A stretch of 64,000 bases of DNA, from positions 1 through 64,000 of the forward strand of contig NZ_JBGGWB010000002.1 in assembly GCF_041321155.1 (NCBI RefSeq), in the 5' to 3' direction. A program made the translations under genes and the position numbers. Below, piece by piece: positions 1 to 64,000 of the stretch. Position 1 is the first letter of the stretch; each line of letters opens with the position of its first letter. This DNA comes from Sphingomonas sp. IW22 (GTDB taxonomy: Bacteria > Pseudomonadota > Alphaproteobacteria > Sphingomonadales > Sphingomonadaceae). The notes under the pieces are model-generated. The model did no database searches, was not told the origin of the DNA, and saw only the letters and a program-made list of their open reading frames with translations.

Positions 1-43
1 TTCACAAACCCCATCGAGCTACGCTCGATCAATAACCCTTCGA

Positions 44-110
<67 letters not shown>

Positions 111-120
<10 letters not shown>

Positions 121-140
121 AACTCGAATCAATCAAACCG
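111..140 (+). repeat. attL-like direct repeat at tRNA-fMet 3' end
   Basis: A 30-nt sequence beginning CCCGCAACCA (last 10 nt of the tRNA) is repeated exactly at 7562-7591. A repeat that starts inside the 3' end of a tRNA is the classic product of site-specific integration. A weaker similarity continues for about 40 nt beyond both copies. Confidence 0.8.
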
Positions 141-462
141 CCTCGGGTCCCTCGCGGCGGTTTTTTTGTGCCTTTTTGACGCCGACACCAGCATCGTCGC
201 CAAGTCGCTTTCCTCCAGCATGAAGCACGCTACCAGGCGGCATTATCACCACGTCGATGAGGTTGCGGATGATCTTTTGAGCCTCGCTGCGAACGCCCTC
301 AGCCTCGAAGGCGTTCGAGCAGGCGCGAGACTTGCCGCGGTAGATCTGCGCTAGGCGCGGATGTAGCAGAGCCGGAGGAACATGATTGGCACTGGCTCCC
401 ATCTCGGTCTCGAGATCGGCCTCGCGCCGACCCAAGCCAAAGTTGGACAGCGTCGCGGACAA
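133..462 (-). pseudogene. Serine recombinase C-terminal fragment
   Basis: The minus strand encodes about 109 residues containing LLHPRLAQIYRGK, then SEAQKIIRNLIDVVIMPPG. This matches the pattern near the C-terminus of large serine recombinases (LHP-x-LAExYRxKV ... LRxLIDxIxLxPE). The catalytic resolvase domain and zinc-ribbon region are absent, so this is a remnant. It lies directly inside the tRNA-proximal end of the element, where an integrase is expected. The family assignment is by remembered motif pattern only. Confidence 0.6.
136..167 (+). terminator. Rho-independent terminator of the tRNA gene
   Basis: AACCGCC and GGCGGTT form a 7-bp perfect stem around a 13-nt loop, and the T-run extends to 167. 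It begins 16 nt after the tRNA CCA end. A degenerate version follows the second copy of the repeat near 7587-7617. Confidence 0.8.
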
Positions 463-555
463 AATGTTTTATATCAACAGCCTGCGTGAGCTTTAGCGAG
501 TGTTACCGCTACATTTTGCGATGGTTGTGTGGGCCGCGCGAGCGCTCGGCAGCGC

Positions 556-1757
556 TTAGGTTGCTGTCTGCTCCGCGATATTGGCCGGCAGGGCGATGCC
601 GAGAGCCTCGGAGACGCTGCCCACGTCGCCTGCGAAGTGCGTGCGGGTGGTAATGACTTGGCCATCCTTTTCGATCGCGGCTTGCTGGAGGCGGTCGAGA
701 TCGCTGAGGAGCGGTTGCCACTCGGCGCGCAGGCGCTTTTCCTTACACAGGCGGTGAGTTCCTTGGCAAGCGTCAGGGCAAGGAATGAGACAAAGCCATG
801 GCCGCAGATGGCAGCGTCGGATTGATGGTAGATCGGCCGGGTGTCGAAGGTCGCCTTCGCTACGCGGAACAGGGCTTCGACTTGTAACAGGTCGCGATAG
901 CGGATGACGGCCTGAAGCGGGGTGATGCGGGCATTCTTGAGCTGAGCCCAAAGCCCGTCGATAATGCCCTGCCTATCAGCCTTGTCCGACTTGGCCTCGG
1001 CCTCGTTCAGAGTGACGATATAGCGCTGGGTGTCCTTACCAGTGCCCACACGAACCTCCTTGACCCACAGCAGGGTTTCGCCCGCCTGTCGCTCGAGCAT
1101 GAGGGGAACCATCGGAGCGGTGTCATTGAGCACAACATCACGGATGACACTGCTCGAGCGTTCGCGCGCTCCGAGGATGTACTCCATGCCCCGCTCCTCC
1201 AGCGTCGCAATGGTATCGGCGCTGATCATGCTGCGGTCGGCCACCACGCAGGACCGGGTAATCCCAAAGCGCGTGCGCAAGCGTTTGACGATCGGCACCA
1301 GCACTTTCACATCTGCCGTGTTGCCCGGCACCATCTCGGTGCAGATTGGCCGGCCCTGCGCATCGATCGCCACGGCCAGGATCATCTGCGCAAGCTCGGG
1401 CGGGTGGTCCTTGGAATGACCGCGCCGCCCCAGCGTGTCGCCCCCTGCGCCGTAAAACGAGAGCGAAGTGGTGTCCATGAACACGAGGCTCAGATCCGTG
1501 AACAGGTCACGCCGCCTGTCGAACAGCTTTTCCTTTATCACCTCCTTCACTTATCTGGGCACCAGCGCATCTTCAGCTTTTTCCTCGATCTATTCTTCCA
1601 GCCAGGCCATGGCGCGGTAGAAGCGATGGAGCGCTAGATCCGCAACACCCTCGATGGCGTAGCTTTGCATCCAGTCGGCACAGGCCCGGTCTGAGCCCGA
1701 CATGAACAGGCGGTGCAGCTTGGCAACGAACACTGCAAGTTCGACATCAAACCACGC
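556..1757 (-). pseudogene. IS1634-family (IS4-like) transposase, broken
   Basis: Reading right to left, the protein begins near AWFDVELAVFVAKLHRLF (about 1760). It continues through ADWMQSYAIEG to the DDE-core segment MDTTSLSFYGAGG with GNTADVKVL and VADRSMIS, then a C-terminal FRVAKATFDTRPIYH block. Two in-frame stops interrupt it near 1551-1605. A frameshift near 740-760 moves the C-terminus (WQPLLSDLDRLQQA...) into another frame. No intact transposase can be made. I could not define terminal inverted repeats or a target duplication. Confidence 0.8.
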
Positions 1758-2116
1758 TGCTCGTCGGCGCGGCGACGCTCAGTGTGCGCTACCGCTTCGG
1801 CAGCCTCGGCTTAGATCTGGAGGCGCACAGCACCACCGCCACCGACGACCTTCACGAAACCATGACCTAGCTCGCCAAGCGGTTGCACGTTCCGCCTGCG
1901 CGTCTGCTGCTGTGGCGAGACGAGGACATCGTGGTGCCCTCGTTGATCTCGGCATGTGCAACCCCGCGTGACATCATGGCGGCGGCCCGGCTGCTCCGAG
2001 AACTCGGGTCGATTTTCGGGGGCGACGTAATCGACGTCGCAGAAGGATACGACGGATACGCCGCCAGTCGTTCGACGCGGTGGCCCATACGGCCAATGCG
2101 GCGTTCGTGCCGATGA
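1751..2116 (+). pseudogene. Unrecognised coding remnant with in-frame stop
   Basis: One plus-strand frame has coding-like composition on both sides of a TAG at 1868-1870: LLVGAATLSVRYRFGSLG before it and LAKRLHVPPARLLLWRDED after it. I do not recognise the family. The stop and lack of a plausible start suggest decay. It abuts the transposase remnant, so the 5' end may have been lost. Confidence 0.3.
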
Positions 2117-2840
2117 ATTCCGCCGATCTGGCGGAGACGCATCGGACCGGGTGTCACTGTGCGATACGCCAGCACCTCGCCGCGCGCGTGAAGACACATG
2201 GCGGCTGTGGCTTAACGGTCGCGAAGATGGCGATCCGCTGATTGCCGCGATTGATGCCTGGCTGACCACGCCGGACGGGAGGTGTGGGCATGATGGTGCT
2301 TTTAGACAAGCCGCATGTCCCACCGTGTGTGTCGTCTGTCCTGACGAAGCGGCAAGGCTCTCAGCCTGACGACCGGAAAGGATCACGACGCAAAAGACGG
2401 TCGATGACCAACTCGGTCAGAAGTTCGCCATTGCGGCCGGCATAGCGGGCGCAGGCACGGCTGAAGCAGACAGCGTTACGTTTGCCGCTGGAAGAGATTG
2501 AGCGGCAGCGGATGATCTAGTAGATTATGAGCTGCCCCACTCTCCCGGCAAGGTATGCCAGAGACAAGAGTAATCGGCCTACGCTCGCCGATCGTAAAAA
2601 CCTTAGCTGCGGGTGTCATCGCGTCGAAGACGACGATATAACCTGCCGCTCGCCATCGCGCCATGCGGTATCTTGCCAGATTCTGAGCGCGAACTTAGCT
2701 CTTTGCAATATGCACCAAAAAGATGTGGGGTCCCTATTGCCGATCTTTGTCGAGCCTGGCGCGCATAACACTGATCGCGGCAAGCGACGTCGCCTTTCAA
2801 CGCCAGAGAGCGTGACTGAAGCGCGGGGGCCGCGGACGAC
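2117..2840. other. 724 bp without a supportable gene
   Basis: Short open frames exist on both strands, for example a 72-codon plus-strand frame at 2151-2369. None carries a family motif or a convincing start. The stretch sits inside the decayed element and probably consists of gene remnants. Confidence 0.4.
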
Positions 2841-4016
2841 GTGACACGCTCCCGTTCGCGAACATTGCGCGGGCACGCCGCGCTTCGGGCCGCAGTCGAA
2901 TGGTTCGGGCCACCCACTGATCGTCCCGAGGAACTGCGGGGCGTTCCCGCCCGCAACGATTACGCAAACCGCGAGGCAATCCTAGCATTCCTGGCTGATC
3001 TGGATGCCCGCGGGAGCCGGCGCGTTTACCGCAGGCGAAGCGCTTTCGACGAAATGCAGGAAAGCGTTCCCCTTGGCTCTGCGCGCTTTCGCCCCCTCAG
3101 CGGCGATCCCGATGTTGATGGCGACGGTGGAGTTTTCGGCTTCGGCCCTTGGGGTTGCAGCCTTGAAGGCGTTCGCATTCGCATGAGCGCGCCTGGCGTG
3201 CTCGAGATGGGTGATCGTTGGGGTGACGGCGAATCATTCGGCAGCTACGCGGATGCCCCCTTTGATGATACGGTCTGGGACACTGACGAATGGGACTTGC
3301 CCGCTCCCGTCCCGCCGCTGTGCATTCCCGCCGACGCAGTGGAGCATTTCTTACCCCGCGCCGCAGCCATCGCCGCAGACGTTCTCGCGACGCATCCTAC
3401 CGATCGCGCCGCCGCCGATGCGGCGATTGCTGCGCACATGAAGGCCTGTCACCCGTGGTCCAGTCCTCCGTCGGTGACTTGGTTCGCGAGTCCAGCCGCC
3501 GCTTTGGACGCGCTGGCTGTAGCGAAGACCCATTGCGGCAATCTCAAACGAAGCCTGCGGGATCGACCGCTATTCGGCTTTGACCAGGAAACGACCGTGA
3601 GGCTGAACGGCAGCGTCGCCGCGTGCGGGTATGCCGTATCGAACAGAAGCCGCGGTACCGCTGTACGGGATGCGGTATGGCGGCTGGCTAGCGCGGCGCT
3701 GAGGCATGATGCACACCGGGCCATGCTCGACATGATCATCGCACGCGGCGTCCAGTCGGGCTTCGACTATATGGGTCTTATTGCAGACCATGAGCGCCTC
3801 GCTTTTTACGAGTTCCTGCGGGCCAACGGCGCAGATCTGCCGAACATTGCCGCGACCTTCGCCGCCATGACCAGCTCCGTCTGGTTGATGTTCCCGGCAC
3901 CGCCCACGATCCTCGCGGTTGATCGGCCTGTGGCAGCAGTTGGAGATGAAGAAGGGATCAATCTTGTATTTTCCGATGGCGGTCGCCTGTCGCTGCCGCG
4001 CTCAGTCGGAGATTGA
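2841..4016 (+). CDS. Hypothetical protein, 391 aa
   Basis: An intact GTG-started reading frame inside the decaying element; I do not recognise a family with confidence. The protein is soluble, with no signal peptide or membrane segment. It is aspartate- and alanine-rich. It has an Asp/Trp-rich patch (DTVWDTDEWDLP, about residues 146-157) and a later SPPSVTWFASPAAALDAL segment. It ends in a short domain with an FSDGGRLSLP motif. The last 4 bases overlap the next frame. Several downstream ATG codons could also serve as the start. It could be phage or plasmid cargo, and no function is proposed. Confidence 0.5.
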   Translation: MTRSRSRTLRGHAALRAAVEWFGPPTDRPEELRGVPARNDYANREAILAFLADLDARGSRRVYRRRSAFDEMQESVPLGSARFRPLSGDPDVDGDGGVFGFGPWGCSLEGVRIRMSAPGVLEMGDRWGDGESFGSYADAPFDDTVWDTDEWDLPAPVPPLCIPADAVEHFLPRAAAIAADVLATHPTDRAAADAAIAAHMKACHPWSSPPSVTWFASPAAALDALAVAKTHCGNLKRSLRDRPLFGFDQETTVRLNGSVAACGYAVSNRSRGTAVRDAVWRLASAALRHDAHRAMLDMIIARGVQSGFDYMGLIADHERLAFYEFLRANGADLPNIAATFAAMTSSVWLMFPAPPTILAVDRPVAAVGDEEGINLVFSDGGRLSLPRSVGD

Positions 4017-4624
4017 TGTCAGTTTTGTCAACGCGGTTGGCCTCGTTCGAATTGTTCAAGGCTTCCGATATCAGGGACCGCCGAATATCAGTCGGGAGTG
4101 ACACGACGCCAGTCCGTGAGACTGTTCATTCCATCAAACGTAACGGCCATTCGAAGCGCCGGATCGACCGATCCAGCAAAAATCCGGGCCGCAAAGATCA
4201 ACCGATCTATCTCCGGCTTGATCGCATGATTGCGGTAACAGTGAGCGAGACGATCGGCTGCGCACAGGACGACTGGAACATCGATGCCTGGCTCGTAGAT
4301 AGTTTCGCCGTGTGGCGCGACGAGAAGCAGGATGTCGTACTGCGCGTGCTATCGTCCGACGCTGGACGTGCGCGGCACTGCCGGTTCTACGGCAAGCAAC
4401 GGACTGACAACCTTGCCGGCGGTGGGCTTCGCATCCGGTTCGCGACCGGCGGCATGCGCGAACTCGCCGAGCACCTGTTCACCTGAGGCGGCGAACTCAT
4501 GATCGAGGGGCCGGATGCCCCTGTTGCGGTGACGCGCGAACGCATCGCTGCGGCCGAGGCGATGTTGGCGAGCGGAGCCATGGCTCCGGCGACCGTTATT
4601 GACGTGGTTAGGTTGGAAGAATGA
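4013..4624 (+). pseudogene. WYL-domain regulator, C-terminal remnant
   Basis: Residues from about 4190 onward look like the C-terminal half of a WYL-domain transcription factor: NIDAWLVDSFAVW, VVLRVLSSDAGRAR, FATGGMRELAEHLFT. The frame then hits TGA at 4484-4486 exactly where WYL proteins carry Trp in the HLFTWG(G) motif. It resumes as GGELMIEGPDAPV...ERIAAAEAMLA to 4624. The N-terminal HTH and first WYL strands are missing. A nonsense change at a conserved Trp is the simplest reading. Confidence 0.6.
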
Positions 4625-4658
4625 TTGCCAAAGTTCAGTTCGTTGGGGAGCGGTAGCG

Positions 4659-6371
4659 ATGATCAAGATTCTGAGCTGGCTGTCGCGCGGCGCCGGATGG
4701 CTGATCGTATCGTTTCTGATCGTCGTGACCGTCCTTGCATTGGGCGATCGGCTCCCGCACCAGATCGAAGGCTGGAAACAGGAGGCCGAGCAATCCCGGC
4801 GTGCCGTCAAGACACTGGTCGATGCACGGTCGAAACTCGAGAAAGAGTCCGCCAGTGCCATTCGTATCGGCACGAACGAGATCGATCAGCTCCGCAGGGC
4901 GGGGGTGGTTGAGCTGGCCCGCGCGCGAGAAGATATCGACAGGCGTCGCCGCGAAGCGGAAAAGCGGGTGCTGGGGACCGCCGGCATCGCCTTCGCCGCG
5001 ACGCGCGGACGGTCGGAAGATATCATCGCCAGTTATCGCGCGCGTTACATCGAACTGCCGCTGCTGGATCAGGCAGCGGCGCTTTCCGACGCGCGCCTTG
5101 AAAATCTAAAGCGCATTGCCAGTTTCGCGCAACAGCGGACGAACCTGACCAGTTGGATCGCCGATTATAATCACCGCGCAGCGGCGTTTCGCCAACGGCA
5201 GCAGGAATTCAGAGCGTGGCAGCAACAGGCCAAGGCGCAGCGACGTGAGCCAATATGCGCGGTAGCAGCCGTCTGGAGAATTTGCGATTACAGAGCGCGT
5301 ATCGCGCAGCGCGAAGGTCAATTGACTAGGTTGGGTTTGTCGCTGCGCAATGAACGAAAGAGACTTGAAACGATCTCCGCCGCGCTCCGAAAATTGCCGG
5401 ATCTTCGACGGGAGGTCGCGGCAGACACAAGACGCCTTAATGCCACAGCAATCCAAGCACTGAACGACGCGACCGTTCTCGCGTCCAAAGCGGCGCGGCG
5501 CTCAGTCTGGAATAAGGCCGAGGACATTTTGCGGAGCTATGGGTCGTCGGCGTTCTGGCTCGTCGCGGGCGGTGCCCTCCTGCCAATCCTCCACAAGGCA
5601 TTTGCCTTCCTCGTCATCGCGCCGTTGGCGGCCGGGGCGGCGCCGGTGCGAATATCTGAACCCGGCGTGGCCCTGACCGCCACTCGGTCGGCCGTGTCAA
5701 TCAACGTCCCGATTGACCAGAATACCGAATTGCTGGTGCGGGCCGGCGTGCAAGATCGTCCCGCTGATGCGGCAGTTGGCGACAAACTGCTACTCGACAA
5801 CTGGATGCCCTTCGCCTGTATCGCTGCGGGCCTAGTCAATCTTCAACTCTTCAGGAGCCTAACGCCGGATCATGTCGCGATTAGTTCCATGGAAGAGCAC
5901 CGCGAGGTGGCGCTGATCGAGGTTCCGGAAGGCGGCGCGGTAGTGCTGCAACCGCGCGCCTTGGTTGGCATATTGAAGCCTCTCGACCGTAAGCTGCGCA
6001 TACAGCGGCCATGGCGGCTGCGCTGGCTGATTTCGTGGATAACCTGCCAGTTTCGCTACATCGTCTTTCACGGCCCGTGCACGCTGATCGTGCAGGGGCG
6101 TCACGGTGTTCGCGTCAAGGATTCAACAGCCGCTCGCGCGATAAACAAACGGCTTGTGCTCGGTTTCGATGCTGGCCTGGCTTATGGTGCGGCACGATCG
6201 GGATCATTTAGACCCTACTTATTTGGACAGGCGAGCCTGTTCGATGATCGGTTTTCGGGTGCGGGCAGTTATATCTATGAGGAGCGCCCCGCCGGGTTCG
6301 GTAAAGGGAGCATCTGGGGACGTGGGTTGAAGGGTGTTGGCGACGCCATATTGAGCGCCCTTGGAATCTGA
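4659..6371 (+). CDS. Membrane-anchored coiled-coil protein, AIM24-like C-terminus (tentative)
   Basis: A 570-aa protein starting at the ATG that precedes MIKILSWLSRGAG; an upstream in-frame start at 4599 would add an unlikely 20-residue leader. A transmembrane segment (residues about 12-30) is followed by about 240 residues of charged heptad-like coiled coil (RRAVKTLVDARSKLEKE, REDIDRRRREAEKRV). A second hydrophobic segment lies near residues 300-330. The C-terminal 200 residues contain repeated beta-type motifs (IEVPEGGAVVLQPRALVGI, HGPCTLIVQG) and a Gly/Phe-rich end, recalling AIM24-family beta-sandwich proteins. It is the best preserved gene of the element. Function unknown. Confidence 0.55.
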   Translation: MIKILSWLSRGAGWLIVSFLIVVTVLALGDRLPHQIEGWKQEAEQSRRAVKTLVDARSKLEKESASAIRIGTNEIDQLRRAGVVELARAREDIDRRRREAEKRVLGTAGIAFAATRGRSEDIIASYRARYIELPLLDQAAALSDARLENLKRIASFAQQRTNLTSWIADYNHRAAAFRQRQQEFRAWQQQAKAQRREPICAVAAVWRICDYRARIAQREGQLTRLGLSLRNERKRLETISAALRKLPDLRREVAADTRRLNATAIQALNDATVLASKAARRSVWNKAEDILRSYGSSAFWLVAGGALLPILHKAFAFLVIAPLAAGAAPVRISEPGVALTATRSAVSINVPIDQNTELLVRAGVQDRPADAAVGDKLLLDNWMPFACIAAGLVNLQLFRSLTPDHVAISSMEEHREVALIEVPEGGAVVLQPRALVGILKPLDRKLRIQRPWRLRWLISWITCQFRYIVFHGPCTLIVQGRHGVRVKDSTAARAINKRLVLGFDAGLAYGAARSGSFRPYLFGQASLFDDRFSGAGSYIYEERPAGFGKGSIWGRGLKGVGDAILSALGI

Positions 6372-6450
6372 TCACGGAATCGCGCTTTCTAGGAGTGCCT
6401 TCCTGCCTAATGGCGTCCGAATTTGTCGTAGTGCAGCTGGAAATGAAGGA

Positions 6451-7204
6451 ATGACGATCCGCCTCCCCACTTTTCTGCCTGGCGTGCCGGAATATCTCGT
6501 CCGGGCCGCCTTGGCGAAGGCCGATGGGAACGAGATCGAAATTGGCAAGCTTGACAGCCCAGAGAGCAGTGCGGGGCTGGCCGTCTATGCGTTCGGCTGG
6601 TTCATCGAACGCCCCGGCAACCTACCGCCGTTTCCCGGTCTTGCCGATCTTGATTGGCCTGCCGTGTGCGTCGATGTCGAGCGGCAGATGCGGTTCCCAT
6701 GGCGGCGGACGCCATCCTCGGCTCGACGCGGCGGTCGAGACGGGCAGCCATGTCATCGGCGTCGAATCAAAGCGGTTCGAGCCCTTCCGGGACGCGAAGG
6801 TCGTCAGCCTTTCCGATGCCTATGATCGCGACGTCTGGGGCGAACGGATGACGCCGTTCACAGCGATGCGCGACCAACTGCGCGCTGGCGATAGCGGCTA
6901 TCGCCATCTGGATGCAGCCCAGCTGGTCAAGCACGCCTTCGGACTGGTCGCCGAAGGACGCCGGCTCGGCATGACGCCGGTGCTCCTGTATCTGTACGCC
7001 GAACCGACCCACCGCGGCGCCACGCTCATCCCGGCCGCTGCGATTGAGCGCCACCGCGCCGAGATCGCCGACTTCGCTGCCGCGGTGGCGGGCGCAGAAG
7101 TGCGGTTCGCCGCTTGTTCCTAGCGCGAGTGGCTGGCCGGCTGGACCAGCGAGGCCCGCAAACATGCCGACGCGCTTATCGCGCTTCCGCCCGTGAGACT
7201 GTAG
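6451..7204 (+). pseudogene. PGN_0703-like putative restriction endonuclease, frameshifted
   Basis: The first part (MTIRLPTFLPGVPEYLVRAAL to DVERQMRFPW) and second part (HPRLDAAVETGSHVIGVESKRFEPFR ... GYRHLDAAQLVKHAFGL ... PVLLYLYAEP) lie in different frames, with a shift near 6700. A TAG at 7121-7123 interrupts an FAACS-REWLAGW segment where related proteins have a residue such as Tyr. The ESKRFEPF segment would be part of the PD-(D/E)XK-like core. Two independent lesions make this a pseudogene. The family name rests on recalled motif resemblance. Confidence 0.6.
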
Positions 7205-7336
7205 ATCAACCTGATCGGCCTCTTCGGCGTATGGTTCATTGTCTACGAAGGCGGCGTTGTCGGCGTGGCGGTTCTGCAAGCAATCATCGCATTCGCGATC
7301 TGGCTGCGTCGTCCCGACGACAAGCAAGCCGCCTAG
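7205..7336 (+). pseudogene. Small membrane-protein fragment
   Basis: A 43-codon open stretch reads INLIGLFGVWFIVYEGGVV followed by VAVLQAIIAFAIWLRRPDD and a stop. It forms two short hydrophobic segments. No start codon lies in frame before a stop, so it appears to be a 5'-truncated small membrane protein. Between 7337 and 7561 the only other candidate is a 39-codon frame at 7403-7522 with no recognisable product. Confidence 0.3.
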
Positions 7337-7561
7337 CCTCGTTGGTCGCCCGGTCGTTCGATCCCGCAGACAACTCCCCATATACCGCGAAAGGCGGCGA
7401 CGATGTCGGATCCTCAGCCAACCTCGATCTTGTCCGCAGTAGAGCATTTTGTCGCCGTCAATCATGTGTCAGCACATCCTATTGGCGAAGTGCGCTTTCC
7501 GCTAACGGGTCGGGCGTATTGACCACTGTGATGAGGCCAACAAGCCAGGGTGGCTGCATGT

Positions 7562-7591
7562 CCCGCAACCAAACTCGAATCAATCAAACCG
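7562..7591 (+). repeat. attR-like copy of the tRNA-fMet 3' repeat
   Basis: An exact 30-nt copy of 111-140, followed by an imperfect copy of the next 40 nt, including a mutated terminator stem. It marks the probable right boundary of the element and lies 139 bp before the HU gene. Confidence 0.75.
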
Positions 7592-7730
7592 TCTCGAGTC
7601 CCCCGCGGCAATTTTTTGCGCCTTTCCGACGCCGGTTAGAGCACTGAACCGGTGCCATTTGCAGCATGATGGATGGCAAAACGCCTGCGCCTGCGGATAA
7701 GGAAGGCGTTCCACAACATGAGAGCATGAC

Positions 7731-8006
7731 ATGAACAATTCCGACCTCGCCGATCGCATCGCCGACAGCCACGGCGTCAGCAAGGCCGACGCCCGCAAGC
7801 TCGTCGACGGCGTCTTTGCCGCTATCGTCGATGCCGCTGCCGGCGGCGACGAGATCGCCCTTAGCGGCTTCGGCAAGTTCAAGGTCAAGGACAGCCCGGC
7901 GCGCGAGGGTCGCAACCCTTCGACCGGCGAGACTATTCAGATCGCCGCCTCCAAGAAGCTGGGCTTCACGCCCGCCAAGGCGGTCAAGGACAAGCTCAAC
8001 GCCTAA
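7731..8006 (+). CDS. HU-family DNA-binding protein
   Basis: A 91-aa histone-like protein of normal HU length. It starts MNNSDLADRIADSHGVSKADARK, has the GFGKFKV turn and the signature (A)REGRNPSTGE for the DNA-binding beta arm, and ends LGFTPAKAVKDKLNA. HU bends and compacts DNA as a dimer. It stands alone just outside the right repeat of the element, so it is probably the first gene of the resident chromosome on this side. Confidence 0.95.
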   Translation: MNNSDLADRIADSHGVSKADARKLVDGVFAAIVDAAAGGDEIALSGFGKFKVKDSPAREGRNPSTGETIQIAASKKLGFTPAKAVKDKLNA

Positions 8007-8011
8007 CATAA

Positions 8012-8042
8012 ACCGCCCCGTCCGCATGGCGGGCGGGGCGGT
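8012..8042 (+). terminator. Inverted repeat after HU gene
   Basis: ACCGCCCCG and CGGGGCGGT form a perfect 9-bp stem six bases after the stop codon, with a 13-nt loop. There is no T-run, so it may be a weak terminator or a 3'-end stabiliser. It also lies downstream of the convergent esterase gene. Confidence 0.5.
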
Positions 8043-8132
8043 GCCCCGGAAGCAGGCGATCTCTAGTGGCAGGCCGTCGATGCGGGCGGTCCAGCGCATT
8101 CGCCGGACACGCCGCAGCACCGAAACCGGCGG

Positions 8133-9806
8133 TCAGCCAAGCAGTATCCGGCGGCTTTCCCCCTCGGGATCGTCTTCCATCCGGCAATGATTATCGAACA
8201 CCATGGTCTGGCACCGGGTCGGATCCGACGGGGTCCATGCAAGCCCGGGCTGGCTGGGATTGCCGGTTCGCGCGAAATTGGCCCAAGCGGTCGCCATTCG
8301 CGTCGCCAGCCGCCGCGCTTCCGGGGTGTTGCCCGTTCCCTGCGCGCAACGCGCCGTATTGTCGAAGCAAAACGCCAGGTCGGCGGTATGCCAGGCACCC
8401 GGCAGTCCATCCAGCTGCGGCGTCTGCCACTGGAACAGATACTGGTACACCGGCGCGCCGCCCTGCTGGTGCTTGAGCCGCACCATATCCTGCACACGGT
8501 TGCGATAGGCGATACTTTGTACGCCGTAGGATAGGGTGCGGATGGCCTTTTCGGGATGGGCCCTTTTCATCGACGCGATCAGCGCGTCGGCTTTGGCGGC
8601 ACCCAGGATGCCGGCGACCTCGGTGCGCCACTCGGCTTCGGTCGGGTTCGAGCCCCAACGCATCCCCTCCTCGCTGGTGTTGCCGAAGATGACCGGCACG
8701 TCGCGCGAAACCTCGGGCGCGACGGTCGAAAAGGAGCCCACGTCGATCACGCGCCCGTCCAGCGTCGGACCCCAGCCGACCCGCGGGACCGGGGGCGGGC
8801 CGCCAAGCGTTCGCGGCGCCGGACCGTTAATTTCGCCCGCGACTTTGTTGCTCGCGGCGAAAAGCTTGCTCCACTCCATTTGCTGAAGCGTTTCCAGGTT
8901 GCGGCGGTCGATACCCAGCTCGCGCATCAGGCGACGCGAATATTCCCTTGATTGCTCGAGCGTCGGAATCGCACCGCCGCCGCCCGACTGGGCGATCGCG
9001 CGATGGATCAGCCCCTTGCCCGACCGCATGCCAAGCAACGTCGTCACCTTGGACCCGCCGCCCGATTGGCCATAGATCATGACGCGCGAGGGATCGCCGC
9101 CGAAACTCGCCACATTTTCCTGCACCCAACGCAGCGCTGCAATGCAGTCCGTCATACCGACATTGACCGATTCTTCGTAAGCGGCCCCGCCCACTTCGGT
9201 CAGATCCAGGAAGCCGAGCACGTTCAGGCGGTGGTTGATCGCGATCTGCACAACATCGTGGTTGCGCGCCATGTTAGCACCGTGGTGCGACGCCAATTCA
9301 TAGGCGGACCCAAAGCTGAAGCCGCCGCCGTGGAAATACACCATCACCGGACGACTGCCGCTGAGCGACGGTGTCCAGAGGTTGAGCTTCAGCATGTCCT
9401 CGCCCTGGAAACCATCGTCCCATTGCTGAAGAAAAGTGTGCTCGATCGCGCGGAAATTGTGCGTCGTCTGCGGGCAATTCGCACCGTAGGCGAGCGCGTT
9501 GTATTCACCGTCCCAAGGCTTGGGTGGCTTCGCCGGCAGCCAGCGGTTGGCACCGCTCGTGTCGTCGCCGTAAGGGATGCCCTTGAAATGCAGCACATCG
9601 TCGGCGACGAACCCGCGCACCCGGCCGTAGCGGGTGTTGGCAATCGCGCTGCGCGGCGTCGAACAGGTGCCTGCGCCATTGCCTGCGCGTACCGGCCTCT
9701 GGCCCTTTGCCATGGCCGGGACTGTGACCATCGCCGCACCCGCCGCCGCGCCGCCAAACAGCGCGCGTCGGCTGAGCGCGTCCATCGAAAGACGCCATCC
9801 CGACAT
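8133..9806 (-). CDS. Tat-exported type B carboxylesterase
   Basis: A 557-aa alpha/beta-hydrolase of the carboxylesterase type B family. An N-terminal twin-arginine leader (LSRRALFGGAAAGAAM) predicts export. Family landmarks are the oxyanion motif VYFHGGGFSFG, the nucleophile elbow GQSGGG (usually GESAGG) and a His region GAWHTADLAF. It should hydrolyse carboxylic esters, but the substrate cannot be read from sequence. The start is supported by a GGGAGAGA element just upstream. It is the last of three minus-strand genes (VOC, Gfo/Idh/MocA, esterase), separated from the second by 231 bp. Confidence 0.88.
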   Translation of the reverse strand: MSGWRLSMDALSRRALFGGAAAGAAMVTVPAMAKGQRPVRAGNGAGTCSTPRSAIANTRYGRVRGFVADDVLHFKGIPYGDDTSGANRWLPAKPPKPWDGEYNALAYGANCPQTTHNFRAIEHTFLQQWDDGFQGEDMLKLNLWTPSLSGSRPVMVYFHGGGFSFGSAYELASHHGANMARNHDVVQIAINHRLNVLGFLDLTEVGGAAYEESVNVGMTDCIAALRWVQENVASFGGDPSRVMIYGQSGGGSKVTTLLGMRSGKGLIHRAIAQSGGGGAIPTLEQSREYSRRLMRELGIDRRNLETLQQMEWSKLFAASNKVAGEINGPAPRTLGGPPPVPRVGWGPTLDGRVIDVGSFSTVAPEVSRDVPVIFGNTSEEGMRWGSNPTEAEWRTEVAGILGAAKADALIASMKRAHPEKAIRTLSYGVQSIAYRNRVQDMVRLKHQQGGAPVYQYLFQWQTPQLDGLPGAWHTADLAFCFDNTARCAQGTGNTPEARRLATRMATAWANFARTGNPSQPGLAWTPSDPTRCQTMVFDNHCRMEDDPEGESRRILLG

Positions 9807-10037
9807 TATCTCTCTCCCGTTTCTTTGCAGTCATCTTTGCATGAACGGTAATGTCGGACAATATACGCAGATGTCGTGCGGGCAGACACCGCACCCGGCA
9901 TGCTGACCTTCATCGCTGTCGCAGTGCTGCAGGGCGCCGCGCCCTTGTCAGTCATCCATGATCTTCATGCGACGGGAAAAACGGCAAGCTGCACGACAGG
10001 CGGCCTGCCGCCGATTTCTGGGTCGCCGCCCTGCCGG

Positions 10038-11453
10038 TTACAGTGCCCATCCTTCACGATATTGCCGGTCCAGAAACTGGTTCGCGGCAGCCACGTTGGT
10101 GATCGTTCCACTGCCCCCATCATATTCGATCGGCTGGTCTGCACGCATCGCAACCATGCCGAGCAGCATCGTTTCATTGAGAGGCACCGCAGATGAGAAG
10201 GGGGAGGAGATCGCCTCTTCCCCGCGGATTGCCCGTATCCAGTTCATTTCGTGGCCATCGCGGCCACCCTGGATCCGCGGAAGCGAAACGGGCACAGCTG
10301 CCGCGCGCGCCTCAACACCATCGCCGATCAGGACCGGCTTCTCGCCATAGGTGTCGTGCATCAGCATGCCCTTGTCACCGACATACAGCACGCCGCCATC
10401 GGGGTTCATCCGTGCGGTTGCCGGCATCGCCGCAGGCGTCGGCGGCATCAGCCCGCCGTCATACCATGTCATCGTCAGCGGACCCTGCTTGGCCCGGCCG
10501 AACTCATAGGTCGTGATGTTGGCCAGCGGATAGCTGCCCAGATCGGCTGGCGGCTTGCCGTCCCAGATGTTGTCATCGCCGCCCCACCGACTGTGCCGGG
10601 TCTCGATCCGCGTCGGCAGCCCCGGCTCAAGCGCCCAGACGGGAAAGTCGACCAGGTGAGCGCCCATGTCGCCCAAAGAGCCGATGCCGAACGGAACCCA
10701 GCCGCGCCAGTTGAAATGCGCGTAATCGGGATGGTATCCCCAGTCGACTGCCGCCGGACCCAGCCAAACGTCCCAGTCCAGGCTCGCAGGTTTCAGCATC
10801 GCAGGCGGACGCGCTTCCCCCTGGGGCCACAGCGGGCGGTTCGTCCAGGCGTGGACCTCGCTTACGCGACCGATAGCACCGCCGCGGATCAGTTCGACCA
10901 CGCGCCGGCCGTCATCGCCCGAATGGCCCTGATTGCCCATCTGGGTCACCAGCTTCGGGTTTTTCGCCGCCAGGTCGAGCAGCACCCGCCCTTCGCGAAC
11001 GGTGTAGGTCAACGGCTTTTGAACATAGACGTGGATGCCGCGCTCCATCGCCATCTTTGCCGCCACCGCGTGATGGTGGTCGGGTGTGGCGATCACGACA
11101 GCATCGATGTCCTTACGACTGTCGAACATCCGCCGATAATCGGCGAACTTCGCGGCACGATCATAGGCGGCCTTTAGCGGCTGCAACTCGGGGCGAGCCG
11201 CGCCTTTGCCATCGACAAAGGCCTTGGCGACATGAGCAAGGTCCGCATCGGCCAGTGCGACGATGTTCTGGCTCGTCAGCTTCGCCATGTTCTGCGCGCC
11301 CATGCCGCCCGCGCCGATCACCGCCACGTTGACGCGGTCGCTGGCCGCGATACGCCGCGCTGACGCTTTCATCGGCATCGCCAACAGCCCTGCAGTTGCT
11401 GCCGCGCCACCCATCCAGTGGCGACGGCTGAGGCCGGCTTTCTGTTCGATCAT
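10038..11453 (-). CDS. Gfo/Idh/MocA-family oxidoreductase with Tat signal
   Basis: A 471-aa protein with a twin-arginine leader (LSRRHWMGGAAATAGLL) followed by the NAD-binding Rossmann motif VAVIGAGGMGAQN. The EKP motif typical of the family appears as VQKPLTYTVREG. The fold usually oxidises or reduces sugars or cyclitols with NAD(P). Tat-exported members carry a tightly bound cofactor. It lies 13 bp from the VOC-protein gene and is probably co-transcribed with it. The 231-bp gap to the esterase contains only short GC-rich inverted segments. Confidence 0.87.
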   Translation of the reverse strand: MIEQKAGLSRRHWMGGAAATAGLLAMPMKASARRIAASDRVNVAVIGAGGMGAQNMAKLTSQNIVALADADLAHVAKAFVDGKGAARPELQPLKAAYDRAAKFADYRRMFDSRKDIDAVVIATPDHHHAVAAKMAMERGIHVYVQKPLTYTVREGRVLLDLAAKNPKLVTQMGNQGHSGDDGRRVVELIRGGAIGRVSEVHAWTNRPLWPQGEARPPAMLKPASLDWDVWLGPAAVDWGYHPDYAHFNWRGWVPFGIGSLGDMGAHLVDFPVWALEPGLPTRIETRHSRWGGDDNIWDGKPPADLGSYPLANITTYEFGRAKQGPLTMTWYDGGLMPPTPAAMPATARMNPDGGVLYVGDKGMLMHDTYGEKPVLIGDGVEARAAAVPVSLPRIQGGRDGHEMNWIRAIRGEEAISSPFSSAVPLNETMLLGMVAMRADQPIEYDGGSGTITNVAAANQFLDRQYREGWAL

Positions 11454-11466
11454 ACTTTGTCCCTTC

Positions 11467-12390
11467 TTACTCGGTCGGGCTTTTGGCGGTGAATGGCGAG
11501 CAGCAGGGCTCGGCCACAGGCTGGAACTCCATCAGTTCCACACGCGTCCCATCGGGATCATAGAGGTTCGCCTGCCACTTGCCGTCGCGGCCCATCTGAG
11601 GGCCATCATGGCGCGCGCTCAAGCGACCCTGAGCAGCCAGCCTGTCGACCGCCGCCTTCACGCTGACGACACCAAGCGACAGGTGATTCAACACGCCCAG
11701 GAGACGCCCGTTGACGTTCTTCTCGTCAACGGTCGATCCGGCGCCGACCATCATGTATTCGAGCCAGTCGGTTCCGTCGGGCACCTGTTGCGAGACCCAG
11801 TCGGTGGCCCCGTCCTTCATCGCGCCGTACCAATAGGGCCGAAAGCCGAGCAGCTTGCGATAAAAGGCATCCTGCGCCGCGCGATCGCGCACCACCTGTC
11901 CCACATGGATGATGCGCCCACTGACCGCGGTCGATGTGGTGCCAGCGGACGCAGGTGGTTGAACGAAATGCACCACGGTACCTTCCGGGTCGCGGGTGCC
12001 GAACCAGCGCTCACCCGTCGGGCCAACTGACAGCGCGGTCACGCTTTTCACGCCGTGGTGCAGCAGGTAGCGCCGAAGCGCATCCGCATCCGTCGTTGTA
12101 TAGGCGACATGCGCCAGCCGATTTATCCCCTGTCCCGCCGGCAACGGCAGGACCTCGACAAACTGGGTCTCGCTGAACAGGTATCGAACGCCCTGCGGAT
12201 CCTCTGGATCAGCTACCTTTCTGGCGCCAAGTACACGACCATAGAAATCGTCAGTCGCCGCAAGGTCCGTGGTGTAAATTGCGAGGTGCGACAGACCCGT
12301 GATTGCGGGTCGCTCAGCCTGTTGCCTGGCCGATGCCATGCCGGGTCCTGCGACCATAAGGGTCGCAAGCATCAGCGCTTTTCGGATCAT
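11467..12390 (-). CDS. Exported two-domain VOC-family protein
   Basis: A 307-aa protein with a signal peptide (MIRKALMLATLMVAG...ASARQ) and two vicinal-oxygen-chelate modules, one near GLSHLAIYTTDLAATDDFYGRVLG and one near GRIIHVGQVVRDRAAQDAFYRKLLG. The start is placed at the ATG preceded by GGAGAGGG; a longer frame to 12489 lacks a ribosome site. VOC proteins include glyoxalases, dioxygenases and isomerases; which applies is unknown. It is the first gene of the minus-strand run. Confidence 0.8.
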   Translation of the reverse strand: MIRKALMLATLMVAGPGMASARQQAERPAITGLSHLAIYTTDLAATDDFYGRVLGARKVADPEDPQGVRYLFSETQFVEVLPLPAGQGINRLAHVAYTTTDADALRRYLLHHGVKSVTALSVGPTGERWFGTRDPEGTVVHFVQPPASAGTTSTAVSGRIIHVGQVVRDRAAQDAFYRKLLGFRPYWYGAMKDGATDWVSQQVPDGTDWLEYMMVGAGSTVDEKNVNGRLLGVLNHLSLGVVSVKAAVDRLAAQGRLSARHDGPQMGRDGKWQANLYDPDGTRVELMEFQPVAEPCCSPFTAKSPTE

Positions 12391-12626
12391 CGGCGCCCCT
12401 CTCCTGTGTTCTGGGGCCTTACCTGACATACTGGGGCGATGGTCACAAGGCGGCTGGCAACAGCGATTTGTCGTGCAGGAACACGTCACAACCGCGTTGG
12501 CGGTGACGGTTCACGGCAACCAATCCGCGCCGGAGCCGTTGGCGCCTTCAAGTCCATACAACCACCATGACATCCATGCCCGGCGCCTGAATGCCCGCCG
12601 GGGCTTTGCGGACGCCGGAGGACAGG
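12391..12626. other. Divergent intergenic region
   Basis: 236 bp between the VOC gene (minus) and the paoA-like gene (plus). It must hold promoters for both directions. I see no copy of the 18-bp element found upstream of the nitrogen genes and no clear hairpin. Confidence 0.5.
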
Positions 12627-13123
<497 letters not shown>

Positions 13124-13127
<4 letters not shown>

Positions 13128-14104
13128 AAGCCTTCACCTATAATCGTGCCGAAGCGGTTAGCGAGGCATGCGAACGCACCCGCGACGGCGCCCGCCTGAT
13201 TGCCGGGGGCACCAACCTGCTCGACCTGATGAAGCTGGAGGTGGAGGCGCCGACCGACATTCTCGACATCAACCGGCTGTCGCTTCGCGAGATCGAGGAA
13301 CAGGATGGCGGCCTTCGCATCGGTGCGCTGGTCACGAACAGCGCCTGTGCCGCAGATGACCGGGTGCGGCGCGACTATCCGGTGCTGGCGCGCGCGATCC
13401 TGGCGGGTGCGACATTCCAGTTGCGGAACAAGGCGACCACCGGCGGCAATCTGTGCCAGCGGACGCGCTGCTATTATTTCTACAATGTCGATCAACCCTG
13501 CAACAAACGCGATCCGGGCAGCGGGTGCGGGGCACTGGGCGGCTTCAACCGCATCCATGCCATTCTTGGCGCCAGCGAGGCCTGTATAGCGACTTATCCC
13601 GGCGACATGGCCGTCGCGCTCGCGGCGCTTGATGCCAGTGTGGAAGTGACCTGCGCCGACGGTGTCGCGCGGCATATTCCGGTACGCGCCTTCCATCGCC
13701 TGCCCGGCGACACGCCCGATCGCGACAATGTGCTGGAGGCCGGTGATGTGATCACCGCCGTGGTTCTGCCCGCGCCGGTCGGCGGCACGCAGCTTTATCG
13801 CAAGGTGCGCGACCGCGCATCCTATGCCTTTGCGCTGGTGTCGATCGCCTGTGTCGTGAAGATGGACGGCGGGCGCATCGCCGATGCGTCGCTGGCCTTT
13901 GGCGGGCTGGCGCACAAGCCTTGGCACGATCCGCGCGTGAACGAACTGCTTACCGGTCGTGAGCCGTCGGACGCGCTGTTCGATGAAGCGGCGGACCTGC
14001 TGCTCGACGATGCGCAGGGCTATGGCGCCAATGACTTCAAGATTCCGATGACGCGCCGCGTGCTGAAGGCCGTGCTGCGCGAGGCGACAGGAGGCGACGC
14101 ATGA
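13124..14104 (+). CDS. PaoB/YagS-like FAD subunit
   Basis: A 326-aa FAD-binding subunit of the molybdenum hydroxylase family. [13 protein letters not shown] and [12 protein letters not shown] mark the FAD fold. The insertion [24 protein letters not shown] carries the extra cysteines that bind a 4Fe-4S cluster in E. coli PaoB. It relays electrons from the 2Fe-2S clusters to FAD. It starts within the ATGA overlap with the 2Fe-2S gene and ends overlapping the large subunit gene by 4 bp, consistent with one operon. Confidence 0.88.
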
Positions 14105-16305
14105 CCCGTTCCTACATCATGGACCAGCCCGACGAGCGTAATCGCCTGGACGCGATGGCGCAGGGTGTCATTGGCAAGCCGCTGGACCGGCCGGAGGGGC
14201 CGCTGAAAACCGCTGGCACCGCACGCTATGCCGCCGAATATCGCATGGACGATTGTGCGGAGGGCGTGCTGGTCACGGCCACCATTGCGCGCGGGGAAGT
14301 GACGCGCATCGACGACAGTTCGGTCATGGAACTGCCGGGCGTCATCGCGGTCATTTCCGACGAACGCATGACTGCCCGCGCGGCGCAGGGCGGGGCCGGG
14401 AAATCCCCGGTTCGAAAGGTGCGCGAAGTGCAATATTACGGCCAGCCCATCGCGCTGGTCGTTGCCGAAACCTTTGAACAGGCGCGCCACGCGGCCAAGC
14501 ATCTGCGCGTCGAATACCGTGAAACGCCGGACACTATCGTCGATGCCGAAGACGACCGGATCGCGTTCGAGGCGTATGAGGAGCCGACGATCCAGGGCAA
14601 TCTGGATCAGGCGATGACCGACGCGGCGCATGCCGTCGACGTGACCTATACCACCGAATGCCACAACAGTGCCCCGATGGAGCCGCATGCCAGCATTGGC
14701 GAGTGGGACGGTGAGCGACTGACGCTGCACTCCAGCCTTCAGATGCTTCGCTTCAATCGCAAGGAGCTGGCCGACGCGCTGGGCATCGACCCGGAACAGG
14801 TGCGGCTGGTTTCGCCCTATGTCGGCGGCGGTTTCGGTTCGAAGCTGGGCATCAGTCCTGAGGGCGTGGCCGCAGCGGTGGCGGCGATGACGCTGTCCCG
14901 CCCGGTGCGCGTCGTCATGCTGCGCCAGCAGGTGTTCCAGTGCGTGATGCGACGTTCCGAAACGCGGCAGCGTGTGCGGCTGGCAAGCGATGCAGACGGG
15001 CGGCTGACCGGCTTTGGCCACGAGGCATGGGTCACCAACCTGCCGGACGAGAAGTTCGCAGAGCCGGTGCTGCAGGCCAGCGAATTCCTGTATCCCGGCG
15101 AAAATCGGGTGCTGGACCTGCAACTTGGCCGCATCCACCGCGTCACCGCCGGTTCGGTGCGCGCGCCGGGTGAGGCCGTCGGCATGCAGGTGCTGGAAGC
15201 GGCGATGGACGAACTGGCCGAGGCAGGGGGCATCGACCCCGTACAGCTTCGGTTGCGGAACATCCCCGAATGCCATCCTAGCGAGGGCATCCCCTATAGC
15301 TCACGCAAGCTGGAGGAATGCCTGAAGCGCGGTGCGGAGCAGTTCGGCTGGGACACCGGCCCGCGAAAGCCGTGCCAGCGCCGGGAAGGTGAATGGTGGA
15401 TCGGCACCGGCATGGCCACCGCCACCCGCGTCCATAATCTGAACGAGGCGCATGCGCGCGTTACGTTGCGTGCAAACGGCACTGCCGAAGTGGCGAGCGA
15501 CATGACCGATATCGGCACCGGTACCTACGCGATCTTGGGCCAGATCGCCGCCGAAATGCTGGGGCTGGACCCATCGGCCGTCGATGTCCGGCTGGGCGAT
15601 ACGCGCTTCCCGCCGGGTTCTGGATCGGGCGGCAGCTGGGGCGCTGCATCCACGGGGTCGGCGGTGTTCGAGGCGTGCGAGGGTATCCGCGCGACGCTGG
15701 CCGAGCGGCTGGGCTGCGAGGACGGGGCGCTGACGCTGAAGGACGGGCGGGCCGTGACCGACAATCGCGCCGTGCCGTTCGCCGAACTGCTCGACGGGCA
15801 GGACATCGAACAGATCGGCCATTTCAAGCCCGGCAAGATCACCGATGCCGTGTCGGCGGCGATGTATGGCGCCTTCTTCACCGAAGTTGCGGTTAATGCC
15901 TATTCCGGCGAAACGCGCGTGCGCCGGTTCACAGGTGTCTTTTCGCTTGGGCGCATCCTCAACGAAAAGACCGCGACGTCGCAGTGCATGGGCGGCATGG
16001 TCTGGGGCATTGGCAGCGCCCTGACCGAAGATCTGATCTTCGATGCCCGCGACGGGCACATCGTCAACCCGGATCTGGCAGAATATCATGTCCCAGTGAA
16101 CCTGGACGTGCCGCATCTGGACGTCCTGCTGGTCGACGAACGCGACCCGGCGGGCAGCCCGCTTCAGGCCAAGGGCGTTGGGGAACTGGGCATTTGCGGC
16201 GCGGCGGGGGCGATAGCCAATGCCATTTACAACGCGTGCGGCGTGCGGGCTCGCAGCTTTCCGATCACCCCCGACAAGCTGCTGGACGGCCTGCCGCCGG
16301 TATAG
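14101..16305 (+). CDS. PaoC/YagR-like molybdopterin subunit
   Basis: A 734-aa catalytic subunit, close to the length of E. coli Pao[14 protein letters not shown] and [12 protein letters not shown] bind the molybdenum cofactor, and [13 protein letters not shown] holds the catalytic glutamate. The complex should oxidise aldehydes to acids. No PaoD/XdhC-type chaperone gene is next to it. The next gene downstream is the PQQ glucose dehydrogenase, 141 bp away. Confidence 0.88.
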
Positions 16306-16397
16306 GCGTAGGGCGGTTCGCCGCGGTCATTTGAAAACAAGTCAGGATATCCAGGGAACTTGCACCGCCGCAGCTCTTTGTAACGAAATGTTTCCAC

Positions 16398-16428
16398 GCG
16401 GCGGCGCGTTCCCGTGACGCGCCGCCGC
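16398..16428 (+). repeat. Perfect 12-bp inverted repeat before gcd
   Basis: GCGGCGGCGCGT and ACGCGCCGCCGC are separated by 7 nt. The structure ends 6 nt before the AAGGAG ribosome site of the glucose dehydrogenase gene. It has no T-run, so it may be an mRNA 5' structure, a repressor site or a weak terminator of the pao-like operon. Confidence 0.55.
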
Positions 16429-16446
16429 ATGGCCAAGGAGCGACCG

Positions 16447-18858
16447 ATGAGCCTGACCGCCGGCACCGGGGCATCGCCCCGTCCCGAACCGCGTCGCAGC
16501 ATTCTGGCTACAATCGTGGCTACGGTGATCGCACTGATCGGGCTGGTGCTTGCCATCGGGGGCGGCTGGCTGCTCGCTGTGGGCGGATCGCCATATTATC
16601 TGCTGACGGGTGTCGCGATGATCCCGTCGGGCTGGCTGCTGTTCCGCCAGCGATTGCTGGGTGTGTGGCTGTATGCGGCAATCGTTGCAGTGACGGTCGT
16701 CTGGGCATTTTGGGAAGTGGGCGCCAATGGCTGGGCGCTGGTCCCGCGGATCGTTGCTCCGATCGTCCTGCTGATCGCGGTGCTGCTCGTCGCACCGTTG
16801 CTGACGCGCGCGGCGAACCGCTGGCGCAACGCGCTTGTCGCGGCGGGTGCAGTCGTGGTCGCCACGGGGGCGACCTTCATCGTGGTTGGACAGATTGGCC
16901 GCTCGCCCGTCCTGGCCGCCCTGCCGAACGCAGGCGGCATGATGGCCGATCCGGCGCGGATGCAGGCGGGACAGGATTGGCCCGCTTATGGCGGCTCCTA
17001 CAGCGCGCGGCGCTATTCGCCGCTGGCCCAGATCACGCCCGCCAATGTCGAACGGCTGGAGCGCGCCTGGTCCTTCCACACCGGCGACCTGCCGTCGGAT
17101 GCGGCCAAAGGCACCTATGGCGCCGAAAACACGCCGCTAAAGGTCGGCGACATGCTTTATGTCTGCACCCCGAAAAGCATGGTGATCGCCATCGATCCGG
17201 CAACCGGGCGGCAACGCTGGCGCTTCGATCCGGTGGTGCCCGACGATGCCATCCCCTATACCGCCGCTTGCCGGGGCGTCAGCTATTACGCGGTGCCCGA
17301 CGCGCCCGCGGATCAGCCCTGCGCGACGCGGATTATCTGGGGCACGCTGGACGCTCGCCTGTTCGCCATCGATGCGCGCAACGGGCGCCCGTGCGAGGAT
17401 TTCGGCACCCATGGCCGCACCGATACCAAGATCGGCATGGGCGAAACCCCGCCGGGCTATGTATCGATCACTTCGCCGCCGACGATCGTGCGCGGTGTCG
17501 TGGTCACGGGGCACCAGGTACTGGACGGACAGGATCGCTGGGCGCCGTCCGGCGTGATCCGGGGCTATGACGCAGTGACGGGCCAGCTTCGCTGGGCGTG
17601 GGACATGATGCACCCCGACTGGTCGGGCTATCCGCCCGCCGGGCAGACCTGGGCGCGGGGGACGCCCAATATGTGGACCATCGCCAGCGGGGATGAGCAG
17701 CTTGGGCTGATCTATCTGCCGATGGGCAATGCATCGGCCGACTATTACAGCAGCCTGCGCCGCCCACCTGAAAGTGAGTTCGCCACGTCGCTGGTCGCGA
17801 TCGACGTTTCGACCGGCAAGCCGCGCTGGCGCTTTCAGGCGGTGAAGAAAGATGTCTGGGATTATGATTTCGGCGCGCAGGCGACGCTGGTCGACTATCG
17901 CGGCACGCCCGCGCTGGTGCTACCCAGCAAGCAGGGCGACATCTATATCCTCGACCGCCGAACCGGGCGGCCGTTGACGCCGGTCGGTACGATCCGGGCG
18001 CCAGGTGGTGGGGTCGAGCCGCAGGAGCGCGCGCGCACCCAGATCGTGTCCAACTGGCACACGCTGCGAAAAGCCGACCTGACCGAACGCGACATGTGGG
18101 GCATGTCGCCGATCGACCAGATGATCTGTCGCATCCAGTTCCGCGAAGCGAGCTACAAGGGCTTTTTCACCCCGCCTACTGCCGATCGGCGCTCGATCGA
18201 ATATCCGGGCTATAATGGCGGCACCGACTGGGGCGGTGTCGCGGTCGATCCGCGCCGTGGGGTGATCGTCGCCAATTACAACGACATGCCCAATTATGTC
18301 CGGCTGGTGCCGCGCGCGATTGCGAACAAGCTGGGCTGGGCGCCGCGCGATCAGGCACGCGGCGACATTGGCGGGGCCGAAGGCGCGGGCGACCCACAGG
18401 CGGGCACCCCCTATGCCATCGACGTAAACGCAGGTTGGCGACTGAAATATACGGGGATGTTGTGCAAACAGCCCCCTTATGGCGGCATTCGCGCGATCAA
18501 TCTGGCGACTGGCAAGACGATCTGGGATCGCCCGTTCGGCACTGCGCGCACCAATGGCCCGTTCGGCATTCCGTCGATGCTGCCGCTGACCATCGGCACG
18601 CCCAACAATGGCGGCGCGGTCGTGACTGCCAGCGGCCTGATCTTCATTGCCGCCGCAACCGACAATCTGATCCGCGCCATCGAGCTGTCGACCGGCAAGA
18701 CGCTGTGGGAAAGCAAACTGCCCGGCGGCGGGCAGGCGACGCCCATCGTCTATGAATCCCGCGGCCGGGAATATCTGGTCATCTATGCCGGCGGCCACCA
18801 TTTCATGGAAACGCCCGTCAGTGACGAGGTGGTCGCATATGCGCTGCCCGCCCGATGA
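16447..18858 (+). CDS. gcd: PQQ-dependent membrane glucose (quinate/shikimate-type) dehydrogenase
   Basis: An 803-aa quinoprotein. The first 150 residues contain about five transmembrane helices, as in E. coli Gcd. The rest is a periplasmic beta-propeller starting DWPAYGGSYSARRYSPLAQI, with repeated tryptophan-docking blades such as GRQRWRF, GQLRWAWDMM and GKTLWESKLPGGGQATP. It oxidises a sugar or polyol in the periplasm and passes electrons to ubiquinone. The ATG is preceded by AAGGAG; a GTG at 16414 is an alternative. No pqq synthesis genes are in the window. Confidence 0.92.
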   Translation: MSLTAGTGASPRPEPRRSILATIVATVIALIGLVLAIGGGWLLAVGGSPYYLLTGVAMIPSGWLLFRQRLLGVWLYAAIVAVTVVWAFWEVGANGWALVPRIVAPIVLLIAVLLVAPLLTRAANRWRNALVAAGAVVVATGATFIVVGQIGRSPVLAALPNAGGMMADPARMQAGQDWPAYGGSYSARRYSPLAQITPANVERLERAWSFHTGDLPSDAAKGTYGAENTPLKVGDMLYVCTPKSMVIAIDPATGRQRWRFDPVVPDDAIPYTAACRGVSYYAVPDAPADQPCATRIIWGTLDARLFAIDARNGRPCEDFGTHGRTDTKIGMGETPPGYVSITSPPTIVRGVVVTGHQVLDGQDRWAPSGVIRGYDAVTGQLRWAWDMMHPDWSGYPPAGQTWARGTPNMWTIASGDEQLGLIYLPMGNASADYYSSLRRPPESEFATSLVAIDVSTGKPRWRFQAVKKDVWDYDFGAQATLVDYRGTPALVLPSKQGDIYILDRRTGRPLTPVGTIRAPGGGVEPQERARTQIVSNWHTLRKADLTERDMWGMSPIDQMICRIQFREASYKGFFTPPTADRRSIEYPGYNGGTDWGGVAVDPRRGVIVANYNDMPNYVRLVPRAIANKLGWAPRDQARGDIGGAEGAGDPQAGTPYAIDVNAGWRLKYTGMLCKQPPYGGIRAINLATGKTIWDRPFGTARTNGPFGIPSMLPLTIGTPNNGGAVVTASGLIFIAAATDNLIRAIELSTGKTLWESKLPGGGQATPIVYESRGREYLVIYAGGHHFMETPVSDEVVAYALPAR

Positions 18859-19040
18859 AGGCAGAGACTCACCGGCTTTTTGCAATCCGGGCGATCCTGT
18901 GAACGTGTGCGCTCTCGCTACTGCTTCACGGACTGGTCTCGTGCCCTAAAGCTCTTGGACATGCGGTTCATTGACGTGATCGCTGGATTTCCGACCGGGG
19001 CGGTTTCATGCTCACCCTGTATCCGAGCGAAAGAATCAGC

Positions 19041-19511
19041 ATGCAGCGTATCACCGTCTCGATCGACACGCCCCTTGCCCATGCGTTGGACGCGATGTCC
19101 GACGCGCGCGGCTATGCCAGCCGGTCGGAGGCGATGCGCGATCTGGTCCGCGAAGGACCGGCCCGCTGGCATGCAGAGGTGCCGGAAGGCGAGCATTGCG
19201 TCGCCAACCTGTCCTATATCGTCGACCGCCGCGTCCGCGCGCTGCCGCAGCGGCTGGCCGAGATGCAGCACGCGCATCACGATCTGGTCGGCGTGACCAC
19301 GACGATGCGGCTGGACCATGATCACAGTATGGAAAGCCTGATCCTGAAAGGCTCGACCGCCGCCGTCCGGGCCTTTGCGGATCAGGTGCGGGCGGAACGC
19401 GGTGTGCGCTTTGGTGCGATCAACCTGCTGCGCGTGTCCCGGTCCGACGACCATGACGGCGTCGGGACGCACCGCCATGAGGGGCACGACCATCTGTCTC
19501 CCGCGGGGTGA
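19041..19511 (+). CDS. nikR: NikR-like ribbon-helix-helix regulator with altered metal site
   Basis: A 156-aa protein with the NikR layout: N-terminal ribbon-helix-helix (MQRITVSIDTPLAHALD...RSEAMRDLVRE) and a C-terminal ACT-like metal-sensing domain. Aligned by eye to E. coli NikR, His76 is kept (H77) but the other high-affinity nickel ligands His87, His89 and Cys95 become T88, R90 and S96. A His-rich tail (DDHDG, HRHEGHDH) follows. It lies just upstream of the nickel-uptake-like operon and is the obvious candidate regulator. It may sense nickel differently or sense another metal. The start is the ATG before MQRITV. Confidence 0.85.
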   Translation: MQRITVSIDTPLAHALDAMSDARGYASRSEAMRDLVREGPARWHAEVPEGEHCVANLSYIVDRRVRALPQRLAEMQHAHHDLVGVTTTMRLDHDHSMESLILKGSTAAVRAFADQVRAERGVRFGAINLLRVSRSDDHDGVGTHRHEGHDHLSPAG

Positions 19512-19529
19512 GAGGGGCGGCCGCGCGCA

Positions 19530-20276
19530 TCAAACCCCCAGCCATTGCAGGCCGCCGGGCAGATCCTCGGCAGCGAAATCGACTTGCAGCACGCGCCGGT
19601 GGCGCGGCAGGGTCGCTGCTTCCGATGCATGCAGGATCGGGATCGCATACAGCCACACGTCGCCAGCACGCGCGGTACACGCCCTGATGCCCAGCCGACG
19701 AACCACCCCTGCCACCTTGTCCACCGGAATGCGACCAGCCAAATGTGAACCGGGTGCGATCAACAACGGGGCATTCGTGGCGGGCACATCGTCCAGGTGA
19801 ACGCGCAGTGTGACCATGCGGGTCAGCAAATCGAACGGCGGCGCCACATGCTGCATGCCGTGCTTGATCGTCCATGGCCCGAAGCCATCGACGTCAATCC
19901 GCTGCCGGACGCAAATCGTGCGATCCTGATGCCAGGCGAGCGACCAGTTGGTCCGGGCCGTCTTGTCGAACAAGATTGCGCGGACGGGGCGGCTGGCCGG
20001 ACCCAGCACTTGCGCCGCGATCGAACTGATCGAGCCATTGGCGGCCAGGAACGGGTGTAGCGTCTCAAGCCCGCTAATCCGGATACCGGCCTGATCCTCC
20101 GGCAAATCTATCAGAGCGGCTCGGAGGTCGTTCAACACATCAATGACCGCGCCGGGATAATATCGTGCGCCGTGATTCCTTACGTTGAGCGCCTCAGCCG
20201 TGTTTTGCATCCGCTGACAATGCCGCAGCGCAGTTGAATTCCGCAAGGATGCGTTGCGAAGCGGATCGACCCACAA
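19530..20276 (-). CDS. Phytanoyl-CoA dioxygenase (PhyH)-family protein
   Basis: A 248-aa Fe(II)/2-oxoglutarate-dependent oxygenase candidate. The iron-binding motif HxD appears as WHQDRT, and the distal His as LHASE before an RRVLQVDF strand that supplies the 2-oxoglutarate Arg. The substrate is unknown. Start uncertain: a second in-frame ATG at 20210 would remove 22 residues. The longer start ends only 8 bp from the 18-bp element at 20285, so the two divergent genes share a control region. Its relation to the nitrogen genes is unclear. Confidence 0.75.
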   Translation of the reverse strand: MWVDPLRNASLRNSTALRHCQRMQNTAEALNVRNHGARYYPGAVIDVLNDLRAALIDLPEDQAGIRISGLETLHPFLAANGSISSIAAQVLGPASRPVRAILFDKTARTNWSLAWHQDRTICVRQRIDVDGFGPWTIKHGMQHVAPPFDLLTRMVTLRVHLDDVPATNAPLLIAPGSHLAGRIPVDKVAGVVRRLGIRACTARAGDVWLYAIPILHASEAATLPRHRRVLQVDFAAEDLPGGLQWLGV

Positions 20277-20284
20277 ATCCCGCC

Positions 20285-20302
20285 TACGTCAAACGACGCA
20301 TA
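20285..20302 (+). promoter_or_regulatory. 18-bp operator candidate, copy 1 (hupE operon)
   Basis: TACGTCAAACGACGCATA. It lies 66 bp before the hupE start, with a GGTAAG -10-like element about 40 nt downstream of the first T. Confidence 0.7.
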
Positions 20303-20367
20303 CGGCCCGCCAGCACCCCGGCGGTAAGACACTTTGACAGGTTTTTCATACTGCCAAGGGGGTTCGG

Positions 20368-21108
20368 ATGGCCGGTACGAAGGGGCGCATGTTGTTGCGC
20401 GGGGCGGCGGCGCTGGCGGTGAGCGCGGTGATGGCGGCGCCGGCGCTGGCGCATGATGTCAGCGAACATGCGCGCCAGATGATGCTGGAGGGCGGGCTGA
20501 TCGACGTGGTGTGGATCGGCGCCGAACACATGCTGACCGGTTATGATCATTTGCTGTTCCTGCTGGGCGTATTGTTCTTCCTTCAGGGTTTCGGACCGAT
20601 CGTGCGGTTCATCACCGCCTTTACGCTGGGCCATACGCTGACGCTGATGGGCGCGACGATGCTGGGCATCACGGCCAATGCCTATCTGGTCGACGCGGTG
20701 ATCGCGCTGACCGTTTGTTACAAGGCGTTCGAGAATCTGGGGCTGTTCCGCAGCTGGTTCGGCGTGGATGCGCCTAACCTGATCTATATGGTATTCCTGT
20801 TCGGGCTGATCCACGGCTTTGGCCTGTCGACCCGGTTGCAGGACATGACGCTGGTCGAGGATTCGGCACTGGTGTCCAAAATCCTGGCGTTCAACGTCGG
20901 CGTCGAACTGGGGCAGGTCGCGGCGCTCAGCCTGATGATCGGCGTGGTGCGGCTGTGGCGGCAGACGACGGTGTGGACGCCAGTGATGCGCGCGGCGAAT
21001 CTGGCGCTGCTGGTGGCAGGGCTGGGGCTGTTCGCGGTACAGATGGACGGGTTCGTGCGCGACGACACGCAAGTCGCGGCAATGGTGGCGACCAGCGCAA
21101 AGGGCTGA
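20368..21108 (+). CDS. HupE/UreJ-family membrane protein (nickel permease candidate)
   Basis: A 246-aa membrane protein with signal peptide (ending PALAHD) and six to seven hydrophobic helices. Family landmarks are GYDHLLFLLG, FTLGHTLTLMG, LIHGFGLS and NVGVELGQ, with histidines and acidic residues inside helices. HupE/UreJ proteins move nickel into cells making hydrogenase or urease. It is the first gene of an operon with a TonB receptor (2-bp gap), a DUF4198 protein and a NikL-like protein, and follows operator copy 1. It differs from the two parvulin-linked HupE proteins by lacking their 150-residue N-terminal domain. Confidence 0.85.
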   Translation: MAGTKGRMLLRGAAALAVSAVMAAPALAHDVSEHARQMMLEGGLIDVVWIGAEHMLTGYDHLLFLLGVLFFLQGFGPIVRFITAFTLGHTLTLMGATMLGITANAYLVDAVIALTVCYKAFENLGLFRSWFGVDAPNLIYMVFLFGLIHGFGLSTRLQDMTLVEDSALVSKILAFNVGVELGQVAALSLMIGVVRLWRQTTVWTPVMRAANLALLVAGLGLFAVQMDGFVRDDTQVAAMVATSAKG

Positions 21109-21110
21109 TC

Positions 21111-23132
21111 ATGCGCCGCCCTGCCGTTCGCGCGTTTGTCTGCGCCACCTGCCTGCTCGCCCCCGCCGCGACACTGGCAAAGGAAGCGGCGGCGCCCGAC
21201 GAACCCATTGTGGTGAAGGGCCAGCTGGTCGCGGCGGAAGATGCGGCCTGGTCCACCACCACGCTGACGACCGAAAACATTCGCGAGCAGGGTTTCGCCG
21301 ATTTCGACGATCTGCTGCGCTTTGTCCCCGGTGTAGCGGTACGCGATTTCGGGCTGGGTGGGGTCGCGAACGCCATCGTCATTCGCGGTTTCGGCAATGG
21401 CGGGCATGGCGGCGATCTGGGTGCGGTGATCGACGGCATCCCGCTGAACGAGGCGATGAGCCATGCCGATGGCTATGTCGACCTGAACGTCGTCGTGCCG
21501 CTGGAGGTCGATGGGCTGACCGTTTATCGCGGCCCTGTTTCGGCGCTGTACGGAAATTACAATCGCGGCGGACTGATCCGCATCGATACGCGCAAGGGCG
21601 GCGATTACCTGAATTTCGACATTGGCGCGGGTGCATTCGAAACCGCGGATGTGCAGGCGGCGGCGGGCCACGAATGGGGCGGCGGCACGCTGAACGTCGC
21701 GGGGCAATTCTATCTGACCGACGGATACCGGCCGCGTTCGGATCAGGCGCGGCAGACGCTGTCGGCGCGCGCGGCGTTCGACCTGTCGGGCGCGGTCAAG
21801 CTCGCGCTGTCGGGCCGCTATCACCATGCTGACGCCAACAGCGCCAGTTACCTGACCGCCGCGCAATTTGCACGCGATCCCTACGGCATCGACGCTCATG
21901 TCCCGAACGACGGTGCGACCAAGCATTTCGGCACGCTGCGCGCGGACCTGAGCGTGGCGCTGTCCCCGCGCACCAGCATTGTCAGCTTCGCCTATGGCAC
22001 GGGACAGGATTTTACGCGCTGGTTTACCCGCCCCGTCAGTGCGACGGCATGGCGGCAGCGTGAGGAGAGCTATGACCGGCGCATTTTCGGGGCGGGAACC
22101 AGCTTGAACGGATCGCTCGATCCGGGCTGGGCGGCGGCGCCGATCACCTATTCGCTGGGAGCAGAGCTGTTTCGCGAACGGACCGATTTCCAGTTCTACG
22201 ACGGGCTGAACCGCCGCCGCCGCACAACGCCAGCGGGCAATGATCGCCGGACCGAGTTGAACAGCGCGTCGCTGTTTGCCGAGGTTCAGGCACCGCTACA
22301 CCGCCTGTTCGACCTGTCGCTGGGGCTACGCGGCGACAGCTTTACCGGCGGGTGCCGGCGGTTGGGGCCGGAGACGGGCAGCGACCCGTGCGGCGCGCTG
22401 AACGACGTCCGGCACCTCAGCCCCAAGCTGGGCGCGCGGTCACAACTGACCGGCTGGCTGCAAGCGCGTGCCAGTTGGGCGGAGGGGTTCGCCCTGCCCA
22501 ACAATTTCGTCAAATATGCCGTCGGCGGACAGGTGCTGGACCCCAACGTCTTTCGCCAGGCCGAACTGGGCCTGCGCCTGACACCATTGTCCGGGCTGGT
22601 GCTGGATGCGGCGGCGTTCCGCCTCAATTCGACGCAGGAGGTTCGCACCGTCGCGCCGGGCATTTTCGAGAATTTCGGCCGGACCCGGCGGCATGGGATC
22701 GAGGCAAGCGGGGAGTGGCAGGTCTCGCCCTCACTATGGGCCCGCGCCGTCTATGCCCATGTCGAGACGCGGATCGTCGACAATGCCGATGCGACGCTGT
22801 TGGGCAAGGCGGTGGCGGGCGTGCCCGACGACACGCTGAACGTCGATGCGATGTGGCGGCCGGTCGATCGCTGGTCGTTGGCAGCGAACTGGCGGCATGT
22901 CGGCCGCTATGCCGTGGATGTCGCAAACCGGCTGTTCGCTGACCCCTATGACACGATCGACCTGATGCTGGCGCATGAAGGAACCGCGCCGTTCGCGTAC
23001 CGCGCCTATCTGCGCGCCGACAATGTAGCGAACGCGCGATACGCGACGTCGGTGTCGGTCATCGGGGGCCAGACGCTGATGGCACCCGGCGCGCCGCGCA
23101 CCGTGCGCGCCGGCATGCAGCTATCGCTTTAA
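21111..23132 (+). CDS. TonB-dependent receptor, likely nickel/cobalt
   Basis: A 673-aa outer-membrane receptor. It has a signal peptide (MRRPAVRAFVCATC...ATLA), a plug domain (FADFDDLLRFVPGVAVRDFG, NAIVIRGFGNGG, VYRGPVSALYGNYNRGG) and a C-terminal beta-barrel ending in a hydrophobic strand with terminal aromatic/Leu residues (MQLSL). The ATG lies 2 bp after hupE; a longer frame upstream overlaps hupE and is not used. Sandwiched between HupE and DUF4198/NikL-like genes, it is best read as an importer of chelated nickel. The substrate is inferred from neighbours only. Confidence 0.85.
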   Translation: MRRPAVRAFVCATCLLAPAATLAKEAAAPDEPIVVKGQLVAAEDAAWSTTTLTTENIREQGFADFDDLLRFVPGVAVRDFGLGGVANAIVIRGFGNGGHGGDLGAVIDGIPLNEAMSHADGYVDLNVVVPLEVDGLTVYRGPVSALYGNYNRGGLIRIDTRKGGDYLNFDIGAGAFETADVQAAAGHEWGGGTLNVAGQFYLTDGYRPRSDQARQTLSARAAFDLSGAVKLALSGRYHHADANSASYLTAAQFARDPYGIDAHVPNDGATKHFGTLRADLSVALSPRTSIVSFAYGTGQDFTRWFTRPVSATAWRQREESYDRRIFGAGTSLNGSLDPGWAAAPITYSLGAELFRERTDFQFYDGLNRRRRTTPAGNDRRTELNSASLFAEVQAPLHRLFDLSLGLRGDSFTGGCRRLGPETGSDPCGALNDVRHLSPKLGARSQLTGWLQARASWAEGFALPNNFVKYAVGGQVLDPNVFRQAELGLRLTPLSGLVLDAAAFRLNSTQEVRTVAPGIFENFGRTRRHGIEASGEWQVSPSLWARAVYAHVETRIVDNADATLLGKAVAGVPDDTLNVDAMWRPVDRWSLAANWRHVGRYAVDVANRLFADPYDTIDLMLAHEGTAPFAYRAYLRADNVANARYATSVSVIGGQTLMAPGAPRTVRAGMQLSL

Positions 23133-23153
23133 GAGATTTGGGGGAGACAACCG

Positions 23154-23852
23154 ATGATCCGACACGCCCGTTCGCTGATGACGCTGTCCGCGCTGGGGCT
23201 TTCGATGCCCGCGCTTGCCCATACGGTGTGGATGGTGCCCGAACAGGGCGGGTGGCACGTGTTGTTCGGCGGCCATGCGGGGAAGTTGCAACCTTACCCG
23301 GCCGCCAAGCTGAGGCAGGTGATCGCGCTGGGCGCCGATGGCGGTGCGCTGACCGTATCGCGCCGGGCGGGGCAGGACGGCGTGCACCTGAGCGTCGCGG
23401 GCAAGCCCAGCCTGATCCTGGCCCATTACGACAATGGCATCCACACCACGCGCAGCGATGGCCCGTCAGTCGAGCAGCCGATGAACCGCGTGCCGAACGC
23501 CATCAAGGCGACCCGCGCCGTCAAGTTCCACAAGACGATTGCCGCCTGGACGCCGATCGCCGCGCGGCCCGCCGGTCAGCGCTTCGAAATCGTGCCGGTG
23601 TCGCCCGCGCAGCCCGTGGCCGGACAGGCGATGAAGGTGCGCGTGCTGATCGACGGCAAACCCGCACCTGGCATCGCGATTGCGCGCAATGAAGAGGGGC
23701 GGGATGCGGTGAGCGATGCTGATGGCGTTGCCAGCTTCACGCCCGTGCGCGGTTTCAACAAGCTGTGGTCGGGCCGACGCATGGCGGTGCAGGGCAATCC
23801 AGCCTTCACCGAATATAGCCTGGAATATTCGATGGGCTTTTTCGCGCGATGA
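23154..23852 (+). CDS. DUF4198-family periplasmic protein (nickel uptake accessory)
   Basis: A 232-aa exported protein with signal peptide (LSALGLSMPALAH) and a mature N-terminus HTVWMVP. DUF4198 proteins are found beside TonB receptors and nickel or cobalt permeases and are thought to bind metal via the N-terminal His exposed by signal cleavage. The second half is a beta-rich Ig-like domain (VRVLIDGKPAPGIAI...SDADGVASF). It sits 21 bp after the receptor gene and overlaps the next gene by 4 bp. Confidence 0.78.
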   Translation: MIRHARSLMTLSALGLSMPALAHTVWMVPEQGGWHVLFGGHAGKLQPYPAAKLRQVIALGADGGALTVSRRAGQDGVHLSVAGKPSLILAHYDNGIHTTRSDGPSVEQPMNRVPNAIKATRAVKFHKTIAAWTPIAARPAGQRFEIVPVSPAQPVAGQAMKVRVLIDGKPAPGIAIARNEEGRDAVSDADGVASFTPVRGFNKLWSGRRMAVQGNPAFTEYSLEYSMGFFAR

Positions 23853-24322
23853 CCGGGGCGATGCTGCGTGCGGCGCTTGCGCTGACGCTGGCGGCGACCG
23901 CGACTGTCGCCGGTGCACACGGGCTGTTGATGAAGGTGGCGGGACAGGGCCGCGAAATCACCGGCGAGCTGTTCTACAGCAACGGCCAGCGCGCGGGCGG
24001 CGAATGGATCGAGCTGTTCGACGCTCAGGCGCCCGACCGCGCGGTGCGGACCGTGAAGACCGATGGGGAAGGACGCTTTGCGCTAACCGGCGAACCGGGC
24101 CACGCCTATCACGTCCGCGCGACCGGGGAGGAAGGGCACGCAATTACCATGTCGATCGACCTGTCGAGCGCGGCGCGCGGATCGATGGTGCGCGATGACG
24201 GCGATGCGGCCGACAAAGGCGGGGTGCCGGCATGGGCGCTGGTCGGCGGCGCGCTGATCCTGTCCGCCATCCCGGCATGGTTTCTGCGCAAGCGCCCCCG
24301 CGCCGACGCCGACCCGGCATAG
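23849..24322 (+). CDS. NikL-like membrane-anchored metal-uptake accessory protein
   Basis: A 157-aa protein. It has a signal peptide (LALTLAATATVAGAH) leaving a mature N-terminal HGLLMKV, an Ig-like or carboxypeptidase-regulatory beta domain (ITGELFYSNGQRAGGEWIELFD ... TDGEGRFALTG), then one C-terminal transmembrane helix with basic end (FLRKRPRA). This architecture matches NikL-type components of nickel importers. It ends the operon, and its stop lies only 3 bp from the stop of the convergent response-regulator gene. Confidence 0.68.
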   Translation: MTGAMLRAALALTLAATATVAGAHGLLMKVAGQGREITGELFYSNGQRAGGEWIELFDAQAPDRAVRTVKTDGEGRFALTGEPGHAYHVRATGEEGHAITMSIDLSSAARGSMVRDDGDAADKGGVPAWALVGGALILSAIPAWFLRKRPRADADPA

Positions 24323-24325
24323 TCG

Positions 24326-25252
24326 CTATTGCGCAATTACCCGCACCGCGAACGCGGCGGCGGCGGCGCGGGTTTCGACGCCCAGTTTCTCGAAAATCTG
24401 TTCCAGGTGCTTGTTCACCGTGCGCGGGCTGATCGACAGGATTTCGCTGATGACGCGGTTGGGTTTGCCATAGCTGATCCACAACAGCACCTCAGCCTCT
24501 CGCTGGGTCAGGCTGAAACCCTGTTGCAGCCGCGCGATGTCGGCTTGCGGGTCCAGATGGTTCAGCCGCACCAGCAGCTCATTCTGCCGCCTGCGCCCCA
24601 CTGCGATCAGCTCGATCGCCTCACCGCCGCCCGTCTCCAGCCGCAGCGACTGGCCAGCGGGCACATCGTCCTGCATCAACCGCCCGATCAGTGGCGCCAG
24701 AAGCGCGGGCTGCCGGCCCTCGACCCGCGACCAGCCGGGTTCGAGCGACAGGATCAGCCGTTCCGCCGCCGGGGTGGCCCAGGTGATGCGTGCCGATGCG
24801 TCGATTGCGATCAGGTTGCGGCCCGTGGCGTCCAGCGCGAAATGGCTGCCCTGCGTCTGGCGCGCGTTGTTCATGTGGACGTGAACGCGCGCCAGCAACT
24901 CCTCGACCACAATCGGTTTGCGGACATAATCGATGCCCCCTGCCTCCAGCGCGCGCACCACATGCTCGCTTTCGGTCAGCCCGGTCATGAAGATGATCGG
25001 CACGCCCGCGCCGCCGGGATGCGCCTTGATCGCGCGCGTCGCCTCGAACCCGTCCATGCCGGGCATCAGCGCGTCCATCAGAATCAGGTCGGGCACCAGA
25101 TGGTCGATCAGTGCCAGCGCCGCATCGCCGCTGGTGGCGATCAGCACCGAAATACCGGCGGATTCGAGCGTGTCAGTCAGGAATCGCAGCGATTCGGGGG
25201 TGTCGTCGACGACGAGCACGGTGTCGGTCTGCATGGTCAGCGGTGTGTTCAT
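24326..25252 (-). CDS. LuxR/FixJ-type response regulator
   Basis: A 308-aa regulator. The N-terminal receiver (VLVVDDTPESLRFLTD, phosphoacceptor Asp in LILMDALMPGMDG, KP motif in DYVRKPI) is followed by a PAS-like middle (residues about 135-230). The C-terminal LuxR helix-turn-helix reads LTQREAEVLLWISYGKPNRVISEILSISPRTVNKHLEQIFEKLG. Its start overlaps the kinase stop by 4 bp (ATGA). It is the last gene of the urease operon and is the best candidate to bind the nine 18-bp elements. Receiver-LuxR regulators of this type (AgmR/ExaE-like) activate quinoprotein genes in other proteobacteria, which fits the qhp locus here. Confidence 0.9.
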   Translation of the reverse strand: MNTPLTMQTDTVLVVDDTPESLRFLTDTLESAGISVLIATSGDAALALIDHLVPDLILMDALMPGMDGFEATRAIKAHPGGAGVPIIFMTGLTESEHVVRALEAGGIDYVRKPIVVEELLARVHVHMNNARQTQGSHFALDATGRNLIAIDASARITWATPAAERLILSLEPGWSRVEGRQPALLAPLIGRLMQDDVPAGQSLRLETGGGEAIELIAVGRRRQNELLVRLNHLDPQADIARLQQGFSLTQREAEVLLWISYGKPNRVISEILSISPRTVNKHLEQIFEKLGVETRAAAAAFAVRVIAQ

Positions 25253-28200
25253 CGTGCGGCCCGTATTGCCGCGATCAACCCCTTCAGGTCGAACCGGTCC
25301 AGATAAGTCAAAAGCGTGCGGGCCAGTGGCGCGGCGACGGGGGCGGCGGTTTCCAAGGCGCGTACACTGGCTTCGATCCCGCGAACATGGCCGATCACGG
25401 CCTTTTGCTCGATATCGGCAAGGATCGGCAACGCGGCGGCGGGCAGCTTGATGCGCGGCGCGGTCTGAGCGGCGGGTTCGCGCGGGGCGGCCGGCTCGCC
25501 GGTCCAGCGTATGTCGAGCTGGTCGGCCAGCGTATCGAGCAGCGCGTCCAGATCGACCGGTTTCATCAGGAATCGGTCATGGGACGCATAGCCATCGCCG
25601 CCGCGATTGAATTCATGCGCGTTGGCGGAAACCATAACGATGCGGACCGCCGGACCCATGCGGTCGCGCAATGTGCGGCAGATGTCCCACCCCGATTCGC
25701 CGGGCATGGAGATGTCGAGCAGCACGATATCGGGTTGCTCGACCGCGGCGATTTCCAGCCCCGCGGCCCCGCTGGATGCTTCGAACACCTCGAAATCCAG
25801 CGGCTCCAGCAACCCGCGCAGCACGGCCAGCTGATGTTCGTCATCGTCGATCAGCAGGATCTGGCGCCGCCGTCCTTCATAACCCGATACGCGTTCGGGC
25901 GCGGGCGCGTCGACGACGGGACCGGCCACCTGACCCATCATCAGCCGCACGGTAAAGCGCGTGCCGCCGCCCGGTTCGGCATCGACCGCGATGTCGCCGC
26001 CCATGATCCGCACCAGCGCCTGGGTGATCGACAGGCCAAGGCCGACGCCCTTCTGCCGCTGCGCCTCCGGATTGCCGCCGCGTTCGAAGGGGGAAAAGAT
26101 GCGCTCCGCATCCCCCGGCGCGATGCCGATGCCGGTATCCGCGATCTCGAATGTGGCCAGTTGGCTGCGATAGGTGACGCGCAGCCGCACCGACCCGGCG
26201 GGCGTGAACTTCACCGCGTTCGACAATAGGTTGATCAGGATCTGGCGCAGCCGTTTCTGGTCGGTTCGCACGAAATCGGGCAGGTTGGGGGGGCGTTCGA
26301 AATCGAATGCGATCCCCTTTGCCTGGGCCTGGGGGCGGAACATGTTGGCGATCTGATCGAGAAACGGGGCCAGCCGCACCGTTTCGCTGGCGATCCGCAA
26401 CACCCCGCTTTCGACCTGCGAGATATCCAGCAGCCCTTCGACCAGGTTGGTCAGATGCTCGGCACTGCGGCGAATGACCTTTGCCGCTTCGGTCGGGGCA
26501 ATGTCGTGCCCGCGCTCCATCAACTGGGCATAGCCATAGATCGAGTTCAGGGGCGAACGGATCTCGTGGCTGACGCTGACCAGATAGCGGCTCTTGGCAG
26601 CGTTGGCGCTTTCGGCGGCTTCCTTGGCGCGTTGCAGTTCGGCATCGGTGCGGACGTGCGCGTCGATCTCGCGCATCAGTTGCTGCACGTGATGCTCGCT
26701 TTCCTGCATCGCCGCGCGGCGGCTTTGATGCGCCAGCACCACGATCCAGCCGATGACGCCCCCCGCCAGCGTCAGCACGATGAACAGCGCCAGGAACAGG
26801 CTGCCGACCTGTCCGCGTGTCAGGGTGAAGGCGGCGAATTGCCAGTACAGCATGCCCACCACCGCGACGTTGACGATGGTTATGGCGGTCATCACCAGAA
26901 CGAAATGGCCGACCGGGGTGTGCACGTGGCGGGCCAGCGTGCGCGGCATGGCGCGTTCCAGCCAGCGGGCAAGCTGTTCCGTCGCGCGGCTGTCGCGCTT
27001 GCACCGGTCGTGGCAGCGCGCCTCCAGCGTGCAGCAGAGCGAACAGATCGGCGCGGCATACATCGGGCAATGGGCCATATCGGCGGTTTGAAACTTGTTC
27101 TCGCAAAGAATGCACGTCCGCTCGCCCTCGCCCGGCGACCAGTGGGTGCGACGCGCAATGTAATAGCGGCCATGCGTCGCCAGCGCGAGCACCGGCGCAA
27201 CGGTGAACGCAACCGCCAGCCCGATCGCGGGGGCAAAGGCGCGCGCAATGGGGCCGAACAGGTCCAGATGCGCTGCAGCCGATACCGCGATCGACAACAG
27301 CATCGCGCCCAGACCGACCGGATTGATGTCGTACAGATGCGCCCGCTTGAACTCGATGCCCGGCGGCGACAGCTTAAGCGGCTTGGAAATCATCAGGTCC
27401 GCCGCCAGCGCGCCGATCCAGCCCGACGCCAGCGTGGCGTACAGGATCAGGATCGCCTCGATCGTGTCGAAAATGCCGATTTCCATCAGCATCAGCGCCA
27501 GCACGACGTTGAACACCAGCCACACCACGCGCCCCGGATGGTGGTGGGTCAGCCGCGAAAAGAAGTTCGACCAGGCGATCGACCCGGCATAGGCATTGGT
27601 GACGTTGATTTTAAGCTGACAGATAACGACGAACACCGTGGTCGCGATCAGCGCGATGCCGGGTTGCCCCGACATGGCGGTATAGACCCAGTGGAACATC
27701 ATCGCCGGGCTGGACGCGTCAGCCGGCGTCGCGCCGCTGACGATCAGCCGGTGCGCCAGCCAGGAACCGAGCAACAGCTTGATCCCGCCGATCAGCGTCC
27801 AGCCGGGACCGCCCGCGAGCATCGCGGTCCACCATTTCCACCGGCCGATCCGCGCGCGCGCGGGCAGGAAGCGCAGATAATCGGCCTGCTCCCCGATCTG
27901 CGGCAGCAGCGACAACAGGGTCGAGAAGGCAAAGCCGAAATACAGCAGGTTCAGTCCGCCGCTGTCGCCGAACAGGCCCGGAAAACGCGCCCATTCGCCA
28001 AGCGCTGCAGGGCCAAGCCACAGGATATAAGCAAGCGGCGCCAGTTGCAGCACGATCCACAGCCCTTGCGTGGCGGCCTGAAACCGGCTGATCGCACTCA
28101 TCCCGTAAAGGGCGATCGGGATGACCGCGAGTGCGCTGACCAGATAGGCGACCCATAGCGGCATTCCCGTCGCCGCCGTCAGCGCGCCCGCCATGATCAT

Positions 28201-28599
28201 CCCTTCCACCGAAAACAGCAGGAAGGTGAAGGACGCATAGATCAGCGACGTGACCGTCGAGCCGAGATAGCCAAAGCCTGCGCCGCGCGTCAGCAGGTCG
28301 ATGTCGAGCCCGCCGCGCGCCGCTTGCAAAGCAATGGGCAGACCCAGCACGAACATCAGTACGACCGCCGCGCCGATCGCCGCCACGCTGTTGGCAAAGC
28401 CATAGGTCAGCGTGATCGCCGCGCCGATCGCTTCGCACGCCAGGAACGCCGTGGCGCCGATCGCAGTGTTGGCCACTTGTCCCGCCGACCAGCGCCGCCC
28501 GCCATCGGCGGTATAGCGCAGCGCGTAATCCTCCATCGTCTGGCTGGCGGCCCATTTGTTGTAGAGCCGCTTTTCGCGCAGATAATCGGTGGCGTTCAT
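25249..28599 (-). CDS. NCS1-type permease fused to hybrid histidine kinase
   Basis: An 1116-aa fusion. Residues 1-480 are a 12-helix transporter resembling the NCS1 nucleobase/cytosine permease family ([42 protein letters not shown]). Residues 496-533 form a Cys-rich knot (CxxC, C, CxLCC, RCHDRC) that could bind zinc. Two more helices follow (about 563-623), then HisKA with H678 in [12 protein letters not shown], HATPase_c and a receiver (ILLIDDDE...[12 protein letters not shown]), plus a short C-terminal domain. It overlaps ureG by 4 bp, so kinase and urease are co-expressed. By analogy to CbrA-type transporter-kinases it may sense a transported ligand such as urea, a guanidino compound or a nucleobase. 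Confidence 0.9.
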
Positions 28600-29222
28600 A
28601 TCGGGCGGCGGGGAAGGCCGCCGGTTTCGACGATAAAGTCGATGATGGTCGACAGGCCGTGATCGACCTTCAGGTTGCTGAACACGAACGGCCGTTCGCC
28701 CCGCATCTTGCGCGCGTCGCGGTCCATCACGTCCAGGCTGGCGCCCACCAGCGGCGCCAGATCGATCTTGTTGATGACCAGCAGATCGGAACGCGTGATG
28801 CCCGGACCACCCTTGCGCGGGATTTTGTCGCCGGCCGACACGTCGATCACGTAAATGGTGATGTCGGCCAGTTCGGGGCTGAACGTCGCGGCCAGATTGT
28901 CGCCGCCGCTTTCGATAAAGATCAGCTCCAGCCCCGGAAAGCGCCGTGCCATGGTGTCGACGGCGGCCAGGTTCATGCTGGCATCTTCCCGGATCGCCGT
29001 GTGCGGGCAGCCGCCGGTTTCGACCCCCATGATCCGGTCGGGCGTCAGCGCACCCGATCGCGTCAGAAACTCCGCATCCTCACGCGTGTAGATGTCGTTG
29101 GTGATCGCGGCGACGTTGTATGCATCGCGCATTGTCTTGCACAGCCGGTCGGTCAGCGCCGTCTTGCCCGACCCCACGGGGCCACCAATGCCGATACGAA
29201 GCGGTCCGTTGGTCGAAGTCAC
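28596..29222 (-). CDS. ureG: Urease accessory GTPase UreG
   Basis: A 208-aa protein of normal UreG length. It has the P-loop [15 protein letters not shown], the metal-binding CPH motif in [13 protein letters not shown], and NKIDLAP for guanine recognition. It drives nickel insertion into urease. The start is the GTG that overlaps the ureF stop (GTGA). A much longer frame upstream is antisense-free but non-homologous and is not used. Its stop overlaps the start of the sensor kinase gene. Confidence 0.95.
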
Positions 29223-29899
29223 GATCGAAAAAGCCTTGTGTAGAGGGTTTCGTGGGCGATCGAGGCAAGCTCGAGCAGGGGCGATGCGGTGCCGAGGTCG
29301 TCGAGCGGCGTCGCCATCGCGCGGTCGGCAATGGCGGGCAGGGCGCCGGCCAGCCGGGTCAGCGCGCGCTGGCCGTCGGTCTGGCCCAGCGGCACCAGCC
29401 GCACGCCTGCCGAGACAAGGTTCGCGGCGGTCGAATGCAGCCAGCCATGTAGCGCGGGGGCGAGCGGCAGGCCGTGCGCGGCGCTGGCCAGCGCCATCGC
29501 GGCGGCATGGGCGATGGGCCGGTCCCCGCGCCGTTCGGCAAAGGCGTCCAGCGCCGGGTGCGGCCATGCGGCGCGGGTGATCGAGAGGAAGGACCGCCCC
29601 TGCTGGTGGCTTTCCAGCGCGGTTTCGCTGCTGCCGCGAAAGGCGGCGGCCAGATCGGCCAGCGCGTCGAACGCCGCCGGATCGCCCGCCGCACGCCAGC
29701 CATGGACGAACAGCACCGCGTCGACCCAGCCGCCGCCGCGCGTCAGCACCGCTTCCACATAATCGGCCACGTCGCCGCCGGTGCGGACGCGCCCGTCCTC
29801 CACCGCGGTTTCCAGACCGTGGCTATAGGTGAAGCCGCCGACCGGATAGCCGGGGGATGTCCATGCCAGCAGCCGGTGAAGTGCGCCTTCAGTGAGCAT
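29219..29899 (-). CDS. ureF: Urease accessory protein UreF
   Basis: A 226-aa helical protein ([30 protein letters not shown]). The SP-x-YPVGGF-x-YSHGLE motif is diagnostic of UreF, which forms the UreFDG complex on apo-urease. The start overlaps the ureE end by 11 bp; an upstream extension would run through the ureE His tail in another frame and is rejected. Confidence 0.94.
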
Positions 29900-30395
29900 G
29901 GGCGTGGTGGCGGTGCGAATGGGCGTGGTCATCGCCATGCCCGTGCGAATGGCCATGGCCACCCCCGGCATAGGCGCCCTGTTCGGGAATGAACGGGGCG
30001 TCGATGTCCAACACCTCTGCCCCCAGCCCAACCAGCATGTCGCGAATGACATGATCGCGCCGCAGCCGGATGACGCCACCGTTCAGCTCGGCGGGCAGGT
30101 GGCGGTTGCCGATATGCCACGCCAGCCGCAGCATCGCGGCGGGCGAGGGCGCGCGCACCTCCATCAGCGGTTCGGGGGCGGCACGCACCGCGACGATGCG
30201 GCCGTCGTCCAGCAACAGGCCGTCGCCGTCCATCAGCACGGTGGCGCGCGGCAGGTCGAGGAGGAAAGCAACACCCCCGGCGGCGACAAAGTTGAAGCGG
30301 CGGCGATGACGCGCGTCATGGTCCAGGCTGATCGTGTCGCACGCGGTGGCGGCGTCCCAGTGGCCGGCATTCAGGATGGTGGCGGCAACGGGCAT
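29889..30395 (-). CDS. ureE: Urease nickel metallochaperone UreE
   Basis: A 168-aa protein with the two UreE domains. WHIGNRHLPAEL carries the conserved His at the dimer interface. A C-terminal tail of about 23 residues after AGGG contains roughly a dozen histidines ([23 protein letters not shown] split over the end), the usual nickel-storage tail. The start is the ATG at MPVAATIL, 10 bp after ureC. Confidence 0.94.
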   Translation of the reverse strand: MPVAATILNAGHWDAATACDTISLDHDARHRRRFNFVAAGGVAFLLDLPRATVLMDGDGLLLDDGRIVAVRAAPEPLMEVRAPSPAAMLRLAWHIGNRHLPAELNGGVIRLRRDHVIRDMLVGLGAEVLDIDAPFIPEQGAYAGGGHGHSHGHGDDHAHSHRHHAHAH

Positions 30396-30405
30396 CGGCG
30401 ACCTT

Positions 30406-32118
30406 TCAGAACAGGAAATAGCGTTGGGCAAAGGGCAGCACGTCCGCCGGCTCACAGGTCAGCAACTCGCCATCGGCGCGCACTTCATAGGTTTCGGGAT
30501 CGACCTCGATCGCGGGCATGGCGTCGTTCAGCACCATCGAATGCTTGCCGATGCCGCCGCGCGTGTTGCGAACCGCCTCCAGCGGGCGGGCAAGGTTAAG
30601 CCGGTCGCCCACGCCGTCCTCCACCCCGGCGGCGGACACGAAATGCACCGCCGACAGCGCGCCCGCCCGGCCCAGCGCGCCGAACATCGGGCGGTAGTGA
30701 ACGGGTTGCGGCGTCGGGATGCTGGCATTGGGATCGCCCATCGGCGCGGCGGCGATGCTGCCGCCCTTGATGACCAGATCGGGCTTCACCGCGAAAAAGG
30801 CGGGCGACCACAGCACCAGATCAGCCAGCTTGCCGACCTCCACCGACCCGACGATGTGCGAGATGCCGTGCGCGATGGCGGGGTTGATCGTGTATTTGGC
30901 GATATAGCGCCGGGCGCGGAAATTGTCGGCGTCGCCATCATCGGGGCCAAGTGCGCCGCGCTGCCGCTTCATCTTGTCGGCGGTCTGCCAGCAGCGGATG
31001 ATCGTCTCCCCCACCCGGCCCATCGCCTGACTGTCCGACGACATCATCGAAAAGGCGCCAAGGTCGTGCAGGATGTCTTCGGCCGCGATCGTTTCCTTGC
31101 GGATGCGGCTGTCGGCAAAGGCGACGTCCTCCGCAATGCGCGGGTCGAGGTGATGGCACACCATCAGCATGTCGAGATGCTCTTCGATGGTGTTGACGGT
31201 GTAGGGGCGTGTCGGGTTGGTCGAGGATGGCAGGACATTGGCCAGCCCTGCCAGCTTGATGATGTCGGGTGCGTGCCCGCCGCCTGCCCCTTCGGTATGG
31301 AAGGAATGGATGGTGCGCCCCGCGAACGCCGCGATGGTGCTTTCGACGAAGCCCGCCTCGTTCAGTGTGTCGGTGTGGAGCGTCACCTGCACGTCCATGT
31401 CGTCCGCCACGCGCAGGCAGCAATCGATGCTGGCCGGGGTGGTGCCCCAATCCTCGTGCAGTTTCAGGCCGCAGGCGCCCGCGCGGACCATTTCGACCAG
31501 CGCGTCGGGGCGGCTGGCATTGCCCTTGCCGAACAGGCCGAAATTCATCGGCATGGTCTCCAGCGCCTGAAGCATCCGCCCGATATGCCAGGCGCCGGGC
31601 GTGCAGGTGGTGGCCAGCGTGCCATGCGCCGGGCCGGTGCCGCCGCCCAGCATGGTGGTGACGCCCGCGTTCAGTGCCTCCTCCACCTGTTGCGGGCAGA
31701 TGAAGTGGATATGCGCGTCGATCGCGCCGGCCGTCAGGATGCGCCCCTCGCCCGCGATGATCTCGGTCCCCGGGCCGATGGGAATGTCGATGCCGGGCTG
31801 AACGTCGGGATTGCCCGCCTTGCCGATCGCGGCGATGCGCCCGTCGCGGATCGCCACGTCGGCCTTTACCACGCCCCAATGGTCGAGGATCAGCGCGTTG
31901 GTGATGACGGTGTCGGGCGCCCCTTCGGCACGGGTCATCTGGCCTTGGCCCATGCCGTCGCGAATGACCTTGCCGCCGCCGAACTTCACTTCCTCACCCG
32001 CGATCGTGCGGTCGGATTCGACGCGGATGAACAGCGACGAATCGCCCAGCCGTACCCGGTCGCCCGTCGTCGGGCCGAACATGCTGGCATAGACCGAACG
32101 GGGGATCGCGACCGGCAT
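30406..32118 (-). CDS. ureC: Urease alpha subunit UreC
   Basis: A 570-aa catalytic subunit of standard length. [11 protein letters not shown] gives the first nickel-binding His pair, GLKLHEDWG contains the carbamylated bridging Lys, HTDTLNE and [15 protein letters not shown] provide further ligands, and MVCHHLDP holds the flap catalytic His. It hydrolyses urea to ammonia and carbamate in the cytoplasm. It overlaps ureB by 1 bp. All recognised active-site residues are present. Confidence 0.98.
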
Positions 32119-32423
32119 CAGAGCGGTCCCATCACATCGCCGCGAAAGCCCGTGACGATGCGGGCGCCGGCATAGGGGATCAGTGCCACGTCGCGCACCT
32201 GACCGGGTTCGAAGCGAACGGCGGTCCCGGCGGCGATGTCCAGGCGGTGACCACGCGCGGCGGCGCGGTCGAATACCAGCGCGGGATTGGTTTCGGCAAA
32301 ATGGAAATGGCTGCCGACCTGAATCGGGCGGTCGCCCGAATTAGCCACTGACAGCGTGATCGCGTCGCGCCCCTCGTTCAGGACGATATCGCCGGGCAGC
32401 GTGATGACTTCCCCCGGAATCAT
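32118..32423 (-). CDS. ureB: Urease beta subunit UreB
   Basis: A 101-aa subunit starting [18 protein letters not shown] and carrying [27 protein letters not shown] sequence typical of UreB. Its ATG overlaps the ureA stop by 4 bp. It packs on UreC in the urease trimer. Confidence 0.96.
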
Positions 32424-32722
32424 CGGATCGGCCGATGCACGGTGACGAGCTTGGTCCCGTCCGGAAAGGTCGCTTCGACCTGGATGTCGTGGATCATCTC
32501 GGCCACGCCGTCCATCACCTGATCGCGGGTCAGGACATGGCCGCCCGAGGCCATCAAAGCGGATACCGGGTGTCCGTCGCGCGCGCCCTCCACCACATGG
32601 TCGCTGATCAGCGCGACGGCTTCCGGGTGGTTCAGGCGTACACCGCGTTCCAGCCGACGGCGCGCGACCATCGCCGCCATCGCCACGATCAGCTTGTCCT
32701 TTTCACGCGGGGTCAGGTTCAT
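32420..32722 (-). CDS. ureA: Urease gamma subunit UreA
   Basis: A 100-aa subunit beginning [24 protein letters not shown] and ending in the [15 protein letters not shown] motif characteristic of UreA. The start is 13 bp after ureD; a longer in-frame version begins inside ureD and is not used. Confidence 0.96.
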
Positions 32723-32735
32723 GAATCGGCCCCTT

Positions 32736-33596
32736 TCAGCAGTAACAAATGGCGGGCATGGTGGGCGACAGGCCAAAGATCGCCGCGCGCAGCACCCCGG
32801 CGACGCGCATCACCTCCCGCCGCAGCCGGGTGGGATCGGCGTCGATCAGACGGACAATCAACAGGCCGTCCATCGCCGTCGCGCCGCCACCGGGCGCTTC
32901 GACCAGCCCGCGCGCCAGCGCGAGCTGAGCCTCGGCATCTGGCCCCGCATAGACGAGCGTCGCCAGCGCGGTCGCATCGCCCATGCCAAAGGGCGCGCCC
33001 GCCAAATCGTCGAACGCCCCGTCGATGTGCAGCGCGTCGACCCAGACCAGCACGCCGTCGCGGCGCACGCGCCAGCCGTCGTGGATCAGGCCGCTGGCGA
33101 ACCGCTCCCCCATCGCGCCGCGACCCAGCACCAGCATTTCCATCGCCAGCACCCGCGCGTCCGCCGCCATGTCGATGTCCAGCGTGCGGCGCATCGCGCT
33201 GCCGTCGAACAGGATCGCTTCCTGCGCCAGCCACTCGCACCGGCTGCCCGCACCCAGTTCGATGCGGGTCGAAATCCGCGTCGGTTCGTCGTCGGGCAGG
33301 GCGCGGTACAGTTTCTCGGCGGATTGCGGCACGATGGTTGCCGTCGCGCCGGGTTCGAGAACGATGTCCAGCGCCAGCCGGTCCCCACCGGTCAGTCCGC
33401 CGCTGGTGGTCACCGTGACGACCAGCGGGAAATCGCCGCCGCGCGCGTGCGGGAACATCAACCGCGCGGGGGCGACCTGTAACAGATCGCGAACTCCGTC
33501 GATCCCGAACACCACCCGTGCGCGCCCGTCGACCCGCTGGTGCCGCGACCGCGCGGCGGCAGAGAGGGGAAGGGCGGTCGCGCCGGTCAAAAGCAT
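32736..33596 (-). CDS. ureD: Urease accessory protein UreD (UreH)
   Basis: A 286-aa beta-sheet chaperone scaffold. [12 protein letters not shown] and the [11 protein letters not shown] region are UreD landmarks. It is the first gene of the ureDABCEFG-kinase-regulator operon. The chosen ATG is immediately preceded by a perfect 9-bp hairpin rather than a Shine-Dalgarno sequence. It lies 52 nt after the first base of operator copy 2, so the mRNA may be leaderless. The first 15-20 residues ([17 protein letters not shown]) are less conserved. Confidence 0.92.
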
Positions 33597-33620
33597 GGGG
33601 CCGACTGTGGAGTCGGCCCC
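33597..33620 (-). promoter_or_regulatory. Hairpin abutting the ureD start codon
   Basis: GGGGCCGAC and GTCGGCCCC form a perfect 9-bp stem with a 6-nt loop, ending at the base next to the ureD ATG. It would occlude initiation if transcribed, or it may overlap the -10 region if the transcript is leaderless. Confidence 0.55.
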
Positions 33621-33630
33621 GCACGGGTCA

Positions 33631-33648
33631 CATGGGGCATATGACGTA
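33631..33648 (-). promoter_or_regulatory. 18-bp operator candidate, copy 2 (urease operon)
   Basis: On the minus strand it reads TACGTCATATGCCCCATG. The ureD ATG begins exactly 52 nt after its first base, the same spacing as at copy 4. Confidence 0.75.
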
Positions 33649-33683
33649 TGGGCGTTTGCCGCGCCCCGTCGCCCGATAGTCGG

Positions 33684-35240
33684 TTACAGCGTCTGCCCGC
33701 GCCGCGCCGGGGTGGGATAAGCACGACCACGATCCGCCGGATCGCCCGGTCCGCCGCGCCGGGTGGGCGTCGGATAATCGGGATCGACCTTTTCGGTCTT
33801 GCCGCGCCGGGCGCCCGACAGGCCTGCTTCGGGCTGACCATGTTCGGTGGTCAGGTCGGACAGATAATTGACCTGGCGAATCCCCTTCTTTCGCATCGCC
33901 ACGCCGGTCAGGCAGGCATGCATGATGAAATTGGCGTTCAGCGCGCTGCGATAAGTGGGGTCGAGGATCGGCGCGAGTTCGACGATTTCGAACCCGACCA
34001 GATCATTTTCGGCGCACAGGCGGCGCACGATCGGAATCGCCTCCCGCATGGTCAGCCCGCCGGGAACCGGCGTCCCGGTGCCGGGGACGAATGCGGGGTC
34101 CAGCACGTCGACGTCGAAGGAGATGAAGAGCTTCTTGCCCGATTCACGCGCTTCCTTCAGCGCGCGCTCCATCGTCGCCTGCCAGCCGTTCTTCTCGATC
34201 TCCGGCATTGCGTGATAGCGCACGCCATTGTCGCGCATCCACTCAAAGCCCTCCTTTTGGGGCCAGGGACCGCGCAGGCCGACCTGGATATAATTGCGGC
34301 CCTGAACATGCCCTTCCTTCACCGCGCGATAGACGGGTGCGCCATGGGTGATGAAATGCACGCCCTCGCGCCCGGCATCATAATGCGAATCGAAATGGAC
34401 GACGCCGAAGCTGCCCTTGCCATGCACGTCGGCCAGCCCGGCGACGTCCGAATATTCGAGGCTGTGGTCGCCACCGACGATGAAGGGGATGGCCCCGGTG
34501 CGGGCGATTTCGGCAACGCGCTGGCGCACATGGCGAACGGTGCGTTCGGTGGACATGTTGTCGACGGCGATGTCGCCATAATCGACGATGTTCAGTTCCT
34601 TTGACGGGTCGACCATGGTGAACATGTCGATCCCGCCCGCGCCATATTGATTGCGCATCGCTGCCGGGCCGCCCTTTGCCCCGCGATAGCCCGAACCCAT
34701 GTCCAGCGGCGCGCCGACGATCGCCACATCGACCTTGCCCGCGACCAGATCTTCCGGGAAAATCGCGACTGGCGCCCCGGCAAAGGTGGCGATGCCGCCG
34801 CCATACACGCCGCCGCCGCGCCCGTGCAGGTAATAGCTCAGCTCGATCGGCCCCGGCTCCCGCTTGGGGTCCAGCCCGTCGGGGCGGCGCACCATCCAGC
34901 CGTTGAACCCGCTCTTGCCCGTGTCCAGCGGGATGGCGGCCATGTCGGTCTTGTGATTGAACTTCGACGCCTCAAGCGCAGCCATCGCGCCGTCGATATA
35001 GGCTTCGATTTCGGCAGGCGACTTGGTTTCCAGCCGCGCGAACAGCTTGGGATAGGAACCGGCGAACATCTCCGCCTCGTCCGAGGTCAGGAAGTCGCGC
35101 TTCTCCTTGGGCAGGCTGCCCACTTTGGCGGCCAGGGCTGCGGGCAGGGTCGGCTTGTCGTTCTGCGCCACCACGACGCCCGCCGAAATCGTCGCCGCCG
35201 CCGCCAGCAGTGCCCCCGCCATGCTGCGCCTGAATTTCAT
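33684..35240 (-). CDS. Exported arginase-family ureohydrolase (copy 1)
   Basis: A 518-aa enzyme, far longer than typical 300-aa agmatinases. A clear Sec signal peptide (MKFRRSMAGALLAAAATISAGVVVA) precedes about 130 residues of family-specific extension. The arginase core follows with GGDHS, HFDSHYD and SFDVDVLDP, supplying the expected binuclear-metal ligands. The C-terminus carries a low-complexity tail with two YPTPxRRG repeats. It should release urea from a guanidino compound in the periplasm. Agmatine, guanidine (as for nickel-dependent GdmH) and other guanidines are all possible. It follows operator copy 3 and lies 88 bp upstream of ureD. Confidence 0.86.
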   Translation of the reverse strand: MKFRRSMAGALLAAAATISAGVVVAQNDKPTLPAALAAKVGSLPKEKRDFLTSDEAEMFAGSYPKLFARLETKSPAEIEAYIDGAMAALEASKFNHKTDMAAIPLDTGKSGFNGWMVRRPDGLDPKREPGPIELSYYLHGRGGGVYGGGIATFAGAPVAIFPEDLVAGKVDVAIVGAPLDMGSGYRGAKGGPAAMRNQYGAGGIDMFTMVDPSKELNIVDYGDIAVDNMSTERTVRHVRQRVAEIARTGAIPFIVGGDHSLEYSDVAGLADVHGKGSFGVVHFDSHYDAGREGVHFITHGAPVYRAVKEGHVQGRNYIQVGLRGPWPQKEGFEWMRDNGVRYHAMPEIEKNGWQATMERALKEARESGKKLFISFDVDVLDPAFVPGTGTPVPGGLTMREAIPIVRRLCAENDLVGFEIVELAPILDPTYRSALNANFIMHACLTGVAMRKKGIRQVNYLSDLTTEHGQPEAGLSGARRGKTEKVDPDYPTPTRRGGPGDPADRGRAYPTPARRGQTL

Positions 35241-35302
35241 GCCTGCCCCCGTTTTCTGTCCCTAAGGTCGGCAGGGGAATCTGCCGCGGGGCGCCAATTG
35301 GC

Positions 35303-35320
35303 CATAAGGCTATTGACGTA
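35303..35320 (-). promoter_or_regulatory. 18-bp operator candidate, copy 3 (exported ureohydrolase)
   Basis: On the minus strand it reads TACGTCAATAGCCTTATG, 62 bp before the ureohydrolase start. It is the more degenerate partner of a back-to-back pair with copy 4. Confidence 0.65.
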
Positions 35321-35332
35321 GCCCGGTGCGCC

Positions 35333-35350
35333 TACGTCAATCGCCCCATG
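35333..35350 (+). promoter_or_regulatory. 18-bp operator candidate, copy 4 (mauD-like/ior operon)
   Basis: TACGTCAATCGCCCCATG, arranged divergently with copy 3. A GGTAGC -10-like element lies at 35370, and the next ATG is 52 nt after the first base of the element. Confidence 0.75.
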
Positions 35351-35384
35351 CTGCCCCGGCGGCGCGGGGGGTAGCGACGGGGTC

Positions 35385-35954
35385 ATGCTCGTCGCTTCGC
35401 ATTTCCTGCTCTGGATTGCCGTCATCCTGCTGGCGGTCGCTCTGTTCGCGCTTGGGCGGCAGGTCCGCCAGCTCCGGCGCGGACTGGACCCGGTGGGGCC
35501 GCCGGTGGCGGTGCCGATCATCAGCGCCGCGACGCTGGCAGGCGAATTGCTGACCATCGGCCATGCCAGCCATGACGGGCGCGCCATGCTGCTGCTGTTC
35601 GTCGTGCCGGGGTGCAAGCGATCGTCCGACGCGCTGCGCGAAGCGATCGCGCGCGTCGATCCCGACCGGATGCGGCTGGTGATGGTGGGGGAGGGGGCGT
35701 GGCCCGCCTTTGCCGACCTGGCCCGGCTGCACCATATCGCCGAACGCGACGTCATTCTGGACAGCCCGATCGCCCGCGACATGGGCATTGCCCTGCGCCC
35801 CGCGGCGGTGGTCATCGACGCGCAAGGGGTGATCCGCGCCAGCGCCGCGGTCCACAGCGCGCGACAGGTGGAGGCGCTGCTGGCCAGCCTGCCCGCCAAC
35901 GATGCCGCGCCGGTGACTGGCGTGCTTGCGGACGGGGCGCAGATCAGTCGATAA
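35385..35954 (+). CDS. MauD-like thioredoxin-fold membrane protein lacking CxxC
   Basis: A 189-aa protein with one N-terminal transmembrane helix (FLLWIAVILLAVALFALGRQV) and a periplasmic thioredoxin-like domain. The layout and sequence flow (LLFVVPGC..., AAVVIDAQGVIRA) match MauD, a factor needed for methylamine dehydrogenase disulfide formation. The redox CxxC is reduced to one Cys (C77 in VVPGCKRSS), so oxidoreductase activity is doubtful. It is first in an operon with the Mo-dehydrogenase genes (30-bp gap). It may assist assembly of that enzyme or of the amine dehydrogenase. Confidence 0.7.
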   Translation: MLVASHFLLWIAVILLAVALFALGRQVRQLRRGLDPVGPPVAVPIISAATLAGELLTIGHASHDGRAMLLLFVVPGCKRSSDALREAIARVDPDRMRLVMVGEGAWPAFADLARLHHIAERDVILDSPIARDMGIALRPAAVVIDAQGVIRASAAVHSARQVEALLASLPANDAAPVTGVLADGAQISR

Positions 35955-35984
35955 TTGCGCGACAGGCAACCGGGGGGTGCGGGC

Positions 35985-36437
35985 ATGAAACTGGGGTTCA
36001 GCGTCAACGGACAGACGCGCACGGTGGAAACGGACGGCGACAAGCCGCTATTATGGGTTTTGCGCGAGGATCTGGGCCTGCCCGGCACCAAGTTCGGTTG
36101 CGGCGCGGGGCTGTGCGGTGCCTGCACGGTGCATGTCGACGGCGTAGCCACCCGGTCGTGCCAGACGGCCGCGTCCGATGTGGCGGGCCGCGAAGTGACG
36201 ACGATCGAGGGGGTGGCGAACGGCCCCGTCGGCCAGCGGGTGCAGGGCGCGTGGATCGCCGCCGACGTGCCGCAATGCGGTTATTGCCAGGCGGGCCAGA
36301 TCATGAGCGCGGTCGCACTGTTGACCGAAACGCCGCGCCCCGACGATGACGCGATCGACGCGGCGATGAGCGGCAATCTGTGTCGCTGCGCCACCTATGT
36401 TCGCATCCGCGCCGCGATCAAGGCGGCGGCGGCATGA
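35985..36437 (+). CDS. IorA-like 2Fe-2S subunit of molybdenum dehydrogenase
   Basis: A 150-aa subunit with two 2Fe-2S clusters: [16 protein letters not shown]...SCQ (plant-type) and QCGYCQAGQ with NLCRCATY (helical domain). It matches isoquinoline 1-oxidoreductase alpha-type subunits, which work without a FAD subunit. The start follows a GGGGGGTG element. It has no signal peptide, so it would be exported by hitch-hiking on the Tat-bearing large subunit. Its stop overlaps the large subunit start by 4 bp. Confidence 0.88.
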
Positions 36438-38614
36438 GCGGCCCGGTGCTTTCGCGCCGCGCGTTCGTCGCGGCATCATTGGCGGCAGGTGGAGCGGTGC
36501 TGTTCGACCTGAACATTCCCGTAGCGAACGCTCAAGGGAGCGGCGCGATCACCGCCTTTGTACGGATCGACGCGGCCAATCGCGTGACCATCGGCGCCAA
36601 GAATGCCGAGGTCGGGCAGGGCGCGAAAACGATGCTGCCGATGCTGATCGCAGAGGAACTGGACGTCGACTGGGCGCAGGTGACCGTCGAGCAGACCCAT
36701 GCCGATGCCGAGCGTTTCGGCGCGCAATCCGCAGGCGGCAGTCGCACGACGCCGCGCGAATGGCTGCCGATGCGGCGCGCGGGCGCGGTGGCGCGCGCGA
36801 TGCTGGTCGCCGCCGCCGCCCGGCGCTGGGGCGTGGCGCCCGACACGCTGACGACTGGCGGCGGACAGGTGCGGCACGCCGCATCGGGCCGCACGCTGAC
36901 CTATGGCGCGCTGGCGGCGGATGCGGCGGCGATGCCCGCGCCTGCTGCGGAAACGGTGCCGCTGAAGGACCCTTCGCGCTTTCGCATCATCGGCCAGCCG
37001 ATCCCTGGTCCCGACACGCCCGCAATCGCCAGCGGAAAGCCGTTGTTCGGCATCGACCTGGCGCTGCCGGGCATGTTGCATGCGGTGCTGGTGACGTGCC
37101 CGGCCTTTGGCGGCACGTTCAAGCGCGCCAATCTGGACGCGGTGCGCGCCGTGCCGGGGGTGCGCCATGTGCTGACGATCAAGGGCGATGGCGAGCCGGA
37201 ATCGCTGGTTGATGGCGTCGCGATCCTGTCGGAAAGCTGGTGGACCGCCAATCGCGCGCGCGACGTGCTGGAGGTGGAATGGGCCGATGCGGCGGCGCGC
37301 CAGTTCTCGAGCGAACACTATGCCGCCGCCGCCAAGGCCAAGGGCGCAGCCCCGGCCGAGATCGAGATTGCGCGCACGGGTGACGCGGCAGCCGCCTTTG
37401 CCGGTGCCGCGCGCCTGGTGACGGCGGACTATCACTATCCCTTCCTTGCCCATGCCACGCTGGAGCCGCAGAACTGCACCGCGCTGGTCCGCGACGGATC
37501 GGTCGAAATCTGGGCGCCGACGCAGAACCCTGAAGCGGGCCGGGGACTGGTAGCCAAGGCGCTGGGCCTGCCGCCGGAGCGGGTCCGCATCAACCTGATG
37601 CGGGTGGGCGGCGGGTTCGGACGGCGCTTGATGAACGATTATATGGTGCAGGCCGCCGCCATCGCCGCGCAGGTGCCGGGCACGCCGGTCAAGCTGCTGT
37701 ATAATCGGGAGGATGACATCCGCCGCGATTTCTATCGCCCGGCGGGGTGGCATCGATTCCGCGCGGCGCTGGACGCATCCGGCAGGCTGACCGCGTTCGG
37801 CGATCATTTCATCACACTGGCGCGCGCGGGCAAGCCGACCAGTGGTGGCGATCTGCCCCCGGCCGAATTCCCCGCCGGTGTCGTCCCGGCGATCCTGTTC
37901 GAACAGAGCCTGATCCCCACCAACATGCCGACCGGCTGGTTGCGGGCGCCGGGATCGAACGGGCTAGCCTTTGCCTTTCAGGCGTTTCTTGACGAAGTGG
38001 CGGCCGCCGCCGGACGTGATTTGGCCTCGTTGATGCTCGAATTGCTGGCGGACGACCGTGAGCTACCGCGCGGCCCGTCGCAGCCGCCGTTCAAGACGGC
38101 GCGGGCGCGGGCGGTCATCGAAAAGGTGGTGGCGATGGCCGACTGGCAGGGGCGCGGCAAGCTGCCCGCCGGGGAGGGCAAGGGTTTCGCCTACTATCAC
38201 AGCCACATGGGCTATTTTGCCGAGGTCGTGCATGTCGCGATGGCCGACGGCATGCCGCGCGTGCGACAGGTATGGGCGGCGGGCGATGTGGGCAGCCAGA
38301 TCATCAATCCGCTGAATGCGCTCAACCAGGTGCAAGGCTCGATTATCGACGGGCTGGGACAGGCGCTGGCCGGGCAGGCGATCACACAGGTCGACGGCGC
38401 GGTCGAACAGGCCAATTTCGACACCCACCCGCTGATGCGGATCGACGCCGCACCAGTGATCGAAGTCGCGTTCGTGCCCAGTGACGATCCGCCCACCGGC
38501 CTTGGCGAACCGGCGCTGCCGCCCGTCATCCCGGCGCTGGTCAATGCCGTCCACGCCGCCACCGGGCGGCGGGTTCGCACACTTCCGATCACGGCGGAGA
38601 TGTTCGAGGGCTGA
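36434..38614 (+). CDS. Tat-exported IorB-like molybdopterin dehydrogenase subunit
   Basis: A 726-aa catalytic subunit with a twin-arginine leader ([19 protein letters not shown]). GGGFGRRL and [11 protein letters not shown] are cofactor-binding motifs, and GLGEPALPP contains the catalytic Glu. IorB-type enzymes oxidise aldehydes or N-heterocycles and pass electrons to cytochromes. Here, placed with ureohydrolases and amine dehydrogenase, a periplasmic aldehyde dehydrogenase removing the amine-derived aldehyde is the best guess. No cytochrome c subunit gene is adjacent. Confidence 0.85.
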
Positions 38615-38620
38615 ACCCGC

Positions 38621-38638
38621 CATGCGTCATTTGACGTA
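38621..38638 (+). promoter_or_regulatory. 18-bp operator candidate, copy 5 (parvulin-HupE operon 1)
   Basis: Plus-strand reading CATGCGTCATTTGACGTA, the exact reverse complement of copy 9. A GCATACT -10-like element is centred about 26 nt downstream. Confidence 0.75.
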
Positions 38639-38719
38639 GAGGGCGGGCGCGGTGCCCCCGGCATACTCGCGGCATCACGTTTCGCCGGGATTGGGGCCGA
38701 ATTGGGGATAGCCGCGCCG

Positions 38720-39520
38720 ATGCGCCATCACGTTGCCGTCGCCCGCCATGCCATGGCGCGCGATCCCTTCGTCATCTTCCTGATCGTGTCGGCGGCGATC
38801 TTCGCACTCTACTGGGTCGCCAGTGACCGGCGGGAGACGATCAGCGTCCCCGCCGCCGTGCAGAAGAGCCTGTCCGACGATTATGAACTGATGACCGGCA
38901 AGCAGCCCGACGCGGCGGCGAAGGCGCGGCTGATCGACGATTATGTCGCCAACGAACTGCTGTTTCGCGAAGCGGTGGCGCGCGGCATGCACATGACGGA
39001 CAAGGCGACCAAGCAGCGCCTGATCGACCGTGTGCGCTTCATGATCGCGGGCGTCCCCGCCGAACCGAGCGAGGATGCGCTGATCGGCTATTACACCGCG
39101 CATCCCGAACTTTATCGCGCCGAACCGCGCATGTCGGTGCAGCATGTGTTCTTCGAACGCGCGCCCGGCGATCCCGCCGGGTTGCTGGCCCGGTTGCGCG
39201 CAGGCGGAACCGTGGCGGGCGACGATTTCTGGATGGGGCACGACCTGCCCGATTACGGCATCTCGATGCTGCGCGGCATGTTCGGCACCGCATTCCTGAA
39301 ACGGTTGGAAGCGGCGAAGGCGGGCGAGTGGTTCGGGCCGGTGCAATCGACGCGCGGCTGGCATTTCGCGCGCGTGACCGAACGCGGCCCCGCCCGCGCG
39401 CTGCCCTATCCCGAAGCGCGAGATCAGGTATTGCAGGATTATCAGGCGCAGCAAACGGGTGCGGCGGTCGCCAGTGAAGTCGACCGGCTGAAGGCGGCCG
39501 TCAATGTCGATGTGGAATAA
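38720..39520 (+). CDS. Membrane-anchored parvulin-type peptidyl-prolyl isomerase 1
   Basis: A 266-aa protein with an N-terminal helix (FVIFLIVSAAIFALYWVA) and a periplasmic SurA/PpiC-like segment: DYVANELLFREAVARGM, then the parvulin-type stretch MSVQHVFFERAPGD...GDDFWMGHDLP...GEWFGPVQSTRGWHFARV. It is paired with a HupE gene starting around its stop codon. A very similar pair occurs at 57313-59131. It may fold an outer-membrane or periplasmic partner of HupE. The start is the ATG at 38720; a TTG at 38702 is possible. Confidence 0.82.
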   Translation: MRHHVAVARHAMARDPFVIFLIVSAAIFALYWVASDRRETISVPAAVQKSLSDDYELMTGKQPDAAAKARLIDDYVANELLFREAVARGMHMTDKATKQRLIDRVRFMIAGVPAEPSEDALIGYYTAHPELYRAEPRMSVQHVFFERAPGDPAGLLARLRAGGTVAGDDFWMGHDLPDYGISMLRGMFGTAFLKRLEAAKAGEWFGPVQSTRGWHFARVTERGPARALPYPEARDQVLQDYQAQQTGAAVASEVDRLKAAVNVDVE

Positions 39521-40520
39521 CATGCTGCGGCTGTTGCTGGCGCTGGTTGCGGTGGCGGGACTGGCGGCGCCCGCCGCTGCCGATGTGTTCCGCATCGGCG
39601 AATTCGCCTTCACTCCGGGCGAGGGACCGGGCCAGTATGAACTGAGCGCGACCATGCCCGAATTGCTGGCCAGCAACGATCCGCTGACGCTGCCCGACGG
39701 CTGTGTCGAGGCGGGTCGCGAGCGCGCCGTCGACGCGACGCTGGCACGGCTGTCGGTCGAGATCGCGTGCGAGCAACCGCTGGCGCCCGGCGACCGGATC
39801 GTCACGCCATGGGCGGTCGACGGCGCGACCTTTGTCTCCACCATTTCGGGCGCGCCGGTGCGGCGTGCCTTGCAGCCGGAGGGGGACAATATCGTCCTGC
39901 CGGTTGGCGAAACCGCCGTACAGCAGCGCACGCTGCCCCAGGTCGCGGTCGAATATACCTGGCAGGGGATCGTCCACATCCTGGGCGGGTGGGACCATCT
40001 GGCGTTCGTGCTGTGCCTGTGCCTGCTGGCACGCGGGCGGCGATTGCTGGCGCTGGTGACGACGTTCACCATGGGCCATTCGCTCAGCCTGGCGCTGGCG
40101 TTTTTCGACGTGATCCGCGTGCCGGTGCCGCCGGTGGAGGCGGTGATCGCGCTGTCGATCGCGTTCATGGCGCGCGAAGCGATCCGCGCGGGCGGCGGCC
40201 ATGTCGCCACGCACCGCGAATATCGGCGGCAACTGGCGGTGGTGGCGGGGTTCGGCCTGTTGCACGGGCTGGGTTTCGCGACCGTGCTGCGCGAATTGGG
40301 CGTCCTGCCGGACGAGCGGCTGAGCGGGCTGTTGTTCTTCAACGCCGGGGTTGAGCTGGGGCAGCTTGCCTTCGTGTCGGCGGTGCTGGCGGTAATGGCG
40401 CTGGCGGGGCGCGTCGGACAACAGCAGCGCGTTCGGATGGCCGCGCTGTACGGCGCCGGGATTACCGGCTGTTTCTGGATGATCGAGCGCGTGGCGGGCT
40501 TTACGCCGGGTCTCGCGTGA
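39504..40520 (+). CDS. HupE/UreJ-type membrane protein with periplasmic domain 1
   Basis: A 338-aa protein with signal peptide (LLLALVAVAGLAAPAAA), a beta-rich periplasmic domain of about 150 residues (DVFRIGEFAFTPGEGPGQYELSATMPE ... LPDGC) and a C-terminal HupE membrane domain. The latter shows GGWDHLAFVLCLCLLARG, FTMGHSLSLALAFFDVIRVPVPPVEAVIALSIAFMARE, LLHGLGFATVLRELG and NAGVELGQLAF. It is probably a nickel transport or sensing component for urease. The ATG at 39504 overlaps the isomerase gene; an ATG at 39522 is an equally good start. Confidence 0.8.
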   Translation: MSMWNNMLRLLLALVAVAGLAAPAAADVFRIGEFAFTPGEGPGQYELSATMPELLASNDPLTLPDGCVEAGRERAVDATLARLSVEIACEQPLAPGDRIVTPWAVDGATFVSTISGAPVRRALQPEGDNIVLPVGETAVQQRTLPQVAVEYTWQGIVHILGGWDHLAFVLCLCLLARGRRLLALVTTFTMGHSLSLALAFFDVIRVPVPPVEAVIALSIAFMAREAIRAGGGHVATHREYRRQLAVVAGFGLLHGLGFATVLRELGVLPDERLSGLLFFNAGVELGQLAFVSAVLAVMALAGRVGQQQRVRMAALYGAGITGCFWMIERVAGFTPGLA

Positions 40521-42076
40521 CGCTGGCGGCACGTGCGCGCGCGGCGTTGGCGCGTGGCGACCTGCCTGGCGCGGCGGACGCGGCGTTGGCGCTGACACGC
40601 GAACAGCCGTCGCACTCCGACGGCTGGTTCTTGCTGGCCCTGACTGCCGCCGAACAGGGGCAGGTGCAGCGCGCGTTGACGCTGATCGAAGCGGCGCTGG
40701 AGTGGGGGAGCGATGCCGAGCATCTGGCGCAATATGCCCGCCTGTTGATCCTGGCGCGGCGCGACGGCGAAGCAGGCGATGCGGCGCGCCGGGCGCTGAC
40801 GGCGGGACCGGTCGATGCGCGCACCTTTGACACCGTCGGCTGCGTACTGGCGCGGCTGGGCGATCATGAGGGGTCGGTCGCCCCTTTCGAACGCGCCGTG
40901 ACGATGGCGGGGGATAATCCGTCCTATCGCTACAATCTGGCGGCGGCGTGCGGCTTTACCGGGCGGGTCGCGGCGGCGCGGGACCATTATGAGGCGATCC
41001 TGGCGGATAACCCCGGCGATGCGCGTGTGCATTACGCGCTGTCGATCCTGTCGCGACAGACCCCCGATGATGCGCCGGTCGCGCGGCTGAAGGCGGCACT
41101 GGCGGCGGCAAGCGTGCCCGCCGACCGCCTGCGGCTGAGCTATGCGCTGGCCAAGACGCATGAGGATCTGGGCGACGCGGCGGCGGCGTTCGCATATCTG
41201 TCCGCCGCCAATGCCGAACATCGCCGCGCGATCGGGTACGACTTCGCTCAGGACGCCGCCATTTTCGATGCGGTAGAGGCGGCGTTCGCGCGTCTGTTGC
41301 CGCCGTCGCCCGGCGATCCCGATCCCGCGCCGATCTTCGTCGTCGGCATGCCGCGCACCGGCACGACGCTGGTTGATCGCATCCTGTCCTCCCACCGTGA
41401 TGTCGGATCGGCGGGCGAGCTTCAGGCAATGCCATTGGCGGTCAAGCAGATGGCCGCCACGCGTTCGCGCATGGTGATCGACGCGCAGACGGTGGCGGCG
41501 GGGGCGACCGCCGATCCCAGCGCCATCGCCGCCGCCTATCTGGCGCGTGCACAGCATCATCGCCCGGCGGGCAAGGCGCGCTTCGTTGACAAGCTGCCGG
41601 CCAATTTCCTGTATGTCGGCCACATCGCGCGTGCCTTTCCGAACGCGCGGATCGTGTGTCTCAGGCGGCATCCGATGGACACGGTCTGGAGCAACTACAA
41701 GAATCTGTTCGCCAGCCAGTCGGCCTATTACGCATACAGCTATGACCTGATCGACACGGCGCGATATTATCAGCGGTTCGACCGGCTGATGGCGCTGTGG
41801 GAGCAGCTGTTTCCCGGCCGCGTGCTGCAATTGTCCTATGAGGCGCTGGTCGCGGATCAGGTGGAGCAGACGCGCCGGTTGCTGGACCATGCGGGGCTGG
41901 CATGGGACGATGCCTGCCTGTCCTTCCACGAAAACCGCGCTGCGGTGGCGACGCCCAGCGCGGCGCAGGTGCGGCGGCCCTTGAACGCCGATGCGGTGGC
42001 GCGATGGCGGCGGCATGAAGCGGCGCTGGCACCGGTCGCCGACTGGTTCGTCGCAAACGGTATCCCGATCGACTGA
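40517..42076 (+). CDS. TPR-repeat sulfotransferase
   Basis: A 519-aa protein starting at a GTG that overlaps the HupE stop (GTGA). Residues 1-250 are tetratricopeptide-like repeats (ALTREQPSHSDGWFLLALTAAEQGQVQRALTLIEAAL). The C-terminal half is a PAPS sulfotransferase with the 5'-phosphosulfate loop FVVGMPRTGTTLVDRILSSH and the 3'-phosphate motif IVCLRRHPMDTVWSNYKNLF. TPR-sulfotransferases of this type modify proteins or polysaccharides. Why it is in the nickel/urease regulon is not evident. Confidence 0.82.
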   Translation: MTLAARARAALARGDLPGAADAALALTREQPSHSDGWFLLALTAAEQGQVQRALTLIEAALEWGSDAEHLAQYARLLILARRDGEAGDAARRALTAGPVDARTFDTVGCVLARLGDHEGSVAPFERAVTMAGDNPSYRYNLAAACGFTGRVAAARDHYEAILADNPGDARVHYALSILSRQTPDDAPVARLKAALAAASVPADRLRLSYALAKTHEDLGDAAAAFAYLSAANAEHRRAIGYDFAQDAAIFDAVEAAFARLLPPSPGDPDPAPIFVVGMPRTGTTLVDRILSSHRDVGSAGELQAMPLAVKQMAATRSRMVIDAQTVAAGATADPSAIAAAYLARAQHHRPAGKARFVDKLPANFLYVGHIARAFPNARIVCLRRHPMDTVWSNYKNLFASQSAYYAYSYDLIDTARYYQRFDRLMALWEQLFPGRVLQLSYEALVADQVEQTRRLLDHAGLAWDDACLSFHENRAAVATPSAAQVRRPLNADAVARWRRHEAALAPVADWFVANGIPID

Positions 42077-42079
42077 GAT

Positions 42080-42116
42080 AAAAAAAGGGGCGGCCGGCCG
42101 CAAAGCCGCCCGCCCC
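42080..42116 (-). terminator. Rho-independent terminator of TonB receptor gene
   Basis: Twelve-base arms (42087-42098 and 42105-42116) pair with one mismatch around a 6-nt loop, followed on the minus strand by seven T. It starts 10 bp past the receptor stop codon and may also terminate the plus-strand sulfotransferase operon weakly. Confidence 0.88.
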
Positions 42117-42125
42117 CGATCCGGA

Positions 42126-44603
42126 TTAGAAGGTGACCCGACCCTCGACCCCGATCACGCGCGGCTGTGCGACCGAGCGCGCATAATAGCGCCCGATGAT
42201 GCCGTCGTTCACCTGGCGATAACGGGTCAGGTCCTGGCTGACGCCGGTGATCGCATATTTGTCGAAGATGTTGTTGGCGAACAGGCTGATGTCGAACCCG
42301 CCAAAGTCCATCGTCGCCGATGCACGGTGCATCATATAGTCGGGCAGCGTCTCACCACCGGCACGCGCACCCGGCCGGGTGACGATGTCGCCGGTATAGG
42401 TCGCCGTCCAGTTCAGGCGCAGCGTGTTCTCACCCACCGGCGCGGTATAGACCGCCGAAACCGCACCCGAATGTCGCGCCGAACCCGGCAGGCGGTCGCC
42501 TGCCTGCGCGTCGACGAAACCGTCGGCGGTCGACAACAGCGCTGGGGCATCCTCGGTCAGCTTGGCGTCGAGGTACGAATAATTGCCGCGCAGCGTGAAG
42601 CGGTCGGTCACGCGCCCGTTGAACGAGAAATCGACACCGCGCGACCGGGCCGCGCCGCCATTGGCGGTGATGCCGATATTGCCGTTCACGGTCGAGCTGG
42701 ACAGCTGGATCCCTTCCCAGTCGATGTTGAACACCGACAGGTTCAGGCTGAGGCGCCGGTCGAAAACCTGGGCGCGCAGGCCGAGTTCGATGTTCTTCGT
42801 TTCATCGGGATCGAACGCCAGCTCGTTGGGCAGCGCGCACAGATTCTGACCCGGCGGCAGCGGCAGCACGCACGGCGCAACCCGGTTCACGCCGCCGACG
42901 CGATAGCCCGTCGAATAGGTGGCGTAAGCGAGGATGTCGGACGTGAAGTCGAACGACGTATTGACCTTCCAAACCATGCCGCTGGCGCTGGTGTCGCCGC
43001 TGCGGATGCGCGACGGGTCGATCTCAAGACTGGGATAGGGCATCCGGCGACGGCCCGAAGGCGTCATCGGCGTGTCGGACCCGCCGGTGATGGCCGTGTC
43101 ATAGCTGTAGTAACGCAGCCCGCCGGTGATCTGCCACGGTTCGATCGGGCGGAAGGTTAGCTCACCGAACACTGCCATTTCCTCGGTCTTGGACCGGGTG
43201 AAGGACACATATTCGGCGCCGTCGGGTCGATTCAGGCCGTTGTAGAAGCTGCCGTAAATGTCGCGCCCCTCTTCCGAAACCGCGAATTCGGCAAAGCCCG
43301 GCAGCCGTTCCACACCCGTCGAGGTGACACGCATCTTGTTATAGAAACCGCCGACAACCCAGTTGAACGGGCCGCCATGGGTGGAGACGAAGCGGATTTC
43401 CTGGTTGAACTGGTTCCGTTCCGACGTGCCCGTCGTGTAACCGGCAAAGGCGGGGAACAGTTCGTAATCATAATCCAGGTCGATCAGCAGATCGCTGACG
43501 TCGGTGACGGTGTTGGTGCGGCTGTTGGTGAAGGCCGAAACCCAGACGCCCTTGGCGATATCGCCCAGCGTCGCTTCCATTTCGAGGCTGACGAGATGGG
43601 CATAGCGCTTGGACGGTTCGGCAAAGCGCCACGGCGCTTCATATTTGCCCTCTCCGAACGCACCGCCGCCGGTCGCCTGCCGACCGTTCGAACGCGTCTC
43701 CTGAAAAACGTAGGAGAGATAGGCGTTGAAGTCGGGGACCGTGATGCCGAGCTGGTTACGCGTGGTGAAGGTGCGTTCCCAGTTCATGTCGTCCTGCGGC
43801 GCGAAATTCGCGGCCTGCTGTTCGGGGGTGCCGGCGGGATTGTCGACGCCGCCCGGCTGCGGGATCGATACGCCCGGCGTCTTCACGATGAACGGATAAT
43901 CGATGAAGCCGGGATCGTAATAATAGCCGGTGGCGCTGCGGAACGCCATCACGTCGCGGATGATCGGCAGGTTGATCGCGGCATCGACGACATAACCGAC
44001 GCCGCCCGAATGCGCGACGTCATACACGCGGGCATGGCCGTATCCCTCGACCCGGCTGGCGTCCGGACGGTTGGGAATATAGCGGATCGCGCCCGCCAGC
44101 GTGCCCAGACCGTAAAGCGTGCCCTGCGGCCCCAGCAGCGTTTCGACGCGCTGAAGGTCGATCAGCTTGAAGTCCAGATACAGCGGCACGTCGCCCAGAT
44201 AGGTACCGAACGCGTCGTCATTATTGTTGCCGCCCGCGCTGGTATCGTCGGCGGACAGGCCGCGCATGACGATCGTGCCCGCCCCGCGCGGACCCGTATC
44301 GGTGACGGTGATGCCCGGCGTAAATGCACCCAGGTCGCGCACGTCGTCCAGCCGTTCGGCTGCCAGTTCGGCGGACCCGATTGCAGAGATGTTGATCGGC
44401 GTATCCTGAATGGTGGTCGCGCGGCGGGTTGCCGTCACGACGATCGAATCGTCGCTCTGCTGGGCCGCGCTGGCCCCCGCCAGCATATCGTCGGCGACTG
44501 CCTGTTCGGTGGCGATCTGCGCTGCGGCGGGTGAAGCAAAGGCCCCGCCCGCAAGGATGGTGGCCGACGCCAGCCCGATCCTGAACTTCTTTTGGTACGA
44601 CAT
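42126..44603 (-). CDS. TonB-dependent receptor of the CirA/FepA-like sphingomonad type
   Basis: An 825-aa outer-membrane receptor. It has a signal peptide (IGLASATILAGGAFASPAAAQ), a TonB-box-like DSIVVTATRR, a plug (DLGAFTPGITVTDTGPRG, IVMRGLSADD, QRVETLLGPQGTLYGLGTLAG) and a long beta-barrel ending VIGVEGRVTF with terminal Phe. Its promoter carries operator copy 6, back-to-back with the tandem ureohydrolase operon. It is therefore the likely outer-membrane importer of the guanidino compound or amine, although such receptors can also carry metals. It is monocistronic, with a strong terminator. Confidence 0.85.
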   Translation of the reverse strand: MSYQKKFRIGLASATILAGGAFASPAAAQIATEQAVADDMLAGASAAQQSDDSIVVTATRRATTIQDTPINISAIGSAELAAERLDDVRDLGAFTPGITVTDTGPRGAGTIVMRGLSADDTSAGGNNNDDAFGTYLGDVPLYLDFKLIDLQRVETLLGPQGTLYGLGTLAGAIRYIPNRPDASRVEGYGHARVYDVAHSGGVGYVVDAAINLPIIRDVMAFRSATGYYYDPGFIDYPFIVKTPGVSIPQPGGVDNPAGTPEQQAANFAPQDDMNWERTFTTRNQLGITVPDFNAYLSYVFQETRSNGRQATGGGAFGEGKYEAPWRFAEPSKRYAHLVSLEMEATLGDIAKGVWVSAFTNSRTNTVTDVSDLLIDLDYDYELFPAFAGYTTGTSERNQFNQEIRFVSTHGGPFNWVVGGFYNKMRVTSTGVERLPGFAEFAVSEEGRDIYGSFYNGLNRPDGAEYVSFTRSKTEEMAVFGELTFRPIEPWQITGGLRYYSYDTAITGGSDTPMTPSGRRRMPYPSLEIDPSRIRSGDTSASGMVWKVNTSFDFTSDILAYATYSTGYRVGGVNRVAPCVLPLPPGQNLCALPNELAFDPDETKNIELGLRAQVFDRRLSLNLSVFNIDWEGIQLSSSTVNGNIGITANGGAARSRGVDFSFNGRVTDRFTLRGNYSYLDAKLTEDAPALLSTADGFVDAQAGDRLPGSARHSGAVSAVYTAPVGENTLRLNWTATYTGDIVTRPGARAGGETLPDYMMHRASATMDFGGFDISLFANNIFDKYAITGVSQDLTRYRQVNDGIIGRYYARSVAQPRVIGVEGRVTF

Positions 44604-44762
44604 GCCTTACCCCCCTGTGGTGGTCGTGTCTTGCGGTTTTCAGGTTCCTCTCGCCGTGACCCGCCCTTGTTGTCTGGCTGTCCGACCGGCCGGGCCAATG
44701 CGCCACGGTCGCCGTCGTCGGGTCTTGCTGGGGGAAGGCTATGGATTCGGCGCTTCCGCAAA

Positions 44763-44780
44763 CATGGGGCGAATGACGTA
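44763..44780 (-). promoter_or_regulatory. 18-bp operator candidate, copy 6 (TonB receptor)
   Basis: On the minus strand it reads TACGTCATTCGCCCCATG, followed 18 nt later by CCATAG as probable -10. Confidence 0.8.
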
Positions 44781-44802
44781 GGATCGGGGGTGCCCCCCCT
44801 TC

Positions 44803-44820
44803 TACGTCATTCGCCCCATT
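44803..44820 (+). promoter_or_regulatory. 18-bp operator candidate, copy 7 (tandem ureohydrolases)
   Basis: TACGTCATTCGCCCCATT, 98 bp before the first tandem ureohydrolase gene. It differs from copy 6 only at the last base. Confidence 0.8.
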
Positions 44821-44918
44821 TGGTCGGGCGGCCCGGGCGGTCAGGAAAAGGCTTCGACGAACGGGGGTTGTCGACAAGGGGCGCCCCATGATCCGACGGA
44901 TCGTAGCCGGAGACCCGA

Positions 44919-46388
44919 ATGCCTTCGATAAGCGCTGTCACGGGCTGGAGCATGGCGGGCATCGCCGCCATGGCGACGCTGGTCGGCGGGCAGGTGCAGA
45001 ATGCAGCCACACCCGCACCACAGCTTCCCGCCACCGATAATGTGGAGCCGATCAAGCCGCTGGAAATCCCGGAGGATGTGGCCGAAAAGCTGACCGCACT
45101 CGATCAACCGCGGCTGGACTTTCTGAAGAGCGGCGTGGCGGCACGCTATGTCGACAAGGAAGCGATGTTCGAACGCTTCCGCACCGCCAAGCCGGCGGAG
45201 ATCGCCGCTTATGTCGATGCGGTGCGTCAGGTGTACGAACAGGGCGAGTTCAAGGCGGGCCGCGACCGCGCATCGATCCCGCTCGACGTTCGCTCACCGA
45301 TGTTCAACGCCTGGAAGCTGCGCCGCCCGGCAGTGATGGACCCCGCGCGAGAGGCGGGGCCGGTCGACCTTCGCCGCTATCTGGGCGGCTATGGCGGCGG
45401 CTTCGCCACCTTTGCCAACGCGCCCGTCGCTTTCACGCCTGCGGACCTGAAGGCGGGCAAGGTTGATGTGGCCATTGTCGGCGCGCCGCTGGACATGGGG
45501 TCGGGCTGGCGTAACGCCATTGACGGGCCGCGCGCCATGCGGATGACGGGCGGTGCGGGCGGCAACGACATGTATTCGATGATCAACCCCAACGGGGCAC
45601 TGAACATCGTCGATTATGGCGACATCGCCATCGATCAGAACTCCACCGAGCGCAGCGTCGACCATGTGCGCGAAATGGTGCGCGAAATTGCCGAGACCGG
45701 GGCGATCCCGATCGTCATCGGCGGCGACCACAGCCTGGAATATCCCAACCTTGCCGGTGCAGCGGACGTGCATGGCAAGGGTACGGTCGGCGTCGTCCAT
45801 TTTGATTCGCACTATGACGCCGCGCGCAACCGCGTGCATCAGCTCGACCACGGCCAGCCTGTCTATCGCGTGATCAGCGAAGGCCATGTGAAGGGCAGCA
45901 ACTACATCCAGGTCGGCCTGCGCGCGCGCGGCCCTGACCTTGAGACGTTCGGGTGGATGCGCAACAAGGGCATGCGCTATCACACCATGGTCGAGGTCGA
46001 GAAATGGGGCTGGGACAAGGTGATGGCCCGCGCGCTGGCCGAAGCGCGCGATAACGCCAAAAAGCTGTGGATCAGCTTTGACGTCGATGTGCTGGACCCG
46101 GCGTTCATGCCGGGCACCGGCACCCCCGTTCCCGGCGGCCTGACAATGCGGGAGGCGCAGCCGATCATGCGGCGCCTGTGCGCCGAAAACGACATTGCCG
46201 GCATCGATATCGTCGAAGTCGCCCCGTATCTGGACACCAGTTACAAGACCGCGCTGAACAGCAATTACCTGCTGAACGCCTGCCTTTCCGGCATCGCGAT
46301 GCGGAAAAAGGGGCTGAAGCCCGGCTATTTCAATCCCGTCTCGGTCGAACATGGCCGGGACAATTATTACGGGGACCGTAAATCATGA
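44919..46388 (+). CDS. Arginase-family ureohydrolase (copy 2, tandem first)
   Basis: A 489-aa enzyme. The N-terminus (SAVTGWSMAGIAAMATLVGG) is hydrophobic but lacks the basic residues of a normal signal peptide; a Pro-rich linker follows. The extension domain (DKEAMFERFRTAKPAEIAAYVDAV) and KVDVAIVGAPLDMGSGWRNA match copy 1. Metal motifs are intact: GGDHSLEYP, HFDSHYD and D388-V-D390 in SFDVDVLDP, with a conserved Glu in DIVEVAP. Probably active, releasing urea. It overlaps the next gene by 4 bp. The 3' 430 bp are nearly identical to copy 4. Confidence 0.85.
   Translation: MPSISAVTGWSMAGIAAMATLVGGQVQNAATPAPQLPATDNVEPIKPLEIPEDVAEKLTALDQPRLDFLKSGVAARYVDKEAMFERFRTAKPAEIAAYVDAVRQVYEQGEFKAGRDRASIPLDVRSPMFNAWKLRRPAVMDPAREAGPVDLRRYLGGYGGGFATFANAPVAFTPADLKAGKVDVAIVGAPLDMGSGWRNAIDGPRAMRMTGGAGGNDMYSMINPNGALNIVDYGDIAIDQNSTERSVDHVREMVREIAETGAIPIVIGGDHSLEYPNLAGAADVHGKGTVGVVHFDSHYDAARNRVHQLDHGQPVYRVISEGHVKGSNYIQVGLRARGPDLETFGWMRNKGMRYHTMVEVEKWGWDKVMARALAEARDNAKKLWISFDVDVLDPAFMPGTGTPVPGGLTMREAQPIMRRLCAENDIAGIDIVEVAPYLDTSYKTALNSNYLLNACLSGIAMRKKGLKPGYFNPVSVEHGRDNYYGDRKS
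45942..46371 (+). repeat. Near-identical 430-bp segment shared with 48751-49180
   Basis: Aligned at a constant offset of 2809 bp, the two segments share long exact runs including synonymous positions. They are interrupted by only scattered substitutions, while the 5' parts of the genes differ much more. It is consistent with recent conversion or duplication. Confidence 0.8.
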
Positions 46389-47734
46389 CCCGAGCGTCGC
46401 TTTTCGGGCGAGTGGCGGCTGCGCTGCTCGTGGCCGCGATCCCTGTTGCCGGCGCATGGGCGCAGGACGCCGATCCGCTGGCATCGCTGAGCGCGGAGAA
46501 GCGCGCATTCCTGTCGGATGCCGCCACGCTGGAGCGTTTCGGGCTGACGCCGGAAAAGCTGCGGATCGCGCTGGCCGGGCGCACCCCGCAACAGGTCGAC
46601 GCCTATGCCGCCGCGTTGATGGCGCTGGTCGAGGATGCAAAGTTCAAGCCGGGCCGCGACGCGGGTGAGATTGCGCTCAATCCCCAGGCGCGCGGCTGGA
46701 ATGCGGGCACGATCGTCCGGCCCAAGATCCTCGACAAGGTGAGGCGCGACGACGGGCCGTTCAGCCTGAAGCGCTATATGTACCAGCGCGCCGGCGTGCC
46801 GACCTTTGCCGACGCGCCGGTCGCGATCCGTCAGGAGGATCTGGTCGCGGGCAAGGTCGAGGTCGCGTTCGTCGGCGTACCGCTGGACTTCTCGTCCGGC
46901 TGGCGCGACGCCAAGCACGCGCCAGAGGCGCTGCGCGGCATGGACGGGCTGGTGGGGGCCGATGCCGATGGCGGGGTCGATCCTGGGCTGGTCCTGAACC
47001 TGGCCGACTACGGCAACCTGACGATCGACCCGATGGCACCCGACCGCGGGCTGGACCATGTTCGCGCGATGCTGGGCGACATGGCCAAGATCGGCGTCGT
47101 CCCCTTCATCGTGGGCGGCGACCATACGCTGATGTACCCGGACGTGGCGGCGATGGTCGATGCCTATGGCACCGGCAATGTCGCGGTGGTTCAGTTCGAC
47201 GCCCATGCCGATGCCGAGCTGGACGGCGACCATATGATCTCCGACAATCAGACGCTGACCCGGCTGATGGGCGAGCAGATCGTGCGCGGCAGCGACGTGA
47301 CGCATGTCGGCCTGCGCGGACGCGGCGCGACTGGCGCCACGCGCGCGCGGCTGACGCAAGCGGGGGTCAAGCTGCACCCGATGCAGGCAATCGCCGCGCG
47401 CGGGTGGGAGCGGACCACAGACGACATCATCGCCGGGTTGAAGGGCGGGCCGGCCAATGTCTTCGTCTCGTTCGACATGAGCGTGCTGGACCCCGGCGAC
47501 GCCCCCGCATCGGGACGCCCCGTGCCCGGCGGCATCACCATGCGCGAGGCGATCCCGATGGTGCGGCGCATCTGTTCGGAAACCAGGGTGGTGGGTTTCG
47601 ACCTGCTGGATACCGCACCCATTCTTGACCCCACCTATGTCACGCGGATGAGCGCGAACTACATCCTGCACGCCTGCCTGTCCGGCATCGCGATGCGGAA
47701 AGTCGCGGGCACCCGCACGGCGTCGGCACGATGA
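46385..47734 (+). CDS. Degenerate arginase-family protein (copy 3, tandem middle)
   Basis: A 449-aa paralogue with a textbook Sec signal peptide (RVAAALLVAAIPVAGAWAQ). It keeps GGDHT and QFDAHAD. The third metal motif, however, reads D364-M-S366 in SFDMSVLDP where active enzymes have DxD, and the following DIVEVAP Glu is Asp (DLLDTAP). Loss of one bridging Asp ligand suggests a catalytically weak or non-catalytic subunit. It is translationally coupled (ATGA) to intact copies on both sides, so a heteromeric complex with a structural or export role is plausible. Confidence 0.8.
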   Translation: MTRASLFGRVAAALLVAAIPVAGAWAQDADPLASLSAEKRAFLSDAATLERFGLTPEKLRIALAGRTPQQVDAYAAALMALVEDAKFKPGRDAGEIALNPQARGWNAGTIVRPKILDKVRRDDGPFSLKRYMYQRAGVPTFADAPVAIRQEDLVAGKVEVAFVGVPLDFSSGWRDAKHAPEALRGMDGLVGADADGGVDPGLVLNLADYGNLTIDPMAPDRGLDHVRAMLGDMAKIGVVPFIVGGDHTLMYPDVAAMVDAYGTGNVAVVQFDAHADAELDGDHMISDNQTLTRLMGEQIVRGSDVTHVGLRGRGATGATRARLTQAGVKLHPMQAIAARGWERTTDDIIAGLKGGPANVFVSFDMSVLDPGDAPASGRPVPGGITMREAIPMVRRICSETRVVGFDLLDTAPILDPTYVTRMSANYILHACLSGIAMRKVAGTRTASAR

Positions 47735-49221
47735 CGTCCGCCAGCGCCGTCACCGGCTGGAGCCTGGCCGCCGCCGCCGCCATCGCCACGCTTGGCGGGG
47801 ATATGCAGCAGACGCCAAACCCGCCGCCGCCGATCCCGGCGGAGGACATCATGGGCAATCCTAAGCCGCTGGAACTGCCCGAAGACGTCGCGGCCAAGCT
47901 GGCGCCGCTGCCCGCCGAACAGGTCGCACTCATCAAAGGGGGGCTGACCGGCCGTTATGTCGACAAGGACACCCTGTTCGAGCGCGTCCGCACGATGCCC
48001 GCGCCCGAACTGGCGGCCTATATCGCGGCGATCGCGGCGCTGCACGAGCAGGCGGAGTTCAAGGCCGGGCGCGACAAGACGACGATCACGCTCGACACCA
48101 ATTCTCCCAATTTCAACGCGTGGAAGCAGAAACGCCCGCTGCTGCTCGATCCCAAGCGCGATCCGGGTCCGGTAGACCTTGGCCGCTATATCGGGGGGCG
48201 GGGCGGCGGTTTCGCGACCTTTGCCGGGGCGCCGGTTGCCTTTACGCCCGAAGACCTGAAGGCGGGGAAGGTCGATGTGGCCATTGTCGGCGCGCCGCTG
48301 GACATGGGGTCGGGCTGGCGCAACGCCATCGACGGGCCACGCGCGCTCCGGATGACGGGCGGCGCGGGCGGCAACGACATGTATTCGATGATCAACCCGA
48401 CATCGGCGCTGAAAGTGGTCGATTACGGTGACATCGCCATCGACCAGAACTCGACCGAGCGAAGCGTCGAGCATGTGCGCGAAATGGTGCGCGAAATCGC
48501 GGCCACCGGGGCGATCCCGATCGTCATCGGTGGCGATCACAGCCTCGAATACCCCAACGTCGCCGCCGCCGCCGATGTGCACGGCAAGGGCAAGGTTGGC
48601 GTCGTCCATTTCGACTCGCATTACGACGTGGGCCGCAACGGCGTGCATTGGATCACGCATGGCTCCCCCGTCTATCGCGTGCTGCACGAAGGGCATGTGC
48701 GGCCACAGGATTACATCCAGGTCGGCCTGCGCGCGCGCGGTCCCGATCTGGAGACGTTCGGTTGGATGCGCAACAAGGGCATGCGCTATCACACCATGGT
48801 CGAGGTCGAGAAATGGGGCTGGGACAAGGTGATGACCCGCGCGCTGGCCGAAGCGCGGCAGAACACCAAGAAGCTGTGGATCAGCTTTGACGTCGACGTG
48901 CTGGACCCGGCGTTCATGCCGGGTACCGGCACCCCCGTTCCCGGCGGGCTGACGATGCGGGAGGCGCAGCCGATCATGCGGCGCCTGTGCGCCGAGAACG
49001 ACATTGCCGGCATCGATATCGTCGAAGTCGCCCCGTATCTGGACACCAGTTACAAGACCGCGCTGAACAGCAATTACCTGCTGAACGCCTGCCTTTCCGG
49101 CATCGCGATGCGGAAAAAGGGGCTGAAGCCCGGCTACTTCAACCCCGTCTCGGTCGAGCATGGCCAGGACAATTATTACGGCGTCGCGCGCAAGCGTCCG
49201 GCGGCGGCAAAGCGGCGCTGA
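47731..49221 (+). CDS. Arginase-family ureohydrolase (copy 4, tandem last)
   Basis: A 496-aa enzyme with N-terminal SAVTGWSLAAAAAIATLGG nearly matching copy 2, then a proline stretch (NPPPPIPAED). All core motifs are intact: GGDHSLEYP, HFDSHYD, SFDVDVLDP and DIVEVAP. The C-terminus is slightly basic (KRPAAAKRR). It overlaps copy 3 by 4 bp. It is probably an active urea-releasing enzyme with substrate range close to copy 2. Confidence 0.85.
   Translation: MTSASAVTGWSLAAAAAIATLGGDMQQTPNPPPPIPAEDIMGNPKPLELPEDVAAKLAPLPAEQVALIKGGLTGRYVDKDTLFERVRTMPAPELAAYIAAIAALHEQAEFKAGRDKTTITLDTNSPNFNAWKQKRPLLLDPKRDPGPVDLGRYIGGRGGGFATFAGAPVAFTPEDLKAGKVDVAIVGAPLDMGSGWRNAIDGPRALRMTGGAGGNDMYSMINPTSALKVVDYGDIAIDQNSTERSVEHVREMVREIAATGAIPIVIGGDHSLEYPNVAAAADVHGKGKVGVVHFDSHYDVGRNGVHWITHGSPVYRVLHEGHVRPQDYIQVGLRARGPDLETFGWMRNKGMRYHTMVEVEKWGWDKVMTRALAEARQNTKKLWISFDVDVLDPAFMPGTGTPVPGGLTMREAQPIMRRLCAENDIAGIDIVEVAPYLDTSYKTALNSNYLLNACLSGIAMRKKGLKPGYFNPVSVEHGQDNYYGVARKRPAAAKRR
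48751..49180 (+). repeat. Second copy of the 430-bp near-identical segment
   Basis: Partner of 45942-46371. It covers the third metal motif and the C-terminal third of the enzyme, stopping just before the divergent C-terminal tails. Confidence 0.8.
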
Positions 49222-49230
49222 GGCGCGATA

Positions 49231-49248
49231 TACGTCATTTGCTCGATA
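49231..49248 (+). promoter_or_regulatory. 18-bp operator candidate, copy 8 (qhp operon, degenerate)
   Basis: TACGTCATTTGCTCGATA keeps the left half exactly and is weaker on the right. It begins 9 bp after the ureohydrolase stop and lies 92 bp before qhpA. A CGATAG element sits 35-40 nt from its first base. Confidence 0.6.
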
Positions 49249-49322
49249 CCCCGCGCACCACCGGTCGATAGGGTCAGGTCGCGCCAAGGGTTGGGGGCGC
49301 TACCCAAGGGGGACCGATCACG

Positions 49323-51065
49323 ATGCGGGTGCCGCGTCTTCGAACCATGTCATGGGCAAGCCTTGGCGGCGGCCTAGTGCTGCTGTCCGCATCGGTCGTG
49401 ATGGCCGGGGGGCAGGCCGACGATCCCGCCGGTGGCCCGGCAGTCGAACGGGAAGCGGGGATACCCGTCACCGATCCGCTGGTGATCGAGAAATGCGGCA
49501 CCTGTCATGCCCCCGACGACAAGGGCAATCTGTCGCGCATTTCTTGGGTGCGGACCACGCCGGAGGGGTGGGCGCAAGCGATCAAGCGCATGGTTCGCTT
49601 GAACGGCGCGAGCCTGACGCCCGACGAATCGCGCGCCATCGTCCAGTCGCTGTCGGCCAGCCACGGCCTTGCCCCGGAAGAGGCGCAGGCGGTGATGTAC
49701 ATCCCCGAAAAGCGGATGCTGGACGAAAGCAACATCCCGAATGACGATGTTCGTGGGGCGTGTGCGTCCTGCCATGCGTTCGGCCAGCCGCTGTCGTGGC
49801 GCCGGTCGAAGCATGAATGGAAGCTGCTGCAGGACATGCACGTCGCGCTCTATTCCCAGGCCGACGCGCAATATCGCCGCCCCGCCGCCGGTCAGGACGG
49901 AGAGGGCGCGGCCACCAAGAAGCGGACGCGCGGCGAAGTCGGGCTGGAATATATCCGAAAGACCGCGCCGCTGCACACGCCCGAATGGGCGGCATGGACG
50001 GCGCGGGCGCGCACGCCTCGACTGGCGGGCGACTGGCTGCTGACCGCATCGGTGCCGGGCAAGGGCCGCTTCGTCGGCACCATGCATGTCGAGCCGGGCA
50101 AGGGCGAGGCGGGCTTTGTCACGCGCACCACGCTGCGCCCGCTGGATGGCGGTGCGGCGATGACGCGCACGGGCACGGGGCTGGTCTATGGCGGCTATGC
50201 GTGGCGCGGGGTGTCGAAGGGCGGCGGCGCGGCCGCGCCCGACGCGCTGAGTGCCGATACGCGCGAGGCGATGTGGTTCGCGCCCGATCAAAGCCACGCC
50301 ACCGGCCGCTGGTTCTGGGGCGAATATCACGAGTTCGGCTATGACGTGAAACTGGTGCGCGCCACCGCCGCGCCGGTCGTGCTGGCGGTCACGCCGGGTC
50401 GGGTGAAGGCCGGGGCCAAGGGCGTTGAGTTCCGCGTCGTCGGCCACAGCCTGCCGACATCGCCCGCCCCTGCCGACATCGACCTGGGCACCGGCGTCAC
50501 CGTTCGCCGGATCGTGTCGGCCAGCCCGACCGAATGGGTGATCAGCGCCGATGTCGCCGACACCGCGATTTCCGGTCCGCGCGACGTGGCGGTCGCGGGC
50601 ACGGTGCTGCAAAGCGCCTATCCGGTCTATCGCCGGATCGATTCGATGAAGGTCACGCCCGAAACCGGTCTTGCCCGGCTGGGCGGCGGCAAGCATCCCA
50701 AGGGATATCAGCAGTTCGAGGCGATCGGTTTCGAAAACGGCCCCGACGGCAAGCCAAATACGGCTGACGACATCGCGCTCGGCCCGGTGGATGTCGACTG
50801 GTCGATCAACGAGTTCCCGACCGTCTGGTATGACGACGACGTCAAGTTCGTCGGCAAGCTGTCGCCAGCCGCATTGTTCACGCCAGCGGTCGACGGCCCT
50901 AATCCCGCCCGCCGCTTCGGCCGCAACAATTATGGCGAGGTGTGGGTGACCGCGACCGCCCGGTCGGAACGCGACCGGTTCGGCAAACCGCTCTCGGCCC
51001 GCGCCTTTCTGGTGGTGACGGTGCCATCCTACCAACGCTGGGACCAGCCGGAGGTGTCGCGATGA
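49323..51065 (+). CDS. qhpA: Quinohemoprotein amine dehydrogenase alpha subunit (di-heme)
   Basis: A 580-aa periplasmic subunit with a signal peptide (WASLGGGLVLLSASVVMAG) and two c-type heme sites, C58GTCH and C147ASCH, in the first 160 residues. Beta-barrel and Ig-like domains follow (LAGDWLLTASVPGKGRF; VLAVTPGRVKAGAKGVEF), ending WDQPEVSR. It accepts electrons from the CTQ cofactor of the gamma subunit and passes them to a soluble cytochrome or copper protein. It overlaps qhpD by 4 bp, starting a seven-gene coupled operon. Confidence 0.93.
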   Translation: MRVPRLRTMSWASLGGGLVLLSASVVMAGGQADDPAGGPAVEREAGIPVTDPLVIEKCGTCHAPDDKGNLSRISWVRTTPEGWAQAIKRMVRLNGASLTPDESRAIVQSLSASHGLAPEEAQAVMYIPEKRMLDESNIPNDDVRGACASCHAFGQPLSWRRSKHEWKLLQDMHVALYSQADAQYRRPAAGQDGEGAATKKRTRGEVGLEYIRKTAPLHTPEWAAWTARARTPRLAGDWLLTASVPGKGRFVGTMHVEPGKGEAGFVTRTTLRPLDGGAAMTRTGTGLVYGGYAWRGVSKGGGAAAPDALSADTREAMWFAPDQSHATGRWFWGEYHEFGYDVKLVRATAAPVVLAVTPGRVKAGAKGVEFRVVGHSLPTSPAPADIDLGTGVTVRRIVSASPTEWVISADVADTAISGPRDVAVAGTVLQSAYPVYRRIDSMKVTPETGLARLGGGKHPKGYQQFEAIGFENGPDGKPNTADDIALGPVDVDWSINEFPTVWYDDDVKFVGKLSPAALFTPAVDGPNPARRFGRNNYGEVWVTATARSERDRFGKPLSARAFLVVTVPSYQRWDQPEVSR

Positions 51066-52513
51066 CCGATTGGAGCAAGGTGCGCTATCGCCAGGGTGAG
51101 GCGTACCGGTTCGAGGCGGCGGGGCAGCCCTTCGTCTATCTGCCCGGCGCGGGCGCCATTTTCGGCACCGACGGCGCGGTGCAGGACGTTCTGGACCGCG
51201 TGGGGTCAGAAGGGGCCACCCATGTCGAGCTGATGGCGGCGCTAGGCGCGGCGGGGCACGATGCTGCCGATGCCGAGGTGCTATTGCGCGAAATGCGCCA
51301 GGCGCGGCTGATCGAACATGGCGACATGGTGCCCTTTCCCGCGCCCCAGCCGCCGCCCGCCGATTTCCCGCTTCAGGCGCTGGTGCTGAACATTACCAAC
51401 CAGTGCAATCTGGCCTGCACCTATTGCTATGAATTCGGCGCGGACAAGATCGCCACCCCGGCGGGCAAGCCGCGATACATGACGATCGAGACGGCGCGCG
51501 CATCGGTCGACCTGCTGATCGCGGAGGCGCGCGAACGCCCGGCGGTGCATGTCACCTTCTTCGGCGGCGAAACGCTGATGAACTTCCGGTTGCTGAAGGA
51601 CATCGTGGCATATGCCGACACCGCGACCGCGGCGGCGGGCAAGGCCATCACCTACAGCCTGACGACCAACGCCACGCTGCTGACCCCAGCGATGATCGAG
51701 TTCCTGTCCGACCACCGCATCGGCGTGACGGTCAGCATGGACGGCCCGCCAGAGATCCAGGACCGCCACCGCGTCTTCAAGAACGGCAAGGGCAGCTATG
51801 CCGTGATCGAGCCGCGGCTGCGCGCGCTGATCGCCGGACATCGCACGCGCGCGGTGACGGCGCGGGTAACCCTGACCGAGGGGGTGACCGACGTCATCCG
51901 CATCTATCGCCACCTGAAGGACGATTTGGGCTTTCACGAGGTCGGCTTTGCGCCCGTTACCGAATCGGGCAACCGCACCTATGCGCTGGGCGACGGTGGC
52001 ATGGACACGGTGCTGGCCCAGTTCCGCGCGCTGGCCGACGAATGGCTGGAACACGCGCTGCGCGGCGAATCGCACGGCTTCACCAATGTCAGCGAGACGA
52101 TCGGCGAGCTGATTTCGGGTGTGAACAAGTCGCATCCGTGCGGCGCGGCGCTGGGACTGATGGGCGTGGGGCCGTCGGGCGACCTGTCGCCCTGCCACCG
52201 CTTCACCGATGCCGACACGCACCGCATGGGCGATGTGTCGACCGGAATCGACCGCGCGGCGCAGGCCGATTTCCTTTCGCGCGGTCATGTCGGCGGCAAA
52301 TATGACTGCCAGTCATGCTGGGCACGACCGCTTTGCGCCGGGGGATGCCATCACGAGGCGTTCGTCCGCTACGGCGATACCGGCCACGCCAATCTGCATT
52401 ATTGCGACTGGATCCGCGAATGGACCGACGTCTGCCTGCGGATCTATGGCGAGCTGGCCGCCCGCAATCCCGATTTTCTCGTCCGCTTCGCCGACCGGAA
52501 GGGGCTGTCATGA
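51062..52513 (+). CDS. qhpD: Radical SAM/SPASM maturase QhpD
   Basis: A 483-aa enzyme. C115, C119 and C122 form the radical-SAM CxxxCxxC motif (CNLACTYCYEFG), and FFGGETLMNF follows. The SPASM domain cysteines appear in HPCGAALG, SPCHRF and CQSCWARPLCAGGC. In Paracoccus, QhpD forms the intrapeptide Cys-to-Asp/Glu thioether bonds in the gamma subunit before export. The start is the ATG overlapping the qhpA stop. Confidence 0.94.
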   Translation: MTDWSKVRYRQGEAYRFEAAGQPFVYLPGAGAIFGTDGAVQDVLDRVGSEGATHVELMAALGAAGHDAADAEVLLREMRQARLIEHGDMVPFPAPQPPPADFPLQALVLNITNQCNLACTYCYEFGADKIATPAGKPRYMTIETARASVDLLIAEARERPAVHVTFFGGETLMNFRLLKDIVAYADTATAAAGKAITYSLTTNATLLTPAMIEFLSDHRIGVTVSMDGPPEIQDRHRVFKNGKGSYAVIEPRLRALIAGHRTRAVTARVTLTEGVTDVIRIYRHLKDDLGFHEVGFAPVTESGNRTYALGDGGMDTVLAQFRALADEWLEHALRGESHGFTNVSETIGELISGVNKSHPCGAALGLMGVGPSGDLSPCHRFTDADTHRMGDVSTGIDRAAQADFLSRGHVGGKYDCQSCWARPLCAGGCHHEAFVRYGDTGHANLHYCDWIREWTDVCLRIYGELAARNPDFLVRFADRKGLS

Positions 52514-52857
52514 AGCATCTGAAACCGATCAATCGAAAGGCCGAGCGGCTCGACGCTGCGCTCGACACGCCCCCGCCGCCGGTTGGCGCAGAGGAAGAGG
52601 ATGTGGTCGCGTTGCAGGACCCCCGGCCGCATGTGCCGATGGGCTGCACCCTGTCCTTTTCCCCCGGTTGGGAAGTCGACGCGGGCGGCGGCACGGCAGG
52701 CCTGTGTCAGCCGGTGGAACGCGACATTTACGACTGTTACGTCACGTGTTTCTGGCCCGTGCAGGTGCCCGACCATGTGAACTATTCGCCCGATTGGGCA
52801 TCGAATTGCGCGGCGGCCACCAAGGATTGGCGCAGCCTTGATCTGGTGTTCCCATGA
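52510..52857 (+). CDS. qhpC: Quinohemoprotein amine dehydrogenase gamma subunit (CTQ peptide)
   Basis: A 115-aa small subunit. The cross-link pattern known from Paracoccus (Cys7-Glu16, Cys27-Asp33, Cys41-Asp49, CTQ from Cys37-Trp43) is reproduced with exact spacing by C46-E55, C66-D72, C80-D88 and C76-W82. If the mature numbering is the same, the leader is about 39 residues, rich in Pro and Glu and not a Sec signal. QhpE would cleave it. It overlaps qhpD and qhpB by 4 bp each. Confidence 0.95.
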   Translation: MKHLKPINRKAERLDAALDTPPPPVGAEEEDVVALQDPRPHVPMGCTLSFSPGWEVDAGGGTAGLCQPVERDIYDCYVTCFWPVQVPDHVNYSPDWASNCAAATKDWRSLDLVFP

Positions 52858-53933
52858 AGCGTGCGCTGGCATTCGCCGCCGCCGCGCTGGGCCTGACCGG
52901 GGCGGCGCCCGCGTCGACGCTGTTCCTGGGTTCCTATCCTGACACGCTGCTGATCTTTGACGAGGGCAAAGGCGCGGTCACGGGCCGGATCAAGCTGGCC
53001 AGCGGCCTGCCGACCAGCATGCAATTGTCCGACGACGGCAAGCGCATCTATGTGACGACGATCACCACTTCGGGGATCGAGGTGATCGACACTGCCACGC
53101 ACCGCGTCATCAACCAGTTCAGCCTGAACGACGGACCGACGCGCTGGCGCTTTTGGGGTGGTACGCCCGACCCGACGGGACGCTATTTCTATACCGTCGG
53201 GACGAAGATCGAGAAGGGCGTCGACCGCTATACCGTCAGCAAGCCGCTCTACATGGTCGTGGACCTTGAGAAAAAGTCGGTGGTCCGCACGCAGGAGGTG
53301 GATGAACAGGACGCGCGCGCGGGCGGGCGCGGTGGGTACAAGGTGTCGCCCGACGGCCGGTTCCTCTACAGCTTTGGCGAGAAGATCGTCATCGTCGACC
53401 TGCCCACGCTGAAGGCGGTCGAGCGGATCGACCTGGCCAAGCCGGAAGGCATGGGCCTTGAGGAAGTCGGTTTTGGCGGCCAGCTGGAAAACCAGCGCGA
53501 GCCGGGCAAGCTGGTGTCGCTGTTCAACGCCCAGGACCCCTATATCCACGCCAAGATGTTCGGCGTGGCGCGGTTCGACCTGACCAGCCGCCAGTTCGAC
53601 TTTACCCCGATCGGCCCCGCGCCCGATGCGATGGCGGGGCTGCAACTCTCCCCCGACGGCAAGACCGCCTATACCGTCGTGACCAACGGCAAGCTTGGCA
53701 ACAAGCGGTGCGAGTTCTGGCGGTTCGACATGACCACCAACGCCGTGCTGGACAAGGCGGAATTCCAATGCCGCTCGCGCTTCCGCTTCGGCCTGTCGGG
53801 CGACGGGGCCAAGCTGTACATCTATGGCGCCAGCTATGACATCGAGGTTTATGACGCGCGGACGCTGAAGCGGGAGCGCACCTGGGATCTGGGCGCGGAT
53901 ACCACCGGCGCGGGCATGGTGATCGCGGGATGA
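52854..53933 (+). CDS. qhpB: Quinohemoprotein amine dehydrogenase beta subunit
   Basis: A 359-aa seven-bladed beta-propeller with signal peptide (RALAFAAAALGLTGAAPA). YVTTI-like and LSPDGKTAYTVV repeats mark YVTN-type blades. It packs against the alpha and gamma subunits and forms the active-site cavity. It overlaps qhpG by 4 bp. Confidence 0.92.
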   Translation: MKRALAFAAAALGLTGAAPASTLFLGSYPDTLLIFDEGKGAVTGRIKLASGLPTSMQLSDDGKRIYVTTITTSGIEVIDTATHRVINQFSLNDGPTRWRFWGGTPDPTGRYFYTVGTKIEKGVDRYTVSKPLYMVVDLEKKSVVRTQEVDEQDARAGGRGGYKVSPDGRFLYSFGEKIVIVDLPTLKAVERIDLAKPEGMGLEEVGFGGQLENQREPGKLVSLFNAQDPYIHAKMFGVARFDLTSRQFDFTPIGPAPDAMAGLQLSPDGKTAYTVVTNGKLGNKRCEFWRFDMTTNAVLDKAEFQCRSRFRFGLSGDGAKLYIYGASYDIEVYDARTLKRERTWDLGADTTGAGMVIAG

Positions 53934-54946
53934 CGCGCCCGCCCGCGCCTGACGAGGCCCGCTTCGGCGTCGGCATCAGGGGCGACGGCGTGGCGGCGGC
54001 GGCATGTGCGCGGCTGTTGGAAGCGGCGGGGGTGCCGGTCGGGGTGCGTGCGGCGCCCCGGCGCGACGTGCCGGTCGTGATGGTCAGCGATGCCGCGCGG
54101 TTATTGCTGTGCGACGTGTTCGACCGGCCGACGCTGTTCGACGGGCTACCGCGCGTGTGGCGGCGGGTCGTGGATTGGGGCGGGCGCGAACAGGCGCTGC
54201 CGCACGGCGCAACGCTGGTATCGGGCGATGCCATGCGCGCGGCGCTGCGGGGCGGTCCACCAGGCGACGAACGGGCCAGCGATTTCGTCATTCACGCGAC
54301 CCTGCCACCGGGCTGTGCGCCCTATCGCTTTGGTGAGCGGCTGGCGAACGCCACGCGTGTCCGGCTGCGAGCGACCACGTGCCGGGAGGAATGCCGGATC
54401 GAGGCGGTGCGGTCGGGCTGGCTGTTTCTGGTCCCTGAGACCGACGACCACGGTGTCTTGCTGGCCATCGGTGCCGACGCCGACACATTGCTGGGCGAAA
54501 GCCGATCGGTCGCGCCGCGTGTCCAGCCGATCGGTGCAATCGGCGTCTTTCCCGCCGCGCCCAGCCTGACCTTGCCGCTGTGCGGGCCGCAATGGCTTGC
54601 CTGCGGCAGCGCCGCGATGTCGTTCGACCCCATTTGCGGCGACGGCGCGGCCCAGTCGGCGCGCGAAGCCATTCTGGCCGCCGCCGTCATCGCCGAGATC
54701 GCCAGCGGCGGCGATGCCGACGCGCTGCTGCTGCATTATCAGTCGATGCTGATCGCCACCATGCGGCGGCATCTGGCATTGTGTGCGCAATTCTATCGCA
54801 GCGGCGGCGACAGCGACTGGTGGCGGGCACAGCATGCTGCGCTGGTCGAGGGGCATGAATGGTGCACGGGCATGTTGATGACCCTGCCCGAACCGCGCTT
54901 CATGCTGCGCGGCTTTCGCCTCGTCCCCCGGCTGGCGGCGGCGTGA
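53930..54946 (+). CDS. qhpG: FAD-dependent monooxygenase QhpG
   Basis: A 338-aa flavoprotein with an N-terminal dinucleotide motif (GVGIRGDGVAAAACARLLEAAG) and the second FAD motif DPICGDGAAQSAREAI. In the Paracoccus system QhpG dihydroxylates the gamma-subunit Trp to build CTQ. Gene order here places it between qhpB and qhpF rather than near the operon end. Confidence 0.86.
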   Translation: MTRPPAPDEARFGVGIRGDGVAAAACARLLEAAGVPVGVRAAPRRDVPVVMVSDAARLLLCDVFDRPTLFDGLPRVWRRVVDWGGREQALPHGATLVSGDAMRAALRGGPPGDERASDFVIHATLPPGCAPYRFGERLANATRVRLRATTCREECRIEAVRSGWLFLVPETDDHGVLLAIGADADTLLGESRSVAPRVQPIGAIGVFPAAPSLTLPLCGPQWLACGSAAMSFDPICGDGAAQSAREAILAAAVIAEIASGGDADALLLHYQSMLIATMRRHLALCAQFYRSGGDSDWWRAQHAALVEGHEWCTGMLMTLPEPRFMLRGFRLVPRLAAA

Positions 54947-56640
54947 GCGTGTCCGGCGATTTGCCTGGCTGGCGCGCCTTTGCCCGGCTGGCGCCGTTCG
55001 TGCGGCCCTATCGCGCCCGGTTGCTGGGCGTGTTCGCGATCAGCCTGCTGGCGACCGCGATGGGACTGGCGCAACCCTATCTGTCCAAGCTGCTGATCGA
55101 CGAAGCGCTGATGCGGCGGGACATGAGCGCTTTGTGGATTATCGCTGCGCTGATGGTCGGCGCGACGGTGCTGGGCTATGCCATCAACATCCTGTCGAGC
55201 TGGCGCTACCTGCGGCTGTCGGCGGCGATGCTGTTCGACATTCGCGCCGCTTTGCTGCGGCACCTGCAAACGCTGTCGCCGCGCTTTTACGGCGGGTTCC
55301 GGCTGGGCGATCTGGTGTCGCGGATGAACAGCGATGTCAGCGACGTTCAGCGGATCGCGGCGGATACGCTGCTGTCCGCGGTGACGAACATCCTGTTCCT
55401 GGTCGGCTGCGCGGGGATGATGATCTGGCTCGACTGGCGGCTGTTTCTGGTCGGCACGGTGCTGCTGCCGTTCAGCGTGATGGCGTTCCTGGCGCTGCAA
55501 CGGCGCCTGACCGACGCGACGCGCACGATGCGCGAACGCGGCGCCGATCTGGGCAGCCTGATCGTCGATACCGTCCTGGGGATGCGGACCGTCACGTCGC
55601 TGCGCGCGGGCGAGCATGAGGTGGCCCGCTTTGGCCGCGCCAACGACGCCTTTGTCGCGGCGATGCTCAGGATGCAGGCGACGTCGTTCATGACCGGCGC
55701 CGTGCCGGGGACGGTGATGGCGGCGGCGACGGCGGGCGTGGTCCTGTATGGTGGCGCGCGCATCATCGACGGCGGCATGACGATCGGCACGCTGGTCGCG
55801 TTCATGGCGTACCAGATGCGGATCATGTCGCCGGTCCAGACGCTGATCGGGCTGATGGGCGGGATGGCGTCGGCGCGGGTGTCGCTGGGGCGGCTGTTCG
55901 TGCTGTTCGACACACCCGCCGATGTGCGCGAGGCCGCCGACGCCAGCCCCATCGGCCCCGTACGGAGCGCGATCGTGCTGGAAGGCGTCTCGATCGCGCA
56001 TGATCGCGGGCCGGTGCTGGAGGGGCTGGACCTGACGATCCCGGCGGGGCGCATCTGCGCGATCCTGGGCCGCAGCGGGGTTGGAAAGTCGACAATGGCG
56101 GACCTGATCGTGCGCTATCTCGATCCCGATGACGGCACCGTTCGGATCGACGGACAGGATCTGCGCGGTGTTGCGCTGGACGACCTGCGCCGCGAAGTCA
56201 TGCTGGTCGACCAGTCGCCCTGGCTGTTCAACGACAGCATCGCCGCCAACATCGCCTTTGCCGCGCCCGATGCCGATACCGCCGCCATCACCGCCGCCGC
56301 GCATGCCGCGGGGATGGATGCGTTCCTCAACCGGCTGCCGCTGGGGATGGAGACACCAGTGGGGGAGCGCGGCCTGGCCTTGTCTGCAGGTGAGCGGCAG
56401 CGCGTGGCGCTGGCCCGCGCGCTGCTCAGGCGGCCAAGCGTCCTGATCCTCGACGAACCCAGCTCCGCGCTGGATGCCGAGACGGAGGCGCTGATCGCCG
56501 GGCGGCTGCGCGCAGCGCTGCCCGATGCGACGATCATCGTCATTACTCATAAACCAGCGCTGGCCGCCATCGCCGACATGGTCGTGACGATCGAGGGTGG
56601 ACGTGCCCGGACGCTTCAGGTCCTGCATGACGTGGCGTGA
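54943..56640 (+). CDS. qhpF: ABC exporter QhpF for the gamma subunit
   Basis: A 565-aa half-transporter. Six helices (RLLGVFAISLLATAMGLAQPYLSKLLIDEAL onward) precede an ATPase with Walker A GRSGVGKST, signature LSAGERQR and Walker B VLILDEPSSALD. The GTG start overlaps the qhpG stop; a longer frame lies inside qhpG. QhpF is thought to export the cross-linked, processed gamma subunit. Confidence 0.9.
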   Translation: MSVSGDLPGWRAFARLAPFVRPYRARLLGVFAISLLATAMGLAQPYLSKLLIDEALMRRDMSALWIIAALMVGATVLGYAINILSSWRYLRLSAAMLFDIRAALLRHLQTLSPRFYGGFRLGDLVSRMNSDVSDVQRIAADTLLSAVTNILFLVGCAGMMIWLDWRLFLVGTVLLPFSVMAFLALQRRLTDATRTMRERGADLGSLIVDTVLGMRTVTSLRAGEHEVARFGRANDAFVAAMLRMQATSFMTGAVPGTVMAAATAGVVLYGGARIIDGGMTIGTLVAFMAYQMRIMSPVQTLIGLMGGMASARVSLGRLFVLFDTPADVREAADASPIGPVRSAIVLEGVSIAHDRGPVLEGLDLTIPAGRICAILGRSGVGKSTMADLIVRYLDPDDGTVRIDGQDLRGVALDDLRREVMLVDQSPWLFNDSIAANIAFAAPDADTAAITAAAHAAGMDAFLNRLPLGMETPVGERGLALSAGERQRVALARALLRRPSVLILDEPSSALDAETEALIAGRLRAALPDATIIVITHKPALAAIADMVVTIEGGRARTLQVLHDVA

Positions 56641-57379
56641 GCCGGTGCGCGTCGGCGTGATCGACAGCGGCGTCCACCCCGCGCACCCGCATATCCGTGC
56701 CGAAGCGCTCGCGACCGGTGTGGCCATCCTGCGCAACGGCGAAGTCGCGGCGGGGAACGAAGCGACGCTCGATCGGCTGGGCCATGGCACTGCCGTCACC
56801 GCCGCTATTCAGGAAAAGGCACTGGGCGCGATTTGCGTGCCCGTGCGCGTTTTTCACGACGCACTGCGCGCCAGTGCGGTGGCGCTGGTCGCGGCCATCG
56901 ACTGGTGCGTGGCGGCGCGGGTCGATCTGGTGAACCTCAGCCTTGGCACCACCAATGCCGCGCATCGCCCCGCGATCGAAGCGGCGGTCCAGCGCGCGGT
57001 GCGGGCGGGCGTCGCGGTGGTCGCGGCACGACAGGCTGGGGACGAGCCATGCTGGCCCGGCAGCGCATCCGGTGCGATCGGTGTCGTCGTGGGCGCGGAT
57101 TGCGCGCGCGACGGCTGCTTCCAGCTTGGTGATGCGTTCGCCGCGTCGGGGGAGCCACGCCCGATACCCGGTGTGCCGCCGCGTCGGAATCTGGTCGGCA
57201 TCAGCTTTGCGGTCGCGAACCTGACCGGCCTTGCCGCGCGGCACTGCGCCGAATTGCCGCTTGCGTTGGCCGGGGCGGATCGGATCGACGTGTTGCGCCG
57301 TCGCCTGGCGGATCAGGCGATGGCGAACCCGGCCAGCCGCTCCACCATCCAGAAACAGCCGACGGCGCCAACCGCATAA
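56627..57379 (+). CDS. qhpE: Subtilisin-like maturation protease QhpE
   Basis: A 250-aa compact serine protease. Catalytic Asp lies in VGVIDSGVHP, His in LGHGTAVTAAI, and Ser in GISFAVANLTG, where the usual GTSMAxP is modified. QhpE removes the leader of the cross-linked gamma subunit in the cytoplasm, which fits the lack of a signal peptide. It overlaps qhpF by 14 bp. The last 67 bp overlap the convergent hupE gene on the other strand. Confidence 0.9.
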   Translation: MTWREPVRVGVIDSGVHPAHPHIRAEALATGVAILRNGEVAAGNEATLDRLGHGTAVTAAIQEKALGAICVPVRVFHDALRASAVALVAAIDWCVAARVDLVNLSLGTTNAAHRPAIEAAVQRAVRAGVAVVAARQAGDEPCWPGSASGAIGVVVGADCARDGCFQLGDAFAASGEPRPIPGVPPRRNLVGISFAVANLTGLAARHCAELPLALAGADRIDVLRRRLADQAMANPASRSTIQKQPTAPTA

Positions 57380-58308
57380 AGCGCCGCGACCCGTGCCGGC
57401 GCCTCAATCCGCACGGCGCGCAGTCCCGCCAGCATCGCCACGATCGCGCCGACAAATACAAGCTGCCCCAGCTCGACACCGATGTTGAAGAACACCAGCC
57501 CCGCGATGCGCTCCCCCGGCCGCACGCCCAGCTCGCCCAGCGCGCTGGCAAAGCCCAACCCGTGCAACAGGCCGAACAGCGATACCACGATCAGTTGCCG
57601 ATCAGAGGCAAAACGCTGAACCCCGCGCGCGACCAGCGGCGCCTCCCGCGCCATGAATGCGATGGACAAGGCGATCGCCGCCTCCACCGGCGGGATCGGC
57701 ACGCGTACAAGGTCGAAAAACGCGACCGCCAACGAAATCGAATGGCCCAGTGTGAAGGCGCTGACCAGCCACAACAGCCCGCGCCCCCGCGCCAGCAGCG
57801 TCAGGCACAGCACGAACGCCAGATGGTCCCACCCCGTCCAGATATGCCACACGCCCTGAGCGACGAATTCGCGTGCCAGCTGGAACAGGGGGCGCGTCGA
57901 TCCCGCCGTGTCGCCCACCGGCACGGCAATGCCGCCCGCATTGGCCGCCAGGCTGCGATCCACGGCGACGCCGCCCACCGACGACAGAAAGCGTCCGCCA
58001 TCGACCTTCCACGGCGTCTGCACGACATCGCGGCCGCCAAGCGCGCGGTCGCAGGCAAAGGTATAGGCGAAATGCGCCCGCCCGGCCGCTGACTGGCGGG
58101 TCATGCCCGTCTGTCGGCATCCATCGGGCAGGGTGATGCCGTCGCTGTGCGCCAGCGTTTCGGGCACTGCCGCCGTCAGTTCATAAGTGCCGGGGTCTTC
58201 GCCTGCGCTCAGCGCGAAATCCGCCGACATGAAAATGTCCGCTCGCGCATGCGACGGTACCAGCGTCGCCAGCGCCAGCAGCAGCGCCGACAGCCTATTC
58301 CGCCACAT
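57313..58308 (-). CDS. HupE/UreJ-type membrane protein with periplasmic domain 2
   Basis: A 331-aa paralogue of the 39504-40520 protein: signal peptide (LSALLLALATLVPSHARA), periplasmic domain (DIFMSADFALSAGEDPGTYELTAAVPE...LPDGC), then the HupE membrane module. The module shows WTGWDHLAFVLCLTLLARG, FTLGHSISLAVAFFDLVRVPIPPVEAAIALSIAFMARE, LLHGLGFASALGELG and NIGVELGQLVF. Starts 14 bp inside the isomerase gene. Its 3' end overlaps qhpE antisense. A nickel-related role for urease is inferred. Confidence 0.8.
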   Translation of the reverse strand: MWRNRLSALLLALATLVPSHARADIFMSADFALSAGEDPGTYELTAAVPETLAHSDGITLPDGCRQTGMTRQSAAGRAHFAYTFACDRALGGRDVVQTPWKVDGGRFLSSVGGVAVDRSLAANAGGIAVPVGDTAGSTRPLFQLAREFVAQGVWHIWTGWDHLAFVLCLTLLARGRGLLWLVSAFTLGHSISLAVAFFDLVRVPIPPVEAAIALSIAFMAREAPLVARGVQRFASDRQLIVVSLFGLLHGLGFASALGELGVRPGERIAGLVFFNIGVELGQLVFVGAIVAMLAGLRAVRIEAPARVAALYAVGAVGCFWMVERLAGFAIA

Positions 58309-59131
58309 CGAACTTCGCCCGCAATCCGATCATCGCCGTGTCGATGGCGCGTTCCGTCTCGGCCATCATCAGATCCTGGCGCACCTGATCGCGGATCTGG
58401 CGATAGGGCAGGCGCGCGGCGGGCAGCGATTCTTCCCGTCGCACGAAATGCCACCCGCGCGGCGAGCGGATCGGGCCGACCCACCGATCCCGTGGCGCGG
58501 TGCGGAGCGCGTCGACGAAGGGCTGGCCGAAGATGCCGCGCACCATGCTGTCGCCGTAACGCGGAAAGTGGCGGCCCAGCCAGAAATCGTCCCCCGCCAC
58601 CGGCTCACCCGCATTCAGCCGCGCGAGCAGCCCCGACGCATCCGACGGTGCCTGTTCGAAAAAGATCTGGTCGAAACTGGTGCGCGGCTCACCCTGATAG
58701 CGGGTCAGGTTGCTGCTGTAGAAATCGACAAGCTGTTCCTCGCTCGGCTCTGCCGGGGCGCCCGCGATCAGATAGCGTACCTTGTCGGCCAGCCGCTTGC
58801 GCGTGTCGGCGTCGGTCAGCTGCATGTCGCGGTCGATGGCTTCGCGGAACAGCAATTCCTCGGTCAGCCATTCCTTTTTCATGCGCGCCTGGTCAGCGGC
58901 AGTGGCGCTGCGGCCGGTCAGCGTCTGAAATTCCTCCACCATCGCGCGCTCGATTTCGGCGGTGAATCGGATTTCGGGCGTCCGCTGCGCCTCGATCACG
59001 GCATAAGCGCCAAACATCGCCGTGCCCGCCAGCAGGAACGCAAACAGCGGGTCGCGAAACCATCGCCCGCCGCCCCGATGCGCGCCCGGTTCGCGTGTCG
59101 CAACTGCATCCATGGCTTGGCCCCCGACCAT
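58295..59131 (-). CDS. Membrane-anchored parvulin-type peptidyl-prolyl isomerase 2
   Basis: A 278-aa paralogue of the 38720-39520 protein, with the same order: N-terminal helix (FAFLLAGTAMFGAYAVI), LTEELLFREAIDRDM, KVRYLIAGAPAEPSEEQL, then the parvulin-like SFDQIFFEQAPSD...GDDFWLGRHFPRYGDSMVRGIFG and SPRGWHFVRREE. First gene of a minus-strand pair with HupE, controlled by the same divergent region as urtA. Start could also be the ATG at 59113. Confidence 0.8.
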   Translation of the reverse strand: MVGGQAMDAVATREPGAHRGGGRWFRDPLFAFLLAGTAMFGAYAVIEAQRTPEIRFTAEIERAMVEEFQTLTGRSATAADQARMKKEWLTEELLFREAIDRDMQLTDADTRKRLADKVRYLIAGAPAEPSEEQLVDFYSSNLTRYQGEPRTSFDQIFFEQAPSDASGLLARLNAGEPVAGDDFWLGRHFPRYGDSMVRGIFGQPFVDALRTAPRDRWVGPIRSPRGWHFVRREESLPAARLPYRQIRDQVRQDLMMAETERAIDTAMIGLRAKFDVAE

Positions 59132-59171
59132 CAGGTGCGCGACCCTAGCAGCGGGGCGAGTCGCTTTTGCC

Positions 59172-59189
59172 TACGTCAAATGACGCATG
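59172..59189 (+). promoter_or_regulatory. 18-bp operator candidate, copy 9 (urt and parvulin-HupE 2)
   Basis: TACGTCAAATGACGCATG, nearly a palindrome, lying between divergent operons. A CCATAG element sits 36-41 nt downstream on the urt side; a GCTAGG element lies at the matching distance on the other side. One element may serve both. Confidence 0.8.
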
Positions 59190-59282
59190 GGGGCGCACCC
59201 GTGCTTTCCATAGCGTTTTCGGAGCGTCACGCAGACGGGCGATGGTCCCGTGCCTGTCGTGAATGGGGGAGACCGAGACGCC

Positions 59283-60497
59283 ATGATCCGATCGAAGATT
59301 CTGCTGCTGGCCGCGTCGTCCCTGACGCTGGCGCTGGGTGCTTGCTCCGGTGAGGGCGGCGGCGCCGGTGCCACGTCGGGCGATACCGTGGCGGTGGGCG
59401 TGCTTCAGTCGCTGACCGGCACCATGGCGATCAGCGAGATCACTGTGAAGAACGCCGAAATGCTGGCGATCGAGGAAATCAACGCCGCCGGCGGCGTGAT
59501 GGGCAAGACGATCAACGCACTGGTCGAGGATGGCGCGTCCGACCCATCGACCTTCGCGCAAAAGGCGTCGAAGCTGATCGAAAGCGACGAGGTCGCCACC
59601 GTGTTCGGCGGCTGGACCAGCGCCAGCCGCAAGGCGATGCTGCCGGTGTTCGAGCGGACCAAGAACCTGTTGTGGTATCCCGTCCAGTTCGAAGGCAACG
59701 AATGTTCGCCGAACATCATGTATTCGGGCGCCCAGCCTAACCAGCAGGCGCTGCCCGCGCTGAAATGGGCGATGGAACAGGGCCATAAAAGCTATTTCCT
59801 GATCGGATCGGACTATGTCTATCCGCGCACGGCCAACCTGATCCTGAAAAAGCATATCGAGAAGGCTGGTTTGCAGGTGCTGGGCGAAAGCTATGTGCCG
59901 CTGGGCGGCACGGACTTTTCCGGCGTGATCGCGCGTATCCGGCAAGCCAAGCCCGCGATCATCATCAACACGCTGAACGGCGATTCCAACGTCGCCTTCT
60001 TCAAGCAGATGGCCGCCGCCGGGCTGGGCAGCAAGACGATTCCCGTCATGTCCTTCTCGATCGGCGAGCAGGAAGCGCAGGCGATGGGCACCCAGCTGGT
60101 CGAGGGCAGCTATGCCGCGTGGAATTATTTCCAGAGCCTGCCGGGCGACGCCAATGCCAAGTTCATCGCCGCTTACCGCGCGAAATTCGGGGCCGATGCC
60201 GCGATCACCGATCCGATGGTCCATGGCTATCTGGACGTCTACGCCTGGAAGGCAGCGGTGGAGAAGGCCAAGAGCTTCGACCCCGAAGCCGTCCGCAAGG
60301 CGGCGGTGACGCTGGGCGCGTTTCAGACGCCGATGGGCATGGTCAGCTTCGCGCCCAATCAAAGCCTGTCGCAAAAGGCTTATGTCGGCCGGCTGAAGGC
60401 CGATGGCCAGTTCGAGATCGTGCAGGATTCGGGCGCCGATATCGCGCCGGAGCCATATGACGCGCTGGCGTTCCCCGGCAAGACCTGCACCCTCTGA
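59283..60497 (+). CDS. urtA: Urea ABC transporter substrate-binding lipoprotein UrtA
   Basis: A 404-aa periplasmic binding protein with a lipobox (LTLALGAC). The VAVGVLQSLTGTMAISE opening, EEINAAGGVMGK and the UrtA-type LWYPVQFEGNECSPNIMYSGAQPNQQ segment separate it from amino-acid-binding LivJ-type proteins. It captures urea in the periplasm, exactly where the exported ureohydrolases would release it. Start is the ATG before IRSKIL. Confidence 0.92.
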   Translation: MIRSKILLLAASSLTLALGACSGEGGGAGATSGDTVAVGVLQSLTGTMAISEITVKNAEMLAIEEINAAGGVMGKTINALVEDGASDPSTFAQKASKLIESDEVATVFGGWTSASRKAMLPVFERTKNLLWYPVQFEGNECSPNIMYSGAQPNQQALPALKWAMEQGHKSYFLIGSDYVYPRTANLILKKHIEKAGLQVLGESYVPLGGTDFSGVIARIRQAKPAIIINTLNGDSNVAFFKQMAAAGLGSKTIPVMSFSIGEQEAQAMGTQLVEGSYAAWNYFQSLPGDANAKFIAAYRAKFGADAAITDPMVHGYLDVYAWKAAVEKAKSFDPEAVRKAAVTLGAFQTPMGMVSFAPNQSLSQKAYVGRLKADGQFEIVQDSGADIAPEPYDALAFPGKTCTL

Positions 60498-60518
60498 TCC
60501 GCCGGAGCCGCACCGGCC

Positions 60519-61403
60519 ATGGACCTTTTCCTCAACCAGCTGTTCAACGGCGTCTCGCTGGCGTCGCTGTATCTGCTCGCATCGCTGGGGCTGGCCCTGT
60601 CGTTCGGGCTGATGCGCGTCATCAACATGGCGCACGGCGAAATGCTGATGCTGGGCGGTTATCTGGCCTGGGCGACGCTGTCGGTCGTGCCCGGGCCGGC
60701 CGGCATATTGGTTGCGATTCCCGTCGCCTTTGCCGGTGCCGCCGCGATGGGGGGCGTCATTCAGGTGGGGCTGGTTCGCCGCCTGTCGGCGCGCCCGCTG
60801 GACACGTTGCTCGCCACATGGGGCGTCAGCTTGATCCTGCAGCAAGCCGCGCGTGATCTGTTCGGCGCGGTGGGCGTGGAGGTGCGCGCGCCTGCATGGC
60901 TGGACGGCGGCCTGACGCTGGGCGGTATCGTGCTGCCCTCCACCCGGCTGTTCATCATCGCGGTCGCCATCGTGGTGCTGGCGGCGTTGACGCTGGTGCT
61001 GCTCAAGACGCGGATCGGCCTGCTGGTGCGCGCGGTTAATCAGGACCGGATGATGGCGTCGGCCACCGGCATTGATGTGGGCCGTGTCGACCTGACGGTA
61101 TTCTGCCTGGGTTCGGGGATCGCGGGCGCGGCGGGCGTGATGCTCGCGCTGCTCGGTCCGGTCACGCCCAGCGTGGGACAGGCCTATATCATTCCCGCCT
61201 TCCTGGTCGTGGTGATGGGCGGTCTGGGCAGCGTCACCGGCACCACCGTCGCGGCGGCGGTGCTGGGGGTATTCGCGGCGCTGGCCCAGATGTTCGTCGA
61301 TGTCAGCGTGTCGCAGATGCTGCTGCTGATCTTCGTGGTCCTTTTCATCCAGATCCGCCCGCAAGGCGTGGTCGCGGCCCGGACGCGCCAGCTCGATGCC
61401 TGA
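60519..61403 (+). CDS. urtB: Urea ABC transporter permease UrtB
   Basis: A 294-aa LivH-like inner-membrane permease with about eight helices (LFNGVSLASLYLLASLGLALSFG, MRVINMAHGEMLMLGGYLAW, VVVMGGLGSVTGTTV). Follows urtA by 21 bp and overlaps urtC by 8 bp. Confidence 0.92.
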   Translation: MDLFLNQLFNGVSLASLYLLASLGLALSFGLMRVINMAHGEMLMLGGYLAWATLSVVPGPAGILVAIPVAFAGAAAMGGVIQVGLVRRLSARPLDTLLATWGVSLILQQAARDLFGAVGVEVRAPAWLDGGLTLGGIVLPSTRLFIIAVAIVVLAALTLVLLKTRIGLLVRAVNQDRMMASATGIDVGRVDLTVFCLGSGIAGAAGVMLALLGPVTPSVGQAYIIPAFLVVVMGGLGSVTGTTVAAAVLGVFAALAQMFVDVSVSQMLLLIFVVLFIQIRPQGVVAARTRQLDA

Positions 61404-62436
61404 CATGACCGCCCTAAACGATCGCATCCGCCCGGCGTTGCGCGTCCTGCCCTGGGCGCTGCTGGCCTTTGCCGTGGCCGCGCCGTTCCTGCTGTCGGGC
61501 TACGACCTGAACCTGCTGGCGCGGTTCATGGCGATGGGCATCCTTGCGTTGGGTATCGTCATGATCTGGGGACATGGGGGCATCCTCAGCCTAGGGCAGG
61601 GCGTATTCTTTGGCCTGGGCGGCTATGCCGTCGCGATGCACATGAAGCTGGCGGACCTGCCCGCCGGCGAAATCCCCGATTTCATGGTGTGGAGCGGGCG
61701 AGAGGCGTTGCCCTGGTGGTGGGAGCCGTTCGCCAGCCCCGCCTTTGCCATCGCCGCCGCGCTGCTGGTGCCGGCGTTGCTGGGCGCCCTGTTCGCATGG
61801 GCGGTGTTTCATCGCCGGGTCGGAGGCACCTATTTCGCGCTGATCACACAGGCGCTGGCGCTTGCCTTCGCGACGCTGGTCATCAGCCAGCAGGACGCGA
61901 CCGGCGGGTTCAACGGGCTGACCGATTTCTATTCGATCCTGGGCTTCGGCATCGCGTCGCCACGCACCGCGACCGGGCTGTACTGGCTGACGCTGGCGAT
62001 CCTTTGCGGCGCGTTCGTGGGGCTGCGCTGGCTGCTCGCATCCCGCTTCGGCATGTTGCTGCGCGCGGCGCGGGACGGGGAGAACCGCGTGCGGTTTCTG
62101 GGCTACAGCCCCGTGCCGTTCAAGGTGGTGGCGTTCGCGCTGGCGGCGATGCTGGCCGGGGCGGGGGGTGCGTTGTTCACGCTGCACGCGGGCGTCGTGT
62201 CGCCTGCGCTGATCGGCGTCGTGCCCTCGATCGAGATGGTGATCTTTGTCGCGGTGGGCGGGCGATACAGCCTGGCGGGTGCGATCGTCGGCGCGCTGGC
62301 GATCAACCTGGCGCGCGATGCGGTGTCCAGCGCCTTTCCCGAATTGTGGCTGTATCTGATGGGGGCTTTGTTCATCCTGGTCGTGACGCTGATGCCCAAC
62401 GGGCTGGCGGGTCTGGTGCGGGGGCAGGCGAAGTGA
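61396..62436 (+). CDS. urtC: Urea ABC transporter permease UrtC
   Basis: A 346-aa LivM-like permease. GILSLGQGVFFGLGGYAVAMHMKL, GGTYFALITQALALAF and GGFNGLTDF are hallmarks of UrtC/LivM. Overlaps urtD by 4 bp. An ATG at 61405 is an alternative start. Confidence 0.92.
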   Translation: MPDMTALNDRIRPALRVLPWALLAFAVAAPFLLSGYDLNLLARFMAMGILALGIVMIWGHGGILSLGQGVFFGLGGYAVAMHMKLADLPAGEIPDFMVWSGREALPWWWEPFASPAFAIAAALLVPALLGALFAWAVFHRRVGGTYFALITQALALAFATLVISQQDATGGFNGLTDFYSILGFGIASPRTATGLYWLTLAILCGAFVGLRWLLASRFGMLLRAARDGENRVRFLGYSPVPFKVVAFALAAMLAGAGGALFTLHAGVVSPALIGVVPSIEMVIFVAVGGRYSLAGAIVGALAINLARDAVSSAFPELWLYLMGALFILVVTLMPNGLAGLVRGQAK

Positions 62437-63191
62437 GCGGCGCTGGCGTGGCCGGGCTGTTGCTGGCCGTCGACGGCGTGACCGTCGATTATAGCGGCTT
62501 CAAGGCGCTGGACGGGTTCAGCCTGACGCTGAACCGGGGCGAACGGCGGGTGGTGATCGGCCCCAATGGCGCGGGCAAGTCGACACTGTGCGACACCATC
62601 ATCGGCCGCGTGCGCCCGACCGAGGGGCATGTGCTGTTCGAGGGCGAGGCGATCGAGCGGCTGCCCGAACAGGCGATCGTCGCGCGGGGCATCTGTCGCA
62701 AGTTTCAGGCGCCGGGCGTGTTGCCCACACTCAGCGTGCGCGACAATCTGGCGCTGGCGGCACGGCGCGACCGGCGCTGGTGGAAGAGCTTCGGCACCGG
62801 CATCCCGGCGGACGAACGCGCGGCGGTGGACGAAGCGCTGGAGACGGTCGGCCTGACCGACCGCGCCGGCGTGCAGGCGGGCACGCTGGCGCATGGCGAG
62901 AAACAGTGGCTTGAGATCGGCATGGTCATGGCGACCCGCGCCGAATTGCTGCTGCTGGACGAACCGACCGCGGGCATGGGCCCGGCGGAAACCAGCCGTA
63001 CGGCCGAGCTGATCCACGCGCTCGGCCCCGATCGCACCGTGCTGGTGATCGACCATGACATGAGCTTTGTCGAACAACTGGGCGCGCCTGTCACCGTGAT
63101 GCATCAGGGCCGTTTCCTGAAACAGGGCAGCATCGCCGAAGTGCGCGCCGATCCGCAGGTCGCGGCGGTCTATCTGGGACATACGGCATGA
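62433..63191 (+). CDS. urtD: Urea ABC transporter ATPase UrtD
   Basis: A 252-aa ATPase starting at a GTG that overlaps the urtC stop. Walker A is GPNGAGKST. The usual LSGGQ signature is LAHGEKQWLEIGM, as in UrtD, and Walker B is LLLLDEPTAGM. The phrase RGICRKFQAPGVLPTLSV is also UrtD-like. Confidence 0.92.
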   Translation: MSGAGVAGLLLAVDGVTVDYSGFKALDGFSLTLNRGERRVVIGPNGAGKSTLCDTIIGRVRPTEGHVLFEGEAIERLPEQAIVARGICRKFQAPGVLPTLSVRDNLALAARRDRRWWKSFGTGIPADERAAVDEALETVGLTDRAGVQAGTLAHGEKQWLEIGMVMATRAELLLLDEPTAGMGPAETSRTAELIHALGPDRTVLVIDHDMSFVEQLGAPVTVMHQGRFLKQGSIAEVRADPQVAAVYLGHTA

Positions 63192-63898
63192 GCGACGCGC
63201 TGCTCGAAATCACGCGGCTGTGCGCCAGCCATGGCGAAAGCCGGGTGCTGTGGGACGTGGACCTGACGATTGCGCGCGGTCGCGCCATGGCGCTGATCGG
63301 GCGCAACGGCGTGGGCAAGACGACGCTGCTGCACACGATCATGGGCACGCACCGCGCCGCCAGCGGCACGCTTCGCTTCGACGGGCGCGATGTGACGGCG
63401 CTGCGCCCCGACATTCGTGCGCGCGCCGGGATCGGCTTCGTGCCGCAGGGGCGGCATGTCTTTCCGCACCTGACGGTCATGGAGAATCTTGAAACCGGCC
63501 TGTCGGCGCGTGGCACACGCGGGTCGGGCGGGGTGCCGGCCCATATCTTCGACCTGTTCCCCAAGTTGTATGACATCCGCACCCGGCCCGGCGGCTTTCT
63601 GTCGGGCGGGGAGCAGCAGCAGCTGGCGATTGGCCGCGCGCTGGCCGGGGAGCCGAGCCTGTTGCTGCTGGATGAGCCGACCGAGGGCATTCAGCCCAAT
63701 GTCGTGCAACAGATCGAAGCCGCGCTGGTGCATGTCCGCGACGCGCTGGGCATGACGGTGCTGGTGGTCGAACAATATCTGGACTTCGTCTGGCGCTTTG
63801 CCGACGACTATGTCGCGATGCAGGGTGGGCGCATCCTGCGGCAGGGGCGCATCGCCGACGAAACCGCCGCCGACGTGGCACATCTGGTCCGGATTTAG
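63188..63898 (+). CDS. urtE: Urea ABC transporter ATPase UrtE
   Basis: A 236-aa ATPase with Walker A GRNGVGKTT, signature LSGGEQQQLAIGRAL and Walker B LLLLDEPTEGIQPNVV, the EGIQP ending being typical of UrtE/LivF. Last gene of urtABCDE; overlaps urtD by 4 bp. The remaining 102 bp of the window show no gene or clear terminator. Confidence 0.92.
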   Translation: MSDALLEITRLCASHGESRVLWDVDLTIARGRAMALIGRNGVGKTTLLHTIMGTHRAASGTLRFDGRDVTALRPDIRARAGIGFVPQGRHVFPHLTVMENLETGLSARGTRGSGGVPAHIFDLFPKLYDIRTRPGGFLSGGEQQQLAIGRALAGEPSLLLLDEPTEGIQPNVVQQIEAALVHVRDALGMTVLVVEQYLDFVWRFADDYVAMQGGRILRQGRIADETAADVAHLVRI

Positions 63899-64000
63899 GC
63901 GCCCTCGCGACTGCGAAAGGTTCGTCTCGAACGTCCCGCACCCTTGATTCCCGCGCACGAGGGGCGACATGGCGGCCCCAGGCAGGTTGACAAGGATCAG

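Follow-up and report, generated by a model that had tools for sequence, protein, structure and literature searches.

Nine copies of a predicted dyad operator point to a probable urea, nickel and amine regulon under a LuxR-type two-component system in Sphingomonas sp. IW22

Nine short elements in a 64,000-nucleotide stretch of the Sphingomonas sp. IW22 genome (the whole of which we refer to as the window) are most likely operators for the LuxR-type response regulator encoded at 24326–25252 on the minus strand. The regulator is paired with a hybrid histidine kinase (25249–28599, minus strand), and the elements would together define an activated urea, nickel and amine regulon.

Scanning the window with the 18-bp consensus at up to three mismatches recovered every one of the nine elements listed in the initial annotation. 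The ten matches, i.e. these nine places and an overlapping reverse reading of 59172, compare with a mean of 1.00 in 100 shuffles (sd 1.15, largest 6). The consensus is matched perfectly at 33631 (minus), 35333, 38621, 44763 (minus) and 59172, with one mismatch at 20285 and 44803 and with three at 35303 (minus) and 49231. One strand needs correcting: the zero-mismatch reading of 38621 lies on the minus strand, although the following gene (38702) is on the plus strand. The upstream placement proposed for every element was borne out, all nine sites lying fully between genes in a region (19530–63898) that is about 2.4% intergenic according to our own gene list, in which gene starts are approximate. 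All consensus matches fall at the listed places, and, as had been noted, pao (12591–16305) and gcd (16414–18858) have no copy. The operator has a 16-bp 7-2-7 dyad as its core, and the unit is, from its sequence, better described as this dyad plus a conserved T. Mean pairwise identity of the sites is 0.77 in the core and 0.33 and 0.29 in the 60-bp flanks; the surrounding sequence was not duplicated along with the sites. The palindromic TACGYCANNNGRCGTA form has no occurrence in the Sphingomonas sp. IW22 genome.

The putative targets are as follows. The operator at 20285–20302 (plus) precedes genes for HupE, a TonB receptor, DUF4198 and NikL-family proteins (20368–24322, plus; NikL below the curated cut-off), which presumably serve nickel uptake, and has a -10-like TAAGAC at 20325–20330. 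That at 33631–33648 (minus; -10-like CACAGT, 33609–33604) lies in front of ureD and its following genes (from 33596 to 24326), comprising the urease genes ureG, ureF, ureE, ureC, ureB, ureA and ureD (28596–33596, minus) with the kinase and regulator last; since these two lie 3′ of ureG in the ureD run, they are probably autoregulated. The next two are the three-mismatch site 35303–35320 (minus; -10-like CAGATT, 35283–35278), before an arginase-family gene (33684–35240, minus) whose product shows the metal-ligand motifs sought and a signal-like N-terminus, and 35333–35350 (plus; weak -10-like TAGCGA, 35372–35377), before MauD-like and Mo-hydroxylase genes (35385 onwards, plus). The operator at 38621–38638 (minus), used in its reverse reading, precedes parvulin, HupE and sulfotransferase-TPR genes (38702 onwards, plus), with a -10-like CATACT at 38662–38667 on the plus strand. 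Behind 44763–44780 (minus; -10-like TAGCCT, 44741–44736) lies a TonB receptor gene (42126–44603), and behind 44803–44820 (plus) three tandem arginase-family genes (44919–49221, plus), of which 46385–47734 lacks an SFDVD-type motif. The second three-mismatch site, 49231–49248 (plus; -10-like TAGGGT, 49269–49274), precedes the quinohemoprotein amine dehydrogenase genes (49323–57379, plus), which encode the alpha subunit, rSAM maturase, gamma (52315–52857), beta-like and QhpG-like proteins, an ABC exporter and QhpE. Finally, 59172–59189 (plus) probably serves two divergent promoters, that of the urea ABC transporter genes urtA, B, C, D and E (59250–63898, plus; -10-like TAGCGT, 59211–59216) and that of a parvulin/HupE unit (59131, minus; -10-like TAGGGT, 59147–59142). 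Judged by gene content, the regulon described initially as covering nitrogen operons also covers nickel uptake and amine/aldehyde oxidation.

The claim that -10-like sequences recur 38–41 nt from the first base holds in outline for eight of the nine window sites, 38621 being taken from its other side, and fails at 44803, where there is no convincing hexamer at that distance. The window hexamers were scored by resemblance to the -10 found in other genomes, as the best of ten offsets; their scores are modest (1.7–4.3 bits), and non-promoter sides sometimes score equally. The firm evidence for the spacing comes instead from 66 sites in other genomes: A is found at position 41 in 40/66 and T at position 45 in 31/66, with both in 24, against a mean of 2.2 and a maximum of 12 at other offsets. 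These 66 include close relatives and are hence non-independent, and the count omits 21 of 96 sites with a right half ending in CGTA. The first base of the dyad is 39 nt before the -10 hexamer, which places the dyad at about -51 to -36. In the site alignment from other genomes, promoters with a recognisable -10 have no TTGACA-like -35. This predicted position is that of a class II activator site, adjoining or overlapping the -35 region at a fixed distance from the -10. The activator-like placement suggested initially gains support from this fixed distance and from the retention of the operator at orthologous promoters in other genera.

The genome-wide scan that had been suggested for the motif showed it to be confined: the strict pattern TACGTCANNNGNCNCATN has seven matches in 4,003,234 bases, all within the window, and the reversed control has none. 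With up to one mismatch, TACGTCANNNGMCSCATG has eight genome matches, seven of them inside the window; with up to three it has 335 versus 214 in the control, which is uninformative, the signal being lost in background. Beyond the cluster, two places score close to the weaker window sites: C1:739572 (22.4 bits), apparently between two convergent ORFs and 5′ of neither, and C1:43224 (21.3 bits), inside an open frame that by eye resembles an aldehyde dehydrogenase. At C2:151945 (20.0 bits) the match precedes an ORF that looks exported and has a CxxCH motif; this ORF matched nothing in Pfam or NCBIfam, and tblastn against the fetched loci gave no relative. The place is a possible tenth site, preferred because of its placement and not its score. 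A relaxed pattern, devised after C2:151945 was known, has eight genome matches and none in the control.

The proposed binder combines an N-terminal receiver (Response_reg, 5.3e-28) with a C-terminal GerE domain (5.6e-17), as expected of a LuxR/NarL-type regulator, and carries Asn280 in its recognition helix, which we place by analogy with NarL. NarL sites are 7-2-7 inverted heptamers starting TAC; the heptamer here differs from that of NarL, as does the regulator, with about 120 residues between its receiver and GerE matches. Its initial nomination as the binding protein is well supported by co-occurrence and by covariation at residue 280. Among 298 genomes of the family, the strict motif is found in 13/32 with the regulator (E at most 1e-40) versus 13/266 without it (Fisher p 8.6e-8). 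In 11 of these 13 regulator genomes a site shares the regulator's contig and is no more than about 30 kb away, whereas G106 and G029 have theirs on a different contig; the remaining 19/32 regulator genomes have no strict site. An open-frame test of the stray strict matches (9/13 versus 10/14 sites in regulator genomes) was non-discriminating, and coding chance is not demonstrable by it. Each of ureC and urtA is found in 10/298 genomes, the same ten for both, and in every one of these the locus includes the regulator and the long kinase. The operator is present at 16 bits or more in nine of the ten, using a matrix built from the window's own nine sites. In eight of these nine the operator is close before urtA (in G133 other sequence intervenes and the distance is about 0.9 kb), and in eight it precedes ureD (in G030 it lies before arginase-family genes preceding ureD). 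In the stretches read from the 22 urease-free regulator genomes, ten have no 16-bit site.

Matching sites also accompany the pair more widely. In a broad Pseudomonadota set of 80 loci, 3 of them without a usable stretch, 37/77 kinase-upstream regions score at least 16 bits, against a mean of 0.33 and a maximum of 4 for permuted matrices. Counting whole loci, 50/80 have a matrix match at 16 bits and 30 do not; the Bradyrhizobium loci carry another operator form. Of the 49 Asn-class loci, 27 have no near-perfect dyad in the kinase-upstream region. Kinase, regulator and urtA matches without any ure match characterise 58/80. Two loci, L198 and L209, are the same DNA as G031 and G011; they were removed from the other-genome -10 count and kept in the kinase-upstream, residue-280, dyad, clade and gene-content counts, and neither has a full dyad or a kinase-upstream match. 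The kinase-regulator pair with matching sites recurs in many other bacteria.

Residue 280 of the regulator covaries with operator bases 5–6. Loci with Asn280 have TC in 30/34 half-sites, and those with Asp280 have CA, CG or TG in 34/34. In G109, the tenth urea genome, the regulator has Asp280 and the stretch separating urtA from the kinase gene contains TACGCAATCCTGCGTA. The window matrix gave little in Bradyrhizobium, where aligned intergenic regions showed a TACGCAA form. G252 is an exception, having Asp280 yet keeping TACGTCA, and single rows with Lys280 (TC) and Thr280 (CA) stand outside the rule. As 21/24 Asp rows belong to one clade, the independent switches number about three.

The kinase comprises a membrane domain, a Cys-rich segment, HisKA, HATPase_c and a receiver. 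In the model of residues 1–560, the sensor is predicted to adopt the NCS1 transporter fold, with a match above those to other LeuT-fold proteins. A PDB sequence search with the sensor returned weak zinc-finger matches alone, and no Pfam transporter family matched it. Neither the kinase nor 11 N-terminal domains gave a Pfam match to STAC, a domain that the profile set may not contain. A formamidase adjoins the transporter in 7/10 related loci checked. In the literature searched, mostly outside subscription journals, no signal for the kinase family is stated among the matches listed.

According to the portions of the sources available, two known systems come close. The CrbS/CrbR (MxtR/ErdR) acetate system likewise has a hybrid kinase with a transporter-like sensor and a LuxR-type regulator, and the CrbR motif is an inverted repeat at -52 to -36 that is required for activation (PMC5715377). 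By our own reading, CrbR sites such as TACGACTAAAGTCTAAA can be parsed as 7-2-7 starting TACG (PMC5715377). The systems differ in that CrbS has an SLC5 symporter and a STAC domain whereas the fold here is closest to NCS1 proteins, and in operator bases and targets (acs and actP versus urt, ure and fmd). The RpuS/RpuR pyruvate system of Sinorhizobium also pairs a transporter-fused kinase with a LuxR-type regulator that activates a transporter operon; its RpuR site, however, is an imperfect direct repeat at -80 to -43 without a dyad, and its sensor is SLC5/STAC (PMC9100948). The same gene neighbourhood as here is reported, as annotation, for Ectopseudomonas guguanensis G3, in which urtABCDE lies beside a LuxR-type two-component pair with fmdA close in locus number (PMC13296017); the accessible part of that article describes no operator, regulon or test for the pair.

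Could another protein bind these sites? The gene for NikR (19008–19511) lies about 0.8 kb from site 20285, and a nickel regulon would suit both urease, a nickel enzyme, and the HupE genes behind several sites. Yet NikR (E at most 1e-10) is found in just 3/9 operator-bearing urea genomes (3/19 genomes tested), NikR sites in E. coli are long-spaced, unlike the 7-2-7 dyad, and the operator covaries with the LuxR-type regulator. We reject NikR as the general binder on its distribution among these genomes, and control of the sites by it is very improbable. A dyad by itself names no protein, and an unlinked regulator might bind it while the two-component pair merely accompanies the urea genes; some regulator genomes without sites, and the 13 genomes with a strict match and no regulator, would fit such an arrangement. 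It is nevertheless improbable, as dyads recur beside the pair without a nearby urease gene (58/80 loci with no ure; 37/77 with a dyad) and operator bases shift with residue 280.

Overlap with the -35 region also suits a repressor, and the regulator might bind the sites to repress until released by the signal. We hold this to be equally improbable: a fixed-distance -10 without a TTGACA-like -35 is the usual mark of activator dependence, and CrbR, at the same position, activates, according to the available part of PMC5715377. An origin of the nine copies as an interspersed repeat spread through duplication has scarcely any chance of being correct. The parvulin-HupE module is indeed duplicated, with an identical 18-mer at both copies, but the flanks of this pair are unrelated (0.30, 0.20), on which ground we reject duplication; the top flank value (0.65) belongs to the facing pair 44763/44803, each inside the other's flanks, and sites are kept at orthologous promoters across genera.

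The activator reading that we favour would work as follows. Through its NCS1-like membrane domain, the kinase would sense a small nitrogenous molecule, for which urea or a short-chain amide related to it is the likeliest candidate, and phosphorylate the regulator. Bound at about -51 to -36, on the 7-2-7 dyad, a regulator dimer would then bring in RNA polymerase at promoters with a recognisable -10 and without a TTGACA-like -35. Urea import, urease, exported ureohydrolases, nickel uptake, the TonB receptor and periplasmic amine/aldehyde oxidation would be induced together, as would the kinase and regulator genes through the ureD site.

A wider interpretation, which we offer tentatively and regard as slightly on the doubtful side, is that a dedicated two-component system for urea or short-chain amides, widespread in Pseudomonadota, uses as its receptor a converted transporter of the NCS1 kind, that the operator bases are determined by the single recognition-helix residue 280, and that sphingomonads extended the regulon beyond a formamide/urea transport unit to periplasmic urea-stripping of guanidino compounds and oxidation of the leftover amine. 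For the kinase family, with at least 589 matching stretches in the genome collection, our analysis provides a likely DNA site and a list of targets. Residue 280 and operator bases 5–6 may offer a natural one-residue, two-base specificity switch. Finally, the joining of urea import and nickel supply to exported ureohydrolases and to amine oxidation in one regulon leads us to predict that guanidino compounds are handled by a periplasmic pathway.

The nine 18-bp elements listed in the initial annotation are real: with up to three mismatches allowed, its consensus matches the window ten times, namely at the nine sites (starting at 20285, 33631(-), 35303(-), 35333, 38621, 44763(-), 44803, 49231 and 59172) and at an overlapping reverse reading of 59172, while 100 shuffles of the window yield a mean of 1.00 matches and at most 6. 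Three mismatches separate each of the sites at 35303 and 49231 from the consensus, and the strand given for 38621 was the one error in the list. The strict pattern TACGTCANNNGNCNCATN, whose genome-wide frequency we checked, occurs seven times in the 4.0 Mb genome, always inside the window, and its reversed control gives zero. In agreement with the proposed placement in upstream control regions, 9/9 sites are intergenic by an approximate gene list under which only ~2.4% of the stretch is intergenic; their flanks are unrelated to each other. In the conserved core, TACGTCA and YGMCSCA are half-sites of seven bases each, separated by two A/T bases, and a T follows. The half-site on the right is a degenerate copy of the other, and outside this genome the perfect palindrome TACGTCA-NN-TGACGTA is frequent. 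Confinement to the window is not absolute. By a matrix built from the window's own nine sites, the weakest of which score 24.9 and 25.4 bits, two places on contig C1 (739572, 22.4 bits, seemingly between convergent ORFs; 43224, 21.3 bits, within an apparent enzyme gene) and one on contig C2 (151945, 20.0 bits) come near. The last (151945-151962 (-), locus L026) is a possible tenth operator with TATCAT starting at position 39; the ORF behind it is exported-looking, has a CxxCH motif and belongs to no known family.

Gene identities behind the sites were assigned by profile match. The units served are HupE with a TonB receptor, a DUF4198 protein and a NikL-family protein (NikL below the curated cut-off); urease UreD, A, B, C, E, F and G followed by the kinase and the regulator; four proteins of the arginase family whose N-termini are signal-like, three of them carrying every metal-ligand motif searched for; a MauD-like protein (scoring below cut-off) with a molybdenum hydroxylase; two parvulin-HupE pairs; a TonB receptor; the quinohemoprotein amine dehydrogenase with its maturation genes; and UrtA to UrtE. 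A NikR gene (19008-19511) adjoins the nickel uptake genes. The four signal-bearing arginase-family enzymes (33684-35240 and 44919-49221) lie near the amine dehydrogenase and the Tat-like molybdenum hydroxylase, which suggests a periplasmic route for guanidino compounds. The SFDVD-type metal motif was sought and is absent from the middle of the three tandem arginase-family proteins (46385-47734), which may be an inactive partner subunit.

Very probably, these sites are the operators of the LuxR/NarL-type response regulator at 24326-25252 (-) acting with its hybrid histidine kinase (25249-28599 (-)). That this regulator is the binder, as originally proposed, is supported by co-occurrence and by covariation at its residue 280. 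Among 298 genomes drawn evenly across the family, the strict motif is found in 26, the regulator in 32 and both in 13 (Fisher p 8.6e-8); 11 of these 13 have a strict site near the regulator on the same contig, and the other two, G106 and G029, have it on another (G numbers denote genomes of this set, L numbers fetched loci). ureC and urtA occur in the same ten genomes, all ten of which carry the regulator and the long kinase in the locus and nine of which have the operator by matrix (eight by strict pattern); the tenth, G109, has Asp280, and its interval between the kinase gene and urtA contains TACGCAATCCTGCGTA. G117, 87% complete, has the long kinase without urease. A one-to-one link between regulator and operator is counted against by regulator genomes that appear siteless (for 10 of the 22 that lack urease, no site reaches 16 bits in the stretch read) and by the 13 genomes with a strict match and no regulator. 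An open-frame test covers 9/13 of these stray matches; since it also covers 10/14 sites in regulator genomes, it does not dismiss them. Without urease, regulators mostly pair with kinases whose match begins after the sensor. Around the regulator in G013, G079, G147 and G165 there are TACGCCA/TACGTCA-type dyads near regulator relatives paired with shorter kinases, and the operator grammar therefore seems to extend beyond urea genes.

Residue 280, in the recognition helix by analogy with NarL (Asn in the window), covaries with operator bases 5-6. Searching 105 regulator loci (2.7 Mb) for TACGxyA-NN-Ty'x'CGTA returned 35 complete dyads: in 17/24 Asp280 loci (half-sites CA 19, CG 12, TG 3), 17/73 Asn280 loci (TC 30, TT 3, CC 1) and 1/5 Gln280 loci (CC 2). 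Spacers of one, three and four bases gave 1, 0 and 0 dyads, swapping the inner A/T gave 0 and the reversed pattern gave 5. Upstream of the kinase, with at most one mismatch, 22/22 Asp280 loci show CA, CG or TG and 22/49 Asn280 loci TC or TT; one Lys280 locus has TC and one Thr280 locus CA. On the regulator tree the Asp280 label needs four changes, two of them forced by well-supported branches. Changed operators accompany Asp280 in a 21-row clade (Bradyrhizobium, Afipia, Enhydrobacter), in Aureimonas altamirensis and in G109; the fourth group, G252, keeps TACGTCA. Two Aureimonas loci, L253 (Asp280 with TACGTGAAATCGCGTA) and L261 (Asn280 with TACGTCAAATGACGTA), differ in this way and form a natural test pair for residue-280 specificity.

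Promoter geometry was read from 75 asymmetric sites scoring 22 bits or more (9 from the window, 34 from the family and 32 from the best 80 relatives of the kinase sensor), downstream of which a -10 signal appears at positions 40-45. In the 66 outside the window, which are not independent of each other, A41 is present in 40, T45 in 31 and both in 24, against a mean of 2.2 and a maximum of 12 for the A/T pair at other offsets. The matrix fixes positions 1-18 only, so this signal was not built in by selection. The proposal of -10-like sequences 38-41 nt from the first base holds in outline: the best hexamer starts at 38-41 at 8/9 window sites (38621 in reverse reading), but none was found at 38-41 for 44803, and that of 35333 scores 1.7 bits versus 4.3 on the wrong side. 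The site at 59172 has a hexamer in each direction. Because 35333 and 44803 are poor and the wrong side sometimes scores equally, single assignments are weak. A -10 at positions 40-45 would place the dyad at about -51 to -36. The nearest tested precedent in the literature searched is CrbR (PMC5715377), for which an imperfect inverted repeat occupies -52 to -36 of the acs promoter and is found in 91/112 promoter regions; four mutations in the repeat abolish activity. The description of the CrbR sites as 7-2-7 is ours, not the paper's.

In 8/11 genomes examined (the window, L184, L185, L186, G057, G094, G099 and G252), ureD has an in-frame ATG 51-54 nt from the site's first base, with a further one at 43 in L184, L185 and L186; in the other three it lies at 67 (G133) or 66 (G031), or is absent up to 74 (G011). 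As this ATG falls at the predicted transcription start, the ureD mRNA may be leaderless. In the window, the interval from operator to ATG (33596-33648 (-)) contains a GC-rich inverted repeat that could be the terminator of the preceding gene. In G133, ~0.9 kb (12611-13498 of the G133 stretch) separates the operator from urtA and possibly holds another regulon gene.

A wider scan with the sensor alignment matched at least 597 stretches, at least 589 of them relatives. Of the best 80 of these relatives, 58 combine kinase, regulator and urtA with no ure match and 6 match all four; at least 16 bits by the window matrix is reached in 37/77 kinase-upstream regions (permuted matrices: mean 0.33, maximum 4) and in 50/80 whole loci. 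One gene past urtE was scanned in ten loci and is an acetamidase/formamidase in seven; all three of those tested pass the NCBIfam formamidase model. The kinase-regulator pair is therefore frequently set beside a transport unit for urea or short-chain amides. In the most likely mechanism, the kinase's NCS1-like domain would sense urea or a small amide, whereupon the regulator would be phosphorylated and its dimer would bind the dyad and activate.

A two-component operator and its regulon are a known kind of thing, here well supported by sequence comparison, and this system is apparently undescribed in the literature searched. The system's sensor fold is unusual, and it offers a natural specificity switch. 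Compared with the transport unit frequent elsewhere, the sphingomonad cluster seems to be an enlarged regulon, a direction of change that we infer.
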